This document shows, piece by piece, positions 1 through 64,000 of a DNA stretch of 64,000 nt. A program made the translations under genes and the position numbers. The notes below the pieces were generated by a model. The model had not been told where the DNA came from, ran no database searches, and saw only the letters and a program-made list of their open reading frames with translations. Origin of the DNA: Aromatoleum anaerobium (GTDB lineage Bacteria; Pseudomonadota; Gammaproteobacteria; Burkholderiales; Rhodocyclaceae); NCBI RefSeq assembly GCF_012910705.2, contig NZ_WTVG02000040.1:1178001-1242000 (forward strand), given 5' to 3'. Positions within the stretch are counted from its first letter, which is position 1. Every line of letters starts with the position of its first letter.

Positions 1-1313
1 ACGCCGCCGAATCCCCCGTTGCTCATCACCAGCACATGGTCCCCGGGCCGCGCCGCCGCCGCGACGTCGGCGACGAGCCGGTCGAGATCGTCGTACGTCG
101 CACCCCGCTCGCCGAGCGGCGCCAGCGCGCCGGCAGCGTCCCACCCGAGGCCGCTTGCGTAGCAATAGACGTGATCCGCCTGCGCGAGGCTCTCCGGCAG
201 CCGGTCCTTCATGACGCCCAGCTTCATCGTGTTGGAGCGCGGCTCGAGCACCGCCAGGATGCGGCCCGCGGGTTCGCGCCGGCGCAGGCCTTCGACGGTC
301 AGCGCGATCGCGGTCGGGTGGTGGGCGAAGTCGTCGTACACGGTGACGCCGCGGACCTTTCCGCGCACTTCCATGCGGCGCTTGATTCCCGTGAAACCGG
401 CCAGGCTCGCGATCGCCTGCGCCGGCGGCACGCCGACATGGCGGGCTGCGGCAATCGCCGCGAGCGCATTGCTGCGGTTGTGGCTGCCGCTCATCGGCAT
501 CGCCACACTGCCGGCGATTTCGTCGCGCAAACGGAATACCGCCTCGCTCTCCTCCGTGCCCGCTGCCGCCGACCATTGCGCCCCGTCGCCGAACCATTCG
601 AGCTCGGACCAGCAACCGCGCGCCACCACCCGCTTCAGGCTCTCCTCGGCGGCGTTCGCAATGATCCGGCCCGACGCCGGAATCGTGCGCACGAGATGAT
701 GGAATTGCGTTTCGATCGCGGCCAGATCGCTGAAGATATCGGCGTGATCGAACTCGAGGTTGTTCAGGATCGCGGTGCGCGGGCGGTAATGGACGAACTT
801 CGACCGCTTGTCGCAGAACGCCGTGTCGTATTCGTCGGCCTCGATGACGAAGAACGGGGAATCGGTCAGGCGCGCCGAAACGCCGAAATTGCCCGGCACG
901 CCGCCGACGAGGAAACCGGGCGCGAGACCGGCGTCCTCGAGCATCCACGCGAGCATCGACGTCGTCGTCGTCTTGCCGTGCGTCCCGGCGACCGCGAGCA
1001 CCCAGCGCCCCTGCAGCACGTTCTCGGCCAGCCACTGCGGCCCGGACACGTACGGCAGGCCGCGGTCGAGAATCGCCTCGAGCAGCGGATTGCCGCGCGA
1101 TACCGCGTTGCCGATGACGTAGACGTCCGGCGCGAGATCGACCTGCGCCGCGTCGTAGCCTTCGGTCAGGCCGATGCCCTGGGCCTCGAGCTGAGTGCTC
1201 ATCGGCGGATAGACGTTCGCGTCGCAGCCGGTGACGGTGTGACCTGCCGAGCGGGCCAGCAGCGCAACGCCTCCCATGAAGGTGCCGCAGATGCCGAGAA
1301 TGTGGATGTGCAT
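1..1313 (-). CDS. mpl: UDP-N-acetylmuramate:L-alanyl-gamma-D-glutamyl-meso-diaminopimelate ligase (3' end outside window)
   Basis: Cytoplasmic Mur-ligase family enzyme that reattaches recycled tripeptide to UDP-MurNAc in peptidoglycan recycling. Reading the minus strand from the ATG at 1313 gives MHIHILGICGTFMGG, the Mpl-type N-terminal nucleotide-binding loop, followed about 105 residues in by the Mur-ligase ATP site AGTHGKTTTTSM, then EADEYDTAFCDKRSKF and the HNRSNALAAIAAA segment. The MHIHILGICGTFMGG start and the EADEYDTAF stretch separate Mpl from MurC. About 437 codons are inside the window and the gene runs off the left edge; the family is about 450-460 residues, so only the C-terminal tip is missing. 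It is divergent from the gene at 1411. Confidence 0.95.
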   Translation of the reverse strand, partial: MHIHILGICGTFMGGVALLARSAGHTVTGCDANVYPPMSTQLEAQGIGLTEGYDAAQVDLAPDVYVIGNAVSRGNPLLEAILDRGLPYVSGPQWLAENVLQGRWVLAVAGTHGKTTTTSMLAWMLEDAGLAPGFLVGGVPGNFGVSARLTDSPFFVIEADEYDTAFCDKRSKFVHYRPRTAILNNLEFDHADIFSDLAAIETQFHHLVRTIPASGRIIANAAEESLKRVVARGCWSELEWFGDGAQWSAAAGTEESEAVFRLRDEIAGSVAMPMSGSHNRSNALAAIAAARHVGVPPAQAIASLAGFTGIKRRMEVRGKVRGVTVYDDFAHHPTAIALTVEGLRRREPAGRILAVLEPRSNTMKLGVMKDRLPESLAQADHVYCYASGLGWDAAGALAPLGERGATYDDLDRLVADVAAAARPGDHVLVMSNGGFGG

Positions 1314-1362
1314 GAAAACTCCGGGAGCCGGGCGGCGTCTCAGGGTGATTGAAACCCGCCCG

Positions 1363-1385
1363 TGTAGAATGGGCGGCATTCTACA
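1363..1385. promoter_or_regulatory. 23-bp perfect inverted repeat between mpl and the divergent gene
   Basis: Nine-base arms TGTAGAATG and CATTCTACA are separated by GGCGG in the 97-bp intergenic region between divergent mpl and the gene at 1411. A perfect 9+9 repeat in a divergent promoter region could be an operator or part of overlapping -10 regions (TAGAAT lies inside it). No regulator can be named. Confidence 0.4.
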
Positions 1386-1410
1386 TCGACCGTCTGCCGG
1401 ACTCGCGACC

Positions 1411-2013
1411 ATGACTTCCCGCGCGAATGCTTCCCGAAGCGGCAACCTGCGGCGCGGAGTTGCCGCGCTCGCCGCACGCATGATGGCCGAGGACGGCATC
1501 AGCGACTTCGGCTTCGCAAAACGCAAGGCAGCCCGCCAGCTTGGCATCTCCGAGTCCGAAGCGCTGCCCAACAACGCCGAGATCGAAGCCGAGCTGCGCG
1601 CGTGGCAGGCCCTGTACCAGGACGAAGAGCAGGCCGAGCGCCTGCTCGAAATGCGCTGCGCGGCGATCGAGGTGATGCGCCTGCTGGGCGAGTTCCGCCC
1701 CTACCTCACGGGCGGCGTGCTCGACGGCACCGCCGGGCGCTACACCGAAGTCGACATCGAGCTGTATCCCGAAAGCGCCAAGGACGTCGAGATCTTCTTC
1801 CTCAACCACGACATCGGCTACGAACACCGCGAACCCCGGCGCGGCGCCGCGAATGCTCCGGAAGCGATCCTGAGCTTCGACTGGGATCACGTGCCGATCA
1901 GGCTTTCGCTCTACACCGCTCAGGCCGAGCGCGTCAGCCGCCGCAACATCGAGCGCGCACGCCTGCCGGCGGTCGAAGCGCTCGTTCAGGCAAGCGAAGG
2001 CGGGGGCGCATGA
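1411..2013 (+). CDS. Conserved hypothetical protein with nucleotidyltransferase-like signature
   Basis: 200-residue protein; the reading frame is open further upstream, but the ATG at 1411 (MTSRANASRSG) keeps the start clear of divergent mpl. The N-terminal half is helical and charged. The middle contains RPYLTGGVLDGTAGRYTEVD, reminiscent of the glycine-rich loop plus acidic residue (G-[GS]-x9-[DE]-x-[DE]) of minimal nucleotidyltransferases, with a second acidic strand IELYPESAKDVEIF. I do not recognise a named family. The stop overlaps the start of the thioredoxin-like gene by 4 bp (ATGA), so the two are probably co-translated. Confidence 0.7.
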   Translation: MTSRANASRSGNLRRGVAALAARMMAEDGISDFGFAKRKAARQLGISESEALPNNAEIEAELRAWQALYQDEEQAERLLEMRCAAIEVMRLLGEFRPYLTGGVLDGTAGRYTEVDIELYPESAKDVEIFFLNHDIGYEHREPRRGAANAPEAILSFDWDHVPIRLSLYTAQAERVSRRNIERARLPAVEALVQASEGGGA

Positions 2014-2558
2014 AGCGGGCCGGCGCGCGTCACCTCATCGTCGTCGCCGTTGCGGTGCTCGCCGCGGTGGCCGGCTTCCTGGTTTCCCGCGGCACATCCG
2101 ATCCGGCCCCCGCCGCGCACGTCGATCCGGCGGCCGGGAACGCGATTCTCGCGCTGGCGCTGCCCGATTCGCACGGCCAACTGCAGGCGCTGCAGCAATG
2201 GCGCGGCCGGGTGCTGGTGGTCAACTTCTGGGCGACATGGTGCCCGCCATGCCTGACCGAAATCCCGGATTTTGCCGCGGTCAGCCGCGGCTTCGCCGAT
2301 TCCCCGGTCCAGTTCGTCGGCCTCGGCATCGACAAGGCCGAGAGCGTGCGAAAGTTCGGCGCGGAGCACGACGTCCCGTATCCGCTCTTGATCGGCACGC
2401 CGCAAACGCTGGAGCTGACCAGCGCGCTCGGAAACGCCGTGCAGGCGCTGCCCTACACGATCATCTTCGACCGCGCCGGGAAGATCGCACACATCAAGCT
2501 CGGCACCTTGAATCGCACTGAACTAGAAGGCAAAATCCGCGCACTCCTCGGGCAGTAA
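2010..2558 (+). CDS. TlpA/ResA-like membrane-anchored thiol-disulfide oxidoreductase
   Basis: 182-residue protein with an uncleaved N-terminal signal anchor (residues about 8-26, hydrophobic, preceded by MKRAGARH) and one thioredoxin fold facing the periplasm. The active site is WCPPC in [17 protein letters not shown]; the cis-Pro loop is [14 protein letters not shown]. This arrangement is that of TlpA/ResA/CcmG proteins that reduce disulfides in the periplasm, often for cytochrome c maturation; the exact substrate cannot be told here. It overlaps the upstream gene by 4 bp and is followed by aroQ after 62 bp. Confidence 0.9.
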
Positions 2559-2620
2559 TTCACGGCGCCGCGCCGCGAGGCACTGGACAAAATGCGGCTA
2601 AGTGCGGCAAACTTGCCGGC

Positions 2621-3112
2621 ATGACGCGCCAAAAACGCAGTAAAAACCCAGACGCGGCGCCCCCGCCGCAACCCCGGATCCTGGTCCTGCACGGGCCGAA
2701 TCTCAACCTTCTCGGCACCCGCGAGCCGGATGTCTACGGCCGCACGACGCTTGCCGACATCCATTCCGCGATGGAAGCCCGCGGGCGCGCCGAAGGCGTG
2801 CTGGTCGAGTCGTTCCAGAGCAACCACGAAGGCCAGCTGATCGACCGGGTACAGGCGGCTCCGCTGGAAGAAATCAGCTTCATCATCCTCAATCCGGCCG
2901 CTTACGCTCATACCAGCGTCGCGCTGCGCGACGCCCTCCTCGCGGTCGCGATCCCGTACGTCGAGGTGCATCTTTCCAACATTCATGCCCGGGACGCCTT
3001 CCGGCATCACTCCTATTTTTCCGACTGTGCAGCCGGCGTGATCTGCGGACTGGGCCCGTACGGCTACCTGGCCGCGCTCGAATACGCGCTCTCGCAGCTG
3101 CGGAAACCCTGA
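2621..3112 (+). CDS. aroQ: 3-dehydroquinate dehydratase, type II
   Basis: Catalyses dehydration of 3-dehydroquinate to 3-dehydroshikimate in the shikimate pathway (cytoplasm, dodecamer in the family). The 163 residues include the hallmark [18 protein letters not shown] (catalytic Arg/Tyr loop), [32 protein letters not shown] and [19 protein letters not shown] with the catalytic His. An N-terminal extension of about 18 residues (Lys/Pro-rich) precedes the usual start; a later start is not available as ATG before the core, so the extension may be real. It stands just before accB, a linkage common in proteobacteria. Confidence 0.97.
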
Positions 3113-3163
3113 CACCAAACCCCCCGGGCGCCCCGTGCGGCGGCGCCCCGCTCGGAGAACAGC

Positions 3164-3619
3164 ATGGATCTGCGCAAGCTGAAGAAGTTGATCGACCTCG
3201 TCCAGGAGTCGGGCATTTCCGAACTGGAAGTCACCGAGGGCGAAGAGAAGGTCCGTATCGCCAAACACAGCACCGCCCCCGTTTCGAACTACCTCACGCA
3301 GATGCCGGCGAGCGTGCCGCAATTTACGGCGCCTGCGCCGGCCCCGGCGGTCGTGCTCACACCGCCCGTCGATGACGTACCCGAAGGCATGGTCGTGAAA
3401 TCGCCGATGGTCGGCACGTTCTATCGCGCCTCGGCGCCGGGCGCGAAACCGCTCGTCGATGTCGGCCAGAGCGTCGCAGTCGGCGACCGCCTGTGCATCA
3501 TCGAAGCGATGAAGCTGATGAACGAGATCGAATCCGAGTTCGCCGGCACGGTGAAAGCAGTCCTCGTCGAAAACGGCCAGCCGGTCGAATACGGCCAGCC
3601 GCTGTTCATCATCGCCTGA
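3164..3619 (+). CDS. accB: Biotin carboxyl carrier protein of acetyl-CoA carboxylase
   Basis: 151 residues: an N-terminal segment starting [17 protein letters not shown] typical of AccB, an Ala/Pro linker (about residues 45-70), and a C-terminal biotinyl domain with the acceptor lysine in [10 protein letters not shown] and the thumb-containing [13 protein letters not shown] strand. The start has a good ribosome site (GGAGAAC). It carries biotin between biotin carboxylase and the carboxyltransferase for malonyl-CoA synthesis. accC starts 8 bp downstream of its stop, so the pair is an operon. Confidence 0.98.
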
Positions 3620-3627
3620 ACGCCCTC

Positions 3628-4992
3628 ATGTTCGAAAAGATACTGATCGCCAACCGTGGGGAAATCGCGCTGCGCGTGCTGCGCGCGTGCCGTGAGCTGG
3701 GCATCCGCACCGTCGCGGTGCACTCGGTCGCGGACACCGAAGCGAAATACGTCAAGCTCGCCGACGAGTCGGTGTGCATCGGCCCGGCGCAATCGGCACA
3801 GAGCTACCTGAACGTCCCCGCGATCATCTCCGCGGCCGAGGTCACCGACGCCGAAGCCATCCACCCGGGCTACGGTTTCCTGTCCGAGAACGCCGACTTC
3901 GCCGAACGCGTCGAGCAGTCCGGCTTCGTCTTCATCGGCCCGCGTTCCGACACGATCCGGCTGATGGGCGACAAGGTCAGCGCCAAGGATGCGATGAAGG
4001 CCGCGGGCGTGCCGTGCGTGCCGGGTTCGGAGGGTGCACTGCCCGAAGAACCGAAAGAGATCGTCAAGATCGCCCGCGCCGTCGGCTACCCCGTCATCAT
4101 CAAGGCGGCCGGCGGCGGCGGCGGTCGCGGGATGCGCGTCGTGCACACCGAGGCGGCGCTGCTCAACGCGGTCGCGACGACCCGCGCCGAAGCCGACGCG
4201 GCGTTCGGCAACCCGGTCGTCTACATGGAAAAATTCCTCGAGAACCCGCGCCACGTCGAGATCCAGGTGCTCGCCGACGAGCACGGCAACGCGGTCTATC
4301 TCGGCGAACGCGACTGCTCGATGCAGCGCCGCCACCAGAAAGTCATCGAGGAAGCCCCGGCGCCGGGCATCGACCGCAAAGCCATCGCGAAAGTCGGCGA
4401 GCGCTGCGCCGAGGCCTGCCGCACGATCGGTTACCGCGGCGCAGGCACGTTCGAGTTCCTGTACGAGAACGGCGAGTTCTATTTCATCGAGATGAACACG
4501 CGCGTGCAGGTCGAACATCCCGTCACCGAGATGATCACCGGGATCGACATCGTGCAGGCGCAGATCCGCATCGCGACCGGCGAAAAGCTGTGGTTCCGCC
4601 AGCGCCACATCGAGTTCCGCGGCCACGCGATCGAGTGCCGCATCAACGCCGAGGACCCGTTCAAATTCACCCCCTGCCCGGGGAAGATCACGAACTGGCA
4701 CATGCCGGGCGGCCCCGGCATCCGCGTCGATTCGCACGTCTATAACGGCTACACGATCCCCTCGCATTACGATTCGATGATCGGCAAGCTGATCGCGTAC
4801 GGCGACACGCGCGAGCAGGCGATCCGGCGCATGCGGATCGCGCTGTCGGAGATGGCGGTCGAAGGCATCAAGACGAACGTGCCGCTGCACCAGGAGCTGA
4901 TGCTCGATGCGCGTTTCGTCGAGGGCGGCACGAGCATCCACTACCTGGAACACAAGCTCGCCGAACGCAATGAAGTCAAGAACCTTGCCTGA
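3628..4992 (+). CDS. accC: Biotin carboxylase subunit of acetyl-CoA carboxylase
   Basis: 454 residues starting [17 protein letters not shown], the normal AccC N-terminus, so the ATG at 3628 is preferred over in-frame upstream codons inside accB. ATP-grasp features: the glycine-rich loop [12 protein letters not shown], the [17 protein letters not shown] strand, [19 protein letters not shown], and the metal-binding [14 protein letters not shown]. It carboxylates biotin on AccB using ATP and bicarbonate. Length matches the family (about 450). The stop precedes the prmA start by 22 bp. Confidence 0.98.
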
Positions 4993-5014
4993 CCAGGCCG
5001 CGGACGCGCACATC

Positions 5015-5920
5015 ATGTGGATCTCGGTAACCCTGCAAGCCGAAGCGCACAAGGCCGAAGCGCTGTCCGAGGCGCTGATGGACGCCGGCGCGCTGTCGAT
5101 CAGCATCGAGGACGCCGACGCCGGCACCGACGCCGAGAAGCCGCAGTTCGGCGAGCCCGGCCATCATCCGGTCGGGCTGTGGGATCACAGCCGGGTCATC
5201 GCGCTGTTCGACGCGGACGCCGACCTCACCGTCGCGCTGGCCCGCGCGGCGGCCGATGCCGGCTTCGATGCGGTGCCGCCTTTCACGCTCGAAGAGATCG
5301 CCGAGCAGAACTGGGTGCAGCTCACCCAGAGCCAGTTCGAGCCGATCCGCATCACCGAGCGAATGTGGATCGTGCCGTCGTGGCACGCCGCGCCCGACCC
5401 GGCGGCGATCAACATCGAGCTCGATCCCGGCATGGCTTTCGGCACCGGCTCGCATCCGACGACGCGGCTGTGCCTCGAATGGCTGTGCGACACGGTGCAG
5501 CCGGGCGACAGCGTGCTCGACTACGGCTGCGGCTCCGGCATCCTCGGTATCGCCGCGGCGCGCCTCGGCGCCGATGATGTGCTCGGCGTCGACATCGACG
5601 ACAAGGCGCTCGACGCCGCGCGCGACAACGCCGGGCGCAACCACGTCACGCTGCGGCTGCAGCATTCCCGCCAGCCGCTCGACGCGCGCTTCGACGTCGT
5701 CGTCGCCAACATCCTGACCAACCCGCTGTGCGTGCTGGCACCGCTGCTCGCCGCCCGGGTCGCACCCGGCGGCAGGATCGCCCTGTCCGGCGTGCTCGAA
5801 ACCCAGACCGAACAGGTGATCGCGGCGTACGCGCCGTTCCTGCCGCTGCGCGTCGGCGCGCTACACGAAGGCTGGGCGCGGCTCGAGGGCGGCTCTCCGC
5901 GACAAACCGGGAGCCAGTGA
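5015..5920 (+). CDS. prmA: Ribosomal protein L11 methyltransferase
   Basis: 301-residue SAM-dependent methyltransferase that trimethylates ribosomal protein L11. The start chosen is the ATG giving MWISVTLQAEAHKAE, the usual PrmA start. Key segments: DPGMAFGTGSHPTTRLCLEWL, the SAM loop VLDYGCGSGILGIAAARLGA, DIDDKALDAARDNA and the NPPY-type motif VVANILTNPL. It follows accC, and its TGA overlaps the ATG of the next gene (TGATG), so translation is likely coupled. Confidence 0.97.
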   Translation: MWISVTLQAEAHKAEALSEALMDAGALSISIEDADAGTDAEKPQFGEPGHHPVGLWDHSRVIALFDADADLTVALARAAADAGFDAVPPFTLEEIAEQNWVQLTQSQFEPIRITERMWIVPSWHAAPDPAAINIELDPGMAFGTGSHPTTRLCLEWLCDTVQPGDSVLDYGCGSGILGIAAARLGADDVLGVDIDDKALDAARDNAGRNHVTLRLQHSRQPLDARFDVVVANILTNPLCVLAPLLAARVAPGGRIALSGVLETQTEQVIAAYAPFLPLRVGALHEGWARLEGGSPRQTGSQ

Positions 5921-7302
5921 TGTTCGCGCGCTGCCCGGCCTGCCAGACGGTATTCCGGGTACAGCCGGAGCAGCTGCGCGCGCATCAGGGCGAGGTCCGC
6001 TGCGGACGCTGCTACGCGTCGTTCAACGCGCTCGATCGCGTGCTGCACGTCGCGCCCGCAGCACCGGCACCCGCCCCACCCGTACCCCAACCGCCCGCTG
6101 CCGCAGCGCCCGCGCCCGAACCGGTTGCAGACCGCGGCGACCGCTTCTTCATCCTCGACGACCCGCCGGCGCGCGCAACGGTGACACAGCACGTCGCCTT
6201 TCCGTCGGCTGATGACCGAACAGGAACCGGAACCGAGCCGGGTTCCGCCCCGGGGCGGAATGCTGAAATCAAAATCCCGCAGTTCGACGATTTCAGCGAC
6301 AGCCTGGATTTCGAGATCCAGGAAACTTTCGTGACCTCCCGCCCCCCCGCCGCGCAGTCGCCCGTACATTCCGCGCAAGCGTGGTCCCGGCAGGGCGGTT
6401 ACGAGGCGTTTGACGCGTTTGACAAGTTCGTCGACCGCCCGCAGCCCCCGTTCGACGCCCCCGGCGACGGAGACCGGGGCGAGTCTGAAGGCGCTGCGAC
6501 ATTCATCCCGGAGCCGTTCGAACCACGGGATCACCGCGAGCCCGTCCTGCCGCGCGACGGGCATCTTCCCATCGCAATGGGCGACACGGCCGCCGAAGAT
6601 GGCCCCCTGCCGCCGATCCGGCGGGTGCGCACCGTCAGCATCGCGCCGAAACCGCTGGACGCTCCGGCTGCGCCCGCAAGCGCGACGCTACCGGCGCACC
6701 AGGATGACGATGACGAACCGCCGTCCGGACACGCTTCCTCCCGCGCCCGGGCAGCCAATGAGGCGGACGACCGCGCGCATCTCGACGCCACCTACGGCGC
6801 GCCGGCTTCGTCCGGCAAGCGCTGGCTGCCCGGCTTGGGAGTCGGCATCCTGCTGGGGGCGCTGGCGGTGCAGAGCGTGTTTGTCTTCCGGGACGACATC
6901 ACCCGCAAGTGGCCGCAGTTGCGCCCGGCCTATCTCTCCGCGTGCGCGCCCCTGAAATGCACGCTGCCGCTGCCGCGCGTCGCCGGCGCGATCAGCATTG
7001 AAGCCTCGGCGCTGCAATCCGAGCCCGGCCGCGCCGCGCGCTTTGTGCTGAACGCGACGATCCGCAACCGCGCCCCCCACCCTCAGGCCTATCCGCATCT
7101 CGAACTGACGCTGACCGACGTCCAGGACCAGCCGCTGGTGCGCCGCGTGCTGGGGCCGGCGCAGTGGCTCCCCGCCGGCCTCCTCGAACAGGGAGGCGCC
7201 GAACAAAAATTCGACGCCGGACGCGACATCGTCGTGCAATTGCCGTTCGAGGCACCGGGCGTCGAGGCCACCGGCTACCGGGTCTATGCTTTCTATCCGT
7301 GA
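5920..7302 (+). CDS. MJ0042-type zinc-ribbon membrane protein with DUF3426 domain
   Basis: 460 residues. The first about 40 residues form a zinc ribbon: MFARCPACQTVFRVQPEQL then VRCGRCYASFNALDRV (CPxC...CGxC). A long proline/alanine-rich, acidic and poorly structured middle (about residues 45-300) leads to one membrane segment (WLPGLGVGILLGALAVQSVFVF) and a periplasmic DUF3426 domain of about 140 residues. The family commonly follows prmA in betaproteobacteria; the role is unknown. The ATG overlaps the prmA stop. Confidence 0.9.
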   Translation: MFARCPACQTVFRVQPEQLRAHQGEVRCGRCYASFNALDRVLHVAPAAPAPAPPVPQPPAAAAPAPEPVADRGDRFFILDDPPARATVTQHVAFPSADDRTGTGTEPGSAPGRNAEIKIPQFDDFSDSLDFEIQETFVTSRPPAAQSPVHSAQAWSRQGGYEAFDAFDKFVDRPQPPFDAPGDGDRGESEGAATFIPEPFEPRDHREPVLPRDGHLPIAMGDTAAEDGPLPPIRRVRTVSIAPKPLDAPAAPASATLPAHQDDDDEPPSGHASSRARAANEADDRAHLDATYGAPASSGKRWLPGLGVGILLGALAVQSVFVFRDDITRKWPQLRPAYLSACAPLKCTLPLPRVAGAISIEASALQSEPGRAARFVLNATIRNRAPHPQAYPHLELTLTDVQDQPLVRRVLGPAQWLPAGLLEQGGAEQKFDAGRDIVVQLPFEAPGVEATGYRVYAFYP

Positions 7303-7364
7303 ACCGGCCCGCCTGCACGCGCTCAGGCGGCGGCCAGGCCCGTCTCCGATAATCTGGAACCCCG

Positions 7365-7757
7365 ATGCAACATCGCTCCCCGGACACCCGCCAAAGCCCG
7401 TTCAAAGGCAAGACCGGCCTGTTGCGGATCTGGAACGCCTTGCGCTACTCGTTCGCCGGACTGCGCGCCGCGCTCGAACATGAAGACGCGTTTCGCCAGG
7501 AATGCGTGCTGGCCGCCGTGCTGGTCCCGCTCGCGCTCTTCATGCCGACCGGCGGTGCGGGCAAGGCGCTGCTCGTCGGCAGCGTGCTGCTGCTGCTGAT
7601 CGTCGAACTCGTCAACTCCGCGATCGAAGCGACCGTCGATCGCGTATCGCTGGAGCATCACCTGCTGGCCAAGCGAGCGAAAGACATCGGCAGCGCGGCA
7701 GTGCTGCTCGCGCTGGTCAATCTGGCGATGGTCTGGGGGCTGGTGATTTTCGGTTGA
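7365..7757 (+). CDS. dgkA: Diacylglycerol kinase, prokaryotic integral membrane type
   Basis: 130 residues with three predicted membrane helices (about 42-58, 62-80 and 108-128) in the inner membrane. The DgkA signature is clear: ELVNSAIEATVDRVSLEHHLLAKRAKDIGSAAV, here covering residues about 80-112, with the catalytic Glu/Asn/Lys set. It phosphorylates diacylglycerol to phosphatidic acid for lipid recycling. It lies 62 bp after the DUF3426 gene on the same strand. Confidence 0.96.
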   Translation: MQHRSPDTRQSPFKGKTGLLRIWNALRYSFAGLRAALEHEDAFRQECVLAAVLVPLALFMPTGGAGKALLVGSVLLLLIVELVNSAIEATVDRVSLEHHLLAKRAKDIGSAAVLLALVNLAMVWGLVIFG

Positions 7758-7909
7758 AGCCGCTCCTGGGCAAGGAGTGCGCGCGGCATGGCAGTGGCCA
7801 AGAGGCTGTTTGAGCGAAAGGTGGCGTGAGAAGAAACACCCGTGCTACAGGCGCCGGGCGCTTGCCACGCGGCGACAGCCACGGCCGGTTCTTCACCACG
7901 GCACTCGAC

Positions 7910-7941
7910 TTGATATGTTTTTAATATTAAAAACGTATCAA
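7910..7941. promoter_or_regulatory. 32-bp near-perfect palindrome, AT-rich, upstream of the nucleotidyltransferase-fold gene
   Basis: The central 18 bp GTTTTTAATATTAAAAAC (7917-7934) is a perfect palindrome; outer arms TTGATA and TATCAA extend it to 32 bp with one mismatched pair (T7916/G7935). A second small repeat, ATCAAT-n5-ATTGAT (7937-7953), overlaps its right edge. The AT-rich patch contrasts sharply with the surrounding DNA and sits about 75 bp before the ATG at 8017. It looks like an operator, probably of the downstream gene; a bidirectional terminator is the alternative. Confidence 0.55.
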
Positions 7942-8016
7942 TCAGATATTGATTCCATTGTTTTTTCAACGGTTTTCCTGCTATTTTGATTTTTACACTT
8001 TTACAGGAAAACGCTC

Positions 8017-9045
8017 ATGAAGGCGCTTGATCATCAGCAACAGCTCTTCATGGTCGAATCCGACCAACTTTACCGTACGTGGATCGAAGCGCTCAGGCAC
8101 GCCCGCTCCTATCGCTACGGCATGCGCTGGGTGTCGTCGAAAGGGCGGCAATACCTCGTGCGACGACACGACGCACGCGGCAATGGCAAGTCGCTCGGCC
8201 CACGCAACACCGAAACAGAAGCCACCTTTGCCGCGTTTGCCGAAGGCAAGGCGCGCGCCGATGCGCGTTTGCAGCAGTTGTCGCGACGCATGAAGGAACA
8301 GGCCCGGTTAAACAAGGCCGCCCGGCTGGGCCGGCTGCCGACCATCGTCGGCGAGGTATTGCTGGCACTGGCAGCCTCGAATGTGGCGCGGGATTTCTGC
8401 GTGGTCGGCACACACGCGATTCACGGTTACGAGGCCATGGCCGGTGTGCACTGCCAGATGGAGTTGCTGGCGTCGGGCGATGTGGACCTCCTTTACGACC
8501 CGCGTCGACGACTTGCCCTCGTGACGGACAAACTGGAGGGTCACGGCCTGCTGGGCCTGCTGCAGAAGGTCGACGCCAGCTTCGAAAGGCTGCCGGACAC
8601 CCGCTTTCGCGCTGCCAACAGCAATGGTTTCACGGTCGATCTCATCATCCCCGAACGCGAATTGCAGATCACGGAGGCCGTCACCTTCGGCGCCGACGAT
8701 CTCGTCGCGGTCGAAGTCCCCAACCTGCACTGGCTCGTCAATGCACCAAAGCTGGACGTGGTCGCCATCGCCGCCAATGGCGCACCGGTAATGATGCGCG
8801 TCCCCGACCCGCGCGCCTTCGCCCTGCACAAGGCCTGGCTATCGCAGCAACCGGACCGCGAACCGGTCAAGAAGCGCCGCGACCGTGCACAAGCCGTGAT
8901 GGTTGCGGCACTGGTGCAGACCCACCTGCCGGCGCTGCCCTTCGACACCGCCAGTCTCAAATTCTTCAGCGTCGACATGCTCGCCCGCGCGCGCAGCGCC
9001 ATCGAGCAGGATTCAGACATCCGACTACCTGGAATGGATTTTTAG
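8017..9045 (+). CDS. GSU2403-type nucleotidyltransferase-fold protein
   Basis: 342 residues. The first about 110 residues are basic and helical (SSKGRQYLVRR; KARADARLQQLSRRMKEQARLNKAARLGR). The second part resembles the GSU2403 nucleotidyltransferase-fold group: FCVVGTHAIHGYEAMAG, then SGDVDLLYDPRRRLALV with the acidic pair DVD, SFERLPDTRFRAANSNGFTVDLI, and VPDPRAFALHKAWLS near the end. Homologues often travel alone in accessory regions and are suspected toxin-like nucleotidyltransferases; I infer no specific target. Ribosome site AGGAAAA. The AT-rich leader with a palindrome suggests transfer. Confidence 0.75.
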   Translation: MKALDHQQQLFMVESDQLYRTWIEALRHARSYRYGMRWVSSKGRQYLVRRHDARGNGKSLGPRNTETEATFAAFAEGKARADARLQQLSRRMKEQARLNKAARLGRLPTIVGEVLLALAASNVARDFCVVGTHAIHGYEAMAGVHCQMELLASGDVDLLYDPRRRLALVTDKLEGHGLLGLLQKVDASFERLPDTRFRAANSNGFTVDLIIPERELQITEAVTFGADDLVAVEVPNLHWLVNAPKLDVVAIAANGAPVMMRVPDPRAFALHKAWLSQQPDREPVKKRRDRAQAVMVAALVQTHLPALPFDTASLKFFSVDMLARARSAIEQDSDIRLPGMDF

Positions 9046-9533
9046 AACATGACCACGCTCATCAGTTTCTCGGCAGGGACCGTGCTTTCTTCGTGCGCGC
9101 TTCGTCGTTTGAACGTAACCGTTCAGACCTCACCCGGATTTTCATTGGTTGCCCGGCGTAGTCTTGCGGGATAACGCCGGCTTCGAAGACGGCGTAATGC
9201 GATGAAGCTGAGCGATCATGACCTGCGACAGATGGACGAGGGCTGGCCTTGCTGGAAAAGGCGATGGGGCACGCCGTGCCCTTGGATAACTAAGCAGGAA
9301 ACTGTCGCTCCTTATCGCGCGGGGGCGTCAAAGGAACGACACTTTTGTGTCACGCAATGTGTCGCGCAATGCAAAACGCATCTCGCAACAAGAACAGATG
9401 GCCGAACGTCAGTGAGCACCGTAATGGAGCCAGTCTGGAGAAACAAGGGGCGCGATCGGGGCAAGAATGGGACGGGGGTGTCATTCGGCTGAAACCCCTC
9501 CCGGGCCCCGAGTGGCTTGCCGACCCGGGAGCG
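9046..9533. other. Low-information stretch with a possible transposase 5' remnant
   Basis: No convincing gene. A short frame at 9202 begins MKLSDHDLRQMDEGW, which from memory looks like the first residues of an IS66-like transposase, but after about 15 codons the frame is meaningless (many Thr/Arg/Cys). An inverted repeat CTCCCGGG/CCCGGGAG lies at about 9499-9532. Probably debris of an insertion sequence between the nucleotidyltransferase gene and the convergent lipoprotein gene. Confidence 0.3.
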
Positions 9534-9555
9534 AAAAGACGCCACCGATGGCGTC
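9534..9555 (-). terminator. Rho-independent terminator of the glycine-zipper lipoprotein gene
   Basis: On the minus strand the stop codon at 9554-9556 runs into a perfect 7-bp stem (GACGCCA, loop TCGG, TGGCGTC) followed directly by TTTT. The stem overlaps the stop codon by two bases. Position and U-tract fit an intrinsic terminator for the minus-strand operon ending here. Confidence 0.7.
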
Positions 9556-10066
9556 AGCGCGTGACCCGCGTCGTGCCCGCGTCCCGCACCAGGCGAACGC
9601 GTTCGCCAAGGCGGAAGTTCTCGCCGCCGTCCTCCTGCACCACCGCAAGCACCTGGCCGTTTTCGAGCCGCACGGTGACTTCCACGCCCGGCTGGCGCGT
9701 TGCACCTTCCTCGACCGCAGCGCCTGCCAGACCGCCGGCCACCGCGCCGATCACCGTCGCGATCGCCTGTCCGCGCCCGCCGCCGACGCCGCTGCCTGCT
9801 ATCCCGCCAACCGCGGCGCCGGCCAGCGGTCCCACTGGCGTCTTCGTGCCTTCGAGCTTCACCGCCCGCACCGCCTCGACAGTGCCGTACTGGACGACCA
9901 TCGTGCGCCGCGCCTCGCCGCGCTCGTAAGCGCCACCGCCGAGGCCGGACGCGCAACCCGTCACGCCGAGCGCTGCGACCAATGCCGCGACCAGCGCGAG
10001 CCGTTGCGTTTTGCTGCCGGTTTTGCTGCCGGTTTTGCTGCCATTCACCCTCATCCCGCTCACCAT
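9554..10066 (-). CDS. Glycine-zipper outer membrane lipoprotein (SlyB/Pcp-like)
   Basis: 170 residues. A signal sequence ends in the lipobox VTGC (ALVAALGVTGCASG), so it should be lipidated. The middle carries a glycine zipper: PLAGAAVGGIAGSGVGG and VIGAVAGGLAGAAVEE, the 2TM glycine-zipper pattern of SlyB-type lipoproteins; the C-terminus is a small beta domain (VEVTVRLENGQVLAVVQE). The start at 10066 has a strong GGAGAGG site and overlaps the stop of the upstream kinase. The early residues contain a tandem GSKTGSKTGSKT, from a 12-bp repeat in the DNA (about 10008-10045). Likely role: envelope integrity. Confidence 0.85.
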   Translation of the reverse strand: MVSGMRVNGSKTGSKTGSKTQRLALVAALVAALGVTGCASGLGGGAYERGEARRTMVVQYGTVEAVRAVKLEGTKTPVGPLAGAAVGGIAGSGVGGGRGQAIATVIGAVAGGLAGAAVEEGATRQPGVEVTVRLENGQVLAVVQEDGGENFRLGERVRLVRDAGTTRVTR

Positions 10067-10995
10067 AACGCCTCTCCAAATGCTGCCGCATACCGTTCGG
10101 CAATGTCGTTGCGCGCGGGCGCATGGTTCTGCCCGCCGCGGCACCCAATCTTGATCGCCCCCATCACCGACGCGAGCCGCCCCGTCCGCCCCCAGTCGTA
10201 GCCGTTCGCAATGCCGTAAAGGAGACCCGCGCGATACGCGTCGCCGCAGCCGGTCGGATCGACCAGCTGGTCGGGCGCGACACAGGGAATCGCAATGCAC
10301 CGGCCTTCCGCGTAGATCTGCGAGCCTTCCGGCCCGAGCGTCACGACCAGCGCTTCCACCTCTTCGGCGAGCTCGGCGAGCGTGCGCCCGGTCTTCTCGC
10401 TCAGCAACTTCGCCTCATAGTCGTTGACCGTGCAGTAACGGGCCAGTTTCAGGCATTCCAGCAGCTCGCCGCCGGAAAACAGCGGCATCCCCTGCCCCGG
10501 GTCGAGCACGAACGGAATTCCGGCTGCGGCGAACTGCGACGCGTGGTTCAGCATGCCGTCGCGCCCGTCCGGCGACACGATGCCGAGCTTCACGCCCGCG
10601 GCGTCCTGCACGCGATTCAGGTGCGAATGATTCATCGCCCCCGGATGGAACGCGGTGATCTGGTTGTCGTCCAGATCGGTCGTGATGAAGGCCTGCGCGG
10701 TGAAGGTGCCCGGCACGTGGGTCACGTGGTCGTCGCGCAGGCCAAGCTTGCGCAGCCGCTCCCGGTACGCTCCCGCATCGTCGCCGACCGTTGCCATGAT
10801 CAGCGGATCGGCGCCGAGCAGCTTGAGGTTATAGGCGATGTTGCCCGCGCAGCCGCCGAACTCCCGCCGCATGTCGGGCACGAGGAACGACACGTTCAGG
10901 ATGTGGATCTGTTCGGGGAGAATGTGGCTCTTGAAGCGATCATGAAAGACCATGATCGTGTCGTAGGCGACGGAGCCGCAGACGAGAATGGACAT
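10060..10995 (-). CDS. PfkB-family carbohydrate/nucleoside kinase
   Basis: 311 residues of ribokinase fold. N-terminal MSILVCGSVAYDTIM and the substrate loop REFGGCAGNIAYNLKLLGAD match PfkB signature 1; the C-terminal LVDPTGCGDAYRAGLLYG is signature 2 with the catalytic Asp. The overall pattern (GGCAGNIAYNL, HPGAMNHSH) is that of bacterial proteins annotated as adenosine kinase or sugar kinase; the substrate cannot be fixed from sequence. The stop overlaps the start of the lipoprotein gene (ATGGTGA). Confidence 0.88.
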   Translation of the reverse strand: MSILVCGSVAYDTIMVFHDRFKSHILPEQIHILNVSFLVPDMRREFGGCAGNIAYNLKLLGADPLIMATVGDDAGAYRERLRKLGLRDDHVTHVPGTFTAQAFITTDLDDNQITAFHPGAMNHSHLNRVQDAAGVKLGIVSPDGRDGMLNHASQFAAAGIPFVLDPGQGMPLFSGGELLECLKLARYCTVNDYEAKLLSEKTGRTLAELAEEVEALVVTLGPEGSQIYAEGRCIAIPCVAPDQLVDPTGCGDAYRAGLLYGIANGYDWGRTGRLASVMGAIKIGCRGGQNHAPARNDIAERYAAAFGEALW

Positions 10996-11093
10996 GGCGC
11001 ACCTGCCGGACGGGAAAGGCGGCCATTATAGAACTCTTGCACCCCCGTCCGCGGGCCGATCCCGCAGGCGCACGCACACCGCAACAGCCCCCC

Positions 11094-11504
11094 TCAGATC
11101 ACCGCGCGCAGCTTTGCCGCCATCTCCTCGAGCGCCTCGCGCGGCGGATTCTTCGCCGGCCACGCCAGCGCCAGCCCGTCGCCTTCCCAGCGCGGCAGCA
11201 CGTGGATGTGGAAATGGAACACCGTCTGCGCCCCGGCCGGCTCGTTCGCCTGGAACAGCGTCACGCCCTCGCAGCCGTACGCCTTCTTGACCGCCCGCGC
11301 CACCCGTGCCGCCGTCCGGAACGCCGCCGCCGCCAGATCGTCATCGAGTTCGTAGATGTTGGCGCGATGCGGCTTCACGACCACCAGCGCATGGCCGGGA
11401 TTCACCGACTGCAGATCCATGAAGGCGAGCGTCGAATCGTCCTCGAATATCTTCGACGCCGGCAACTCGCCTTTGGCGATACGGCAGAACACGCAGGTTT
11501 CCAT
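11094..11504 (-). CDS. HIT-family nucleotide-binding protein
   Basis: 136 residues: N-terminal zinc-binding-type METCVFCRIAKGELP, central NPGHALVVVKPHRANIYEL and the histidine triad FHFHIHVLPRW (HxHxHxx), the catalytic motif of HIT hydrolases acting on nucleotide derivatives. This is the only complete copy in the window; its 3' part is repeated at 13554-13903 and 15410-15557. It reads away from the DUF4160/DUF2442 locus. Confidence 0.93.
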   Translation of the reverse strand: METCVFCRIAKGELPASKIFEDDSTLAFMDLQSVNPGHALVVVKPHRANIYELDDDLAAAAFRTAARVARAVKKAYGCEGVTLFQANEPAGAQTVFHFHIHVLPRWEGDGLALAWPAKNPPREALEEMAAKLRAVI

Positions 11505-11614
11505 GCTTTCTCCTCGGGTGGGCGGGACTTGTTGTCACCGCATCGTAACGGTCAGATCACGGTGCCGCAACGCGGCATTTCGAAAATGGCGTCACCGATA
11601 TACCAGAACGAGGT

Positions 11615-11752
11615 CAGGCGGAGCCAGTCATTGCGGAGAGTTTTGGCTTCTCACCGTCGGAGATGCGGACCATAATCGAGCAGGTACGCCTGCATACTGA
11701 AGACATCGAGAGGACATGGAATGAGCACTTTGGCCAAGGGACTGCGTTTTGA
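11615..11752 (+). pseudogene. Truncated DUF4160 gene (C-terminal part only)
   Basis: An open stretch reads AEPVIAESFGFSPSEM then RTIIEQVRLHTEDIERTW and NEHFG, which fits the C-terminal half of DUF4160 proteins (helix with a final W-x2-xF). No matching N-terminal half with the usual HxHxH-type motif can be read upstream in any frame; the sequence next to it belongs to the HIT gene side. Its end overlaps the DUF2442 start at 11721, the normal DUF4160-DUF2442 arrangement. Confidence 0.55.
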
Positions 11753-11975
11753 TGATTTGATGATGTGGGTCGATCTGATGGATGGTCGTCAGCTGGGTGT
11801 ACCGCTGGCTTACTTCCCACGCTTGCTCAATGCGACCCCCCAGCAGCGCTGCGACTACGTCATCAGTGGTGGTGGTGCAGGTATCCATTGGGATGCACTA
11901 GATGAAGACATCTCTGTCGAGGGGTTGCTTGCCGGACGCGGCGACCTGACTGCACGACATCGTATGGCAGCGTGA
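11721..11975 (+). CDS. DUF2442 protein
   Basis: 84 residues with the family pattern: RFDDLMMWVDLMDGRQLGVP, LAYFPRLLNATPQQR, and IHWDALDEDISVEGLLAGR. DUF2442 genes usually follow a DUF4160 gene and are suspected antitoxin-like partners; here the DUF4160 partner is truncated. A GTG at 11972 overlaps the stop (GTGA), and could start a short coupled frame. Confidence 0.85.
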   Translation: MSTLAKGLRFDDLMMWVDLMDGRQLGVPLAYFPRLLNATPQQRCDYVISGGGAGIHWDALDEDISVEGLLAGRGDLTARHRMAA

Positions 11976-12435
11976 CAGCAGGATTGGAACTGCCGCCCGA
12001 GTTCGAGCCCTACCTGCCGAGCCTGCTCGCCAACGAGGTGGCCCCGTTCAATCCGACACCTTGGACGTGACAGAGAACGATAGCTACGTCAGTTGGTACG
12101 CCGCCTGCCCCACCGCTCCCGGGCAGGGGCATCAAAGTGTCGAGGTGTGGCTCGATGCGATTCACTTCAGTCACGTTCTACACACCGCAGACTACGCCGC
12201 CGAGCAACGCTGGCCGGGCCGGTTTCAGCCCGTCATCATGATGTCCAGCGCCTCGGTCGGCTACGTATGAAAAGGGGCCCATAAAAGGGCCAGGCTCATT
12301 TAAACAAAAGAACACTCACTTTGGTTTGCGGGGAGAAACAAGAGGCCGCCCTCCCCCTCCCTCTCCCCCTCGGATGCAATCTTCCACTGGCAATTTCTAC
12401 TTGACAGGTTCCGCGTCACGAAACATTATCGCCGC
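11972..12435 (+). other. Possible gene remnants without a recognisable family
   Basis: A frame starting at GTG 11972 gives LELPPEFEPYLPSLL and ends after 32 residues at 12070. A second frame, 12061-12270 (69 residues, DVTENDSYVSWYAACP and VEVWLDAIHFSHVLH), follows with a small overlap and has native-like codon use. They may be two parts of one frameshifted gene coupled to DUF2442, but I do not recognise either. Beyond 12305 the sequence up to higB holds nothing I can name. Confidence 0.25.
12268..12305. repeat. RAYT-associated AAAAGGGGCC repeat, copy 1
   Basis: Contains AAAAGGGGCCC, AAAAGGGCC and the tail AGGCTCATTTAA. The unit AAAAGGGGCCAGGCTCATTTAA recurs exactly at about 13953-13974, in front of the DUF4160-DUF2442-RAYT block; shorter copies are at about 13058-13070 and 13087-13096. 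Similar AAA(A)GGGG(T/C)CAG motifs accompany REP-associated tyrosine transposases in many proteobacteria. Confidence 0.6.
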
Positions 12436-12714
12436 ATGATCCACTCGTTCTCGTGCGCTGACACCGAAGCGCTTTTCCACAGCAGGACCGTGCCGCGATT
12501 CCGAAACATCGAGCGTGTAGCGCGGCGCAAGCTGCTGCAGCTTCATGCAGCGACGGATTTGGCCAGCCTGCGAGTTCCGCCCGGCAATCAGCTCGAAGCG
12601 CTCAAGGGCGACCGGAGAGGGCAGTACAGCATCCGCATCAATGACCAGTGGCGGTTGTGCTTCGAGTGGCGCGAGGACGGCGCCCATCTGGTCGAGATCG
12701 TGGATTACCACTAG
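12436..12714 (+). CDS. higB: HigB-like toxin, RelE/ParE superfamily
   Basis: 92 residues. Pattern of the HigB/plasmid maintenance killer group: MIHSFSCADTEALFHSR at the start, ARRKLLQLHAATDLASLRVPPGN in the middle, and the closing strands SIRINDQWRLCFEWREDGA and VEIVDYH. Toxins of this group are ribosome-dependent mRNases. The antitoxin gene follows after 9 bp, the toxin-first order typical of hig loci. Confidence 0.93.
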   Translation: MIHSFSCADTEALFHSRTVPRFRNIERVARRKLLQLHAATDLASLRVPPGNQLEALKGDRRGQYSIRINDQWRLCFEWREDGAHLVEIVDYH

Positions 12715-12723
12715 GAGAACCAT

Positions 12724-13041
12724 ATGACCGAGACCGAACTGCTCGACGAGATCCATCCGGGCGAGATCTTGCTGGAGGATTTCCTGCGGCCGATGGGGAT
12801 TACCGCTAGACAGCTCGCCGCGGACATCGACGTGTCGCCGAGCCGGATTAGCGAGCTCGTGCATGGCCGACGGCCGATCACGGCCGACACGGCACTGCGC
12901 TTGGGGCTCTTCTTTGGAATGGAGCCCCGCTTCTGGATGAACCTTCAGGCCGAGTACGACATGCGGATCGCTACACGGGAGCTGAAGGGCAAGATTGCTC
13001 CGCGCATCCGGGTTTTTCACTCGCGCCAAGCGCCGATATAA
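12724..13041 (+). CDS. higA: HigA-like antitoxin, HTH Xre family
   Basis: 105 residues with an N-terminal HPGEILLEDFLRPMGI segment, a helix-turn-helix (ARQLAADIDVSPSRISELV, residues about 29-47), then HGRRPITADTALRLGLFFG and FWMNLQAEYDM, all standard for HigA. It neutralises HigB and normally represses the operon. Ribosome site AGGAGA at 12713-12718. It is followed by the repeat-rich recombined region. Confidence 0.94.
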   Translation: MTETELLDEIHPGEILLEDFLRPMGITARQLAADIDVSPSRISELVHGRRPITADTALRLGLFFGMEPRFWMNLQAEYDMRIATRELKGKIAPRIRVFHSRQAPI

Positions 13042-13095
13042 GCTGAGCGCAAAGAATCAAAAGGGGCCAGCGTCTTCGCTATGATAAAGAGGGGC

Positions 13096-13384
13096 CATCA
13101 GCCTTTACTTCTACGATGATCAGAGGCACAAGTTGCCTCACATTCATGCGAAATATCAAGGCCAGGATGCTTCTTTCTCGATTCTGGACGGATCGGTTCT
13201 GGCAGGGGAGATTCCGGTCGCCAAGGCCCGATTGGTTCAGGCGTGGATTGAGATTCATCCACCTGCCCGGCGTTCCCATCCATCTGGTGCAGCGCGGCCA
13301 TAACCGGGAGGCCTGCTTCTTTACCGATGAGGACTTTCTGGCCTATCGGGAATGGCTGGCCGAGGCGCTGCAAAAGACCGGCTG
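13096..13384 (+). repeat. Chimeric partial duplicate of the DUF4160 and RAYT genes
   Basis: Bases 13096-13259 match 14054-14217 (inside the intact DUF4160 gene) essentially base for base; bases 13257-13384 match 14565-14692 (5' part of the RAYT gene), with one difference seen. The 347 bp between these parts in the intact copy are missing, and the junction falls on a shared ATC. Both genes are therefore broken here; this is a deletion derivative of the block at 14022-15285. Confidence 0.85.
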
Positions 13385-13469
13385 GCGAAGATGCGCGACG
13401 GACCGGTGGCGCGCGGGTACATTGCGACCGGCACTTCGGCGATCTCGAGGCCCGCATGACGCAGCATCA

Positions 13470-13903
13470 GCAGCACGCCGAGATCCTGATAATCCAGCAA
13501 CGTGGCTTCATCCGCGGCGAGAATCTCACACGCGGCGCGATTGTAACAGCCGACCCGCAGGCGCACGCACACCGCAACAGCGCCCCCCTCAGATCACCGC
13601 GCGCAGCTTTGCCGCCATCTCCTCGAGCGCCTCGCGCGGCGGATTCTTTGCCGGCCACGCCAGCGCCAACCCGTCGCCCTCCCAGCGCGGCAGCACGTGG
13701 ATGTGGAAATGGAACACCGTCTGCGCCCCGGCCGGCTCGTTCGCCTGGAACAGCGTCACGCCCTCGCAGCCATACGCCTTCTTGACCGCCCGCGCCACCC
13801 GTGCCGCCGTCCGGAACGCCGCCGACGCCAGATCGTCATCGAGTTCGTAGATGTTGGCGCGATGCGGCTTCACGACCACCAACGCATGGCCGGGATTCAC
13901 CGA
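13470..13903 (-). pseudogene. Duplicated fragments: glycosyltransferase C-terminal piece and HIT gene 3' part (copy B)
   Basis: On the minus strand 13554-13903 repeats 11061-11408 of the intact HIT gene with only a few substitutions, ending at the same stop; the first about 30 codons, including the CVFC motif, are missing. Next to it a family-2 glycosyltransferase fragment reads CYNRAACEILAADEATLLDY, DLGVLLMLRHAGLEIAEVP and VAMYPRATGPSRIF, continuing to about 13386. No complete version of that glycosyltransferase is in the window. Confidence 0.8.
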
Positions 13904-13907
13904 GACT

Positions 13908-13976
13908 GCACGAAAAGGGCCACACGAAAAGGGGCCCACGAAAAGGGCCCACGAAAAGGGGCCAGGCTCATTTAAT
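13908..13976. repeat. Tandem AAAAGGG(G)CC repeat array
   Basis: Four successive units of the form CACGAAAAGGG(G)CC with period about 15 bp, ending in AGGCTCATTTAATTAG. The array joins the HIT fragment on its left to the DUF4160-DUF2442-RAYT block on its right and shares its last 22 bp with the copy at 12268-12305. It probably marks the edge of the mobile unit. Confidence 0.65.
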
Positions 13977-14021
13977 TAGTATTTGGCTACAATGACGCAC
14001 CTGCCTATGGAGACACACGCC

Positions 14022-14291
14022 ATGCCGACGATCAGCATGTTCTACGGCATCATCATCAGCCTTTACTTCTACGATGATCAGAGGCACAAGTTGCCTCACA
14101 TTCATGCGAAATATCAAGGCCAGGATGCTTCTTTCTCGATTCTGGACGGATCGGTTCTGGCAGGGGAGATTCCGGTCGCCAAGGCCCGATTGGTTCAGGC
14201 GTGGATTGAGATTCATCGAGAGTCGCTGTTGGCCGATTGGGAGCTCGCCGTCAACGGCGAGAAACCATTTGCCATCGAACCCTTGCGCTAG
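14022..14291 (+). CDS. DUF4160 protein
   Basis: 89 residues from the ATG giving MPTISMFYGIIISLYFYD. The family features are KLPHIHAKYQGQDASFSILD (conserved HIHA) and AWIEIHRESLLADWELA near the C-terminus. DUF4160 proteins are small and usually paired with DUF2442, as here; a toxin-antitoxin-like role has been suggested but not shown. Followed after 8 bp by the DUF2442 gene. Confidence 0.88.
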   Translation: MPTISMFYGIIISLYFYDDQRHKLPHIHAKYQGQDASFSILDGSVLAGEIPVAKARLVQAWIEIHRESLLADWELAVNGEKPFAIEPLR

Positions 14292-14299
14292 GAGGCAAA

Positions 14300-14539
14300 A
14301 TGGAATCTGTGACGCGCGTTGTACCCCGGGAAGACTTTTCCCTCGAACTCTGGTTCAACACTGGCGACCATCGCTTGTTCGATGCGCGGCCGTATTTGAA
14401 CCGAGGTGTGTTTACGTCGCTTCAGGATGTCGCGCTATTCAAGCAGGCATTCGTCGCGCTCGACACCGTGTGCTGGCCGGGTGATCTGGATATTGCTCCC
14501 GAAACCCTCTATGACCTCTCGGTTCCGCTGACGGACTAA
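14300..14539 (+). CDS. DUF2442 protein, partner of DUF4160
   Basis: 79 residues (SVTRVVPREDFSLELWF, LFDARPYLNRGVFTSLQD, VCWPGDLDIAPETLYDLS), the short DUF2442 form. A strong AGGAGG site stands 5 bp before the ATG. It differs clearly from the DUF2442 protein at 11721, so the two loci are not a recent duplication. RAYT starts 7 bp downstream. Confidence 0.87.
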   Translation: MESVTRVVPREDFSLELWFNTGDHRLFDARPYLNRGVFTSLQDVALFKQAFVALDTVCWPGDLDIAPETLYDLSVPLTD

Positions 14540-14546
14540 GCACGCC

Positions 14547-15233
14547 TTGCCCCGCCGTCCCCGTATCCACCTGCCCGGCGTTCCCATCCATCTGGTGCAG
14601 CGCGGCCATAACCGGGAGGCCTGCTTCTTTACTGATGAGGACTTTCTGGCCTATCGGGAATGGCTGGCCGAGGCGCTGCAAAAGACCGGCTGCGCCTTGC
14701 ATGCCTATGTGCTGATGACCAACCATGTGCATCTGCTGCTCACGCCGCCGACCGCGCAGGCAGTCTCGCAACTGGTGATTTCGCTCGGGCGGCGCTATGT
14801 GCAGTACATCAACAAGACCTACCGTCGCACCGGCACCTTGTGGGACAGCCGCTACAAGTCTTCGCTGGTGCAGGCCGATGATTATTTATTGCTCTGTCAA
14901 CGCTACATCGAGTTGAATCCGGTGCGGGCCAACATCACGGATGATCCGGCGCATTACCGCTGGAGCAGCTATCGGGCGAATGGCCTGGGGCAGTCCGATG
15001 CGCTGCTGACGCCGCATGCGTTGTATCTCGGGCTGGATGGCGATGCGACATCTCGCCAAGCGGCCTATCGGGCCTTGTTCCGCAGCGAACTCGATCATGA
15101 GGCGCTGACGGATATCCGCCTGGCGCTGAACCAGGGGCAACCATGTGGAGTTGGGCAAGGGGCGCTTTCTCGATCAGGTCGAACGGATGATCGGCCGTCG
15201 CTGCGAAGTGCGTCCGCGGGGTCGGCCGCGTAA
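14547..15233 (+). pseudogene. REP-associated tyrosine transposase (RAYT, Y1_Tnp), frameshifted near the 3' end
   Basis: 228 codons from a TTG start. The single-strand transposase domain has the His-hydrophobe-His motif in MTNHVHLLLTPP and the catalytic Tyr region RRYVQYINKTYRRTGTLW, then QRYIELNPVRANI and WSSYRANG, as in IS200-like RAYTs. After ALNQG at about 15134 the frame drifts; dropping one G from the GGGG run at 15131-15134 restores NHVELGKGRFLDQVERMIG and RRCEVRPRGRPRK in the other frame, ending at 15285. The catalytic domain is intact, so activity may persist, but the DNA-binding tail is lost. Confidence 0.85.
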
Positions 15234-15325
15234 AATGGCTGAACCGGGCAATGTGCAGGAGCAGCAGACCACGCTGCCGATTTGACCGCCGTTCCGCCAG
15301 CACCGACTTTTGCTTACAAGTGCGG

Positions 15326-15557
15326 GCAGCACGCCGAGATCCTGATAATCCAGCAACGTGGATTCATCCGCGGCGAGGATCTCACACGCGGCGCGATTGT
15401 AACAGCCGACCCGCAGGCGCACACACACACCGCAACAGCGCCCCCTCAGATCACCGCGCGCAGCTTTGCCGCCATCTCCTCGAGCGCCTCGCGCGGTGGA
15501 TTCTTCGCCGGCCACGCCAGCGCCAGCCCGTCGCCTTCCCAGCGCGGCAGCACGTGG
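15326..15557 (-). pseudogene. Duplicated glycosyltransferase and HIT fragments (copy C)
   Basis: Bases 15326-15409 repeat the glycosyltransferase piece of copy B and 15410-15557 repeat the last about 120 bp of the HIT gene plus its flank. The copy ends abruptly at 15557, where the sequence switches to the type II secretion gene gspN. Differences from copy B are few (for example GCTTC/GATTC and an additional CA in the CACACA run). Confidence 0.8.
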
Positions 15558-15778
15558 GACGGCTCGGCCTCCGGCCTGCGCGAGGGCCAAAAGACCGGCC
15601 TCGCCAATGCGTGAGCCAGTGCCGCGGACGCAGCCCCGCCAGCTTCGCCCTGCACGCGCGACACCTCGGGGACAACGGGTTGCGGAGGCTGCCACGGGCC
15701 GAGCGGTGCGATCCACACCCATGCAAGCACAGCGAAAAGGGCGGCAATCAGGAGAGCAAGAACGCGGCTGGCGGTCAT
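15446..15778 (-). pseudogene. gspN: Truncated gspN fused in frame to a HIT-gene 3' fragment
   Basis: The first about 74 codons are a type II secretion N-like protein: one N-terminal membrane segment (SRVLALLIAALFAVLAWVWI) and ALARPVFWPSRRP, a motif seen at the start of T2SS N/C-type proteins. At 15557 the frame passes without interruption into HVLPRWEGDGLALAW, the end of the HIT protein. The start overlaps the gspM stop (ATGA), showing this was the next operon gene. The domain that would contact the machinery is missing. Confidence 0.8.
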
Positions 15779-16374
15779 GGCGACGTCAATCGGTTGGCGA
15801 CGAGGCGAATCTGTACGGAAAGCATTTGGGGAGGATTCCGGCCCCCGACGGGCTGACGCAGGCGGGCTGACGTGCGGATGATGGAAGGCTGCAGCGTGAT
15901 CGATTCGATCCTGAGGCGCGGTGACAAGGTGCGCAGGGTGCGGAGTGCGGCCTCCAGTTCCGGCAGTCCGCCCTGGGCGTTGACGACGAGCGCGATCTCC
16001 TGGTGATCGGGCGCGCTGCGGGGCGGCATCTGCTGGCTGCCCTGCACACTCATCCCGGCGCCCTGAAAGACGTCCCTCACGCGGCTTTGCAATTCGGAGG
16101 CGACGCGCGCGGGATCAAGCGTGTGAGGATAGGCATAAGCGGCTGCGCGAACGCGCGTCGCGTCGAGCGTCGAGGCGATATCGTCGCGCGCAACGAGGAT
16201 CCCTGCCAGCCGGGCAACGCGAGGTTCGATGGCCTCGAGCGCAGCTTCGTACTTTTGCCAGCGATCCCAGACGAGATACAGGCCCGTGAAAAGCATCAGC
16301 ACCAGAACCAGGGCTGTCGAGGCAAGCACCAGCGTGGCGTCGGCCGACGGGCGGTATCGATTCCGCCAGTTCAT
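15775..16374 (-). CDS. gspM: Type II secretion protein GspM (PilO-like)
   Basis: 199 residues: short cytoplasmic N-terminus, one membrane helix (TLVLASTALVLVLMLFTGLYLVW), a coiled segment (WQKYEAALEAIEPRVARLAGIL) and a small ferredoxin-like C-terminal domain. This matches GspM of the PilO-related type that partners GspL in the inner-membrane platform. Start and stop each overlap neighbours by 4 bp (gspL and gspN'). Confidence 0.88.
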   Translation of the reverse strand: MNWRNRYRPSADATLVLASTALVLVLMLFTGLYLVWDRWQKYEAALEAIEPRVARLAGILVARDDIASTLDATRVRAAAYAYPHTLDPARVASELQSRVRDVFQGAGMSVQGSQQMPPRSAPDHQEIALVVNAQGGLPELEAALRTLRTLSPRLRIESITLQPSIIRTSARLRQPVGGRNPPQMLSVQIRLVANRLTSP

Positions 16375-17381
16375 TTGACGAGGTCCATTTCGATGACGAA
16401 GCGTTCTTTTCCAGACGTGGGTTCGCGGGCGATCGACGAGGGCGCGCGGACATTGGCGAACAGCGGATGCGCCTCGAGCGCTTGCAGGAGCGCGGCGGCA
16501 TCATCCGCCCGTCCGCTGATGCGGATCCGGCCCGGCTGGTATTCGAACAGGTCCAGCCATGCGTCGTCGGGAACGATGCCCGTGACGTGATCGAGCAGCT
16601 TCATGACGTCGGGCTCGGACTCGATGTCCGCTCCGAGCGACTGCTCGACCTGGGCGAGCCGTCCGAGTTCGTCGCGCATCGCCACCACCGGCGCCGCGCG
16701 CCCGGCAATGAGGTCGGCGTACTGCTGCGCCTGGATGAACTGCTCGCGCTTCTGTACGAGCGGCGACATGACGAGGGCTGCCGCGAGCAGCCCGGCCAGG
16801 GCGATGAGCGCGATGACGCCACGCACCTGCCGGCGCCAGCCAGCCAGGCGTCGTTCCTCGCCATAGCCCTGCAGGACGACATAGCCGTCGCCCATCGCGG
16901 CCCACACTTCGGGGCCGGAGGGCGTCGTCCGGCCTTCGAGCTGCGCATCAACGAGGCGCCGCGAGGTGATGCCAATAAGCGTTCGCGGTCTCGAAGCGCC
17001 GCCGGAGCGGATGCAGCGCCAGCCCCAGACCGTGTCATCGGGCGGAAACGGTGACGTGGCTTCGACCTCGAGCCGCACCGCGGCCAGGAGATCCTGGGCA
17101 GGAACCTGAGCCGTGAGCTCCCTTTCGAGGACAAGATGATCGGGGATTTCAATCGCATTGAAGGCGGGCGCCGGGCGCTCCGGCGCCTCGCCCTGTGCGG
17201 TGAATCCGGGGACGCGGACAATGACGCGGCGGCCGTCGTGACGAAGCAGCGTGACACTTTGCGAAGGGAATATCCGCCGGGCCGACAGCCACTCGAACAC
17301 CTCCGCCCAGCCCCGCCGCCAGCGACCGGCCCACTGCGACAGGTCCAGCCCGAAGAGATTCAACTGGTTCTTATGAATCAA
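16371..17381 (-). CDS. gspL: Type II secretion protein GspL (PilN-domain type)
   Basis: 336 residues with a cytoplasmic N-terminal part of ASKHA-like type (about 1-190), one membrane helix (VIALIALAGLLAAALVMSPL) and a C-terminal PilN-like domain ending ERFVIEMDLVK. GspL couples the GspE ATPase to GspM. It is shorter than E. coli GspL and starts 4 bp inside the gspK stop. Confidence 0.88.
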   Translation of the reverse strand: MIHKNQLNLFGLDLSQWAGRWRRGWAEVFEWLSARRIFPSQSVTLLRHDGRRVIVRVPGFTAQGEAPERPAPAFNAIEIPDHLVLERELTAQVPAQDLLAAVRLEVEATSPFPPDDTVWGWRCIRSGGASRPRTLIGITSRRLVDAQLEGRTTPSGPEVWAAMGDGYVVLQGYGEERRLAGWRRQVRGVIALIALAGLLAAALVMSPLVQKREQFIQAQQYADLIAGRAAPVVAMRDELGRLAQVEQSLGADIESEPDVMKLLDHVTGIVPDDAWLDLFEYQPGRIRISGRADDAAALLQALEAHPLFANVRAPSSIAREPTSGKERFVIEMDLVK

Positions 17382-18349
17382 GGAGAGTCACCATTGATAT
17401 CGTCATGGTCCGAGCTGCGGCGTGCCGGCTCGGCATGCAGCCATGTCCATGGCAACGGGTTTTGCGCAGCGGCGGGGGCGGTCGCGGAAATCCAAGCGGT
17501 CCGCGTCCATCCACTGCCGCTTCCGGTTTCGATTCGTGCGGCGAGGCGGTAGTCGTTGGCGAACCATTCGCTGACATGACGGCGGTCGATCGCGGAGAAG
17601 TCGGGATGCGCCCCCTCCCCGCCGGCACGCTCTTCAAGAATGCGCTGCACCAGCGAAGCGTCGCCGCGTGCCAGGACGCGCAGTACGCCGGGAGGAGCAA
17701 CGAGAGGATTCACCGCACCGGCTCCGCCTTTGGTGATCGTGATCAAATCCGCGATCTTATCGTGAACGGCATCCGCTATTCCAAGTACCTGCGAGAGGTC
17801 GCCGGGGCGAATGAAATCCTCGTTTCGCGGCAGCGAAGCCGCGCCCCCGGCGACGTACTGATCATGTTCAGCGCCGTAAGGCAGCGCTTCGTCATCGGCG
17901 TCGCGCCAGTCGATCACCCTTTGCGCAAGGCTCACGGCCTGCTCGTCGGGCAGGTCGGCGCCGTACTTGAAGAGGTCAACGAGAAGACTTTCGGGCGCAT
18001 CGTTGAGGCTGATGAAACCGCTTGCACGAACGATCTCCGTCCGTATCGACACGCCATCGATTTCATGCCGCATATATGCCGGAGCCACATTCCGTGGGGG
18101 TGATGCGACGAGTTCGGCCGCAGCGAGTCGCAGCGCGCCGTCGAGAAGCGCGCTGGCGCGAGCGGATTCGAGATGTTGCGCGGCGAGCCGTATATCGACA
18201 CGCGCCGCCAGAGTCATGCCCGAGACAAGGATCGCGAGCGCGGCCGTAATCCACAGCACCGCAACGAGCGCGACGCCCCGCTCTACCCGGGCGGACATCC
18301 CCTTCCCGCGGACGCCGTGCGAAAGCATTCGATGCACCGACCTGCTCAT
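17378..18349 (-). CDS. gspK: Type II secretion minor pseudopilin GspK
   Basis: 323 residues from the ATG at 18349, 2 bp after the gspJ stop; an alternative ATG lies 17 codons later at 18298. The prepilin-like N-terminus RGVALVAVLWITAALAIL lacks the Glu at +5 of major pseudopilins, as usual for GspK. The long domain with SGFISLNDAPESLLVDLF and AQRVIDWRDADDEAL is the typical GspK insertion. It caps the pseudopilus tip with GspI and GspJ. Confidence 0.92.
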   Translation of the reverse strand: MSRSVHRMLSHGVRGKGMSARVERGVALVAVLWITAALAILVSGMTLAARVDIRLAAQHLESARASALLDGALRLAAAELVASPPRNVAPAYMRHEIDGVSIRTEIVRASGFISLNDAPESLLVDLFKYGADLPDEQAVSLAQRVIDWRDADDEALPYGAEHDQYVAGGAASLPRNEDFIRPGDLSQVLGIADAVHDKIADLITITKGGAGAVNPLVAPPGVLRVLARGDASLVQRILEERAGGEGAHPDFSAIDRRHVSEWFANDYRLAARIETGSGSGWTRTAWISATAPAAAQNPLPWTWLHAEPARRSSDHDDINGDSP

Positions 18350-18351
18350 GC

Positions 18352-18954
18352 TCACGGCGACCGAAGCCGATAGATCAGCTCGGGCCAGTAGCGTCCGGAT
18401 GCTTGAACGGAAACCTTCATTCGTCTGGGAATCAGTTGTTCGCTGTTCCACTTTTGCTCCCATGAAGCGCCGGGTGCGTCCTCCTGGTAGGCGAGCGAAA
18501 ACGAATCGACGCTGCCGACAAGGAGGTGCGTTCTGGAATGCGTCCAGTCCGGTGCACCATGCGGACCGGAATAGGGCAGATAGTCGAGCGCGAGTGCGAG
18601 ACCCGATGCGTCCGGTATCAATCTGAGCCGCATGAAATGGAGGCCGCGCGTGCCGAACCGCGCAGGGAAGTCCCCGACCCAGACGACGGCGTCGGGGTCG
18701 CCGCGGAAGAACGGGGTCGCAGGAACTGCCGAGTTCTCGGGCGGAACCTGCGCGAGCGGTTCGGCAGCCGCGAAGGCGCGGCGCAGGAAGTCCGAGATCA
18801 GGCGCATGTCGGCGACACGGTCGGAAACTTGTGAAACCCGTGCCGACGAATCGCCGAGGCCGCGCAGTGCCCCCAGCAACCCGAGCATGATCAGCGAAAC
18901 GAGGGTCAAGGCGACGACGATCTCGACCAGGGTGAATCCGCGCAATGACCGCAT
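18352..18954 (-). CDS. gspJ: Type II secretion minor pseudopilin GspJ
   Basis: 200 residues starting MRSLRGFTLVEIVVALTLV: type IV prepilin peptidase site G|FTLVE, then a hydrophobic helix. The globular part includes VVWVGDFPARFGTRGLHFMRL. The reading frame is open upstream, but the ATG at 18954 gives the proper short prepilin leader. It lies one base past the gspI stop. Confidence 0.93.
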   Translation of the reverse strand: MRSLRGFTLVEIVVALTLVSLIMLGLLGALRGLGDSSARVSQVSDRVADMRLISDFLRRAFAAAEPLAQVPPENSAVPATPFFRGDPDAVVWVGDFPARFGTRGLHFMRLRLIPDASGLALALDYLPYSGPHGAPDWTHSRTHLLVGSVDSFSLAYQEDAPGASWEQKWNSEQLIPRRMKVSVQASGRYWPELIYRLRSP

Positions 18955-18955
18955 G

Positions 18956-19381
18956 CTAACGTGACGACCCCGGAGCCTCGTCCTGCGGAAGGACCGTCTG
19001 GAGCGATACCGAATGCTCGCGCCCCATGTCACGCCACTGAACCTCCACGCGCAGGGCATGGAACGGCCAGCGAACCGCCTCTGTCCCGCCTTCAGCGCCA
19101 TCCGTTGCGTAAGGGCGGGAGTCCACCCGCCACTGAAAGCCGTCATCCGTTCGGCCCGATTCGTTGATTCCTGCCATGGGCACGACGTCGAAACGCGCAA
19201 GCAGGGACTCCGCGATGAGCACCGCGTGGCCGTGACGCTCTCCGTGAGCGGCGGTGCTCACACTGCCGCCCGCGGCCCGGTACAGCACGCCGAGCGACAA
19301 CGCCATGATGGTGAATGCGACAAGGACTTCGAGCAGAGAAAATCCTCGCTGCCGCGATGCGCAAGGCCTATCGGGAAACAT
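18956..19381 (-). CDS. gspI: Type II secretion minor pseudopilin GspI
   Basis: 141 residues with prepilin site RG|FSLLEVLVAF and a hydrophobic helix, a short globular domain with FQWRVDSRPYA and ending QTVLPQDEAPGSSR. Overlaps the 3' end of gspH by 14 bp, in keeping with the tightly packed operon. Confidence 0.93.
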   Translation of the reverse strand: MFPDRPCASRQRGFSLLEVLVAFTIMALSLGVLYRAAGGSVSTAAHGERHGHAVLIAESLLARFDVVPMAGINESGRTDDGFQWRVDSRPYATDGAEGGTEAVRWPFHALRVEVQWRDMGREHSVSLQTVLPQDEAPGSSR

Positions 19382-19859
19382 CCAGCGGCTCCTGTGTCAC
19401 CCGGCCCAGCAACCAGTCGACCCGGAGTCGAACGCCGTCACCCTGAGGCTGACGGAAAATCATGACGGAGCCGCCGGTGGAACTGCCGTCGGGGAAGAAG
19501 CGGATGCGTGCCCCTCCATCCGTCGATATCTCGTTTGCCGCGACGACGGCATCAAAGCCGAGCCCTTCCGGAATTGGGCGGCCAGTCGATCCGGTGCCAA
19601 ATTGTCGAGTTCCGACATTGACCTCGAAGGCAACCGGTCGTCCGCTCAATACGGATTGATTGCGTGCCAATCGAAGTTCCGACATGACGTTGCGCACCGT
19701 GCTGCGATATTGGACTGCATCCCGGACCTTCATGACCGCGAGCGGCGTCGCAGCCATGATCAGCGTCGCTACGGCAAAAGCGACAATGAGCTCCACAAGG
19801 GTGAAACCGCCTGCCGGCTGCGCAGGCCGCAGCGCACTTCCCGACGAATTGAACGACAT
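19368..19859 (-). CDS. gspH: Type II secretion minor pseudopilin GspH
   Basis: 163 residues: leader of 17 residues, prepilin site GG|FTLVELIVAFAV, and a GspH/FimT-type domain with ELRLARNQSVLSGRPVAFEV and GGARIRFFPDGSSTGG, the standard FimT/GspH ending. Positioned 26 bp after gspG. Confidence 0.93.
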   Translation of the reverse strand: MSFNSSGSALRPAQPAGGFTLVELIVAFAVATLIMAATPLAVMKVRDAVQYRSTVRNVMSELRLARNQSVLSGRPVAFEVNVGTRQFGTGSTGRPIPEGLGFDAVVAANEISTDGGARIRFFPDGSSTGGSVMIFRQPQGDGVRLRVDWLLGRVTQEPLDVSR

Positions 19860-19885
19860 GTCAACGGCGGGAACGTGCCGGGCGT

Positions 19886-20320
19886 TCAGGATTCCCAGTT
19901 ACCGACGTCGACGTTCTCGCCCTCCCCACCGGGGGCGCCATCCGCCCCGAGCGAATAGATGTCGATATCCCCGCGCTTGCCGGGCGCTTCGTAGTGGTAC
20001 GCATTGCCCCAGGGGTCTTTCGGCACGCCGCCCTTCTTCAGGTAAGGGCCGTTCCAGCCATTGGCAGTGGCGGGTTTCGCCGCCAGCGCGTTGAGACCTT
20101 CGTCCGTCGTCGGAAAGCGGCCGACGTCGAGCTTGAACAGCTCCGCCGCCTGTTCGAGGTCGGTGATCTGGACCGCCGCCGTCTTGCTTTTGGCGCCGCC
20201 CAGTTGCCCGAGCACCCGCGGACCGACCAGCCCGGCGAGCAGCCCCAGAATTGCGAGCACGACAAGCAGTTCGACAAGCGTAAAACCCTTGGCAGGGCGA
20301 TAGGATTTGACTTGGTTCAT
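19886..20320 (-). CDS. gspG: Type II secretion major pseudopilin GspG
   Basis: 144 residues, prepilin site KG|FTLVELLVVLAIL, QITDLEQAAELFKLDVGRFP, TDEGLNAL and the calcium-site region WNGPYLKKGGVPKDPWGNAY with DIYSLGADG, all characteristic of GspG. It polymerises into the pseudopilus that pushes substrates through the secretin. A 118-bp gap separates it from gspF, the only sizeable gap in the operon. Confidence 0.97.
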   Translation of the reverse strand: MNQVKSYRPAKGFTLVELLVVLAILGLLAGLVGPRVLGQLGGAKSKTAAVQITDLEQAAELFKLDVGRFPTTDEGLNALAAKPATANGWNGPYLKKGGVPKDPWGNAYHYEAPGKRGDIDIYSLGADGAPGGEGENVDVGNWES

Positions 20321-20438
20321 GGTATTTCCAGTTCAGGGGCACTGCGGTGCGAAAGGTCGCATTGTATACGGGGTGCGAGCCGCTCCCAAACATCCGCCGG
20401 GGAGCAGGCGATGGGGCGGTCCGGCAATCCGCCCGGCG

Positions 20439-21731
20439 TTACATCGCCAGATCATTGACCGAAAGGATGCCCATCAGGATCGAGACGATGATCCCGGCGA
20501 TCACTGCGCCCAGGGTCAGGATCAGCAAAGGTTCGAGCAGGGTCAGCGCCCGCTTCACGCCCGCCTGCACTTCCACATCATGCACCCGTGCCAGTTCCTG
20601 CAGCATCGCATCCAGCCGACCGGTCTCTTCCCCCAGCCGCACCATGTTGAGGGCGAGCGGGGTGAAGAGCTGCGTTTTTCCAAGGGCGTCCGCCATGCGC
20701 CCGCCTTGCTTGATCACGGGCGCCACGTCGGCCATCGCGGCGCGCAGGCGCTGGTTGGTCATGGTCTCGGCGGCGATCTTCAGCGCGGTGACGATCGGCA
20801 CGCCATTACCCAGCAGCGTCCCCATGCTGCGCGCAAAACGCGTGACTTCGTACTTGCGCGTGACTTCGCCGAGCACCGGCAGGCGCAGCATCCACGCGTC
20901 GCGCTTGTCGCGGCCGGCCGGCGTGGCGAGCCAGCGGCGCACGAGCCAGACGAGGCCGGCAACGACGAGCACGATCAGCCAGCCCCAGTCGGCGACGAGA
21001 TGGCCGGCGGCGACGATCAGGCGCGTCGGCAGCGGCAGCGCTTCGCCCATGTCGTCGAAGAGGCTTTCGAATTGCGGCACGACGAAGCCGAGCATCAAGA
21101 AAACCGAGATCGCAGCCACGACGACCAGTATGGCCGGATAGATCAGCGCCGAAACCACCGATTCGCGTAGTTCCTTGACGCGCTCGAGGTGTTCGGCAAG
21201 GCGACCGAGCACATCGGCCAGTTGCCCGCCGGCTTCGCCGGAGCGGACCATGTTGATGTAGAACTCGCCGAACAGCGCCTGGTGCGGGGCCAGCGCCTGG
21301 GACAGCCCCTTGCCGGCCTTGACCGACTTGAACACGTCTTCGAGCAATACGGTGACCGAAGGTTTACCGCCCATGCCGATCAGCACGCGCAGCGCACGAT
21401 CGAGCGGCAAGCCCGCGCGCAGCATCACCGACAGTTGCCCGGTGATGCTATGGACGTCGGTGTGGTCGGGGCCGCGGTCGGCGGAGAACAGACGCATGCG
21501 CCGCCGCGCGGGGAAAGCCGCCTCCCCCGCCGCCGCCGGCCCGGAGCCGGCCTTCCCTGACACCGAAGCGGCATGAAGACCGGCTCCGCTCCGCTCCGTC
21601 ACATCGAGCTGCAACGGCGTCAGCCCCTTGCCGCGCAGCAGACGCATCGCGGCTTCGCGACTGCCGGCGTCGACACGCCCTTCGACAACGCGGCCGTCCG
21701 CTTGCGCCGCGCGGTAGGCAAAATCAGCCAT
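20439..21731 (-). CDS. gspF: Type II secretion inner-membrane platform protein GspF
   Basis: 430 residues with two T2SSF domains and three main membrane helices (for example ALIYPAILVVVAAISVFLML and the C-terminal LLILTLGAVIAGIIVSILM). The N-terminal MADFAYRAAQADGRVVEGRV and VRSGEAGGQLADVLGRLAEH are GspF signatures. Overlaps gspE by 8 bp. Confidence 0.96.
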   Translation of the reverse strand: MADFAYRAAQADGRVVEGRVDAGSREAAMRLLRGKGLTPLQLDVTERSGAGLHAASVSGKAGSGPAAAGEAAFPARRRMRLFSADRGPDHTDVHSITGQLSVMLRAGLPLDRALRVLIGMGGKPSVTVLLEDVFKSVKAGKGLSQALAPHQALFGEFYINMVRSGEAGGQLADVLGRLAEHLERVKELRESVVSALIYPAILVVVAAISVFLMLGFVVPQFESLFDDMGEALPLPTRLIVAAGHLVADWGWLIVLVVAGLVWLVRRWLATPAGRDKRDAWMLRLPVLGEVTRKYEVTRFARSMGTLLGNGVPIVTALKIAAETMTNQRLRAAMADVAPVIKQGGRMADALGKTQLFTPLALNMVRLGEETGRLDAMLQELARVHDVEVQAGVKRALTLLEPLLILTLGAVIAGIIVSILMGILSVNDLAM

Positions 21732-23463
21732 TGCCCTGATCCTGGGTCACGCGCAGCAGCTCGTCGAGCGACGTGATGCCGGCGGCGACCTTGCGCAGGC
21801 CGTCCTCGTACAGCGTGAGCATGCCGCCCTTGCGGGCGACCTGGTGCAGCGTCGTCGCGTCCGCACCGGCGAGGATCGCCTGGTGCGCGGCATCGTCCAT
21901 GACGAAGAGCTCGTGAATCGAGGTGCGTCCGCGATACCCCGTGTGCTTGCACGCGGGGCAACCGCGCGCCACCTGCACGGTGCGGCTGTCCGGGGGCATG
22001 AAACGGTCGAGCCCGGCCTTTCTGACCGCGGCTTCCGGCAGTTCGGCGGCTTCCTTGCAGTTCGGGCAGAGCTGGCGCAGCAGGCGCTGCGACAGCACGC
22101 CGTTTACCGACGAGGTAATGAGGTAACGCTCCACGCCCATGTCTTCCAGGCGGATGATCGCTCCGACAGCGGTATTGGTGTGTAGCGTCGACAGCACGAG
22201 GTGGCCGGTGAGCGCCGACTGCACTGCGATCTGCGCGGTCTCGGTGTCGCGCATCTCGCCGATCATGATGATGTCCGGGTCCTGGCGCAGGATCGAGCGC
22301 AGCGCATGGGCGAAGGTCATGCCGATCTGCGGCAGCACCTGCACCTGGTTCACGCCTTCGAGCTGGTATTCGACGGGATCCTCGACGGTGAGGATCTTCA
22401 GCGCGGCCGAATCGAGCTTCGCGAGCGACGCGTACAGCGTCGTCGTCTTGCCCGAGCCGGTGGGGCCGGTGACGAGCAGGATGCCGTGCGGACGGTCGAT
22501 GAGTTCACGGTAGCGGGCAAGGTTGTCGGGCGCGAAACCCATGTCCTCGAGATCGAGCCGGATGCTGGCGCGGTCCAGCACCCGCATCACGACGCTCTCG
22601 CCGTGGACCGTCGGCAGCGTCGATACGCGCAGGTCGAGTTCGTGGCCCTTCACCCGGTTCTTGATGCGCCCGTCCTGCGGCAGGCGGCGTTCCGCGATGT
22701 TCAGGTGCGCGAGCAGCTTGATCCGCGACGTGACGGCTGCGGCGAGGCCGCTGTCGGCCAGCTCCGCATCCTGCAGCACGCCGTCGACGCGGTAGCGGAT
22801 GTGCAGCCCGTCTTCGAACGGTTCGATGTGGATGTCGGATGCGCGCAGGTCGATGACGCGCGAAATGATCTGGTTCACCAGCCGGATGACGGGAGCCTCG
22901 CTGGCGAGATCCTTGAGGTGCTCGATGAATTCGCTGTCGCCGTCGACGGCGCCGAGAAAACCGTCTCCTTCGTCCTCGTCCACCTCATCCGGTGGAGCGT
23001 AGAGGCGCTCGAGCGCCGACTGAAGCTCGGACTCGATCGCCAGCCAGGGCTCCACGGACAGGCTCGAAGCGAGCCGCAGCGCCTTGGTCAGGAAGGGGTC
23101 CTGCGGCGTCGCCATCGCGACGGCGACGCCGCCATCGGCCACCCGCAGCGGCAGCACCGCGTGCGCCAGCAGATAGTCCACCGACACCCCGGGGACTTCG
23201 ACCGGTTCGTCGGGAAAATCCGGTGTCTGCGCGAGCGGAATGCCGAGCTGTTCGGACAGCGCACGGGCGACGTCGATCTCCGACAGCAACCCCAGCCGTA
23301 CCAAAACGCGGCCGATGAGGTCGCCCATTTCCTGCTGTGCAGCGAGCGCCTGCTCGAGGTCACGATTTGACAGGCGATTGCTGCGGACAAGCAATTCCCC
23401 CAGGCGGGGGCGGGATGCGACCGCAACGGCGCCGTTTTCGGCAGGCGCGGGTTGGGCATTCAT
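21724..23463 (-). CDS. gspE: Type II secretion ATPase GspE
   Basis: 579 residues: N-terminal GspE/MshEN domain (about 15-160), then the hexameric ATPase core with Walker A GPTGSGKTTTLYAS, Asp box, Walker B IMIGEMRDTETAQIA and His box STLHTNTAVGAIIRL, and a zinc-binding CPNC...CPACKHTGYRGR knuckle. First gene of the operon; it energises pseudopilus assembly. No promoter motif stands out in the 120 bp before it. Confidence 0.97.
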   Translation of the reverse strand: MNAQPAPAENGAVAVASRPRLGELLVRSNRLSNRDLEQALAAQQEMGDLIGRVLVRLGLLSEIDVARALSEQLGIPLAQTPDFPDEPVEVPGVSVDYLLAHAVLPLRVADGGVAVAMATPQDPFLTKALRLASSLSVEPWLAIESELQSALERLYAPPDEVDEDEGDGFLGAVDGDSEFIEHLKDLASEAPVIRLVNQIISRVIDLRASDIHIEPFEDGLHIRYRVDGVLQDAELADSGLAAAVTSRIKLLAHLNIAERRLPQDGRIKNRVKGHELDLRVSTLPTVHGESVVMRVLDRASIRLDLEDMGFAPDNLARYRELIDRPHGILLVTGPTGSGKTTTLYASLAKLDSAALKILTVEDPVEYQLEGVNQVQVLPQIGMTFAHALRSILRQDPDIIMIGEMRDTETAQIAVQSALTGHLVLSTLHTNTAVGAIIRLEDMGVERYLITSSVNGVLSQRLLRQLCPNCKEAAELPEAAVRKAGLDRFMPPDSRTVQVARGCPACKHTGYRGRTSIHELFVMDDAAHQAILAGADATTLHQVARKGGMLTLYEDGLRKVAAGITSLDELLRVTQDQGNG

Positions 23464-23583
23464 GTTTGGGGGCCTTGCACGGGCAGAATCGAAGCGGGGA
23501 GTTTACCCGCTTACCGAAAAATTATCGCGCCGGCGATCCCGTGCCGGAACGCGGTCGGCGCCTGCATGAGGATAGGCAGGCGA

Positions 23584-24786
23584 TCAACGAAACCCCATCG
23601 CCGCAAGGATGCGCGCATTCGCGCGGCGCACGTCAAATTGCGCCTCGGCGCGGTGCCGGCTCGCGGCCCCCATCGATGCGATTCGCTCGGGCTGCTCGAT
23701 GAAACCGATCATCGCATCGACCAGCGCATCGACATCGCGCGGCGGTACCAGCCAACCGTTTTCACCCGGCTCGACGGTATCCCGGCACCCCGGCATGTCG
23801 GTCGTGATGATCGGGCGGCCCATCGCCATGGCCTCCTGGATGCTGCGCGGAACGCCCTCGCGGTAGTACGACGGCAGGACGAAGATGCTCGCTTCGGCGA
23901 TCGCCGGGCGAACGTCGCTGACATGGCCTCGCCATTCGACGACGCCTTCGGCATTCCACGCACGCAGTTCGGCCTCGCTGACGGAACCCGGATTCACGTC
24001 GATGCTGCCGAGCAGGATGAAACGTGCGCAAGGATGCATGGCGCGAACCCGCCGGGCCGCCTCGACGTACTCGCGGACACCCTTTTCGGCGAGCAGCCGG
24101 GCCGCGAGGAGGAAAGTCGGCGGATCCGTGACCGGCGGCGCGGCGGCGAACCAGCCGAGATCGACGCCGATGCCGCCGAGCATGATGGCGCGCTCGGCAG
24201 CGACCATGCGGCTGCGAACGAACAGTTCGACATCATCCCGGTTGAGGAAGAACACGCGATGCGCCGCGGCGAGCCCCGCCCGGTACAAGCCGCTGACCGC
24301 GGCGCGCAGCACGCGGCGGCGCAGCGAGAAGCCGGGGCTTTCTTCTGAATAGACATAGCCGGCGCCTTCGACCATCGCGGAGCGATCCGGCACGCCGGCG
24401 AGGCGCGCCGCGAAGGTGCCATATATCACCGGTTTGATGAAATACGTGAACGCGTAGTCGGGCTGCAGCCGGCGCAGCAGGCGCACGAGCCGGAAGATGT
24501 CGCGCGCGTCGCGCAACGGCCGTATGCCGGCCCGCTCGAGGCTGTAATCGACCGGTTCGGCGCCGAGCGCGGTCACGGCGTCGCGGCTCGCGTCATCGTA
24601 GTCGGGTGCGAGCGCGAACACCTGCAGGCCACGCGCGACCCAGTCGCGGATCAACGGACCACGGAAATTGTGGATCGAATACGCCTGGCTCGAGATCAGC
24701 GCGAGCCTCGCTTGCCGCAGCGGCGCAGTCGCACGGATTTCCCCCGCAGGCAGCGCCTCAGAACGACCCAAGCTGCTTCCCCGCAT
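23584..24786 (-). CDS. Family-4 glycosyltransferase (GT-B fold)
   Basis: 400 residues. N-terminal donor/acceptor domain with LALISSQAYSIHNFRGPLI; C-terminal donor domain with FLLAARLLAEKGVREYVEAA, the EX7E-like region PSYYREGVPRSIQEAMAMGR and IITTDMPGCRDTVEPGENG, typical of GT4 enzymes for lipid-linked oligosaccharide or O-antigen assembly (PglA-like layout). The donor sugar is unknown. Its 5' end overlaps apaH by 29 bp; a later non-ATG start would shorten it. Confidence 0.88.
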   Translation of the reverse strand: MRGSSLGRSEALPAGEIRATAPLRQARLALISSQAYSIHNFRGPLIRDWVARGLQVFALAPDYDDASRDAVTALGAEPVDYSLERAGIRPLRDARDIFRLVRLLRRLQPDYAFTYFIKPVIYGTFAARLAGVPDRSAMVEGAGYVYSEESPGFSLRRRVLRAAVSGLYRAGLAAAHRVFFLNRDDVELFVRSRMVAAERAIMLGGIGVDLGWFAAAPPVTDPPTFLLAARLLAEKGVREYVEAARRVRAMHPCARFILLGSIDVNPGSVSEAELRAWNAEGVVEWRGHVSDVRPAIAEASIFVLPSYYREGVPRSIQEAMAMGRPIITTDMPGCRDTVEPGENGWLVPPRDVDALVDAMIGFIEQPERIASMGAASRHRAEAQFDVRRANARILAAMGFR

Positions 24787-25579
24787 GCACCTGGAACACC
24801 TTGCGATCCTCGAGTCTCACCGCGGTGAGCTTTTCGCCCCATACGCAGCCGGAATCGAGGGCGAGCAGGTTCGGCTCCCTGCGCAATCCGAGCGCGGACC
24901 AGTGGCCGCAGACGAGGGTCGTGTCGCTGCTGGCGCGGTCCGGGTGCGCGAACCACGGCAGATGATTCGCCGGCGCGCTGTCGGGAGGCCCTTTCGCATC
25001 GAATTCCATGCGCCCGTCGGGCGTGCAGAAACGCATGCGCGTCATCGCGTTGACGATCACCCGCAGCCGCTCCCACCCGGCGAGGTCATCGCGCCACGCT
25101 TTCGGCGAATTGCCCCACATGTGGTGCAGGAACGCTTCGCAGGAATCCCCCGAGAGCGCGGCCTCGACTTCGCGAGCCAGCGCGCGGGCGCGTTCGGCCG
25201 TCCACCCGGGCAGCAGCCCGGCATGGACCATCGCGTATCCGCCCTCGAGATGCATCAACGGCAGTGTCCGCAACCAGGCGATGAGTTCGTCGCGATCCGG
25301 GGCCTCGAGCACCTGCTGCAGCGTGTCGTGGCGTTTGCGGCTCGAGGCGCCGGTGTAGGCGATCTTGAGAAGGTACAGGTCGTGGTTGCCGAGCACGCTC
25401 ACCGCGGCGTCGCCGAGCGATTGGACGAAGCGCAAGGTGTCGAGCGACGCGGGTCCGCGGTTCACCAGATCGCCGACCAGCCACAGGCGGTCGCTTGACG
25501 GGTCGAAGCCGAACTGGTCGATCAGTTCTCGAAATTCGCGGTAACACCCCTGAATGTCACCGATTGCATAAATTGCCAC
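24758..25579 (-). CDS. apaH: Symmetrical bis(5'-nucleosyl)-tetraphosphatase
   Basis: 273 residues from a GTG start: MAIYAIGDIQGCYREFREL, VGDLVNRGPASLDTLRFV and VLGNHDLYLLKIAYTG are the metallophosphatase motifs (GDIxG, GDLVNRGP, GNHD) of ApaH, which hydrolyses Ap4A to two ADP. VCGHWSALGL supplies the later metal ligands. It sits oddly inside a polysaccharide region, between the GT4 gene and a duplicated WbpM fragment. Confidence 0.96.
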   Translation of the reverse strand: MAIYAIGDIQGCYREFRELIDQFGFDPSSDRLWLVGDLVNRGPASLDTLRFVQSLGDAAVSVLGNHDLYLLKIAYTGASSRKRHDTLQQVLEAPDRDELIAWLRTLPLMHLEGGYAMVHAGLLPGWTAERARALAREVEAALSGDSCEAFLHHMWGNSPKAWRDDLAGWERLRVIVNAMTRMRFCTPDGRMEFDAKGPPDSAPANHLPWFAHPDRASSDTTLVCGHWSALGLRREPNLLALDSGCVWGEKLTAVRLEDRKVFQVHAGKQLGSF

Positions 25580-25583
25580 CCTG

Positions 25584-25783
25584 GACTTACCTCAACATGC
25601 TTCGCGTGCCATTTTCGCCACAACGGGGAAAGGCTTGGGGGGAATTATACGGCGCATATTCCGGAACCCAGCGGCGCAGCACGCGCCGCACCGCGTCGTC
25701 GGCGCGGGTGTTGCCGGAGCGCAACCCCTGCAGCCTCTCGGGCATTGCAAACCCGTCCGGCGGCGAGGCGCGCGCGACAGGCA
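25584..25783 (-). pseudogene. Decayed duplicate of the 3' end of the WbpM-like gene
   Basis: Matches 27162-27357, the last about 190 bp of the WbpM-like gene and its stop-proximal flank, at high but imperfect identity. It reads ARASPPDGFAMPERLQGL and RSGNTRADDAVRRVLRRWVP against ARASLPDGFEMAEMLQWV and RSGNTRTDDEVRRVLRRWVP in the intact gene. The two copies are in the same orientation and bracket the ATPase gene at 25886. Confidence 0.85.
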
Positions 25784-25885
25784 TCCGGCTGTTCGAAATT
25801 CCGGGGCCCGTTATCCCAAATATACGAGACAATATTCCCAAATCTACGCAGCTAGATTCCCTGTTGCACGATACGATGTTTCACC

Positions 25886-27127
25886 ATGAACAACACGCAC
25901 TCTCTTTACCCACGGCTGATTGAGGCACGTATTGCCGAAGCAATGGCCGATACGCCCGTCGTGCTGGTTGCCGGTCCTCGGCAGGCAGGCAAGACCACCC
26001 TGGTGCGGCAGATCGCCGCGCAGGGGATGCGCTACCTCACACTCGACGACGAGCTCACGTTGCTGGCGGCCAAAGAGGACCCGGTGGGCATGATCCGCAG
26101 TCTGGATCGCGCGGTGATCGATGAAATTCAGCGTGCTCCCCAGTTGTTGCTCGCGATCAAAAAGACGGTGGATGAGGATCGACGCCCCGGTCGTTTTCTG
26201 CTGACCGGGTCGGCCAACCTGATGGCTTTACCGACCGTGGCCGACTCACTCGCCGGGCGAATGGAGACGCTGACATTGCTGCCTCTGTCGCAAAGTGAAA
26301 TGCACGGCAGTACAGCAAACTGGATCGACAGCGCCTTTGCCGGACAGATACTGAAGGTGCGACGGGCCATGGTCGGGGATGATCTGGTGGAGGCGGTGCT
26401 GCGAGGTGGCTACCCTGAGGCGGTTTCCCGCGCTACGGTCAGGCGGAGAACAGCGTGGGTCCGCCAGTACCTCGACGCCATCATTCAGCGGGATGTCCGC
26501 GATGTGGCTGGCATCGACAAGCTTGACCAGTTACCCCGGTTCCTGCGCGCGCTGGCGCAAGTCTCCGGCCAGATGTGCAATTACACCCAATTGGGCGGCC
26601 AAGTCGGGCTGGATCACAAGACTGCCGCCCGGTACATCGGGGTGTTTGAGCAAATGTACCTGCTCAAGCGCATTGAGGTTTGGGCAAAGAACCGGCTGAA
26701 CCGCGTCGTGAAGACGCCGAAAGTTCAATTCATCGATTCGGGGCTGTTGTCCACGCTGGCGGACGTGACCCCAGCGCTTGCTCAGCAGGACCGCGGCCGG
26801 TTTGGCAAGGTACTGGAGACCTTTGTTTTCGGCGAGTTGCTCAAGCACACGACGACTGCTGAAGGGGATTACCAGTTGCTCTACTACCGCGACCACGACC
26901 AATTCGAGGTGGATTTCGTCATCGAGAATGCGGCAGGCCAGCTGATCGGGGTGGAAGTCAAGGCGGCAGCCACGGTCAGGGAAGGCGATCTTCGTGGCTT
27001 GAAGCGGCTGGCGAGTATCGCGGGGGCACAGGTCAAGTTGGGCGTGATTCTTTACGATGGAATGGAGACCCTGCCGCTTGGAGATGGTCTGTGGGCTGCG
27101 CCACTGGCTAGTTTATGGGGGCAGTAG
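25886..27127 (+). CDS. AAA-family ATPase with DUF4143 domain
   Basis: 413 residues: Walker A AGPRQAGKTTLVRQ, YLTLDDELTLLAAKEDP, Walker B VIDEIQRAPQLLLAI, sensor LTGSANLMALP, then a DUF4143/PD-(D/E)XK-like C-terminus with FGELLKH, DQFEVDFVIE and GVEVKAAATV. Such proteins are widespread orphan accessory ATPases with no settled function. The 100 bp upstream are AT-rich and hold an inverted repeat AATCTA-n6-TAGATT (25841-25858). It is opposite in strand to its neighbours and flanked by a direct repeat, so it is probably acquired. Confidence 0.9.
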   Translation: MNNTHSLYPRLIEARIAEAMADTPVVLVAGPRQAGKTTLVRQIAAQGMRYLTLDDELTLLAAKEDPVGMIRSLDRAVIDEIQRAPQLLLAIKKTVDEDRRPGRFLLTGSANLMALPTVADSLAGRMETLTLLPLSQSEMHGSTANWIDSAFAGQILKVRRAMVGDDLVEAVLRGGYPEAVSRATVRRRTAWVRQYLDAIIQRDVRDVAGIDKLDQLPRFLRALAQVSGQMCNYTQLGGQVGLDHKTAARYIGVFEQMYLLKRIEVWAKNRLNRVVKTPKVQFIDSGLLSTLADVTPALAQQDRGRFGKVLETFVFGELLKHTTTAEGDYQLLYYRDHDQFEVDFVIENAAGQLIGVEVKAAATVREGDLRGLKRLASIAGAQVKLGVILYDGMETLPLGDGLWAAPLASLWGQ

Positions 27128-27169
27128 TGCTACAACGCCGACGCCGGTCCGCGATTGACCAGACTTACC

Positions 27170-29056
27170 TCAACATGCTTCGCGTGCCATTTTCGCCGTC
27201 ACGAGGAAAGGCTTCGGGGGATTATACGGTGCATATTCCGGAACCCAGCGACGCAGCACGCGCCGCACCTCGTCGTCGGTCCGGGTGTTGCCGGAACGCA
27301 CCCACTGCAGCATCTCGGCCATCTCGAAGCCGTCCGGCAAAGAGGCGCGGGCGACGCGCAGCTTGGGGTGATGAGTCGGCCGGGTGCGTTCGCTGTGCGC
27401 GAGGACTTCCTCGAACAGCTTTTCCCCCGGGCGCAGGCCGGTGAACACGATGGGGACTTCGCTCTCGCTCTTGCCGGACAGGCGGATCATGTCGCGGGCG
27501 AGATCGAGCACCTTGACGGGCTGCCCCATGTCGAGGACGAAGATCTCGCCCCCCTCGCCCATCGCGGCGGCCTGCAGCACGAGTTGCGCCGCCTCGTGTA
27601 TCGCCATGAAGTAGCGCGTGATCTCGGGATGCGTGACGGTGACCGGCCCGCCGCGCTCGATCTGCGCCTGGAACTTCGGGATGACGCTGCCGGCGCTGCC
27701 GAGCACGTTGCCGAAGCGGACCATCTCGAAACGCGTCCGGCGCGACTGGCGCTGCATTTCCTGGCAGATGATCTCCGCCAGACGCTTGCTCGCCCCCATC
27801 ACGTTGGTCGGGTTGACCGCCTTGTCGGTGGACACGAGGACGAATCGCTCGACGCCGAGCGCCGCCGACGCCTGGGCGAGGATCCACGTGCCGAGGACGT
27901 TGTTGCGCACCGCCTGCCACGCATTCTGCTCTTCCATCAGCGGCACGTGCTTGTAGGCCGCGGCGTGGAACACCACCGCCGGCGCATGGCGCTCGAGGAT
28001 TTCCATGACGCGGCGGCGATCCTTGACGTCACCAGCGATCGCCACGAGGCCGACCTCCGGAAACTCCTCGGCGAACTCCTCGCTGAGCGTATACAGCGCG
28101 AACTCGTTCAGTTCGAACGCAATGATCTGGGCCGGCCCGAAGCGCGCGATCTGCCGGCACAGTTCGGCGCCGATCGAACCGCCGGCGCCGGTCACCATCG
28201 CCACCCGCCCCGCGAGCATCTCGCGCACCTGCGGGGTGTCGATCTCCACCGGTTCGCGCCCGAGCAGATCCTCGAGGTCGAGGCTGCGCATTTGCGACAG
28301 CGTGTCGTGCCCGGCGATCAGCTGCTCGATCGCGGGGAGGATGAACACCCGCACGCCCGCGCGCACGCACAGGTTTGCAACCCGGCGGTGACGCTCCGCG
28401 TTGGCGCCGGGCATGGCGATGATCGCGTGGCGGACCCGCAGCGCGTCCGCCCAGTCGGCGATCTCGCCCACGGACCCCAGCACCCGCACGCCACAGACCT
28501 CGCGTTGCCGTTTCGCCGGATCGTCATCGAGCAGGCCCACCACATGCCACTCGCGCGAGCGGCGCAACTCCTGGATCAGGTTCACCGCTTCGCGACCGGC
28601 CCCCAGCACCAGAACGGGCTTGCCGACGCCACGCAGCGCACCGAACTCCCGGTGCTCCTTGAAAACACGGTAAGCGGCGCGCCCGCCGCCCATGATCGCC
28701 ACCAGCAACAGCGGATAGATCAGCAGCAGCGACCGCGGCAGCGCCGGCGCGGGGGCGAGGAACACCGCACCGAGCGCGATCACCACCATGCTGAGCCCGA
28801 CCGCCCGGCCGATGCGCAGCAGGTCGGGCAGGCTCGCGAACACCCAGATGCCCCGGTACAGGCCCGCGGCGCGAAAGACCACCGCCTCGACCGGTACCAG
28901 CAGCAACACCCCGTAGTTGGCGATGGGCAGGTACGCACCCAGCCCTTCGAAATTGAAGCGCAACATGAAGGCCCCGAACCAGGCGGCGACAACTGCCGCG
29001 AGGTCGAATCCGAATACCGCCAGCGAACGCCAGCGCACCGCGACGCTCAGGTTCAT
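27170..29056 (-). CDS. WbpM/CapD-like nucleoside-diphosphate-sugar 4,6-dehydratase (polysaccharide biosynthesis)
   Basis: 628 residues from the ATG at 29056 (the frame is open upstream). Four N-terminal membrane helices, a CoA-binding-like Rossmann domain (GKPVLVLGAGREAVNLIQEL), then the short-chain dehydrogenase domain: nucleotide loop VTGAGGSIGAELCRQI, AAAYKHVPLMEEQ, STDKAVNPTNVMGASKR and RFGNVLGSAGSV. Family members convert UDP-GlcNAc to the 4-keto-6-deoxy sugar for O-antigen or capsule. It overlaps the WecA-like gene by 4 bp. The 3' end is duplicated at 25584. Confidence 0.93.
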   Translation of the reverse strand: MNLSVAVRWRSLAVFGFDLAAVVAAWFGAFMLRFNFEGLGAYLPIANYGVLLLVPVEAVVFRAAGLYRGIWVFASLPDLLRIGRAVGLSMVVIALGAVFLAPAPALPRSLLLIYPLLLVAIMGGGRAAYRVFKEHREFGALRGVGKPVLVLGAGREAVNLIQELRRSREWHVVGLLDDDPAKRQREVCGVRVLGSVGEIADWADALRVRHAIIAMPGANAERHRRVANLCVRAGVRVFILPAIEQLIAGHDTLSQMRSLDLEDLLGREPVEIDTPQVREMLAGRVAMVTGAGGSIGAELCRQIARFGPAQIIAFELNEFALYTLSEEFAEEFPEVGLVAIAGDVKDRRRVMEILERHAPAVVFHAAAYKHVPLMEEQNAWQAVRNNVLGTWILAQASAALGVERFVLVSTDKAVNPTNVMGASKRLAEIICQEMQRQSRRTRFEMVRFGNVLGSAGSVIPKFQAQIERGGPVTVTHPEITRYFMAIHEAAQLVLQAAAMGEGGEIFVLDMGQPVKVLDLARDMIRLSGKSESEVPIVFTGLRPGEKLFEEVLAHSERTRPTHHPKLRVARASLPDGFEMAEMLQWVRSGNTRTDDEVRRVLRRWVPEYAPYNPPKPFLVTAKMAREAC

Positions 29057-30042
29057 TTTGCGGGCTCCGTTTCCATATGACGATCCCATTGCCGGTCGAT
29101 GCGACGCCCGAGGACGACCAGCACCGCGCTCCACGCGGCGGCCCCGATCCATCCGCTCGCCTCGACGAACAGCAACATCAGCACCGCCAGTGACGCGCCG
29201 ACCAGCATCACGAGCAGCCAGCGCAAGCACATCGCATCGTGGGCGAAGCCGCCGCGTACCATGCGTTGATAATAATGTTCGCGGTGCGCATGCCACACCC
29301 GCTCACCCCTGCACGCCCGGCGAACCAGGGTCACTGTCGCGTCGAACAGAAACGGCGCGAACACGAGCGGCGCAAACCACAGCGGCCACGCGCCGATCGA
29401 GTAACCATACCAACCGAGGCCGCCGGCAAGAAAACCCGATGGAATCGCGCCGACGTCGCCCATGAAAATTCGCGCCGGATGCCAGTTGAACAGCAGGAAA
29501 CTCGCCGAAGCAGCGGCCACCGCGATACACAGGCCGGCCAGCGCCGCCTGTCCGGCCTGCGCGAATCCGATCGCATAAGCGGCGAATCCTACCGCGGACA
29601 TACTGCCAGCGAGGCCGTCGGCGCCGTCCATGAAATTGTAAGCATTTATCGACCACGCAATGACGATGACCTGCAGCGCGACGAGCAGCGGCGATCCCGC
29701 GCCGTGAAAAAATACAACAGCCGCGGCCGATGCCAGATGCACGCCGAGCCGCAGCCAGAACGGCAGATCGAGCCAGTCGTCGGCCCACGACACCGCGGCG
29801 AGGACCAGCACCGGGATGAGCCATACCGGTGCTGCGCCCGCCCACCCTCCGCACGCCAGCGTTGCCGCGACGATGCCGAGCCCGCCGCCGTGGGGCGTCG
29901 GCCGCTCATGGAGCGACCGATGCCCGGGCTGGTCGACGCCGCGATCGGCAAAACGCAGTCGCAGCGCTATCGTGGCCGCCGAGACCACCGCGGCCACCGC
30001 AGCCATTGCGGCGAGCGCGATGAAGCCGATTGCCCCGCTCAT
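29053..30042 (-). CDS. WecA/MraY-family undecaprenyl-phosphate sugar-phosphate transferase
   Basis: 329 residues and about ten membrane helices; the start at 30042 (MSGAIGFIALAAMA) overlaps the upstream stop by 4 bp. Family motifs: RPTPHGGGLGIV near the N-terminus, AVSWADDWLDLP (catalytic Asp pair), INAYNFMDGADGLAGS and FMGDVGAIPSGFLAG, ending with the cytosolic HAHREHYYQRMV His-rich loop. It starts lipid-linked glycan synthesis by moving a HexNAc-1-phosphate to undecaprenyl phosphate. Confidence 0.93.
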   Translation of the reverse strand: MSGAIGFIALAAMAAVAAVVSAATIALRLRFADRGVDQPGHRSLHERPTPHGGGLGIVAATLACGGWAGAAPVWLIPVLVLAAVSWADDWLDLPFWLRLGVHLASAAAVVFFHGAGSPLLVALQVIVIAWSINAYNFMDGADGLAGSMSAVGFAAYAIGFAQAGQAALAGLCIAVAAASASFLLFNWHPARIFMGDVGAIPSGFLAGGLGWYGYSIGAWPLWFAPLVFAPFLFDATVTLVRRACRGERVWHAHREHYYQRMVRGGFAHDAMCLRWLLVMLVGASLAVLMLLFVEASGWIGAAAWSAVLVVLGRRIDRQWDRHMETEPAK

Positions 30043-31022
30043 CGCGCCCGCTCCGCACCGCAGCCCGCGAATGTCTTCTGCAGTCCCTGCTGCAGCGACA
30101 CCCGCGCACGCCAGCCGAGCTCGCGCTCGATCAGCGCCGGCGAGTAGCTTTCGGGGCCGAGCAGGCGCTCGACCGCCGCCCGGTCGAGTGGAACCGGCCT
30201 GCGACACAGCTTCCCGAGCCAATGGCCGATTTCGCCGCCGAATCGAAGGACGCCCGCGGGACAGCGCCAGCGGACCGGCGCCAGCCCCAGTGCCGCGCGC
30301 AGCGCGTCGTACAGCTCGCGGCCCGAGTAGCTGCGCGGATCCGCGACGATGTAGGTTTTTCCCGCCGCACGGGCGTCATCCGCGACCAGCAGCATCGCCA
30401 CGAGCACGTCGTCGACATGCACCAGCGAACGCTTCGCGCCGGTCTCGGGCAGCGGCGGGAACCAGCCCCGGCGGATGCCGCGCGCCATGCGCTCGAGATT
30501 TCCCCGGCTGCCGGGGCCATACACCATCGCCAACCGAAGATTGGTCACCCTCATGCCGAAGCGCGGGCCGGCGGCGAGCACGGCGTGCTCCGCGTCGCGC
30601 TTGGCCCGCCCGTAGGCGGTTTCCGGCAGCGCCGGCCAGGCCTCATCGACAAGCGCGGCACCGGGCGCGCCCATCGCCTTGACGCTCGACAGGAACACGA
30701 AACCGCCCACGCCCTGGCGCCCGGCGGCCTCGACGAGGTTCGCGGTGCCGGCGAGATTCACGTCGCGGTGCCGCCGGTCCGCAGTTTCACCGGGCGAGTC
30801 GAAAGCGTGCGCGAGCCCTGCGCAATGGAATACCAGTTCGACGCCGCGGCATGCGCGGTCGAGCGCGTCCGGGTCGAGCAGGTCGGCACGCACCGCCGAC
30901 GGGCCGGGCAATGCCAGCCGCGACATCCTTCGAACGTATTCGCCCCGCGCCTCGAGCGCCGTCGCGAGCCGGCTGCCGATGAAGCCGGTCGCGCCGGTGA
31001 CGAGGACGGTGCGTGCTGCCAT
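30039..31022 (-). CDS. NAD-dependent epimerase/dehydratase
   Basis: 327-residue extended SDR protein: VLVTGATGFIGSRLATAL (NAD loop), FHCAGLAHAF, FLSSVKAMG with the Ser, and YGRAKRDAE giving YxxxK. Similar genes lie directly beside WecA-like transferases in O-antigen clusters and probably act as 4-epimerases or reductases on UDP-HexNAc sugars. Follows the next epimerase with no gap. Confidence 0.88.
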   Translation of the reverse strand: MAARTVLVTGATGFIGSRLATALEARGEYVRRMSRLALPGPSAVRADLLDPDALDRACRGVELVFHCAGLAHAFDSPGETADRRHRDVNLAGTANLVEAAGRQGVGGFVFLSSVKAMGAPGAALVDEAWPALPETAYGRAKRDAEHAVLAAGPRFGMRVTNLRLAMVYGPGSRGNLERMARGIRRGWFPPLPETGAKRSLVHVDDVLVAMLLVADDARAAGKTYIVADPRSYSGRELYDALRAALGLAPVRWRCPAGVLRFGGEIGHWLGKLCRRPVPLDRAAVERLLGPESYSPALIERELGWRARVSLQQGLQKTFAGCGAERAR

Positions 31023-32030
31023 TCAGGAGCGGTAATAGTCGCGATACCAGGCGACGAAGCGCGCGACGCCTTCCGGCACCGGCGTCGCCGGCGCGAACCC
31101 CGTCCATGCGTCGAGCTCCGCGATATCGGCATACGTCGCCGGCACGTCGCCGTCCTGCAGCGGCAGGAAGTTCTTCTCTGCCTTCCTGCCGATCGCGTCC
31201 TCGATCGCTTCGATGAACGCCATCAGTTCGACCGGATCGTGGTTGCCGATGTTGAACACGCGGTACGGCGCGTTGCTGCGGGCGGGGTCGGGCTGCAGCG
31301 CGTCGAAACCCGGATCGGGTTCGGCGACGCGGTCGAGCGTGCGGACGACGCCTTCGACGATGTCGTCGATGTAGGTGAAGTCGCGCATCATCAGCCCGTG
31401 GTTGAAGACGTCGATCGGACGGCCTTCGAGGATCGCCCGCGTGAACAGGAACAGCGCCATGTCGGGGCGGCCCCACGGGCCGTAGACGGTGAAAAAGCGC
31501 AGGCCGGTGGTCGGCAGGCCGTAGAGGTGGCTGTAAGTGTGCGCCATCAGCTCGTTGGCTTTCTTGGTCGCGGCGTAGATGCTGACCGGGTGATCGACGC
31601 TGTCGTGCTCGGAGAACGGCATCTTCGTGTTGCCGCCGTAGACGCTCGAGCTGCTCGCATACACCAGGTGCCGCACGCCGCCGCGGCGGCAGCCTTCGAG
31701 GACGTTCATGAAGCCGACCAGGTTGCTGTCGACGTACGCGTGCGGGTTCTGCAGCGAATAGCGCACGCCCGCCTGCGCCGCGAGGTGGACGACGCGATCG
31801 AATCCTTCCACGGCGAAGAGGCGCTCCATACCGCCGCGGTCGGCGACATCGAGCTTGACGAAACGGAAACGCGGATGCGGCGTGAGGCGCGCGAGGCGGT
31901 CTTCCTTGAGGCGCGGGTCGTAATAATCATTGAGGTTGTCCAGGCCGACCACCTCGTCCCCGCGCGCGAGCAGCACTTGGCAGGTGTGCATGCCGATGAA
32001 GCCGGCTGCGCCGGTGATGAGAACTTTCAT
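31023..32030 (-). CDS. UDP-glucuronate 4-epimerase-like protein
   Basis: 335 residues, extended [75 protein letters not shown] and [19 protein letters not shown] (YxxxK), [19 protein letters not shown]. The NDYYD and GVRYS patterns are those of UDP-GlcA 4-epimerases supplying galacturonate to surface glycans. First gene of this minus-strand group; the 136 bp before it is shared with divergent waaA. Confidence 0.92.
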
Positions 32031-32166
32031 GGTCGGGCCCGTCCTGCTCGCGTCGAGCGGTGGATTATCTCATACCCGGTTGTAATGCTGCCTGCGCAAC
32101 CTCCGGTTACGAAACCGGGCTCGCGCCGCACGCCGCTATACTGCCGAACCGTTTCGGACTCTTTCG

Positions 32167-33471
32167 ATGCTCGCCCGTCTGCTCTACACCCTGCTCTGGA
32201 TTTTCGCGCTGCCGGTCGTGCTGCTGCGTCTGCTGTGGCGCGCGCGGCGGCAGCCGGAATATCTGCGGCATGTCGGCGAACGTTTCGGGCGTTACCGCGT
32301 TGCGGCGCCGGCGCCGGTGTTCTGGATCCACGCGGTGTCGGTCGGCGAGACGCGCGCCGCCGAGCCGCTGGTGCGGGCGCTGCTCGCACGCTGGCCGGAT
32401 CGCAGCGTCGTGCTGACGCACATGACGCCGACCGGCCGCGCAACCTCCAAGGCGCTGTTCGGCGACGATCCACGCGTGCTTCGCGTTTATCTGCCGTACG
32501 ACCTCGGTTTTCTTTCGACCCGCTTCCTGCGCCGCTTCCGGCCGCAGGTCGGGCTGATCATGGAAACGGAATTGTGGCCGAACCTGCTCGCAGCCTGTCG
32601 ACGGCGGCAGGTGCCGGTGCTGCTCGCGAACGCGCGCCTGTCGGAGCGTTCTGCGGCGCGCTATGCGCGCTGGCCGGCGCTGACCGGGCTCACGCTCGGC
32701 GCCTTGAGCGCGATCGCGGCGCAGACCGACGCCGATGCACGGCGGCTCGCGGCGCTCGGCGGCGGGCGGGTCGCCGTGACCGGCAACATCAAGTTCGACA
32801 TCGCGCCGCCCGAGCCACTGTTGCGGCTCGGCGACACTTTCCGCGCGCGTTTCGGCGGCCGCCCGGTGATCCTCGCCGCGAGCACGCGCGAGGGGGAGGA
32901 GGGGCCGATTCTCGACGCGTTCGCGGCACGCGCCCCGGACGACGCGCTGCTCGCGCTCGTGCCGCGGCATCCGGAGCGTTTCGACGAGGTCGCCGGGCTG
33001 GTCCGGGCGCGCGGCCTGAGCTTGCAGCGGCGCTCCGACGACACGCCGGTGGGGCCGAACACGCGCGTGTGGCTCGGCGATTCGATGGGGGAGATGTTCG
33101 CGTATTACGCGGCAGCCGATGTCGCGCTGCTCGGCGGCAGCTGGCTGGCGTTCGGCGGGCAGAACCTGATCGAGGCCTGCGCCGTCGGCACCCCGGTCGT
33201 CCTCGGCCCGCATACGTTCAACTTCGCGCTGGTGGCGGACCAGGCGGTCGAGGCGGGCGCCGCGCTGCGCGCGGACGATCCCGGCGCGGGAATGGCTGCG
33301 GCGGTCGCGCTGCTCCGGGATCCGTCACGCCGGAAGGCGATCGGTGCTGCGGGACGCGGTTTTGCTTCGACGCACCGTGGGGCGACCGAACGAACGATGA
33401 CGATCGTCGAAGAGTTGGTCGGCTCCGGCAAAACATCGCCGGCATGCCGCTGGGCCGACGGCGACGACTAA
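32167..33471 (+). CDS. waaA: 3-deoxy-D-manno-octulosonic acid transferase
   Basis: 434 residues, GT30 family: N-terminal membrane anchor (LLYTLLWIFALPVVLLRLLW), WIHAVSVGETRAAEPLV, MTPTGRATSKALFG, LIMETELWPNLLAACRR and the C-terminal GGSWLAFGGQNLIEACAVGTP. It adds Kdo to lipid A precursor at the inner membrane. The stop overlaps the convergent tolC stop by 3 bp, leaving no room for a separate terminator. Confidence 0.97.
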   Translation: MLARLLYTLLWIFALPVVLLRLLWRARRQPEYLRHVGERFGRYRVAAPAPVFWIHAVSVGETRAAEPLVRALLARWPDRSVVLTHMTPTGRATSKALFGDDPRVLRVYLPYDLGFLSTRFLRRFRPQVGLIMETELWPNLLAACRRRQVPVLLANARLSERSAARYARWPALTGLTLGALSAIAAQTDADARRLAALGGGRVAVTGNIKFDIAPPEPLLRLGDTFRARFGGRPVILAASTREGEEGPILDAFAARAPDDALLALVPRHPERFDEVAGLVRARGLSLQRRSDDTPVGPNTRVWLGDSMGEMFAYYAAADVALLGGSWLAFGGQNLIEACAVGTPVVLGPHTFNFALVADQAVEAGAALRADDPGAGMAAAVALLRDPSRRKAIGAAGRGFASTHRGATERTMTIVEELVGSGKTSPACRWADGDD

Positions 33472-34850
33472 CGCGATGCCGGCCCGAGTTGCACCGGCGC
33501 AAAGCTCGTCGGGCTCTCGGCGAGCAGCGCGTTGATCACCTGGACGTCCTCTTCGCCGAGCGTCCCCGCCGCCGCCTTCAGCCGCAGCTGGGCAAGCAGC
33601 GTGTCGTAGCGGGCGCGGGCGAGCTGGCGCAAGGTGTCGGCGAGCTGGCTTTGCGCGTTCAGCACGTCGATGTTGATCCGTACGCCGACTTCATAGCCGA
33701 GGCGGTTCGCCTCGAGCGCCGACGTCGACGAGACCTGCGCGGCCTCCAGCGCGCGCACCTGCGCCATGCCGCTGGTCACGCCGAGATAAGCCTGGCGCGC
33801 CGCGAGCGCGGCGTTGCGGCGCGCCTCCTCGAGATCGGCTTCGGCCCTGACCCGCAGCGCCGCCGCTTCACGCGCGCGCGACGAAATCGCGCCGCCCGCG
33901 AACAGCGGCAAATTGAACTGCAGGCCGACGGTCTGCGCATCGCTTTCCGTCCGCCCGCCGGCGCCGGCAAAACTGCTGCTGGTGCTGATGCCGCCCTGGT
34001 GGCCGTAGGTGGCGACGACATCGACGGTCGGATAATGGCCCGCGCGCGCCAGCTCGACCTGGCGGCCTGCGATCTCGCGCGACACCTGCTGCACCTGCAC
34101 GCCATAAGCGCCCTGCTCTGCGGCGCTCGCCCACTCGACGATGCTGTCCGGCTGCGGCCGCGACAGCGTGACGCCGCCGCGCAACCCGGCCAGCGGCTCC
34201 GGGTCCTTGCCGATGATCTGCGCGAGCGTGTGGCGGCGCACGTCGAGATCGTTGCGTGCGGCGATTTCCTGTGCCACGGCGAGATCGAAGCGCGACTGCG
34301 CCTCGTGTACATCGGTGATCGTCACCGTGCCGACTTCGAAGCTCGCTTTCGCGAGCTCGAGCTGTTCGGCCGCAGCGGTGCGCAGCTGCGTCTGCGCGAC
34401 CAGCACGTCCTGGGCGTTGAGGACATCGAAATAGGCTTGCGACACGCGCAGGATCAGGTCCTGCCGCGCTTCGCCGAACTGCACGCCGGCGAGCGCGGTC
34501 TGCAGTTCGCCCTGCTTGTACTGCACCCAGTTCTGCCAGCGGAACAGCGGCTGCGTCAGCTGCACGCCGTACGCGTTGCTGTTGTAGCGCCGCTCGCCGA
34601 ACTGGCTGCTGTCGACGTCGTTCCACGTCGTGTCGGCCGACGCGCCGATCACCGGCAGCAGGCCTGCACGGCCCTGGACGACCCTTTCCTGGCCGGCATC
34701 GAACTGCGCGCGAGCCGCCGCATAGCGGGCGTCGTTCGCCAGTGCGTCGCGATACACATCGAGCAGATCGGCGGACCACGCCACTGCCGGGATCAGGCTC
34801 GTCACACAGATTGCCAGCGCCCGCTTCATCGGCTTCACTCTTCGCTTCAT
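33468..34850 (-). CDS. tolC: TolC-family outer membrane channel protein
   Basis: 460 residues. A signal peptide follows MKRRVKPMKRALAIC (cleavage near AWSA|D; a start at 34829 is equally possible). The body shows the TolC internal repeat: LLDVYRDALANDARYAAA at the start and VGVRINIDVLNAQSQLADT in the second half, with coiled coils between. Trimeric exit duct for tripartite efflux and type I secretion. It abuts the rhodanese gene, and the RND pair lies nearby on the same strand. Confidence 0.94.
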   Translation of the reverse strand: MKRRVKPMKRALAICVTSLIPAVAWSADLLDVYRDALANDARYAAARAQFDAGQERVVQGRAGLLPVIGASADTTWNDVDSSQFGERRYNSNAYGVQLTQPLFRWQNWVQYKQGELQTALAGVQFGEARQDLILRVSQAYFDVLNAQDVLVAQTQLRTAAAEQLELAKASFEVGTVTITDVHEAQSRFDLAVAQEIAARNDLDVRRHTLAQIIGKDPEPLAGLRGGVTLSRPQPDSIVEWASAAEQGAYGVQVQQVSREIAGRQVELARAGHYPTVDVVATYGHQGGISTSSSFAGAGGRTESDAQTVGLQFNLPLFAGGAISSRAREAAALRVRAEADLEEARRNAALAARQAYLGVTSGMAQVRALEAAQVSSTSALEANRLGYEVGVRINIDVLNAQSQLADTLRQLARARYDTLLAQLRLKAAAGTLGEEDVQVINALLAESPTSFAPVQLGPASR

Positions 34851-35174
34851 TCAGTATCGGGCCATGCCCGGTTCGACCTGCGCCGCCCAGGCTGCGACGC
34901 CGCCCGCCAGATTGATGACGTCGCGGAAACCCTGGCGCTCGAGGAACATGCCGACCTGGGCGCTGCGCGCGCCGTGGTGGCAGATGACGACCGTCTCGGC
35001 GCCCGCGTCGAGTTCACCGAGGTGGGCAGGCACCGTCGCCATCGGCATCGGCTGTGAACCCTCGATATGGCAGGTTTCGAATTCCCACGGCTCGCGCACG
35101 TCGAGCAGCACGGGTTTTTCGCGCGACGCGTCAGCGAGCCGGTCGGCGAGTTCGGAAGCAGTCATCTGGCGCAT
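34851..35174 (-). CDS. Rhodanese-domain protein
   Basis: 107 residues from the ATG at 35174, which has GGAGG 8 bp upstream; a TTG 15 bp earlier is the alternative. Single rhodanese domain: VLLDVREPWEFETCHIEGS, the active loop VICHHGARSAQVG with the catalytic Cys, and INLAGGVAAWAAQVEPG. Sulfurtransferase or sulfur-carrier role. Gene order pcm-rhodanese-tolC is common in betaproteobacteria. Confidence 0.93.
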   Translation of the reverse strand: MRQMTASELADRLADASREKPVLLDVREPWEFETCHIEGSQPMPMATVPAHLGELDAGAETVVICHHGARSAQVGMFLERQGFRDVINLAGGVAAWAAQVEPGMARY

Positions 35175-35259
35175 CGTCACATCCTCCAAAGTGGAGTTTC
35201 GCTTACTTTCGCAGCAGTGGCGTGCGCCCGCGATCCGGCCGGCGGAAGCCGCCCGCTGC

Positions 35260-35913
35260 TCAGAACCTGAATTCGTCGGGGTGCTGCGCGTTCTTCAGCA
35301 TCGGCACGACGGTTTCGAAAATGTCCTCGCTTTTGTACGCCCCTTCGCCGACACAGGTCACGAGCCGCGCCTTCATCACCGGCGCTTCGCCGACGAATGT
35401 GAACAGGCGCCCGCCAAGCTTGAGCTGCGCGAGCAACGCCGGCGGCAGCATCGGCAGGCCGCCAGACATGACGATGACGTCGTAGGGGGCGCGGGCGCTC
35501 CACCCCGCGGCCGCGTCGCCGTCCTCGACGATGACGTTCTCGACGCCGTAGCGGGCAAGGTTTTCAGCAGCGAGCTTGACGAGCTCGGGCTCGATGTCGA
35601 TCGTGCGCACCCAGTCGGAGCACGCGGCGAGCAGCGCGGCGAAGTAGCCGGAACCGGCGCCGACTTCGAGCACGGTGTCGGCGCGCTTGACCTGCAGCGC
35701 CTGCAGGATCTTGCCTTCGATGACGGGTTTCAGCATCGACTGGCCGCAGCCGATCGGGATTTCGATATCGGCAAAAGCGAGCGTCTTGTAGGCGGCGGGA
35801 ACGAACTCCTCGCGCCTGACCGCCATCAGCAGGTCGAGCACGTCCTGATCCAGCACATCCCAAGGGCGGATCTGCTGCTCGACCATGTTGAAGCGGGCTT
35901 GTTCGAAATTCAT
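35260..35913 (-). CDS. pcm: Protein-L-isoaspartate O-methyltransferase family protein
   Basis: 217 residues from the ATG giving MNFEQARFNMVEQQIRPWDV, the usual start of the proteobacterial form next to tolC. SAM-binding loop VLEVGAGSGYFAALLA, PIGCGQSMLKPVIEGKILQA, and DVIVMSGGLPMLPPALL. It repairs isoaspartyl residues in the family, although this tolC-linked subgroup is less studied. Confidence 0.92.
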   Translation of the reverse strand: MNFEQARFNMVEQQIRPWDVLDQDVLDLLMAVRREEFVPAAYKTLAFADIEIPIGCGQSMLKPVIEGKILQALQVKRADTVLEVGAGSGYFAALLAACSDWVRTIDIEPELVKLAAENLARYGVENVIVEDGDAAAGWSARAPYDVIVMSGGLPMLPPALLAQLKLGGRLFTFVGEAPVMKARLVTCVGEGAYKSEDIFETVVPMLKNAQHPDEFRF

Positions 35914-35984
35914 TTTGGGCTTCCTGTGCAAATATTAGCACACGCTAATAGAGTGCGCGACCGGATGAGAAAAACCTTCGCATT

Positions 35985-38900
35985 CTAACGCACTTGCGGC
36001 GCAGCGATGTTCGCCGCGGGACTCCCGGAGCCCTCGCCCGGCGGCGGCTTGACGCGGTACCAGGCCGCATACAGCGCCGGCAGGAACAGCATCGTCAACA
36101 CCGTCGCGACCGTCAGGCCGCCCATGATCGCGACCGCCATCGGGCCGAAGAACGCGCTGTCCGACAGCGGGATCATCGCGAGGATCGCCGCGGCGGCAGT
36201 CAGCATGATCGGGCGGAAGCGGCGCACCGCCGATTCGACGACGGCGTCCCACGCGCTGCGTCCGGCTTCGCGGTCCTGGCGGATCTGGTCGATAAGGATC
36301 ACCGAGTTCCTCATGATCATCCCCGCCAGCGCGATCGTGCCGAGCATCGCGACGAAGCCGAACGGCTTGCCGAACAGCAGCAGGAACGCGGTGACGCCGA
36401 TCAGGCCGAGCGGCGCCGTCAGCAGCACCATGAACACCAGCGAGAAGCTGCGCAGCTGCAGCATCAGCACGGTCAACACGACGACGAGGAACAGCGGCAC
36501 GCCGGCCGCAACCGAACTGCCGCCTTTCGCGCTCTCCTCGGCCGAGCCGCCCACTTCGACGCGGTAGCCGAGCGGCAGTTTCCCGCGCAACGCGTCGATC
36601 GCCGGCGCGAGGTCGGCGACGACGCTCGCCGGCTGCGCCGTACCGTACAGGTTCGCGCGCACGGTGACGGTCGGCAGCCGGTCGCGCCGCCAGATCACGC
36701 CCTGCTCGAAGCCGTATTCGGCCGTCGCGACCTGCGCGAGCGACACGCTGGCCCCGCTCGCGGTCGGAATCGCGAGGTCCGGCAAGAGGCCCAGATGCAC
36801 GCGCTCGGACTCGGCACCGCGCAGCACGACCTCGATCGTCTCGGTGCCGTCGCGGAACTGCGTCACCGCGAGACCCTGCAGCGACGTGTTGAGCAGGTTC
36901 GCGATATCGCGCGTGCTCAGCCCGAGCAGGCGTGCCTTGTCCTGGTCGATCCTCAGCCGCACCTGTTTCGACGGCTCCTCCCAGTCGAGATGCACGTTCG
37001 ACAACTCCGGGCGCGCCCGCAGCGCCGCCGCGACCTGGTGCGCGATGCGCCGCATCTGGCCGAAGTCCTGGCCGCTGACGCGGTATTGCACCGGGAAACC
37101 GACCGGCGGGCCGTTCTCGAGCCGGTTGACGACGCCGAGCACGTCGGCCGGCCCTCCCTCGAAGAGGCGGATCAGCTTCGTGCGCACCGCTTCGCGCGCC
37201 GCCGGACCTTCGGTGAGGACGACGAACTGCGCGAAGTTCGTCTGCGCGAGCGCCTGGTCGAGCGGCAGGTAGAAGCGCGGGCTGCCGCCGCCGAGCCACG
37301 CGACGTAGTTCTCGATGCCTTCCTGCTCGTCGAGGAAAGCTTCGATGCGCCGCACCGCTTCGTCGGTCGCATGGTGCGACACGCCTTCGGCGAGCCGCAG
37401 GTCGACGAGCAGCTCGGGCCGCGTCGAATCGGGGAAGAACTGCTGCGGCACGAAGCGTCCGAAGACGACGATCGCCCCGGCGAAGGCCAGCACCGTCAGC
37501 GCAATGACGATCCAGCGATGCCGCACGCAACCGGTCACGAGCGCGCGCAGGCGCGTGTAGAAGGGGGTGTGGTAGATCGCGTGTTCGTCGTGCAGCTCGT
37601 GCCCGTACGCGGCGCGCGCGGCGAAAAACCGCCCGAGCCGCGGCGACAGCCGCCCTGCAACGCGCGCGAGCCGTGACGGCCCGGTGCGCCGGGCGCGAAA
37701 GTCCGGCAGCAGATGGAAGCCCAGGTAGGGCACGAACAGCACCGCCGCGACCCACGACACGAGCAGCGCGATGACCGTGACCTGGAAGATCGAGCGCGTG
37801 TATTCGCCGGTCGACGACGCCGCGGTCGCAATCGGCAGGAAGCCGGCGGCCGTCACGAGGGTGCCCGACAGCATCGGCATCGCGGTGGAAAAATACGCGA
37901 AGCTCGCCGCCTTCGCGCGCTCCCAGCCTTCCTCCATTTTCGTCGCCATCATCTCGACGGCGATGATCGCATCGTCGACCAGCAGGCCGAGCGCGAGGAT
38001 CAGCGCGCCGAGCGAGATCTTGTGCAGGCCGACGCCGAAGACGTTCATGAACAGGAACGTGATCGCGAGCACCACCGGGATGATGATCAGTACGACGACG
38101 CCGGTGCGAAAACCGAGCGACAAGAGGCTGACGATCATGACGATGACGACCGCCTCGGCGAGCACGGTGACGAACTCGCCGACCGAGCGCTGAACGGTGC
38201 GCGGCTGGTCGGCGACGCGTTCGAGGCGCACGCCGACGGGCAGCTGCGCGCCGATGCGCTCGACCGCGTCGTCGAGCCCGCGGCCGAGCGCGATGATGTC
38301 GCCCCCCGCGCGCATCGACACGCCGAGCCCGAGCCCGTCCTCGCCCATGAAGCGCATGCGCTCGGCCGGCGGGTCGGCGAAGCCGCGCTTGACCTCGGCC
38401 ACGTCGCCGAGCCGGAACGCGCGGCCCTGGGCGCGGATCAGCGTGTCGGCGATCGCCCTGACGTCGTCGAACGCGCCCGACGGCCGCAGCCACACGCGCT
38501 CGTCGGCGGTCTCGAAGAAGCCCGCGCCGGTCAGCGCGTTCTGCTCGGCGAGGGCGTCGACGAAGTCGCGCAGCGACAGGCCGAACGTCGCGAGCTTGGT
38601 GTTCGACAGCTCGATGAAGATGCGCTCGGGCTGCTCGCCGAACAGGCTCACCTTGGCGACGTCGGGCACGCGCAGGAATTCGCTGCGGATCGCCTCGGCG
38701 TAGCGCTTCAGGTCCGCGTAGTCGAGGCCGTCGCCGACGAGCGCGAAGACATTGCCGTAGGTGTCGCCGAACTCGTCGTTGAAGAACGGGCCGATCACCC
38801 CCTGCGGCAGCAAGGGGCGGATGTCGCCGATCTTCTTGCGGATCTGGTACCACACGTCCGGAATCTCGTCCGCGGGCGTCGAATCCTTCGCGGCGAAGAA

Positions 38901-39224
38901 CACCAGCGATTCGCCCGGCTTCGAATAGCTGCGCAGATAGTCCGCCTGCGCGACCTCCTGCAGCTTCTTCTCGATTTCGTCGGTGACCTGCTCGGCGACC
39001 TCCCGCGCGCTCGCGCCGGGCCACTCGGTGCGCACGACCATCACCTTGAACGTGAACGGCGGGTCTTCGGACTGGCCGAGCCGGGTGTAGGAATAAAGCC
39101 CGACCAGCGTCAGCACGACGATGAAGTACAGCACCAGCGACGGGTGGCGCAGCCCCCACGCCGAGATGTTGAAGCGCCCGTGATCGAGGGGTTCGCCGCC
39201 CGCCTCCCCGGCGCCGCGGCTCAT
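35985..39224 (-). CDS. RND efflux transporter permease (AcrB/HAE-1-like)
   Basis: 1079 residues. Twelve membrane helices in two halves with large periplasmic loops; starts at ATG 39224, overlapping the adaptor stop by 4 bp. Motifs: QVTDEIEKKLQEVAQADYL, LILALGLLVDDAIIAVEMM with the proton-relay Asp pair of TM4, GTLVTAAGFLPIA, and RRFRPIMLTAAAAILAMIPL near the end. Substrate unknown; sequence style (SWVAAVLFVPYLGFHLLPD) is that of the less specific HAE-1/MMPL-like group of betaproteobacteria. TolC at 33468 may be the outer channel. Confidence 0.95.
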   Translation of the reverse strand: MSRGAGEAGGEPLDHGRFNISAWGLRHPSLVLYFIVVLTLVGLYSYTRLGQSEDPPFTFKVMVVRTEWPGASAREVAEQVTDEIEKKLQEVAQADYLRSYSKPGESLVFFAAKDSTPADEIPDVWYQIRKKIGDIRPLLPQGVIGPFFNDEFGDTYGNVFALVGDGLDYADLKRYAEAIRSEFLRVPDVAKVSLFGEQPERIFIELSNTKLATFGLSLRDFVDALAEQNALTGAGFFETADERVWLRPSGAFDDVRAIADTLIRAQGRAFRLGDVAEVKRGFADPPAERMRFMGEDGLGLGVSMRAGGDIIALGRGLDDAVERIGAQLPVGVRLERVADQPRTVQRSVGEFVTVLAEAVVIVMIVSLLSLGFRTGVVVLIIIPVVLAITFLFMNVFGVGLHKISLGALILALGLLVDDAIIAVEMMATKMEEGWERAKAASFAYFSTAMPMLSGTLVTAAGFLPIATAASSTGEYTRSIFQVTVIALLVSWVAAVLFVPYLGFHLLPDFRARRTGPSRLARVAGRLSPRLGRFFAARAAYGHELHDEHAIYHTPFYTRLRALVTGCVRHRWIVIALTVLAFAGAIVVFGRFVPQQFFPDSTRPELLVDLRLAEGVSHHATDEAVRRIEAFLDEQEGIENYVAWLGGGSPRFYLPLDQALAQTNFAQFVVLTEGPAAREAVRTKLIRLFEGGPADVLGVVNRLENGPPVGFPVQYRVSGQDFGQMRRIAHQVAAALRARPELSNVHLDWEEPSKQVRLRIDQDKARLLGLSTRDIANLLNTSLQGLAVTQFRDGTETIEVVLRGAESERVHLGLLPDLAIPTASGASVSLAQVATAEYGFEQGVIWRRDRLPTVTVRANLYGTAQPASVVADLAPAIDALRGKLPLGYRVEVGGSAEESAKGGSSVAAGVPLFLVVVLTVLMLQLRSFSLVFMVLLTAPLGLIGVTAFLLLFGKPFGFVAMLGTIALAGMIMRNSVILIDQIRQDREAGRSAWDAVVESAVRRFRPIMLTAAAAILAMIPLSDSAFFGPMAVAIMGGLTVATVLTMLFLPALYAAWYRVKPPPGEGSGSPAANIAAPQVR

Positions 39225-40324
39225 CGCCTCACATCCACCGCGACGGGGGCGGTTTCGTCGACCGGCCGCACCATTTCGCCCTCGACCAGGCGATGCACGC
39301 CGGCGACGACGACGCGCGCGCCCGGCGGCAGCCCCGAGCGGATCACGACGCCGTTCTCGCGGAACTCGCCGGCTTCGACCGCGAGCGGGCGCACCGTCGA
39401 GGCGTCGTCGACGATCCAGACGACGTCGCGCCCGTCGACGCGGGTCAGCGCCGGCAAAGGCAGCACCGTCTGCGCCGCCGCCTCCAACGCGAACGCGACA
39501 CTCGCTGTCGCCCCGAGCGGGAGCGCCTCGCCGGCGCGCGGGACGCTGACCCGCACTGCGAACGAGCGCGTGGCGGCATCGGCCGCCGGGGCAATTTCGC
39601 GTATCACCCCCGCGAACTCGCGGTCCGGATCGGACCACGAGCGCACGACCGCTTTCGCCCCGGCCGCGAGTCCGCCGACGCGGCTCTCCGGCACGTGGAT
39701 CAGCACCTCGCGTTCGTCGAGCCGTGCCACGCGCACCACCGGCTGGCCGCTGGAAACGACTTCGCCGGGCTCGGCAGGCGCCGCAATGACGACGCCGTCG
39801 TGGTCCGCAACGAGCGTCGCGTATTCCGCCTGGTTGCCGGCGCTGGCCGCTTCGGCGCGCGCCTGGCGCAAGCGCGCCTGCGCCGCCTGCAGCGCGGTGC
39901 GGCGGCTGTCGAGCGCGGACTCGCTGATGAAATTGCGCTCGCGCAGGCTCTTGCTGCGATCGAACTCGCTGCGCGCGAGCGCCACGTCCGCTTCGGCCGC
40001 GACGACCTGCGCGCGGGCGGCGTTCGCGGCGAGCCGGGCATCCTGCGGGTCGAGCCGCGCGAGCACGTCGCCACGCCGGATCCGCGCGCCGACATCGACG
40101 CGTCGCTCGGTGATCTTGCCGCCGATGCGGAACGCGAGATCCGTTTCGAAGCGCGAGCGGACTTCGCCCGTGTACACGTTCACGCTCATCGTCGGCACGG
40201 ACGTCTCGGCGACGCTGCGCACGAGCACCGCGCGCGGCGGCTTGTCGGCGACCGGCGGGTCGGAACAGCCCGTCAGCAGCGCCAGCAGAACCAACGGGGC
40301 AGCGAGGAAAATCGGGGCCTTCAT
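39221..40324 (-). CDS. RND efflux periplasmic adaptor lipoprotein
   Basis: 367 residues; signal peptide with lipobox LLTGC, so lipid-anchored. MFP domains in order: beta-barrel/lipoyl half DLAFRIGGKITERRVDVG, coiled hairpin (about 95-165), second lipoyl half VADHDGVVIAAPAEPGEVV, and membrane-proximal domain ending PPGARVVVAGVHRLVEGEMV. It bridges permease and TolC-type channel. First gene of the pair; no regulator gene next to it. Confidence 0.94.
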   Translation of the reverse strand: MKAPIFLAAPLVLLALLTGCSDPPVADKPPRAVLVRSVAETSVPTMSVNVYTGEVRSRFETDLAFRIGGKITERRVDVGARIRRGDVLARLDPQDARLAANAARAQVVAAEADVALARSEFDRSKSLRERNFISESALDSRRTALQAAQARLRQARAEAASAGNQAEYATLVADHDGVVIAAPAEPGEVVSSGQPVVRVARLDEREVLIHVPESRVGGLAAGAKAVVRSWSDPDREFAGVIREIAPAADAATRSFAVRVSVPRAGEALPLGATASVAFALEAAAQTVLPLPALTRVDGRDVVWIVDDASTVRPLAVEAGEFRENGVVIRSGLPPGARVVVAGVHRLVEGEMVRPVDETAPVAVDVRR

Positions 40325-40527
40325 CGGGAACCTCCGCTCGCGCGAAAACAGCCGCGAGAGCGTTCAGGATCGAGTCGAAATGGATTTCGGCGTATTTGCC
40401 GGTGTCCTGCGCGCGGCAGTACCGGCCGAAAGAATAGCGCGATAGCGCCCGATGGAGCAGCGGCGCAACGAACCGGTAGCGATCGTATCACCTCGACCGG
40501 GCGGAACGAGGGGGGGGGCGACAGCGG

Positions 40528-40585
40528 GATCATCGCCGGCATCGCCGCCGCGGCCAGCACGATCGAACGGAAGCGACGACGCGAT
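40528..40585 (-). pseudogene. Remnant of a second RND permease C-terminus
   Basis: The minus strand reads RRFRSIVLAAAAMPAMIPLS, close to RRFRPIMLTAAAAILAMIPL in the intact permease, and the DNA matches about 36168-36222 at roughly four bases in five. The reading continues into meaningless sequence after a run of nine G on the plus strand (40509-40518). The rest of 40325-40599 contains nothing recognisable. Confidence 0.5.
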
Positions 40586-40599
40586 ACCGGGTACGCGCC

Positions 40600-41595
40600 T
40601 CAGGCGGACCGCAGCGCGGTGAGCCCGCCCTCGAATCGGGCTTTGGCAAACGACGCGCCGGCCCTCAGCAACTCGGCTGCCCCGTAACGGTGGCGCATGT
40701 TGCAGCCGTTGCACAGTTCGGCGATCGGCTCCATGCCCTCGCGCCGCGTCAGCACCTCATCCAGGCTGTCGCTCGCCACGTGCCCGATGGCGTGCCGGTG
40801 GCCGATGTCGTTGTAGCAGTACAGATATTCTCCCGCCGCCGAAACGAAGACATCGACGTTGCGCGGGATGCAGCGGAAGCGGTTGCGGCGCCATTGCCGC
40901 AGCAGGTCGCGGGCGCCGGGAATGAAATCGATTTCCTGCGAGCGCAATCGATGACGCCGGATGAGGTCGCGCAACGTGCGCGTTGCCGGCTCGTCAGCCT
41001 TCAGGCTGCCGGCGCGGTTGTACAGCGTCGGCGACATCGTCAGCGTATCCACGCCCTGCGCGCGCAGCCAGTCGATCGTCTCCGGCAGCGAAGGCAGGCA
41101 TTCGGGCATCGGCGTGAGGCTGATCGCGAGCCGCGTGCGCCGGAGCAGTTTCTGCGCCGCCTGGATGTTCGCCATGACGCGAGCGTGGTCGAGGTTCACA
41201 TGGACACGTCCATACACCGCAGGATCAATACTGGAAAAGGACACCAGCAGCAGTTCGATCGCGCCATCGAGATGGCGGAGCTTGTCGGGGTCGAGCAGGT
41301 GTCCGTTGCTGACCATGTCGAAGCGCACCGGATGGCCGCGAAGGTCGTCGACAAACTCGAAGAACCCCTTGTGCGTGGTCGGCTCGCCATACCCGGCGAT
41401 GACGACGCGGAAAACCCGCTCCGGCGACAGCCGCCCGAGCACCTGCTGCCAGGTCTCGCGCTTCATGAGCTGAGGGTGCTCGATCAGCTCGCGCGGGCAC
41501 ATCGGGCACAGCGCGTTGCACTTGCTCGTCCATTCGGCGTTGACGGCGATCCGGTAGTCTCCGCCGCTGCGCATTTTCGGTGCTGTCGCGCTCAT
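40600..41595 (-). CDS. Radical SAM / SPASM-domain protein
   Basis: 331 residues from ATG 41595, overlapping the PNPOx-like gene stop by 4 bp. The [4Fe-4S] motif is CNALCPMC (CxxxCxxC) after VNAEWTSK; GYGEPTTHKGF is the SAM-binding region of MoaA-like enzymes. The C-terminal part has Cys residues in FRCIPRNVDV, YLYCYND and AELCNGCNMRH, consistent with a SPASM auxiliary-cluster domain. SPASM enzymes often modify peptides, and double-glycine peptide genes start 850 bp away on the other strand, but a direct link is only inference. Confidence 0.85.
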   Translation of the reverse strand: MSATAPKMRSGGDYRIAVNAEWTSKCNALCPMCPRELIEHPQLMKRETWQQVLGRLSPERVFRVVIAGYGEPTTHKGFFEFVDDLRGHPVRFDMVSNGHLLDPDKLRHLDGAIELLLVSFSSIDPAVYGRVHVNLDHARVMANIQAAQKLLRRTRLAISLTPMPECLPSLPETIDWLRAQGVDTLTMSPTLYNRAGSLKADEPATRTLRDLIRRHRLRSQEIDFIPGARDLLRQWRRNRFRCIPRNVDVFVSAAGEYLYCYNDIGHRHAIGHVASDSLDEVLTRREGMEPIAELCNGCNMRHRYGAAELLRAGASFAKARFEGGLTALRSA

Positions 41596-42086
41596 GGCAA
41601 AGGGCCCAGCCGGGGAACGTGGTTCGGGCAGTTCGGCACCACCTGCTCGATGTCGACCACCACTACGCGCGTGCTCCCCGGAAAGAGGGCCAGCAGTTCG
41701 CCCGCATCGTGGATGGTCGCCTTGCCGTTGACGCGCAGGCGGCCGCCGTCGGTGAAATCGATGAACAGGCAGCCGACATGCGGATTCGACAGGATATTCC
41801 CAAGGCTCATGAAGGCGCCATTGCCGTCGAAATCGGCAAAGACGAAGCGCCTTTCGTCGAGGATGCGCAACAGTCCGGGCCCGCCGCCCTTGAACGAGCA
41901 GTCGCAGCGGCCATCGGGCGAGCTGGTTGCGAGGAAGAAGAACGGCGCGTTTTCCAGGCGGGCGTGGAATTCGCCCGGGATGTGGTCCCACAGCAGGCGC
42001 CGGCGGCGGGCGTCGTCCCAAATCGTGCGGGTGTTCCAGCGCTGCTGGGCGGCAAGTTCGCCCTCATTGAACGGCGGCAGGTTCAT
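41592..42086 (-). CDS. Pyridoxamine 5'-phosphate oxidase-like flavin-binding protein
   Basis: 164 residues of split-barrel type: FHARLENAPFFFLATSSPDG, CDCSFKGGGPGLLRILDE, FADFDGNGAFMSLGNI and HVGCLFIDFTDGGRLRVNG, as in the MSMEG_1061/PNPOx-like family that bind FMN or F420-type cofactors. Function not assignable; co-translated with the radical SAM gene. Upstream lies the 360-bp region holding the sigma-54 promoter of the opposite strand. Confidence 0.85.
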   Translation of the reverse strand: MNLPPFNEGELAAQQRWNTRTIWDDARRRRLLWDHIPGEFHARLENAPFFFLATSSPDGRCDCSFKGGGPGLLRILDERRFVFADFDGNGAFMSLGNILSNPHVGCLFIDFTDGGRLRVNGKATIHDAGELLALFPGSTRVVVVDIEQVVPNCPNHVPRLGPLP

Positions 42087-42316
42087 CGGCTGTGGTCGCT
42101 CCGGAAAGGGGTCGGTCGGGTGGCGGTGCCCCCCATCACCAGCCGAAAGTCTGTACCGGGAAGATTAAGGTGAGCTTAAGCGGAGAGGGCGAACCAGACT
42201 GTTGCTAATCAGCACACAGAATTGCGGCAACCTGTTCGACGAAAACCATCACAGCACGTCGCCGCGCGCCACGACCGCGGCGCAGAATCTCCGGAATCGA
42301 TAAAAATAACGCTGTG

Positions 42317-42374
42317 TTTTCAATGTATTGCAAGTAAATTTCGGGTCTCGCCCGACAACTGGCACGGTCTCTGC
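42317..42374 (+). promoter_or_regulatory. Sigma-54 promoter with IHF-like site ahead of the GG-peptide genes
   Basis: TGGCACGGTCTCTGC at 42360-42374 matches the sigma-54 consensus (TGGCAC-n5-TTGC) except C for T at one position, with GG and GC correctly spaced. Thirty-five bases upstream, TTTTCAATGTATTG (42317-42330) fits the IHF consensus WATCAAn4TTR with one mismatch. Transcription should begin near 42386, where a hairpin TCGAGC-n10-GCTCGA (42385-42406) lies at the 5' end of the RNA. The same arrangement recurs at 57858-57915 on the minus strand. Confidence 0.75.
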
Positions 42375-42446
42375 GATAGGTCTGTCGAGCGCGCGAAAGT
42401 GCTCGATGCAAATCCAACCCGTAACAGAGCTCTCAGGAGAACGACC

Positions 42447-42728
42447 ATGAAATCCAGCCTGATCATCAAGGACCTGTCCCTCGACAAAGCCCTCGATCGC
42501 AAAGCCATGTCGTCGGTTCGCGGCGGCGTCGGCAACCAGGCCAACGCGACTCAGCAGGGGAACTTCCAGGAAATGTTTGCTCCGGTGGCGGTCGCCAACG
42601 GCGCGGACTTCGGCGGCAGCGGCCCGGTGAATTTCCAGGTCACGTCCAAGCCGACCCAGGACGCGTGGAACGACGCCGACAACACGAACAAGATCCGCTA
42701 TTCGCACTACTACCCCTACGCCGCGTAA
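42447..42728 (+). CDS. Double-glycine leader peptide 1
   Basis: 93 residues: a 27-residue leader (SLIIKDLSLDKALDRK, AMSSVRGG) with hydrophobic residues at -12 (Leu), -7 (Met) and -4 (Val) and GG at -2/-1, the pattern cut by C39 peptidases; then a 66-residue mature part rich in Asn, Gln, Ala, Gly without Cys (QANATQQGNFQEMFAPVAVA, GGSGPVNFQVTSKPTQ), ending in an aromatic His/Tyr tail HYYPYAA. Ribosome site AGGAGA 8 bp upstream. First gene after the sigma-54 promoter. No named family recognised. The C39 exporter is encoded at 46372. Confidence 0.85.
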   Translation: MKSSLIIKDLSLDKALDRKAMSSVRGGVGNQANATQQGNFQEMFAPVAVANGADFGGSGPVNFQVTSKPTQDAWNDADNTNKIRYSHYYPYAA

Positions 42729-42741
42729 TACCGACGAGCCC

Positions 42742-42766
42742 GGCGGAGGCGCCGCCAGCCTCCGCC
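42742..42766 (+). promoter_or_regulatory. Intercistronic hairpin after peptide gene 1
   Basis: Perfect 9-bp stem GGCGGAGGC / GCCTCCGCC with a 7-base loop, 13 bp after the stop, no T-run. Equivalent hairpins follow peptide genes 2 and 3. More likely an RNA stabiliser, processing site or partial attenuator than a full terminator. Confidence 0.5.
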
Positions 42767-42812
42767 AGCCTCTGCCGGATCGATACCTCACCAACCTCGC
42801 AGGAGAACCATC

Positions 42813-43085
42813 ATGAACTCGACTCTGATCATCAAGGACCTGTCCCTCGACAAGGCGCTCGATCGCAAGGCGATGTCCGCGGTACGCGGCGGCTTCTTCG
42901 ATCAGGCCAATGCCACCCAGCAGGCGAACGGCCAGACGATGACGGCGCCTGTCGAAGTCGCCAACTTGGCCAACTTCGGCGGCAGCGGCCCGGTGAATAT
43001 GCAGGTCACGTCCGAGCCGACGCAGTACGCATCGAACGACAGCTACAGCAAGAACAAGATCGGCTATCCGCACTACTACTGGTAA
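42813..43085 (+). CDS. Double-glycine leader peptide 2
   Basis: 90 residues; leader of 27 residues nearly identical to peptide 1 (DLSLDKALDRKAMSAVRGG), then a 63-residue mature part FFDQANATQQANGQ, NFGGSGPVNMQVTSEPTQ and a tail IGYPHYYW. It is a clear paralogue of peptides 1 and 3. Ribosome site AGGAGAA. Predicted substrate of the C39 exporter in the locus. Confidence 0.87.
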   Translation: MNSTLIIKDLSLDKALDRKAMSAVRGGFFDQANATQQANGQTMTAPVEVANLANFGGSGPVNMQVTSEPTQYASNDSYSKNKIGYPHYYW

Positions 43086-43096
43086 TAGCGACGAGC

Positions 43097-43125
43097 CTGG
43101 CGGAGGCGACGACAGTCTCCGCCAG
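43097..43125 (+). promoter_or_regulatory. Intercistronic hairpin after peptide gene 2
   Basis: Perfect 9-bp stem CTGGCGGAG / CTCCGCCAG with an 11-base loop, 11 bp after the stop. Flanking sequence (GACGAGCC before, GGATC/GGATCAA after) is shared with the hairpin after gene 1, so the whole gene-plus-hairpin unit was duplicated. Confidence 0.5.
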
Positions 43126-43177
43126 CTTCCGACGGATCAATGCCTGTTTGCCAAACCAACGTTTCAGGAGAACTACC

Positions 43178-43459
43178 ATGAATTCGACTCTCACCATCAA
43201 GGATCTGTCCCTCGACAAGGCCCTCGACCGCAAGTCCATGTCCGCCGTCCGCGGCGGCTTCTTCGATCAGGCCAACGCGACTCAGCAGCAGAACTTCCAG
43301 TCGATGTTCGCTCCGGTGGCCGTCGCCAACGGCGCAAACTTTGCCGGCAGCGGTCCGGTGATCATCCAGGTCGACTCGATGCCGACGCAGGTGGCATCGA
43401 ACGACAGCGACAGCAAGAACCGCAACCTCTTCGGCCACCTCTTCGGCGGCATGGCCTGA
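43178..43459 (+). CDS. Double-glycine leader peptide 3
   Basis: 93 residues; leader as in peptides 1 and 2 with KSMSAVRGG, mature part FFDQANATQQQNFQSMFAPV, NFAGSGPVIIQVDSMPTQ, and a different tail NLFGHLFGGMA. Conserved core positions between the three paralogues are QANATQQ, SGPV, QV-S-PTQ and ND. Ribosome site CAGGAGAA. Confidence 0.87.
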   Translation: MNSTLTIKDLSLDKALDRKSMSAVRGGFFDQANATQQQNFQSMFAPVAVANGANFAGSGPVIIQVDSMPTQVASNDSDSKNRNLFGHLFGGMA

Positions 43460-43470
43460 CGACCCCGATC

Positions 43471-43501
43471 CCGGTGGCGGCCTCGACACGGCCTCCACCG
43501 G
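43471..43501 (+). promoter_or_regulatory. Intercistronic hairpin after peptide gene 3
   Basis: Stem CCGGTGG / CCACCGG with an inner GCC/GGC pair block, 11 bp after the stop. The sequence differs from the previous two hairpins while the pairing is kept, which argues that the structure matters. Confidence 0.45.
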
Positions 43502-43531
43502 ATTCGAGAAAAGCTGCACCGGAGGCACATC

Positions 43532-43822
43532 ATGGCTGCCATCACCGTCAAGGACCTGCGGACCGACCTTACCCTGGACCGCAAGACAATGTCCTGCGTC
43601 AATGGTCGGGGAGGCGCGCCGTGGGTCTATGGATGGATAAGCCCTTATATCGGGCACGCGTCGACCCGCTTCGGCGCCGTCACCAATTTTTACCAGACCA
43701 ACAACATCTTCGTCGCGGATCAAATGAACAATCAGATCCAGGTGATCGACATCGACAATTCGGCTGCCAATGCGGCCATCAACGTCGCCGCGACCCAGAC
43801 AGCCATCAACTTCAAGCGGTAG
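43532..43822 (+). CDS. Double-glycine leader peptide 4 (divergent)
   Basis: 96 residues. The leader AAITVKDLRTDLTLDRKTM is recognisably the same family, but the processing region reads SCVNGRGG, shifting the GG two residues further from the conserved Val than in the other peptides; a Cys also occurs in the leader. The mature part (about 68 residues) is aromatic near its start (WVYGWISPYIGH) and Asn/Ala-rich at the end (IDNSAANAAINVAATQTAI). Ribosome site CGGAGG. Same orientation and spacing as the others. Confidence 0.78.
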   Translation: MAAITVKDLRTDLTLDRKTMSCVNGRGGAPWVYGWISPYIGHASTRFGAVTNFYQTNNIFVADQMNNQIQVIDIDNSAANAAINVAATQTAINFKR

Positions 43823-43985
43823 ACGCCGCGGTGATGTGCGACCGGAGCATCACCGCACGCGGCGGCGGAGGCCTTGCGGCTTCCGTCGCCACCGCGGCGA
43901 TGCCGCTCCGGACAGGTCGCGCCGGTGACCTATACTGGGGCATCGGGCGATCGTCATTCCAACCACGAATCTCGAGGAACACACC

Positions 43986-44177
43986 ATGGCCACCATAGTT
44001 ATCAGGGACTTGCCGGAAAACACGGCGCTCGACCGCGAGGCAATGCGGGCGATCAGCGGAGGCGCCCGCCTGGGCGGACGTTCGAGGGGCGGGCGCGCAG
44101 CACCCCGCGCAGCTTTTCGCCCCGCTGCGGTGGAACAGGCACCGCGCCGCGCCGTGCCGACCCTGCTGTTCCAATAG
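43986..44177 (+). CDS. Double-glycine leader peptide 5, arginine-rich
   Basis: 63 residues. Leader TIVIRDLPENTALDREAM then RAISGG keeps Leu -12, Met -7, Ile -4 and GG. The predicted mature peptide of 37 residues has eight Arg and one Glu (ARLGGRSRGGRAAPRAAF), so it is strongly basic, unlike peptides 1-4. No Cys. It precedes the PP2C gene by 78 bp. Confidence 0.75.
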   Translation: MATIVIRDLPENTALDREAMRAISGGARLGGRSRGGRAAPRAAFRPAAVEQAPRRAVPTLLFQ

Positions 44178-44255
44178 CGGCCGCAAGCGCCCGGCCCGCG
44201 AATCGACACCGGACCGACACGAATAGCCGGCGACCTGCCGGCGGCGAGACCCCTC

Positions 44256-45020
44256 GTGCCCCCTGCCGACCGGATCCGCTGGACCTCAGCGGCCCGCTGC
44301 CACGTGGGCCTGGTCCGCAATGTCAACGAGGACGCCTTCCTCGACCGCCCCGAGCGCGGCATGTGGGTTGTCGCCGACGGCATGGGCGGGCATGACGCGG
44401 GCGAGCTGGCGAGCCGCATGATCGTGTCGGCGATCGACGGTCTCGCGCCGTGCGCGGACCTGACGAGGTTCATCGCCGCGGCGCGACAACGCCTGCAGGC
44501 CGTCAATCGCCAGCTTCGCGCGGAAGCGGCCATGCGCGAAGTCCCGATCATCGGCAGCACCGTCGTCGTCATGCTCGGCTGGGGGCCGTTCTGCGCGTAC
44601 CTGTGGGCCGGCGACAGCCGCATCTACCTCTATCGCGCCGGCCGGCTGATGCTGCTGAGCCACGACCACAGCCACGCCGAGGAGCTCCGTGCGCGGGGCC
44701 TTGTCGACAGCGAAGCGCTCGCGTCCGCGCAGAACCTGGTCACGCGCGCGGTCGGCGCCCTCGACACGCTCGAACTCGACGAAGGCTCGATGCCGGTCGT
44801 CGACGGCGACATCTTCCTGCTGTGCAGCGACGGCCTGACGAATTACGCGAGCGAGCGGGACATCGCCAACGCGCTCGCTGCGGGCGACTGCCCGCAGGCG
44901 GCGGACACGCTGGTCGAGCTCGCGCTGAAAGGCGGCGGGCGCGACAACATCACCGCGGTGGTCGTGCGCGCCGAAGATTCCTGCAGCGCCGACATGACGA
45001 TGCTCAACCCCGCACTGTGA
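44256..45020 (+). CDS. PP2C-family Ser/Thr protein phosphatase
   Basis: 254 residues from a GTG start. Metal-binding motifs of bacterial Stp/PppA phosphatases: RNVNEDAFL, WVVADGMGGHDAGELAS, LLCSDGLTNYAS and GGGRDNITAVVV. No membrane segment. It should reverse phosphorylation by the kinase at 58306, with the FHA proteins as readers; that pairing is inferred from their common locus. It is convergent with the sigma-54 activator gene. Confidence 0.93.
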   Translation: MPPADRIRWTSAARCHVGLVRNVNEDAFLDRPERGMWVVADGMGGHDAGELASRMIVSAIDGLAPCADLTRFIAAARQRLQAVNRQLRAEAAMREVPIIGSTVVVMLGWGPFCAYLWAGDSRIYLYRAGRLMLLSHDHSHAEELRARGLVDSEALASAQNLVTRAVGALDTLELDEGSMPVVDGDIFLLCSDGLTNYASERDIANALAAGDCPQAADTLVELALKGGGRDNITAVVVRAEDSCSADMTMLNPAL

Positions 45021-45026
45021 CGGGGT

Positions 45027-45055
45027 GCGGGCAAGTAGTCGCTCAGGCTGCCCGC
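45027..45055. terminator. Hairpin between convergent phosphatase and activator genes
   Basis: Stem GCGGGCA / TGCCCGC (7 bp, 15-base loop) fills the 35-bp gap between the two convergent stops. There is no U-tract in either direction, so termination is plausible but not assured. Confidence 0.35.
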
Positions 45056-46375
45056 TCAGCGGCCCTCGTCGCCGCGGGACGGCGGGCGGTGGCGGAAGTC
45101 CTTCGAGCGGATGCCGTGTTTCTTCAGCAGCGTCTGCAGGTGTGAGCGGTTCATGTCGCAGCGCCGCGCCAGCTCCGCGACGGTGCCGCCGACCTGCTGC
45201 AGGCCCCGCTCGAGGAACAGCCTCTCGGCCTCATCGCTGGCGGCACGTTTTGCGTCGCTGAGCGATATCGCGGCTGCCGTCGCGGCCGACGCGTCGCTCG
45301 CAGCCGGCAGCGCGGCCGCCGCATTTGCCGGTGCCGACCGCGTCGCATCGGGGCGGATATCGGCAGGCAGATGCTGCAGGTCGGCGGTCTCCCCGGCCAG
45401 ACAGGAGACGCGGTAAATCATGTTGCGCAGCTCCCGTATGTTGCCGGGATAGGGATAGTCCAGCAGGAACTCCCGCAGCCGCGGCGTCATGCGGACCGGG
45501 CGGCGCTTGAGCGCTGCGGCGGCCTCGTCGCCGAAGAACGCGAACAGCAGCGGGATCTCGTCGCGGCGTTCGCGCAGCGGCGGCAGCGTCACGTGGATGA
45601 CGCCGAGGCGATAGAACAGGTCCTCGCGGAACCGGCCTTCTTCGCTCAGGCGGCGCAGGTTGCGGTTCGTCGCCGCGACGATGCGGGTGTCGACGGCGAT
45701 CGGCTCGTCGGAGCCGACGCGCTGGATCTCGTGCGATTCGAGCACCCGCAGCAGCTTCACTTGCCCGGACAGCGGCAATTCGCCGATCTCGTCGAGGAAG
45801 ATCGTGCCGGTGTGCGCGCTTTCGAACTTGCCCTTGCGATCGCTCACCGCGCCGGTGAACGCGCCCTTGCGGTGGCCGAAAAGCTCGGACTCCAGCAGGT
45901 TGTCGGGGATCGCGCCGCAGTTGACCGAGATGTAGGGCTTGTCGGAGCGCGAGCCGTTGGCGTGGATCACTTTCGCCATCAGCTCCTTGCCGGTGCCGCT
46001 TTCGCCGTCGATGAGGACCGGCAGGTCGGTCGGCGCCGCCTTCTCGGCGATTTCGAGCGCCTCCAGGAGCTGCGGGTTGTCGCCGAACGCGCCTTCGAAG
46101 ACGAAGCTGCGCTCGAGCAGCGCCCGCCGCCGCGCGCCCGGCGTACGCTCGACGCGCACGCTTTCGGCCGCGGCCGCCTCGACGAAGCGCTCCTTGTGCG
46201 ACAGCTGCATCACCTCGTCGCGCACCGCGTTGGCCTGCCGCAAGAGCTTCTCGATCTCGGGCCGCGCGAGCGTCGGCGCCCAGCGCAGCGTCGAGCGCAG
46301 GATCTCGATCTTCTCGAGCAGCCCGGCGTACGAAATCACCGCACTGCCGCGCAACCCCGGAGTCAGGATCTTCAT
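45056..46375 (-). CDS. Sigma-54-dependent transcriptional activator (no receiver domain)
   Basis: 439 residues starting at ATG 46375, overlapping the transporter stop by 4 bp. An N-terminal helical region of about 90 residues lacks a receiver, GAF or FHA signature; the AAA+ domain has Walker A GESGTGKE (124-131), the sigma-54 contact loop GAFTGA (171-176), Walker B GTIFLDEIGELP and the ATNRNLRRL arginine region; the C-terminus is a Fis-type helix-turn-helix (AELARRCDMNRSHLQTLLKK). It is the obvious activator of the sigma-54 promoters at 42360 and 57872. Being last in the minus operon suggests positive autoregulation. Confidence 0.93.
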   Translation of the reverse strand: MKILTPGLRGSAVISYAGLLEKIEILRSTLRWAPTLARPEIEKLLRQANAVRDEVMQLSHKERFVEAAAAESVRVERTPGARRRALLERSFVFEGAFGDNPQLLEALEIAEKAAPTDLPVLIDGESGTGKELMAKVIHANGSRSDKPYISVNCGAIPDNLLESELFGHRKGAFTGAVSDRKGKFESAHTGTIFLDEIGELPLSGQVKLLRVLESHEIQRVGSDEPIAVDTRIVAATNRNLRRLSEEGRFREDLFYRLGVIHVTLPPLRERRDEIPLLFAFFGDEAAAALKRRPVRMTPRLREFLLDYPYPGNIRELRNMIYRVSCLAGETADLQHLPADIRPDATRSAPANAAAALPAASDASAATAAAISLSDAKRAASDEAERLFLERGLQQVGGTVAELARRCDMNRSHLQTLLKKHGIRSKDFRHRPPSRGDEGR

Positions 46376-49300
46376 GCCGCCGCCAGCTGCTTCTGCACCA
46401 GTTGGTAATACATGCCGCGCCGCTCGACCAGCTCGTCGTGGCGCCCCTGCTCGACGATGGCCCCTTCGTACAGCACCAGGATCTTGTCGGCGCGCATGAT
46501 CGTCGACAGCCGGTGGGCGATGACGACCGCGGTGCGCCCGGCGAGGATGTCGTGCATGTTGTTGATGATGTTGCTCTCCGACTGCGTGTCGAGCGCGGAA
46601 GTCGCCTCGTCGAACACCAGGAGGCGCGGATCGTGGTACAGCGCGCGGGCGATGCACAGGCGCTGGATCTGGCCGCCGGACAGGCCCACGCCGCGCTCGC
46701 CGACGATCTGTTCAAAGCCCAGCGGCATCTTGCGGATGAACGCGTGGGCATCGGCCATGCGCGCGACCTCCTCGATGCGCCGCCGGTCCGGCGCCTCGTC
46801 GCCGCTGGCGATGTTCTCGGCGATCGTGCCGGAGAACAGCAGATTGCTCTGCATCACGTAGCCGACCTGCGCGCGGTAGTAGTCCTTGTCGATCGTCGCC
46901 ATGTCGTAGCCATCGACGACGATGCGCCCGTCGGTCGGCGGGTAGAAGCCGACGAGCAGCTTCGCCAGCGTCGTCTTGCCCGACCCGCTGCGGCCGACGA
47001 TCGCGACGAGCTCGCCGGGCTTGATCTCGAAGCTGATGTTCTCGAGCACGTACGCCGTCTCGTCGCCGCCGTAGCGGAAATACACGCCTTCGAGGGCGAT
47101 GTGCCCCTGCAGGTCCGGCAGCACGACGCGCGAGGCGACCTCTTCCGGGCGCTGCTCCGGCTCCATGTCGAGCACGTCGCCGAGGCGCTCCATCGCGACC
47201 CCGGCGTCATTGACCTGGCTCCACAGCGCGACCAGCCCCATCAGCGGCGCGAGCACGCTGCCCATCAGGGCGTTGAACGCGATGAGCTGCCCGATCGTGA
47301 GCTGGTGCGCCAACACCTGCGACGCGCCGACCCACAGGATCGCGATCGTCGTCGCGGCGTTGAGCACCTGGCTGGCGATGCCGACCAGCACGTTGAAGCG
47401 CTGCGCGCGGTATTGCACCTCGAGCGCCTTCGCGTATTTCTTCTCCCATTTCAGGCGCACCGGGCGCTCGATGCCCATGCCCTTGACCGTCTCGACGCCG
47501 CCGAGCGCTTCCATCAGGAAGGCTTTGGCGTCGGTCGAGGTGGTGAACACTTCGCGCGCGTAGTTCTTGATCTTCGGCGTCACGAGCACCGTCAGCGCCA
47601 TGATCGGGATGACGAACGCGAGCAGCAGGAGCGTCATCTTGACGTTGTAGAGGAACAGGATCGTGAAGTAGATGAACACCATCAGCAGGTTGAGCACCGT
47701 CGTGACCGTCGATTCGGTCAAAAACGCGCGGATCGTCTGGTTTTCCTGGAAGCGCGCGAAGATGTCGCCGGTCTTGCGCTTGGCGAAGAACGAGAACGGC
47801 AGCGACAGCGTGTGCTTGAAGAACTGCGACATCATCGCGAAGTCCATGTTGCGCACCATGAAGTTCGCGAGAAACGCCCGAATGCCCGACATCAGCAGCG
47901 TGAAGAGATTGGTGATGACGAGTCCGGCGATCAGGAGGTGCAGCAGGCTGACGTTCTCGTGCACGATCACGCCGTCGAGGATGTTCTGGATGATCAGCGG
48001 CGGCACGATGCCCAGCACCTGGATGACGAAAGTCGCCATGACGAGGTGCGCGAGGATCTTCTTGTACGGCCGCAGGTACGAAACAAATCGCAGCCACGGC
48101 GAGCGCGACACCGTCAGCTGCGCGAGATTCTGCCCCGGCGTGAACAGCAGGCAGGTGCCGCTCCAGCCGCGCTCGAACTCTTCGATGGCGATCTTCCTGA
48201 AGCCGACGGCCGGATCGGCGACCCACACCTGCCGCTTCGAGACGCCATACACGACGATGTAGTGGTAGCCCTCCCAATGCACGATGAACGGCAGCTCGAA
48301 GCCGAGCAGCGCATCGAACGTGCACTGCACGCCGCGCGTCGTGAAGCCGAGCGCTTCGCCGGCGCGCGCGAGGCTGTCGAGCGTCGCGCCCTGCGTCGTC
48401 ACGTTCGCGAGCTCGCGCAGCTTGCCGAGCGTCATCGGGATGTCGTAGTGGCGGCAGATCATCGCCAGGCACGCCGCGCCGCAGTCCATTTCCTCGGCCT
48501 GCTCGACGAGCGGGAAGCGCCGGATCAGCCGCTCGCCGAGCTCCGGCTTCGACTGCAGGTCGAGCATGACGCGCAGGTTGCGCCGTTCGGCGAGCTTTTT
48601 CTGCCGCTGCAGCTCGCGTTCGACGAAGCGGATGCGCTCGTCGAGCACCTCGCGCAGCTTCGGATTGCGCTCGAGGATCTGGTGGACGGATTTCTCCGGG
48701 ATCACCAGCAGCGTCGTGTCGACGGTCGCGACGACCGAGGCCGGCTGTTCCTGGCGCATCAGGCACGCTTTCTCGCCGAAGATCTCGCCGTGGCCGAGCG
48801 TCGCGAGCGGGTACTCGGTGCCCTGCTCGCTGCGCACGACGCGCACTTCGCCCTGGCGGACCACGTACAGGCGGCGGTCGTCGCGCGCATCCTGCTTGAG
48901 GATCTCCCGGCCGGCCGCAACGCGCTTGACGCCGACGCTGCGCACCAGCTCCTCGAGTTCGGCCTTATCGACCTTGCCGCGCAGATCGAACAGCCGCGCG
49001 ACGACGCCGCCGGCCGAGCCGATCGCGACATAGCTGGTGACGAACGCCTGCGCCGCCGGGTTCTTCGCGAGGACCGGCTCGAACGCCTGGCGCGGGATCA
49101 GCAGCAGCTCGGTCTTCGTCGACGCGCGCGCCGAGAATTCGTGCCGGTACTCGCGCAGCATCGCCATCTCGGCGACGGTCTCGCGCGCCTTGCGCACGCC
49201 GAGGCTGATTTCCTTGCCGTGCTCGTCGGCGAACACCCGCACGGAGCCTGCGCGGATCACGAACACGCCGTCGGCAGGCTCGCCGGCGTTGCACACGGTT

Positions 49301-49437
49301 TCGCCGAACGCGAGGAAACGCGGCTGGGCCTGCCCGGCGAGGTGATCGAGTTCGTCGCGCGTGAACGGCGACAGCAGCTCCACCGACGACAGGAAGTCGG
49401 CGAGGGAATCGAGTTTCGGTGGGGCGTCGGTGGACAT
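46372..49437 (-). CDS. C39-peptidase ABC exporter with two cyclic-nucleotide-binding-like domains
   Basis: 1021 residues from ATG 49437 (GAGGTG site; a GTG two codons earlier is possible). Order: two cNMP-like domains (about 15-140 and 150-275), peptidase C39 (about 305-440) with Gln313, catalytic Cys319 in MDCGAACLAMI, His392 in YHYIVVYG and Asp408 in VADPAVG, six membrane helices, and the ATPase with Walker A VGRSGSGKTTL (about 810), LSGGQIQRL (about 922) and LLVFDEATSALD. All catalytic residues are present, so it should cut GG leaders and export the mature peptides. HetC and PteB of cyanobacteria have comparable layouts. Confidence 0.95.
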   Translation of the reverse strand: MSTDAPPKLDSLADFLSSVELLSPFTRDELDHLAGQAQPRFLAFGETVCNAGEPADGVFVIRAGSVRVFADEHGKEISLGVRKARETVAEMAMLREYRHEFSARASTKTELLLIPRQAFEPVLAKNPAAQAFVTSYVAIGSAGGVVARLFDLRGKVDKAELEELVRSVGVKRVAAGREILKQDARDDRRLYVVRQGEVRVVRSEQGTEYPLATLGHGEIFGEKACLMRQEQPASVVATVDTTLLVIPEKSVHQILERNPKLREVLDERIRFVERELQRQKKLAERRNLRVMLDLQSKPELGERLIRRFPLVEQAEEMDCGAACLAMICRHYDIPMTLGKLRELANVTTQGATLDSLARAGEALGFTTRGVQCTFDALLGFELPFIVHWEGYHYIVVYGVSKRQVWVADPAVGFRKIAIEEFERGWSGTCLLFTPGQNLAQLTVSRSPWLRFVSYLRPYKKILAHLVMATFVIQVLGIVPPLIIQNILDGVIVHENVSLLHLLIAGLVITNLFTLLMSGIRAFLANFMVRNMDFAMMSQFFKHTLSLPFSFFAKRKTGDIFARFQENQTIRAFLTESTVTTVLNLLMVFIYFTILFLYNVKMTLLLLAFVIPIMALTVLVTPKIKNYAREVFTTSTDAKAFLMEALGGVETVKGMGIERPVRLKWEKKYAKALEVQYRAQRFNVLVGIASQVLNAATTIAILWVGASQVLAHQLTIGQLIAFNALMGSVLAPLMGLVALWSQVNDAGVAMERLGDVLDMEPEQRPEEVASRVVLPDLQGHIALEGVYFRYGGDETAYVLENISFEIKPGELVAIVGRSGSGKTTLAKLLVGFYPPTDGRIVVDGYDMATIDKDYYRAQVGYVMQSNLLFSGTIAENIASGDEAPDRRRIEEVARMADAHAFIRKMPLGFEQIVGERGVGLSGGQIQRLCIARALYHDPRLLVFDEATSALDTQSESNIINNMHDILAGRTAVVIAHRLSTIMRADKILVLYEGAIVEQGRHDELVERRGMYYQLVQKQLAAA

Positions 49438-49451
49438 GATCACCTCGGGGG

Positions 49452-50204
49452 CTAGCGCATTTCGATGATGTGTTCCTGCGCCCGCGCCGCGAGCCAGCCT
49501 TCGCGCAGCAGGCGCCGCACTTCGGCCGCGGTCTCTTCGTCGAGCCGCGCCGGGTTCTTCGCGTTCACGAGGAAGATCTCGTGGAACGCGCCGTCGGGCG
49601 CGGCGAACGGTCCGAGCAGGTCGCCGGGCGCGGCGTTGAACACCTTGGCCTCGATTTCGGTCTTGAGCGAACCACGCATCACCTTGCCGATGAAGCCGCC
49701 GTCGTCGCGCGTGTCGGCGGTCGAGTGCTCGCGCGCGAGCTCGGCGAAGCTGTCGGGATCCTCGGCGAGCAGCGACATCATCTCTTTCGCCTGGCCCTCG
49801 GTTTCGAGCACGATGTGGCTGACCTCGATGCTGTCGAACTTCGGCGAGTTGAGCTGGAAGTATTCTTCGACCGCCTGGTCGCTGCAGACGCGCTGCATCA
49901 TCTTTTCCTGGTACAGGCTGTCGGTGATGAACGCCTCGAACTCGTCGAGGCTCACGCCGCGCGCGTCGAGGTAGTGGTTCATGTCGGCCGCCCGGTGCAG
50001 CCCCAGCACGCGGCGGAACTGGTCGGCACGCTCCTGGATCTCGTCGGCCGACACCGCGACGCCCTGCTTCTTCGCCGCATGGACGGTGAGCCGGTCGCGG
50101 ATGATCTCCTCGATGAGGCTGTCGAAGCGCCCGGTGAGCTTCAGGATGCGGACGAATTCCCCGGTGCCGATGGATTCGTCGTCGATTCGCACTATCGCGG
50201 TCAT
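49452..50204 (-). CDS. Parvulin/SurA-like peptidyl-prolyl isomerase
   Basis: 250 residues: a SurA-like N-terminal helical part (RDRLTVHAAKKQGVAVSADE, LYQEKMMQRVCSDQAVEEYF) followed by a rotamase domain (EVSHIVLETEGQAKEMMSLL, FAELAREHSTADTRDDGGFI). No signal peptide is visible, so it probably acts in the cytoplasm on the exporter or its substrates. PPIases of this type sit beside C39-cNMP exporters in cyanobacteria too. Fifteen bp upstream of the exporter gene. Confidence 0.9.
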   Translation of the reverse strand: MTAIVRIDDESIGTGEFVRILKLTGRFDSLIEEIIRDRLTVHAAKKQGVAVSADEIQERADQFRRVLGLHRAADMNHYLDARGVSLDEFEAFITDSLYQEKMMQRVCSDQAVEEYFQLNSPKFDSIEVSHIVLETEGQAKEMMSLLAEDPDSFAELAREHSTADTRDDGGFIGKVMRGSLKTEIEAKVFNAAPGDLLGPFAAPDGAFHEIFLVNAKNPARLDEETAAEVRRLLREGWLAARAQEHIIEMR

Positions 50205-50238
50205 CTGGTGTGCTCCTTGTATAAGCGCGGGGATCGGG

Positions 50239-51612
50239 TCAGCCGCTGATCTGGCGGAACGGATCGAGCGCGAGGTCGATCAGGCGGCGCTCGCGGACGA
50301 CGATCTCCGCGGTCGCCGTCATCCCGTAGCGCACCGGATAGCGCGTGTCGGCGACTTCGTAGTGATCGCGCGAGAGCGTCACGTGGCCTTCGTAGACCGG
50401 CTCCTTGCTCTGCGCGGCGGGCGAAGTCGCCGGCGAGATGAACTCGAGCCGGCCGTCGATGAGGCCGTAGCGCTGGTACGGGAACGCGTTGAACTTGAGC
50501 TTCACCGGCTGACCTTCGCGCAGGAATGCGCGGTCGCGCTCGGCGATGTCCATCTTCAGCACCGCGCGCGCGTCCTTCGGCGCGATGCCGCCGAGCGGCG
50601 TGTTCGCCTGGATCTTGTCGCCGGGCTGCGTCGAGGCGACGTCGGTGATGACGCCCGACACCGGCGCGAGGATCAGCAGGAAGTTGTCCTTGTCGATGTT
50701 CTCGAAGCGGATCCGTTCGGCCGCGTTCGCCGCGAGGCGCGCGGTCTGCAGCTGCAGCCGCAGCTTGTCCTCTTCGTTCGCGATTTCGCGCGCCGCCGCG
50801 TCGTACTGGATGCGCAGCCGCGTCAGCTCCTGGTCGCCGCTTTCGAGCTCGACCGTCGCCCGCGCGGTTTCCTGGCTCAGCCGGAAGTCCAGTTCGCCGA
50901 GCCGCGACTGCGCGACGCGCAGCGCATTTTCCGCCGCCAGATACGCGCTCTTCTTCGCTTCGACCTGCAGCTCCGACACCCCGCCGCCGCCGGGCAGCGC
51001 CAACAGCCGCTGGAAGCGGTCGAGCTCCAGCCGAGTGCTGTCGCGCATGCGCCGCGCGTTGTCGAGCTCACTGCGCGCCTGCTGCAGCTGCGCGCGCTGG
51101 GCTTCGGCGAGCTTCGTCGTGCCTTCCGCGGTGCGCCGCTCGTGCAGCTGCAGCGCCGCTTCGATCTGCTGCTTCAAGGCCGCGACCTTGCGTTCGAACA
51201 GCGCTTTGCGTTCGGGAAACTGCTTCCATTCCCGCTCGGCGTCCTCGAGCTTCAACTGCGCCTCGAGTGCGTGCGTCGCCGCCTCGACTGCTCCGCGTGC
51301 GTTGAGCCGGGCGAGGACGTCGCCCTGCGACACCGGCTGCCCCGCTTCCATGTAGATGTCGGCGAGCTCGCCGTCGATCGGCGCATAGACGCGCCGGACG
51401 TCCGATTCGGGCGCGAGCACGCCGTGCGCGGTGACGATCACGTCGGCGCGCCCGACGAACGACCAGACCAGCGCGGACAGCACCAGCCCGAGGACGGCGG
51501 CGACGAGGGCGAGGCCAAAGCGCGACGGCTCGGCGATCAGGATCGCGATCCCTTCGGCGCTGTGATCCTCGAGGGCCTCGGTCAGCGGCTTAAGGTGATT
51601 TTCGCTCTTCAT
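50239..51612 (-). CDS. HlyD-family membrane fusion protein
   Basis: 457 residues: cytoplasmic N-terminus, one membrane helix ([21 protein letters not shown]), lipoyl half ([20 protein letters not shown]), long coiled coils (about 110-290), second lipoyl half ([19 protein letters not shown]) and a barrel with [18 protein letters not shown]. This is the type I secretion adaptor linking the ABC exporter to the outer membrane protein at 54167. Overlaps the FHA gene by 23 bp. Confidence 0.94.
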
Positions 51613-54085
51613 CGCTCTGCCCTCCGATCAGCGCCAGCTTGGCCTTGAGCAGCCCCGGCTCCAGCACCCTGTGAAGCTCCTGCAGCGACTGCCGCTGCAG
51701 CTCGGCTTCCGCGTCGATCTCGGCCTGGACCGCGACTGCTTGCTCGCCCATCTGCGTTTTCAGCATCTTGTGGATCCGCGCGCCCTGTCGCGCCGCGGAC
51801 TGCGCCTCGGCGAGCAGCCGGGCCTGCGAGCGGAACGTGCCGGAGATGCCCGATTCGAGCCGCTGCTCGCCGCCGATCCCGCCGGCGCTGCGGTACTGGC
51901 GCCACTGCGCCGCGGCGCGGGCCAGCAGGCCGTTGGCGTGCGCGAGCGCCTGGTCCCGGTAGGCGGCGACGTCGGCCCCGGTCGCGCGGATGAAATAGGC
52001 GTCCTCGCTCTCATCGAGCGAGGCGTGAAATGCCAGCAGCCGCTCGTCGTAGCCCTTGCCGCCGCGCGCCTGCTGCAGTGCGCCGAACTGCTGCAGCACG
52101 GTCTTCTTGCGCGCGAGCTCGGCTGCGGCGACCTCCGCCCACGGCCCCGCGGAAATCTGCTGCAGGCCGGCAAGCGCCTCTTCGCCCCGGCCTTCGCGCC
52201 ACGCGCGGGCGGCCGCCTGGTGCTGGCGCACGACCTCCCCGGAAGGCAGGCGCGTCTCGCCGAGCCTGGCGAAATGCTGGCGGAAAGGCGGCGTCGAAAA
52301 ATGCAGTTTCTCGAGCAGCGCGATCAGCGGCTCGAGGCGGCGCGCCTGCAGCGCCCGGTCGAGCTCGACGAACTGGCGCAGATCCTCGCGCACGGCGTCG
52401 AGGCCGGCGAGCCGCGGGTACTTCCCGGCGTAGTCGTTCAACAACGCGTCGAGCGTCTCGGCGCGGCCGGCGTCAAGTTCGGCCGCGATGCCCGCATTGA
52501 GCCGCTCGATCGCAGCGAGATACACCGACTCGTCGCTTTCGAGCCGGCGCAGATGGGTCAGCACTTCGGCATGGACGTCCCTGAACTCGGGCACGTGCGC
52601 CGCGACGCGGGCGAGCGCGCGCTGGCGGGCGCGGGTATCGGCGTGCCAGCGCTGCAGCAGCGTGCCGATGCGCTCCTCGTCAGCGTAGATGCGGATCGGC
52701 GCGTCCACGCCACCGCGCTCGACGACGAACCGCTCGAGCTCGCCGACCCACTCGAGCTCGGCGAGCAGCGGCTGCGCGTCGGCGTTGTGCGCGGCCTGCG
52801 CCTTCATGTCGGCGACGAGCGCCGCGGCGCGGTCGAACGCGCGCACCTGCAGGTTCCCGACCCACTCGGGGAGCTTCGCCTTCAGCAGCGCCTCGGTGCC
52901 GAGCGCCTGCAGCGCCCCATCGTCCGGATCGCTCGCGAGATACGCGTCGGCGACCGCTGCGGCGCGCGCAAAGTCGCCTGCGGCGACGAGGCGCCCGAGC
53001 TCGCGTTCCGCACTTCCGGCGCGGTAGAAGCCGAACGCGACCGCGACGAGCAGCGCGACGAGGGGAATGCCCCAGCGCAGCATCCGTTTCACCGTCCCTC
53101 GGTCGCCGCCGGCGAAAGCCTTGCCCAGTTCGCGCACGAAGAGCAGGGTCCGGCTGCGCTCCCGCCGCGCCAGCGGCACCGGGCTGCCGGCTTGCGCCGT
53201 CTCGTCATTGACTTCGTCCGGCTGCGGCGGCGGGGAAATGCAGAAGATGTCGAGGAACGAGTCGGGCGCCGCGATGAACATCGTCCTGTCCGGGTTGCCC
53301 GGATCGTCTTCTGCAGCCGCAGCGGCAGGGGTGAATCCGGTCACCGTCGGCTCGGTCTCGGTCTCGGCTTCGTGTTGCAGGCTCACGCGGTACACGAAGT
53401 GATCGCCGCCGAACGCGACGACGTCGCCGTCGTGCAGTTCCACGGCGTGCTCGTCGAGACGCGTGCCGCCGACGAAGGTCCCGTTCGTGCTGCCCAGATC
53501 CTCGATGAACGGCGCGCCGCCTTTCAGGAAGATGTGCGCATGGCGACGCGAAATGTAATTGACCTGATGCGGGTACGCGCTCTTGTAGCGCGCGATGATG
53601 TCGTCGATCTTGCTGATCAGGAACGGGAAGGAGGCAATGACGACCGGTTCGAGCAGCAGGTCGTCGCGCTCGGGGGTCAGCGTCAGGCTCAGGAGCGTCC
53701 CGGCCCGCTGCACTTTCTTCGCCCGCGCCACGAGCCGGACGCGATACGACAGCACGCCGCCGAAGCAGACTTCGTCACCGTCGCGCAGCGCGGAAGGTTT
53801 CTCGCCGACGGCGACACCATTGACGCTCGTGCCGTTCTTGCTGCCGAGGTCGGCGACGTACAGCTCGCGCCCCTCCCAGAACACCCGCGCGTGGCGGCGC
53901 GACAGCTCGGCGACGATCTCCTTATCGTACGTCGCGAACGGCGGCTCGTTGCGCCCGATCGCGAACAGCGACTCCTCGATCAGGATGTCGCCCAGTTCCG
54001 GGCGCGACACCGCCTGCAGGAGCACGTTGCGCTCCTGTCCGGCAACGGTCGGCGTCACGGCGACGAACGCCCCCGCGTCACTCAT
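51590..54085 (-). CDS. Double-FHA-domain inner membrane protein
   Basis: 831 residues. Two FHA domains with the phosphothreonine-binding signature: first about 30-115 ([30 protein letters not shown]), second about 150-240 ([21 protein letters not shown]). A Pro/Glu-rich linker, one membrane helix near residue 345 ([17 protein letters not shown]) and about 470 residues of mostly helical, Ala/Arg/Glu-rich sequence, presumably periplasmic. FHA domains should read Thr-phosphorylated partners made by the kinase at 58306. Located between adaptor and outer membrane genes, it may gate the secretion apparatus. Confidence 0.9.
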
Positions 54086-54166
54086 GCGACAAAACGAACG
54101 TCATTAACAGGCCTCTTTCGCATAGCTGATCTGCGTTTCCCCATGGGCACTTCCTCATCTGCGCGC

Positions 54167-55600
54167 TCAGCGCCGGACATTCGCGACCTCGACGGTCGGC
54201 CAGCCGCCGCCGAGCGCTTTGTAGAGCGTCACCGTGTCGGCGAGAATCTGCTGATGGTTGGCGAGCAGCGCGAGCTGCGCCGCGAGCAGCGAGCGCTCGG
54301 TCTCGAACACTTCGAGCTGGGAGACGAGCCCTTCCCTGAGCTGGGCCTGGATCTGGGCGGCGACGATCTGCAGCTGGTCGATCTGCTGCTGCAGCTCGGT
54401 GCGCTGCTGCCGATGAGCCTCGAGGTTCGTCAGCGCGTTCTCGACTTCCTCGAACGCGGCGATCACGGTGCGCTGGTACTCATGCTCGAAGACTTTGGTC
54501 TGGGCCTCGGTCGTCTTGAGGCGCGCCTTGATGCTCGGATCGAACGCGGGGATGTTGATGCTCGGCAGAAAGCCGAACGTGAAGGATTTCAGCAGGTCGC
54601 CGAGCGCGAAACTCGACGTGCCGCCGCGACCGGTCAGGCTGATCGACGGCAGCTGCGCGAGCCGCGCCTGCCCGACGAGGTCGTAGGCTTCGAGCAGCCG
54701 GAACTCGGCGGCGACGATATCGGGGCGGCGGCTCAGGAGCTCGGAAGGCAGCCCGGCCGGCACCGCCGGGAGCCCGACGCGCTCCTGCAGTTTTCCCGGC
54801 GGCACGGTGAATTCGCCTGCCGGCACGCCAAGCAGCGTCGCCAGCGCGTTGCCGGCGAGGCCGCGGGCGCGCTGCAGTTCGAGCAGGTCGCGGGTCAGCG
54901 CGTTGTTCTCGGCGCGCTGGCGCAGGACCTGCGTGCGGGGCACGAGGCCCTGCCCGAGCATCGCCTCGAACGTCGCGAGGATCTGCCGGCTGCGGTCGAG
55001 CGCGCGCTGCTGCCGGTCGATCTGCTCGTCGAGCTGGAGGATCTGGAAATACGTCGTCGCGACGTCCGAGACCAGCGTCAGATATCCCGCCCGCCAGTCG
55101 GCTTCGGTCGCGTGGAATTCTGCGGTCTGCGCCTGGACGCCTTTCTCGACCTTGCCCCAGATGTCGATGTCCCAGTTGACCTGGGTGCCGAGGTTGAACT
55201 GCTTGCGGAAGCTCTGTCCGGTGCTTTTCTCGAAGCTCGCGCCGGCGCCGACGTCGAGGGTCGGCAGCGCGCCGGCGCGCGCTTCGCCGATCTGCGCCTC
55301 GGCGACCTGGATGCGCGCGGCGAGGATCTTGACGTCGAAGTTGCCGGCGATCGCACGGTTGACGAGCTCGTCGAGGGTCGGATCGCGGAACTCCCGCCAC
55401 CAGTCGGGCGCGATCGTGTCGGCCGCCGACACCGCGGGACGCGACCACGACGCCTTGCCGGGCGTGTCGGGGCGCTGGTATTCGGGCACCTTCACGCCCG
55501 CACAGCTCGCGAGCAGCAGCGCCAGCGAGCCGGCCAGCAACGCCCGCAGCAGCGGCAGGGGCCGCCCGCACGGCCTTGACATCGACATTGGGGAAGCCAT
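54167..55600 (-). CDS. NodT/OprM-type outer membrane factor lipoprotein
   Basis: 477 residues. Signal with lipobox LLLASC (LLRALLAGSLALLLASCAG), then PDWWREFRDPTLDELVNRAI and the duplicated outer membrane efflux domain (DIDIWGKVEKGVQAQTAEFH; RRPDIVAAEFRLLEAYDLVG; LLAAQLALLANHQQILADTV). The frame is open upstream; ATG 55600 gives the proper signal. It is the outer membrane channel of the peptide secretion system by position, distinct from tolC at 33468. Confidence 0.93.
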   Translation of the reverse strand: MASPMSMSRPCGRPLPLLRALLAGSLALLLASCAGVKVPEYQRPDTPGKASWSRPAVSAADTIAPDWWREFRDPTLDELVNRAIAGNFDVKILAARIQVAEAQIGEARAGALPTLDVGAGASFEKSTGQSFRKQFNLGTQVNWDIDIWGKVEKGVQAQTAEFHATEADWRAGYLTLVSDVATTYFQILQLDEQIDRQQRALDRSRQILATFEAMLGQGLVPRTQVLRQRAENNALTRDLLELQRARGLAGNALATLLGVPAGEFTVPPGKLQERVGLPAVPAGLPSELLSRRPDIVAAEFRLLEAYDLVGQARLAQLPSISLTGRGGTSSFALGDLLKSFTFGFLPSINIPAFDPSIKARLKTTEAQTKVFEHEYQRTVIAAFEEVENALTNLEAHRQQRTELQQQIDQLQIVAAQIQAQLREGLVSQLEVFETERSLLAAQLALLANHQQILADTVTLYKALGGGWPTVEVANVRR

Positions 55601-55641
55601 TGCGTCTTCACCTTCCACGGGAAAAGTTCGCGCTCCGCGGC

Positions 55642-57570
55642 CTATGCCGTGGCCCACGCTTTCGATTCGACAAACACCCTGAACAGCCGCGCATCGAGCC
55701 GTCCCGCCCGGCATTCCGCATCCAGCAGATCCAGCGCATGCTCGAGCGATATCGCCTTCTTGTACGGACGATCCCCGGCGGTCAGTGCGTCGTAGATGTC
55801 CGAGATCGTCAGGATGCGGGTCTGGATGCTGATCTGCGCGCCGCGCAGCCCCATCGGGTAGCCGGAGCCGTCGAGCTTTTCGTGATGGCCGTGGGCGATC
55901 GCCGGCACGCCGCCGAGGTCGCGCGTCCACGGGATCAGGATCAGGAACGAATACGAGTCGGCGACGTGCGACTCGATCTGCTTGCGCTCTTCGGCCGTCA
56001 GGCAGCCTTTCGACACGCTGAGCGCCGCGAACTCGCTGTCGCTCAGCAACGGCACGGAAACCCCATCCGCTTCGTCGACCGTGCAGCCGAGGATGCGGTC
56101 GAGCTCGTGCGAGCGCTCGGTGTACGAGATCGCCGGCTCGTTGGCGCGGCGGATCGCGGCGAGGAACTCGTCGAGACGCGCGACCTCCTCGCGCAGCCCC
56201 TGTTCGAGGCGGCGCTTTTCTTCGCGGAACGCGGTGATGCCGAGTTCGCGCTCGCAGTGCAGCTCGGCCAGTTTCCGGTAGGCCTGCCGCTCGAGACACG
56301 CGCACGCGTATTTGAAACGCTGTTCGAGCAGGCGCATCTCGGCGTGGTGGAGCTTCTTCTCCTTGCGCAGCACATGCTCGCGCACGCCCACTTTGCCGAA
56401 GTCGTGCAAGAGCGCCGCGTAACGGATCTCGCGCAGCTGGTCCGCGGTGAACGCGATGCCGCGCAGTTCGGGTTCGTCAGTGCGGTCGACCGCCCGGGCG
56501 AGGTTCTCGGCGTAGTGCGCGACGCGGAACGAGTGCCCGGCGGTCACCGGGTCGCGTTCCTCGATCGCCTGGACCGAGGCGCGGACGAAGCCTTCCAGCA
56601 GGCGCTCAATATCCGAGTACAGCTGGAAGTTCTTCAGCGCGACCGCCATCTCCGCGCACACGCCGGTGAGCATTTCGAGATCCTGACCCTTGAACGCGTA
56701 GGGATCCGAAGACGTGTCGAGCTGGATCAGTCCCAGCACCTCGCCCTCGAGCAGCAGCGGGACGCACATGACGCTCCGGATGTCCTGTGCAACGATCGAT
56801 TCCTGGCAGCCGAAGTGGCGATCCGCCAGCGTGTCGACGGAGAGAATCGACAGTTTCCTGTTTAGCACCTCGTCGACGATAGTGCGAGAAATCCTCAGCT
56901 GCTCCGGGTCCTCGACGGTGCCGTCGCGCCAGCGCGCCGCGACCGGCACCGGCGCCTCGCCTTCGTTCTTCCTCAGCAGGATGAAGGCGCGCTCGGCGCG
57001 CGGAAACAGCTCGAAGATCAGGTTCATGATCTTCTCGGTCAGCGTGGCGGAGTTCGTGACGGCGCCGAGCGCGATGCCGACCTGCGCCATCGCGTGGAGC
57101 TTGCGGATCACCCCCTGCGCGTCGCCGTCCTCGCTCTGCGGCGGAGGTCCCTCGAGTGGCCTGGCATACTGGGTCGCGTCCACCGTCTGCCGGATCACGG
57201 CCGGCGCGCTGTCGCGAGGCGGCACGAGCAGCGAATGGAACGCGAGCTGCGTGGACGAGATCGACAGCTCGTCGCCGTCGTGCAGCGGATGCCAGACGCC
57301 GGGGCGCAAGCGCTTGCCGAGCACGAACGTGCCGTTGAACGAATGCAGGTCCTCGATGAAATACTCGCCGCCGCTCAGGCACACGCGCGCGTGACGGCGG
57401 CTGATGGTGTGTTCGGGGATGCAGAGGAACCGCCCCTCCGCCAGCGAATCCTGCGGATCGCGGCCGATCACCGTTTCGTCGTGAAGGGGGAACACCTCGC
57501 CCGTTGCGGTGACTTCGAGGTACGCGGTCACTGGGCCCCGTGACTCGGGAACGGCCACTGTGTTTCGCAT
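55642..57570 (-). CDS. FHA-GAF-HD-GYP protein (putative cyclic-di-GMP phosphodiesterase)
   Basis: 642 residues from ATG 57570. N-terminal FHA domain (about 25-110: VIGRDPQDSLA, ISRRHARVCL, HSFNGTFVLGKRL), GAF domain (about 165-330: RAERAFILLRKN, VMCVPLLLEGEVLGLIQLD) and HD-GYP domain with HDFGKVGVREH (about 390) and GHHEKLDGSGYPMGLRG (about 565). The metal-ligand and GYP residues are present, so cyclic-di-GMP hydrolysis is likely. A roughly 110-residue insert separates the two HD-GYP halves. First large gene of the minus operon. Confidence 0.93.
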   Translation of the reverse strand: MRNTVAVPESRGPVTAYLEVTATGEVFPLHDETVIGRDPQDSLAEGRFLCIPEHTISRRHARVCLSGGEYFIEDLHSFNGTFVLGKRLRPGVWHPLHDGDELSISSTQLAFHSLLVPPRDSAPAVIRQTVDATQYARPLEGPPPQSEDGDAQGVIRKLHAMAQVGIALGAVTNSATLTEKIMNLIFELFPRAERAFILLRKNEGEAPVPVAARWRDGTVEDPEQLRISRTIVDEVLNRKLSILSVDTLADRHFGCQESIVAQDIRSVMCVPLLLEGEVLGLIQLDTSSDPYAFKGQDLEMLTGVCAEMAVALKNFQLYSDIERLLEGFVRASVQAIEERDPVTAGHSFRVAHYAENLARAVDRTDEPELRGIAFTADQLREIRYAALLHDFGKVGVREHVLRKEKKLHHAEMRLLEQRFKYACACLERQAYRKLAELHCERELGITAFREEKRRLEQGLREEVARLDEFLAAIRRANEPAISYTERSHELDRILGCTVDEADGVSVPLLSDSEFAALSVSKGCLTAEERKQIESHVADSYSFLILIPWTRDLGGVPAIAHGHHEKLDGSGYPMGLRGAQISIQTRILTISDIYDALTAGDRPYKKAISLEHALDLLDAECRAGRLDARLFRVFVESKAWATA

Positions 57571-57680
57571 TCCCCACCCTCCCGCGTGCGCCGGACGATC
57601 GCTTAACTTCGACTCGTGATGGAAATAGCGGTTCCGGGCAAGCGGGGCCGCGCCGCGGGGCAGTCCCGCCCGGGTTATCG

Positions 57681-57782
57681 TCAAAACGCCTGTCCGCCCT
57701 GACAGCCGCCACGCACCCCGGCCATCGCGCTGCGGTCCGGTTCTTCGGTCACGGACAGGTCGCTGATCGTCAGGGTTTTCAT
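57681..57782 (-). CDS. Double-glycine leader peptide 6 (33 residues, tiny core)
   Basis: Short gene on the minus strand: ATG at 57782, TGA at 57681-57683. Leader KTLTISDLSVTEEPDRSAM then AGVRGG keeps Met -7, Val -4 and GG; Pro replaces Leu at -12. The predicted core is only CQGGQAF. Ribosome site AGGAGA 8 bp upstream. Its promoter and 5' leader repeat those of peptide 1, which makes a chance open frame very unlikely. It leads the minus-strand operon of the exporter. The short core with a single Cys could be a signal peptide, or the gene may be a truncated relic that keeps the promoter. Confidence 0.75.
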   Translation of the reverse strand: MKTLTISDLSVTEEPDRSAMAGVRGGCQGGQAF

Positions 57783-57857
57783 GGTGGATCTCCTGTGAGG
57801 TCTCTGTTACGGGTTGGATTTGCGTCGAGCACTTTTCGCGCGCTCGACAGACCTATC

Positions 57858-57915
57858 GCAGAGACCGTACCAGCTCACCAGATGCGCTCGGTAAAGCACT
57901 ACAAATGATTGAAAA
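57858..57915 (-). promoter_or_regulatory. Sigma-54 promoter with IHF-like site ahead of peptide 6 and the exporter operon
   Basis: Minus strand TGGTACGGTCTCTGC (57872 to 57858) is the counterpart of the promoter at 42360. TTTTCAATCATTTG begins at 57915, again exactly 35 bases before the promoter. From GGTACGG to the peptide start the two regions are almost the same over about 75 bp, including the leader hairpin GCTCGA/TCGAGC (57825-57847). It should drive transcription from peptide 6 through the sigma-54 activator gene. Confidence 0.75.
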
Positions 57916-58305
57916 ATATGATTTTCATTACAGCGCAAGGGAGATCGTCCGCGGCGCTCGCAGGGCGGCGCGCCGAGTAGTGGTTGCTTGCGCCGAACAC
58001 ATTCCCGCAGCTCTGTTCGTCAAGCAGAAACACATGATTCTGGCGCCCGTGTTCTTCGACCGCCGCGCCCACGATCGCAACTCCGCCCACCCACCCGCCA
58101 AGCCCGTCCGGATGGGCTATATTTTTTAAGGAAACTTCGATTGACGAATCCCTGCACGGTGACGCCACGATCGTTCTCCCTGTTCGACAATACGCTTCGA
58201 TGCGCGCCCATCTATCAACCCGCACCATCGCCCCGCTCATCCTCGTCATCCCGACCGGGCGCGAACGTGAGCCCGGAAGACTCCTGACCGACCGAGGGGA
58301 AGCAG
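57916..58305. other. Intergenic region before the kinase gene
   Basis: AT-rich at its left (57900-57935) and around 58115-58135 (TATATTTTTTAAGG), otherwise GC-rich. Open frames on both strands here (for example 57905-58129 plus and 57899-58249 minus) have no family features and overlap the promoter, so I do not call them. It may hold activator-binding sites for the divergent transcription units. Confidence 0.35.
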
Positions 58306-60369
58306 ATGGCTAGTCTTTCGCACGCGATTCACGCTTTCCGCAGCGGCGGTCTGTCTCCCAACGAGTTTTTCGCGCAGGTCGATCGCGTCCTGGCGACGAA
58401 CGAGCCCGACCAGGCGAAGCTCCTCGAAGTCCTGAGCGAAGAGCACACCAAGCTGCCGCTGCCGCCCGACGTGTACGCCGAGGTGCATCGGCGCATCGAG
58501 CACCTCACGGGCACCGGGCACAAGGACGCGAACGACGACCAGACGCGCATGCAGATCGCTCCGGGCGTCCACGCTCCCGGTGTTCCCGGCATTCATTTTC
58601 CCGCCGCCGGCACCGCGCCCTCCGAGCCGGACCGCATCAAGGGCGTCGGAGACACGGTCAATGGCCGCTTCCTGCTCGAGGAATGCCTGGGCTTCGGCGG
58701 CATGGGCACGGTGTACAAGGCGCTCGACCTGCGCAAGCTCGAAGCTTCCGACCGCAACCCGTATATCGCGATCAAGGTGCTGAACGTCCAGTTCCGCGGC
58801 CATCCGAAATCCCTGATCGCGCTGCAGCGCGAGGCGCGCAAAGCCCAGGCGCTCGCCCACCCGAACATCGTCGCGGTGTACGACTTCGACCGGGACGGGT
58901 CGATGGTGTATCTGACGATGGAGTACCTGTCCGGCAAGCCGCTGAGCCGGGTGCTGCGCGCGCAGGGTTTCCGCGGCATGCCGTATGCGGAAGCGCTGCC
59001 GATCATCACCGGCATGGCCAACGCGCTGGCCTACGCGCACGAGCACGGCTTCGTCCACTGCGACTTCAAGCCGGCGAACGTTTTCCTCACCGACAAGGGT
59101 CCCGTCAAGGTCATCGACTTCGGCATCGCGCGGGTCTTCCGCCGCTCGGAGGAGGAGGCCGAAGCGACGGTCTTCGACGCCGGCAGCCTCGGCGGCCTGA
59201 CTCCGGCGTACGCGAGCCCGGAGATCCTCGAGCACCGCGAACCGGACCCGCGCGACGATATCTACGCGCTCGCCTGCATCACCTACGAGCTGCTGACCGG
59301 TGCGCATCCGTTCGGACAACTGCCGGCGACCCAGGCGCGCAACGCCGGGCTGCGTCCGCCGCGACCGAAGAATCTGCCCGCGAAGGCTTGGCGCACCTTG
59401 CGCAGCGCGCTGTCGTTCGAGCGGGAAACCCGCACTCCGAGCGTCGCGCAATTCCTCGCCGGGATGAAACCCCAGCGGCGCATCGCGCTGCCCGTCACGG
59501 CGGGGATTGCAGCGGTGGTGGCCGCGGCGCTCGTCGCGATCGCGCTCCTCTACGATCGAAAACCCGCGGAGCTCGCGCAGGGCGAAGCACCCTCCCCCGC
59601 TGCCGGCGCCCCCCGGGAGGCGCCTCCTCCGGTCGCCGCCGCGCCCGCCGAGCCCTCGGCACCCGAGCCCGCACCGCCCGCCGTGATCCCGCCGCTGTCG
59701 GTCGCGTCGGTCGCGCCGGTGCTGGCGAAAGTGCCCTGCTCGGCCCTCGCGGCGTCGAGCAGCGGCAACACGCTGCAAGTGCAGGGCTACCTGCCCGGCA
59801 CATTCGGGCTCGGACGCTTGCGCGACGCGCTGACCGCGATCCCCGGCGTGACCACGCTGAACACCGATGTGCAGCAGGTCAGCGCCGACAAATGCAGCGT
59901 GATCGAAGCATTCGCGCCTTACTGGACGAAGAACCGGCAGGCCGGCGGCAAGACTTCGATCCGCATGCAGGCGGGCGGCACCGCGCTGACGGAGGGCGAC
60001 TCGCTGATCATCGACGTGACGACTCCCGCATACGAGTCTTATGTCCATGTCGATTATTACGCCCTCGACGGCACCGTCGTCCATCTCGTGCCGAGCCGGC
60101 GGGCGAGAGCCAACCGGGCGCCACCGCGTTACAGCGCGACGATCGGCACGGTGGCCGGATGGACGATTTCAAAGCCTTTCGGCACCGAGCTGATCGTGCT
60201 GCTGGTCACGCCGGTGCCGCTTTTCGACGGGCTGCGCCCCGAATCGGAATCGCGACCGGATTATCTGCGCGCCGTCGACAAGAGCCTGCGCGAGATCGCC
60301 GCGAAGCACGGGCAGGACAAGATCAGCGCGGACTTCGTCCAGATCACGACCCGTGCCCGCGAGCCCTGA
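58306..60369 (+). CDS. Membrane Ser/Thr protein kinase (PknB/PpkA type)
   Basis: 687 residues. A cytoplasmic N-terminal segment of about 115 residues is followed by a Hanks-type kinase domain: glycine loop LGFGGMGTVYKA (about 128), IAIKVLN, catalytic HCDFKPANVFL (about 250), VIDFGIARVF (DFG) and AYASPE. A membrane helix (about 395-415, ITAGIAAVVAAALVAIALLY-like) leads to a Pro/Ala linker and a C-terminal periplasmic domain containing YVHVDYYALDGTVVHLVP, resembling DUF4384. Likely phosphorylates FHA-binding partners in this locus. Confidence 0.92.
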   Translation: MASLSHAIHAFRSGGLSPNEFFAQVDRVLATNEPDQAKLLEVLSEEHTKLPLPPDVYAEVHRRIEHLTGTGHKDANDDQTRMQIAPGVHAPGVPGIHFPAAGTAPSEPDRIKGVGDTVNGRFLLEECLGFGGMGTVYKALDLRKLEASDRNPYIAIKVLNVQFRGHPKSLIALQREARKAQALAHPNIVAVYDFDRDGSMVYLTMEYLSGKPLSRVLRAQGFRGMPYAEALPIITGMANALAYAHEHGFVHCDFKPANVFLTDKGPVKVIDFGIARVFRRSEEEAEATVFDAGSLGGLTPAYASPEILEHREPDPRDDIYALACITYELLTGAHPFGQLPATQARNAGLRPPRPKNLPAKAWRTLRSALSFERETRTPSVAQFLAGMKPQRRIALPVTAGIAAVVAAALVAIALLYDRKPAELAQGEAPSPAAGAPREAPPPVAAAPAEPSAPEPAPPAVIPPLSVASVAPVLAKVPCSALAASSSGNTLQVQGYLPGTFGLGRLRDALTAIPGVTTLNTDVQQVSADKCSVIEAFAPYWTKNRQAGGKTSIRMQAGGTALTEGDSLIIDVTTPAYESYVHVDYYALDGTVVHLVPSRRARANRAPPRYSATIGTVAGWTISKPFGTELIVLLVTPVPLFDGLRPESESRPDYLRAVDKSLREIAAKHGQDKISADFVQITTRAREP

Positions 60370-60424
60370 CCCCTGAAAGCGCCAATGCGCCGGACCGGGG
60401 CCACATGCCCGGATCGCCATTTGG

Positions 60425-61585
60425 CTATTCGATGTCGCGCGCGACGCGGAACCCGTTCTGCGAGTGGCGCACGCTGACACCGTACTTGAAGCGGGTCGAC
60501 GACAGCATGTAATCGGCCCCTTCGCGCCATGAGCCGCCGCGTATCACGCGCACGCGGCAATCCGGTTCGTCCCACGAACGCCCGTCGGCCGGCGCCCCCT
60601 TGTAGGAGTTGTGCCAGCAGTCGCTGACCCATTCCCAGACGCTTCCGTTCATGTCGTGCAGGCCGTACGGATTGGCGCGGAACGAGCCGGCATTCGCCGG
60701 GCCGCCCTCACGCCACGGGTCGCCGCATCCCTTGCAGTTCGCGTTGCCGCCGACCATCTGGTTGCCCCACCAGTATCGCGTCGTCGTGCCGCCGCGGAGC
60801 GCGTATTCCCACTCCGCCTCGGTCGGCAACCGGTAGGTCTTGCCGGTGACACTGCTCAACCACTTCGCATAAACCCGGGCATCGTCCCAGTGCAGGTCGC
60901 GCACCGGGGCGTTCTTCGCTGCGCCCTCCTCCCTCGCCAGTTGCGGACACGCACTGGCGGCGACGCAGGCGTCCCATTGCTCGTTCGTGACCTCATACTT
61001 GCCGATCGCGAATGGCCGCGCGATCGAGACACGATGCGCGGGTCTTTCCGACGGATCGTCGGTGTTGCTTCCCATGACGAACTCGCCGCCGGGCAGTCCG
61101 ACCATCACCGGGCAGGCGGGGCAATCCTTGATCTCGGCCACAGGCGCCGCTGCGGCCGGAGGGTTTCCGGCGCCGGCGCTGCAGGGGCAGGGCGGGGGCA
61201 GGGCTGCGCGCGGTCGTTCCGGCGCGGCGGAGCAGCCGGCGCGGGCCGCGCGCGCTCGAGGCGGGCGGTATCGCGCGGGGGCCGGTGGCTCGACCTTTGG
61301 CGCCGCCGCGCGCAGCCGCTCGATGCGGGCGCGGGCGAGCGGTGCGAAACGTCCGTTCGGGTACGCCTTCAGGTACGCCTCGTAGTCGCTCGCATGTTCG
61401 CTGTCCTTGATCGACTCCCAGAACGTCAGCTCGTACTGCTCCGCGCTGTCCTTGGGGAGGATTCCGGCAAGCAGGGTGGGCGCCGCATGTGTGCTCCACT
61501 GCCCCGTGCCGACGCCGGTCGCGCCCTGGGCAAATCCGGATGCGAACGCCCCGAACACCCCGACGATCAGAAGTTCTCGCCACAC
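60425..61585 (-). CDS. FGE/SUMF1-fold protein, periplasmic
   Basis: 386 residues from a GTG start with a signal peptide ([17 protein letters not shown]). The next part has [18 protein letters not shown] and [19 protein letters not shown], a segment common in kinase- and caspase-linked proteins; a Pro/Ala/Cys-rich linker follows, then an FGE-sulfatase domain ([66 protein letters not shown]). The two Cys that follow GGS in true formylglycine-generating enzymes are absent ([12 protein letters not shown]), so enzymatic FGly formation is doubtful. Convergent with the kinase gene. Confidence 0.88.
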
Positions 61586-61893
61586 GTACAGACCCCGCTT
61601 GTCCCGTAGTGGAGGTGCAGCTCCCGCAACGCCGCTCCGGGAGCTGGATTCAATACGCTTCGCACGGGAATGCGCCGCACGGAGCAGGACATATTTCCGG
61701 CCATCACCGACCGGATTTCCGGCCCCGCACCGGGCCCGGAAGCGGCCATGTCCCGATTCATTATATGTATCTTTCGGCCAACTTCCGTCCTAATCTTAGG
61801 TGGCGATCAGGTTGGTCGGAGCGAACGCGACGAGCGTTCGCTCCGCGTTTACCCGACGTTTACCCCGCATGCTTCCTGGGGAGGATGCCCGAC
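61586..61893 (+). promoter_or_regulatory. Intergenic region with 10-bp-stem hairpin before the DUF4399 genes
   Basis: A perfect 10-bp inverted repeat GGAGCGAACG / CGTTCGCTCC (61818-61827 and 61835-61844, 7-base loop) lies about 50 bp before the first DUF4399 gene. No U-tract follows at once (GCGTTTACC). It may be an attenuator or stress-regulator operator. An AT-rich patch ATTATATGTATC at about 61761-61772 could be a -10 region. No gene is evident. Confidence 0.4.
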
Positions 61894-62322
61894 ATGTCCA
61901 GGGAAATCATTCTTGCCTCGATAGCAACAGTCGTCATGACAATCGGGCCCGCGCCTGCCTCCGCGGCGGGAACACCCTCGCCGAAAGATGCCGAGGCCTA
62001 CATCATCTGGCCGCCGGACGGCGCCGTCATCAGTGGCGGCAAGCTGTGGGTACGCATGGGGCTGCGCAACATGGGCGTGTGCCCGAAAGGCGTCGAACTG
62101 CCCAACGTGGGCCATCATCACCTGCTCATCGATACCGAAATCTCCGCCGACGGCCAGATTCCGCTGGACCGGAATCATCTGCATTTCGGCGCCGGCGAAA
62201 CCGAGGCGCGCCTCGAGCTTCCGCCCGGCAAGCACACGCTGCAGCTGCTGATGGGCGATCACAACCACGAGCCGCACGACCCCCCCGTATATTCGAAGAA
62301 GATATCGATCACGGTGCCCTGA
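61894..62322 (+). CDS. DUF4399 periplasmic protein 1
   Basis: 142 residues from ATG 61894 (GGGGAGG 9 bp upstream; ATG 61885 is too close to that site). Signal peptide ends near ASA|AG. DUF4399 features: FVxP-like AYIIWPPDGAVISGGKLWVR, VGHHHLLIDTE, NHLHFGAGETEARLELPPG and HTLQLLMGDHNHEPHDPP. The conserved His clusters suggest metal binding; function unknown. A paralogue follows. Confidence 0.88.
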   Translation: MSREIILASIATVVMTIGPAPASAAGTPSPKDAEAYIIWPPDGAVISGGKLWVRMGLRNMGVCPKGVELPNVGHHHLLIDTEISADGQIPLDRNHLHFGAGETEARLELPPGKHTLQLLMGDHNHEPHDPPVYSKKISITVP

Positions 62323-62377
62323 CCGGGTGACGTCCGGAGTTCCAGTTTGATCTTCCGACAAGACCGGGAGCCGATCC

Positions 62378-62815
62378 ATGCACAAGCTCATGCACAAGCT
62401 GTTCATCGCCGCCGCCACCGCGTTCCTGCTGCTCGCCGAGGGCGCCCTCGCCGGCAGCACCGCTGCGCCGCCCAATGCCTATCTTTACATCGGCTGGCCC
62501 ACCGATGGCCAGGTCCTGCCCGCCGGACGGCCGTTCAAAGTGTGGTTCGGACTGCGCAACATGGGCGTCGCACCGAAGGACGTCAGCTTTCCGAACACGG
62601 GCCACCATCACCTGCTGATCGACACCGATCTGCCGTCGCCGGACCAGGAAATCCCCTCCGACCGCAACCACCTGCATTTCGGTGCGGGGGAAACGGAAAC
62701 GACACTGGAACTGCCTCCGGGCAGGCACACCCTGCAGTTGCTGATGGGCGACGACAAGCACATACCGCACAACCCGCCCGTATATTCGAGGAAGATCACG
62801 ATCACCGTGCGGTGA
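62378..62815 (+). CDS. DUF4399 periplasmic protein 2
   Basis: 145 residues; start at 62378 or four codons later (MHKLMHKLF). Signal peptide ends near ALA|GST. Same conserved blocks as its neighbour: LRNMGV, GHHHLLIDTDLPSPDQEIP, NHLHFGAGETETTLELPPG and HTLQLLMGDDKHIPH. The two products are clearly paralogous, a tandem duplication 55 bp apart; in the second, GDHNHEPHD is replaced by GDDKHIPHN. Confidence 0.88.
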   Translation: MHKLMHKLFIAAATAFLLLAEGALAGSTAAPPNAYLYIGWPTDGQVLPAGRPFKVWFGLRNMGVAPKDVSFPNTGHHHLLIDTDLPSPDQEIPSDRNHLHFGAGETETTLELPPGRHTLQLLMGDDKHIPHNPPVYSRKITITVR

Positions 62816-63052
62816 GAGCCTCACCCCCGAGCGTGTTACGGGAAGCCGGCGCATGACGCGTCCGTACCGATATCTACAAACCCCTGTAAGACTTACCCCG
62901 CGGCGCCGCGCCAGGGCCAGGAGGGAGCACGCTCGCATTCCACCCCCGATCGCACCCGCCCCCTCGCCGCTCACCCCTCCAGCGCCCGCCCAGCGCGGGA
63001 ACGGCGCTTGCTAGGGTCGACTGCAGTCCTAACTTTTGATGGAGGCCAGTCC

Positions 63053-63643
63053 ATGAACCCGCTGATGCGCAAACTCTCTCCGAGTGCGACGCACATGATC
63101 CGCACCGACCACTCGCACGTGCTGTCGGTCTTCCATCAGTACGAGACCGACACCTCGCCGCAGACGAAGAAGGCGCTCGTGAACAGCGCATGCCTGTCGC
63201 TCGAGATCCACGCCCAGCTCGAGGAAGAAATCTTTTACCCGGCGATGCGGCAGGCGATGGCCGAAAGCGCGACGGTCGACAAATCCGTCAGCGAGCACGA
63301 GGAAATGCGGCGCCTGATCGCGCAACTGCGCGGCATGGAGCCGAGCGACCCGCAATACGACGAGACTTTCATGAGCCTGATGCGCGACGTGCTGCATCAC
63401 GCGGCCGAGGAAGAGACCATCATGCTGCCGAAGGCGGAACGCCTGCTCGGCAACCGGCTCGCGGAACTCGGCGCGGAGATGATGAAGCGCCGGCTCGAAC
63501 TGTCCGCCCCGCATGCCGGCGAGATCGCGATGAACGGCGTGCGCACGATGCACACCGGCACGCTGGTAATGACGACGGGGGCGGCGGTAGCGGGCGCGTA
63601 CCTCCTCAAGAAGGTGTTCGAGCGCGGTCATCATCACGCCTGA
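63053..63643 (+). CDS. Hemerythrin HHE domain protein
   Basis: 196 residues from ATG 63053 (GGAGG 6 bp upstream). Iron-ligand pattern of HHE proteins: THMIRTDHSHVLSVFHQY, CLSLEIHAQLEEEIFYPAM (HxxxE), SVSEHEEMRRLI and VLHHAAEEETIMLPKAERL. A C-terminal hydrophobic stretch (TLVMTTGAAVAGAYLLKKVF) and a final HHH could associate it with the membrane. Likely oxygen or NO sensing/storage or iron handling. Confidence 0.9.
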   Translation: MNPLMRKLSPSATHMIRTDHSHVLSVFHQYETDTSPQTKKALVNSACLSLEIHAQLEEEIFYPAMRQAMAESATVDKSVSEHEEMRRLIAQLRGMEPSDPQYDETFMSLMRDVLHHAAEEETIMLPKAERLLGNRLAELGAEMMKRRLELSAPHAGEIAMNGVRTMHTGTLVMTTGAAVAGAYLLKKVFERGHHHA

Positions 63644-63685
63644 CCGCCCGCAGCGACGATTTCCCGGCCGCCGCAGCACCACGAG

Positions 63686-63712
63686 GGCCGCGGGCTTCCA
63701 ACAGCCGCGGCC
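63686..63712. terminator. Bidirectional terminator-like hairpin
   Basis: Perfect 8-bp stem GGCCGCGG / CCGCGGCC with an 11-base loop, followed by TTCGTCGTT, between the convergent hemerythrin and lipoprotein genes. The short T-rich tail is modest but position and stem strength fit transcription termination. Confidence 0.55.
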
Positions 63713-63733
63713 TTCGTCGTTCACATCGTGCGT

Positions 63734-64000
63734 TTACGGACGCAGGGCCACCGGCGGCCACGGCGCAAGCAGCGCCGGCGTCGCCATGTCGGGCGGCATC
63801 TCGAAGTCCTTGCGTGCCGCGCCGCGCATTGCCACCGGCGGCAGCGGCAGACCGCGCCGGTCGTGATAGTCGCGCGCCGGAGGCCGCCCCCGCCGCTCGA
63901 TGCGGTCCAGTGCGTTCGCGCAGCCTGCGTCGAGCGCGGCGACCGCGGCCACCCCGGCAAGCAGCGCCCGCGAGGCGGGCCGGCGGGCATTGCGTGCGTT
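63734..64000 (-). CDS. Small predicted lipoprotein (5' end outside window)
   Basis: On the minus strand an open frame enters from the right edge and reads RALLAGVAAVAALDAGCANA, a signal-peptide core ending in a possible lipobox DAGC, then RIERRGRPPARDYHDRRGLP, and ends after MATPALLAPWPPVALRP at the TAA 63734-63736. About 88 codons are visible. No family recognised; the true start lies just beyond the window or at a nearby non-ATG codon. Confidence 0.55.
   Translation of the reverse strand, partial: NARNARRPASRALLAGVAAVAALDAGCANALDRIERRGRPPARDYHDRRGLPLPPVAMRGAARKDFEMPPDMATPALLAPWPPVALRP

What the first reader, a model, noticed from the sequence alone, without database searches (positions are those of the whole stretch)
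42317..57915. A self-contained secretion locus for a new family of double-glycine leader peptides
Seen in sequence: six small genes share a leader with LDRxxM-x2-(V/I)-x-GG, matching the -12/-7/-4/-2/-1 pattern of C39-cleaved leaders; between them are an ABC exporter with intact C39 triad (Cys319, His392, Asp408), PPIase, HlyD adaptor and outer membrane lipoprotein. Known: C39 exporters cut such leaders, and the cyanobacterial EbfG/PteB (biofilm) and HetC systems pair GG-peptides with cNMP-containing C39 exporters. Inference: this is a betaproteobacterial peptide secretion system, possibly for biofilm, signalling or competition. The mature parts match no family I know.
Basis: partly seen in the sequence, partly recalled or inferred. 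Interest (0 to 1): 0.93.

Follow-up and report, generated by a model that had tools for sequence, protein, structure and literature searches.

The report
Phospho-controlled secretion system for small peptides
Many soil and water bacteria carry an apparently undescribed machine that seems to cut and export a family of small asparagine- and glutamine-rich peptides, under the control of its own gene switch and protein kinase; the peptides look more like surface or matrix building blocks than toxins.

Summary
The finding is real and larger than reported. The window (an Aromatoleum-type genome) holds five intact double-glycine-leader genes plus one decaying copy, beside a C39 ABC exporter with two cNMP domains, PPIase, HlyD adaptor and outer-membrane lipoprotein. 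The locus reaches about 62.3 kb and includes a sigma-54 activator, Ser/Thr kinase, PP2C phosphatase, two FHA proteins, an FGE-fold and a DUF4399 protein. In the 80 best relatives the activator is always found and 71 show leader peptides in the stretch held. Peptide and exporter searches hit the same genomes (7 of 199 in the family, 3 of 399 in the order, own genome included). Ten further exporter genomes without a peptide in the stretch held all have matches elsewhere; 0 of 7 with only a distant cNMP-C39 exporter do. Sigma-54 boxes precede 61/90 class A and 53/58 class C genes (0/197 control regions), and 12 of 14 scattered peptide loci. Mature parts are Q/N-rich, charge-poor, without a database match; the genes tested are under purifying selection. 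Best reading: a sigma-54- and probably phosphorylation-controlled type I peptide secretion system. A matrix or fibre role is favoured, not shown. No earlier description was seen in the searches made.

The parts
42360..42375 (+). sigma-54 -24/-12 box TGGCACGGTCTCTGCG, 87 nt before pep1
   Evidence: scan score 10.9 of 12.2; similar element before pep6
42383..42408 (+). 5' UTR inverted repeat/hairpin near the expected transcription start
42447..42728 (+). pep1, 93 aa, leader ...LDRKAMSSVRGG
   Evidence: dN/dS 0.27 against G100 orthologue
42813..43085 (+). pep2, 90 aa, leader ...LDRKAMSAVRGG
   Evidence: dN/dS 0.25
43178..43459 (+). pep3, 93 aa, leader ...LDRKSMSAVRGG
   Evidence: dN/dS 0.18
43532..43822 (+). 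pep4, 96 aa, class C peptide (APWVYGWI..., Q/N-rich), atypical GR then GG site
   Evidence: dN/dS 0.20
43986..44177 (+). pep5, 63 aa, class D basic peptide, leader ...LDREAMRAISGG
   Evidence: dN/dS 0.21
44256..45020 (+). PP2C Ser/Thr phosphatase, catalytic motifs intact
   Evidence: Pfam PP2C_2 over cut-off; NCBIfam Stp1 172.2 bits, below cut-off 230; motifs
45056..46387 (-). sigma-54 enhancer-binding activator, GAFTGA intact, no receiver domain matched
   Evidence: Pfam Sigma54_activat 2e-69
46372..49443 (-). ABC exporter: two cNMP domains, C39 peptidase, TM domain, ATPase
49452..50204 (-). parvulin-type PPIase, no signal peptide seen by eye
   Evidence: Pfam Rotamase 45.3 bits, cut-off 21.7; TIGR04500 98.2 bits, below cut-off 180
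50239..51612 (-). HlyD-type periplasmic adaptor
   Evidence: Pfam HlyD_3 over cut-off; TIGR01843 165.8 bits, below cut-off 208.65
51590..54085 (-). protein with two FHA domains and one apparent TM segment
   Evidence: Pfam FHA, two stretches; TM read by eye
54167..55570 (-). NodT-type outer-membrane lipoprotein
   Evidence: TIGR01845 298.5 bits over cut-off 210.05
55642..57570 (-). FHA-GAF-HD-GYP protein, HD and GYP motifs intact
57681..57782 (-). pep6, 33-codon remnant of a class A peptide gene
57857..57872 (-). sigma-54-like box TGGTACGGTCTCTGCG before pep6
   Evidence: score 9.7, under the threshold of 10.2
58306..60369 (+). Ser/Thr protein kinase; C-terminal DUF4384 match is just under its cut-off (25.5 vs 27)
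   Evidence: Pfam Pkinase; motifs
60425..61585 (-). FGE-sulfatase-fold protein (PvdO/SUMF1-like), signal sequence read by eye
   Evidence: Pfam 1.2e-57; PvdO best PDB hit; homologue in 56 of 80 loci
61489..62322 (+). DUF4399 protein; true start probably near 61.9 kb
   Evidence: Pfam 1.9e-35 at residues 188-276; homologue in 61 of 80 loci

Best explanation
A dedicated type I (peptidase-containing ABC transporter, PCAT) secretion system for GG-leader small proteins. Proposed working: (1) a locus-encoded sigma-54 activator switches on peptide promoters, in the locus and at scattered sites (inferred from boxes plus activator). (2) The precursors are kept soluble by the PPIase (inferred), docked by their leader on the C39 domain, cut after GG and driven through ABC-HlyD-NodT to the outside (inferred from intact triad, leader pattern and co-occurrence). 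(3) The Ser/Thr kinase, perhaps helped by the FGE-fold protein as sensor, and the PP2C phosphatase set a phosphorylation state read by the FHA proteins and so gate the activator or exporter; the cNMP domains add a nucleotide-type signal (inferred). (4) Outside, the Q/N-rich, charge-poor class A/B/C peptides most likely assemble as a surface or matrix material (favoured among functions, about 0.45). The confidence below is for steps 1-2, the secretion system itself.
For: Exporter domains and triad. Leader pattern: 159 peptides in 80 loci against 0 in two shuffled sets. Activator in 80/80, PPIase 79/80, PP2C 70/80, HlyD 68/80, 2xFHA 68/80, OMP 66/80 loci within the stretches held. Exporter and peptide presence identical in 199 family and 399 order genomes (Fisher 4.5e-13 and 9.5e-8, not corrected for kinship). 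10/10 exporter genomes without a peptide in the stretch held have matches elsewhere; 0/7 with only a distant exporter do. Sigma-54 boxes 61/90 class A and 53/58 class C, against 31/4500 and 28/2900 shuffles and 0/197 upstream regions of other locus genes. Two RpoN-domain hits in the genome. Purifying selection: five window peptides against G100 0.18-0.27, class C pN/pS 0.12-0.13. Mature N+Q 20-24% against 5.8% in eight locus proteins, charged 5-10% against 25%, for classes A-C. A short helix (17-23) in the leader in both structure models.
Against: No cleavage, export or phosphorylation was measured. pep4 lacks GG at the canonical position. Boxes are absent before the 4 class B and 5 class D genes, and in the window only pep1 passes the threshold. 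The control regions lie mostly inside an operon, so they are not ideal. Class D is basic and charged, not Q/N-rich. Structure models are poor: pep4 pLDDT 40.5, a class A peptide 58.8, neither with a strand; hydrophobic-moment scans show no clear beta pattern and class C leans alpha. No Pfam match to curli or other amyloid repeats. Singleton cargo has quite different mature parts. The PDB hit of the peptide profile to a GG-leader bacteriocin precursor has E 0.32, chance level. HlyD, FHA and OMP genes are not in the stretch held in 12-14 of 80 loci.
Confidence: 0.85

Rival explanations
1. The peptides are antibacterial (class II microcin/bacteriocin-like), used in competition, with the kinase pathway acting as an attack or danger switch.
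For: GG leader plus C39 exporter is the classic bacteriocin route; multiple diverging paralogues; a kinase/FHA/PP2C set is also used to trigger type VI secretion (PMC10482370 passages).
Against: In the scattered peptide loci I saw by eye no recurrent neighbour that could be an immunity gene, though frames under 110 codons were not listed and no homology search of neighbours was made. Class C has invariant positions and is under strong purifying selection. Few charges and Q/N richness are unusual for microcins (recalled).
Confidence: 0.2
2. The peptides are extracellular signals (peptide pheromones) and the kinase/FHA/sigma-54 set is the response pathway.
For: Self-contained regulation; a HetC-type cNMP-C39 exporter is tied to cell differentiation (PMC10986499 abstract and Discussion); short diverse singleton cargo.
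Against: Up to 18 family matches per genome with mature parts of about 63-71 residues in classes A-C is a lot for a signal; no dedicated peptide receptor was identified.
Confidence: 0.2
3. The window's pep1-3 are radical-SAM-modified peptides (RiPPs), the neighbouring radical SAM protein (40600-42021, -) being their maturase.
For: The radical SAM gene is next to and divergent from pep1, and found in the three genomes of 8 tested that share pep1-3.
Against: Those three genomes are close relatives; G137 has one in-frame TAG in the gene while keeping pep1-3; no homologue within the stretches held of the 80 named loci, L069 with similar leaders among them.
Confidence: 0.05

Closest known systems
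EbfG1-4 / PteB of Synechococcus elongatus (biofilm)
   Same: Several small GG-leader proteins exported with the help of a C39 exporter whose domain plan is said to resemble HetC; in print EbfG1-3 are amyloid-prone and the EbfG proteins are needed for biofilm (passages of PMC4997328 and PMC9981879).
   Different: Other phylum; sequences not compared here. No kinase, PP2C, FHA or sigma-54 part, nor dispersed peptide genes, appeared in the passages read.
HetC of Nostoc PCC 7120
   Same: cNMP domain before a C39 exporter (PMC10986499, abstract and Discussion).
   Different: That paper describes one cNMP domain, no GG peptide and no membrane-fusion gene near hetC; here two cNMP domains, adaptor and peptides.
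Type VI secretion threonine-phosphorylation pathway (PpkA, PppA, Fha, TagQRST)
   Same: Kinase, PP2C, FHA proteins and an FGE-fold protein in one locus (PMC10482370 passages; that TagR has an FGE-type fold is recalled).
   Different: No type VI sheath gene (VipB) in this genome; tied to a type I exporter. Orthology with PpkA/TagR not tested.
NHLM/NHLP bacteriocin export
   Same: C39 exporter plus HlyD for leader peptides.
   Different: Below the curated cut-offs: TIGR03796 567.4 vs 853.3, TIGR03794 68.6 vs 156.2.
Colicin V / class II microcin export (CvaB-type)
   Same: Leader positions -12, -7, -4, GG (recalled); PCAT plus adaptor.
   Different: No toxin-like or immunity gene recognised; own NodT lipoprotein and regulation; TIGR01193 494.9 vs 523.85, just below, and TIGR01846 (HlyB type) 609.8 vs 725.55.

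Membership tests
PCAT (C39 peptidase-containing ABC exporter) | C39 domain with Cys-His-Asp fused to ABC membrane and ATPase domains | tested here: met
PCAT (C39 peptidase-containing ABC exporter) | Cognate substrates with GG leader | tested here: met
   pep4 atypical
PCAT (C39 peptidase-containing ABC exporter) | Cleavage after GG and export | not testable with these tools
   needs secretome or peptidase assay
Type I secretion, tripartite | HlyD adaptor and outer-membrane channel | tested here: met
   Pfam HlyD_3 over cut-off, TIGR01843 under it; TIGR01845 over cut-off
NHLM/NHLP system | TIGR03796/TIGR03794 above curated cut-off | tested here: not met
Sigma-54 regulon | -24/-12 boxes at near-fixed distance plus activator with GAFTGA | tested here: met
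   not before class B and D genes
Sigma-54 regulon | Loss of transcription without RpoN or activator | not testable with these tools
   -
Type VI secretion TPP | Type VI structural genes in the genome | tested here: not met
   VipB 0 of 1 genome; other type VI genes not searched
Type VI secretion TPP | Orthology of kinase, FGE and FHA proteins with PpkA, TagR, Fha | not tested
   only domain-level likeness
EbfG/PteB system | Homology of peptides or exporter at sequence level | not tested
   only passages of papers read
Functional amyloid (curli/Fap) | Curlin or other curated amyloid repeat match | tested here: not met
   8 peptides against Pfam at E<=5
Functional amyloid (curli/Fap) | Fibre formation, dye binding | not testable with these tools
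   composition compatible, not proof

The most novel reading that the evidence does not exclude
One locus encodes the exporter, the sigma-54 activator and a kinase/phosphatase/FHA switch for a genome-wide set of secreted small proteins (up to 18 family matches in one genome), many on their own sigma-54 promoters. This 'secreted peptide regulon' builds a previously unknown extracellular fibre or coat in Burkholderiales and Rhodocyclales, and its export is gated by threonine phosphorylation as in type VI secretion.
Probability: 0.35. Interest if true: 0.88.

Novelty: new variant of a known kind. Interest (0 to 1): 0.74.

Why it matters
It ties three possible control layers (sigma-54 activation, Ser/Thr phosphorylation with FHA readers, cyclic-nucleotide-type domains) to one peptide exporter, and gives a leader and promoter signature by which much of the secreted peptide set of a genome can be listed. 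It occurs in tractable soil bacteria such as Paraburkholderia xenovorans LB400 and a Cupriavidus necator strain, so the model can be tested directly. The peptides are short and easily missed in annotation.

Tried and rejected
Considered and set aside: (1) NHLM/NHLP system: below cut-offs. (2) Type VI secretion accessory module: no VipB in the genome. (3) RiPP maturation by the neighbouring radical SAM: not linked outside three close relatives. (4) Known amyloid repeat families: no Pfam match for 8 peptides. (5) The second C39 hit of the genome is a stand-alone secreted peptidase beside beta-rich repeat proteins, FapD-like by my reading, not an exporter. (6) GG peptides in the distant cNMP-C39 loci L048-L057: none that I accepted in three pattern scans (one search listed a few stray frames), nor by the peptide model in their 7 genomes. 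(7) A link to the Azoarcus BH72 density signal: the C39 hit of that paper was weak and the mutant supernatants still induced pilAB (PMC3262810 passages); dropped.

Led nowhere or incomplete: both structure models are too poor for a fold search, so none was made. In the class A model residues 61-100 reach block means of 68-77 with no helix or strand assigned, i.e. an extended chain; that is compatible with stacking but shows nothing. The hydrophobic-moment test was inconclusive. The class A selection aggregate failed in the script and was not repeated. The plasmid hits carry no annotation for the stretch in that collection. Three distant loci did not enter the exporter tree (36 of 39 asked). 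A hairpin like that of class A was not clearly enriched in class C (11 of 54 against 89 of 1080 shuffles at stem 6 or more) or in scattered genes (2 of 18 against 19 of 360).
Full report
What is in the window. The strict leader pattern occurs at four places, all in small genes: pep1 42447-42728, pep2 42813-43085, pep3 43178-43459, pep5 43986-44177. Forty Markov shuffles of the window give 0.4 hits on average and at most 3. pep4 (43532-43822) has the leader with G-R at the canonical -2/-1 position and G-G two residues on. pep6 (57681-57782, minus) is a 33-codon frame. In two sister genomes the same site keeps a sigma-54-like box but has TTG for ATG and lacks a stretch of the body with the GG region, so I read pep6 as a decaying class A gene. 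PPIase, HlyD and a NodT-type outer-membrane protein are there.

What the finding does not mention. Between and beyond lie a PP2C phosphatase, a sigma-54 activator with GAFTGA, a protein with two FHA domains, an FHA-GAF-HD-GYP protein, a Ser/Thr kinase with a sub-threshold DUF4384 match, an FGE-sulfatase-fold protein and a DUF4399 protein. Catalytic motifs of kinase, phosphatase, HD-GYP and activator are intact. The genome has two hits to the RpoN activator-interacting domain and no type VI sheath protein. It has one other C39 hit, a stand-alone secreted peptidase.

Relatives. An exporter alignment (A2) found 280 stretches that encode a relative (tblastn E<=1e-3) in the GTDB genome collection; the best 80 were kept, at 79-89% identity, in Aromatoleum, Noviherbaspirillum, Herbaspirillum, Paraburkholderia, Caballeronia, Cupriavidus, Trinickia, Paucimonas and others. 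The other 200 were not seen. Within the stretches held (flanks up to 10 kb): activator 80 of 80, PPIase 79, PP2C 70, HlyD 68, 2xFHA 68, outer-membrane protein 66, DUF4399 61, FGE-fold 56, kinase 4, and HD-GYP protein 4 with any hit, 3 near full length. Larger stretches from G811, G717, a Caballeronia megaplasmid and a Burkholderia stagnalis replicon show the kinase in the same neighbourhood. The exporter tree of 36 rows places the window with Aromatoleum diolicum and A. toluolicum. The system is sparse: a same-genus genome, G167, has neither exporter nor peptides.

Peptide family. A leader pattern finds 159 peptides in 71 of these 80 loci, against 0 in two shuffled sets. By my sorting rules they fall into class A (92), C (58), D (5) and B (4). 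The class A consensus (56 rows, three of them class B) ends F.A.Q.I.Q.QN..N.NGNN.AF...I.S.V.P.Q.A.N.IN; class C (40 rows) reads GGGGAPWVYGWIQPYV...NNFYA.QMINQFQ.VDV.N. The window's pep1-3 align with the class A/B core only loosely. Mature parts of classes A (90 distinct), B (3) and C (47) have 20-24% N+Q and 5-10% charged residues, against 5.8% and 25% in eight locus proteins; class D (5) is different at 5% and 24%. No Pfam or NCBIfam family reached its cut-off for the peptides submitted (6 window peptides; 4 window and 4 relatives' peptides). The class A profile's only PDB hit is the GG-leader precursor of carnobacteriocin B2 at E 0.32, chance level though apt. The five intact window peptides against their G100 orthologues have dN/dS 0.18-0.27; pep4's leader alone gives 0.89 on 7 changes, and pep4 against the more distant G044 copy 0.44. 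Class C in 12 Paraburkholderia-group loci (66 pairs) has pN/pS 0.12 for leader and 0.13 for mature part.

Co-occurrence. The exporter query (E<=1e-30) hits 7 of 199 family genomes, the window's own among them, and the peptide model A3 (E<=0.001) hits the same 7. In 399 order genomes both searches hit the same 3, again with the window's own. Fisher tests give 4.5e-13 and 9.5e-8, but the genomes are related, so these are not independent trials. The tool scored at most 26 (family) or 13 (order) peptide candidates per genome, so a lone peptide could be missed. Nine of the 80 loci had no peptide by pattern. Eight of their genomes were searched and all eight have peptide matches (1 to 18), one (G957) with a single match. 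The ninth, L065, lies on a contig of the same length (92,169) as G003's exporter contig, and G003 has 7 peptide matches on other contigs. Two class-level exporter genomes, G394 and G361, also have matches, which makes the 10 of 10. Two of the 18 matches in G958 have a stop inside. In contrast, 0 of 7 genomes whose only exporter match is distant (E 7e-66 to 2e-53) have the peptides. The peptide model was not run over all 369 class genomes, of which 10 had an exporter match at E<=1e-50 and 3 of these, the window's own included, a close one.

Promoters. With a weighted -24/-12 score (my own weights, threshold 10.2 of 12.2) the 200 nt upstream hold a box in 61 of 90 class A genes (2 of 92 dropped for short flanks) and 53 of 58 class C genes. 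Letter shuffles give 31 of 4500 and 28 of 2900, and 197 upstream regions of other locus genes give 0; many of those lie inside an operon, so they are a lenient control. Distances cluster at about 80-101 nt (A; outliers 64, 112, 195) and 56-92 nt (C; outlier 41). Classes B (0 of 4) and D (0 of 5) have none and usually follow another peptide gene. In the window only pep1 passes (10.9); pep6 scores 9.7 and pep4 9.4.

Scattered cargo. Leaders also occur away from the locus: three related 73-aa proteins and one 62-aa protein in family genomes, with sigma-54-like boxes readable by eye, and up to 18 matches per genome in exporter carriers. Of 18 further stretches fetched, 16 hold pattern-detected peptides. 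Two of these (L150, L162) lie beside kinase or PP2C genes and so belong to the main locus. In 12 of the other 14 the first peptide has a box over the threshold 78-100 nt upstream, including all five singletons L157-L161; L147 and L156 do not (my count from the output). Neighbouring frames looked unrelated from place to place, judged by eye on frames of at least 110 codons.

5' hairpin. In the mRNA leaders of class A genes an inverted repeat CGAGCA-N-TGCTCG sits about 10 nt after the -12 element, near the expected start. A stem score of 6 or more occurs in 35 of 62 against 73 of 1240 shuffles; class C (11 of 54 against 89 of 1080) and scattered genes (2 of 18 against 19 of 360) show little. In a set of 69 class A and scattered genes 34 have stem score 5 or more near that place against 4.8% of shuffles, with some compensating changes such as CGAACATG/CATGTTCG. 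It may be an mRNA-stabilising hairpin or a DNA site.

How it works. Shown by sequence: a complete PCAT-type export set with cognate leaders, found in the same genomes, and sigma-54 boxes on its cargo genes. Inferred: cleavage after GG, export through HlyD and NodT, PPIase as cargo chaperone, and phosphorylation and nucleotide gating. Function is open. I favour a surface or matrix material because of the composition, the multiple co-regulated paralogues, and the published analogue EbfG, whose members 1-3 are amyloid-prone and whose proteins are needed for biofilm (passages of PMC9981879 and PMC4997328). Against it: no confident structure (pLDDT 40.5 for pep4, 58.8 for a class A peptide), no beta signature, and no curated amyloid repeat.

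Known or new. The kind (PCAT with GG peptides) is known. In the open library I saw no description of this system. Searches listed only the top 20, 20 and 10 of 63, 862 and 816 papers. 'double-glycine' with 'Paraburkholderia' returned 0 papers. Subscription papers and preprints are not held. The type VI parallel (kinase, phosphatase, FHA, and FGE-fold sensor by recall) rests on domain likeness and on passages of PMC10482370, not on orthology.

Noticed in passing
window 42383-42408 and UTRs of class A genes in L058-L137: Inverted repeat/hairpin at the expected 5' end of class A peptide mRNAs, with some compensating changes; not clearly enriched in class C.
   Followed up: partly
L138, L139, L141 (73 aa) and L140 (62 aa): Leader-bearing proteins far from the locus; three share a conserved mature part, and sigma-54-like boxes can be read by eye upstream of all four.
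   Followed up: partly
L157-L161: Five singleton peptide genes with unrelated mature parts (two with cysteines), each with its own sigma-54 box.
   Followed up: partly
L048-L057: Distant cNMP-C39 exporters (about 30-39% identical over aligned pieces) in other families, several beside an activator, PPIase and HlyD, with no recognised leader peptides: possibly a sister system with another cargo.
   Followed up: partly
L008: Stand-alone secreted C39 peptidase beside glycine/asparagine repeat proteins and a protein with LRGGF, reminiscent of Fap functional-amyloid operons (likeness recalled).
   Followed up: no
window 40600-42021 (-): Radical SAM protein divergent from pep1, present in 3 of 8 related genomes tested, with one internal stop in G137.
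   Followed up: partly
L143, L144: The locus also lies on megaplasmid-sized replicons of Caballeronia sp. SBC2 and Burkholderia stagnalis.
   Followed up: no
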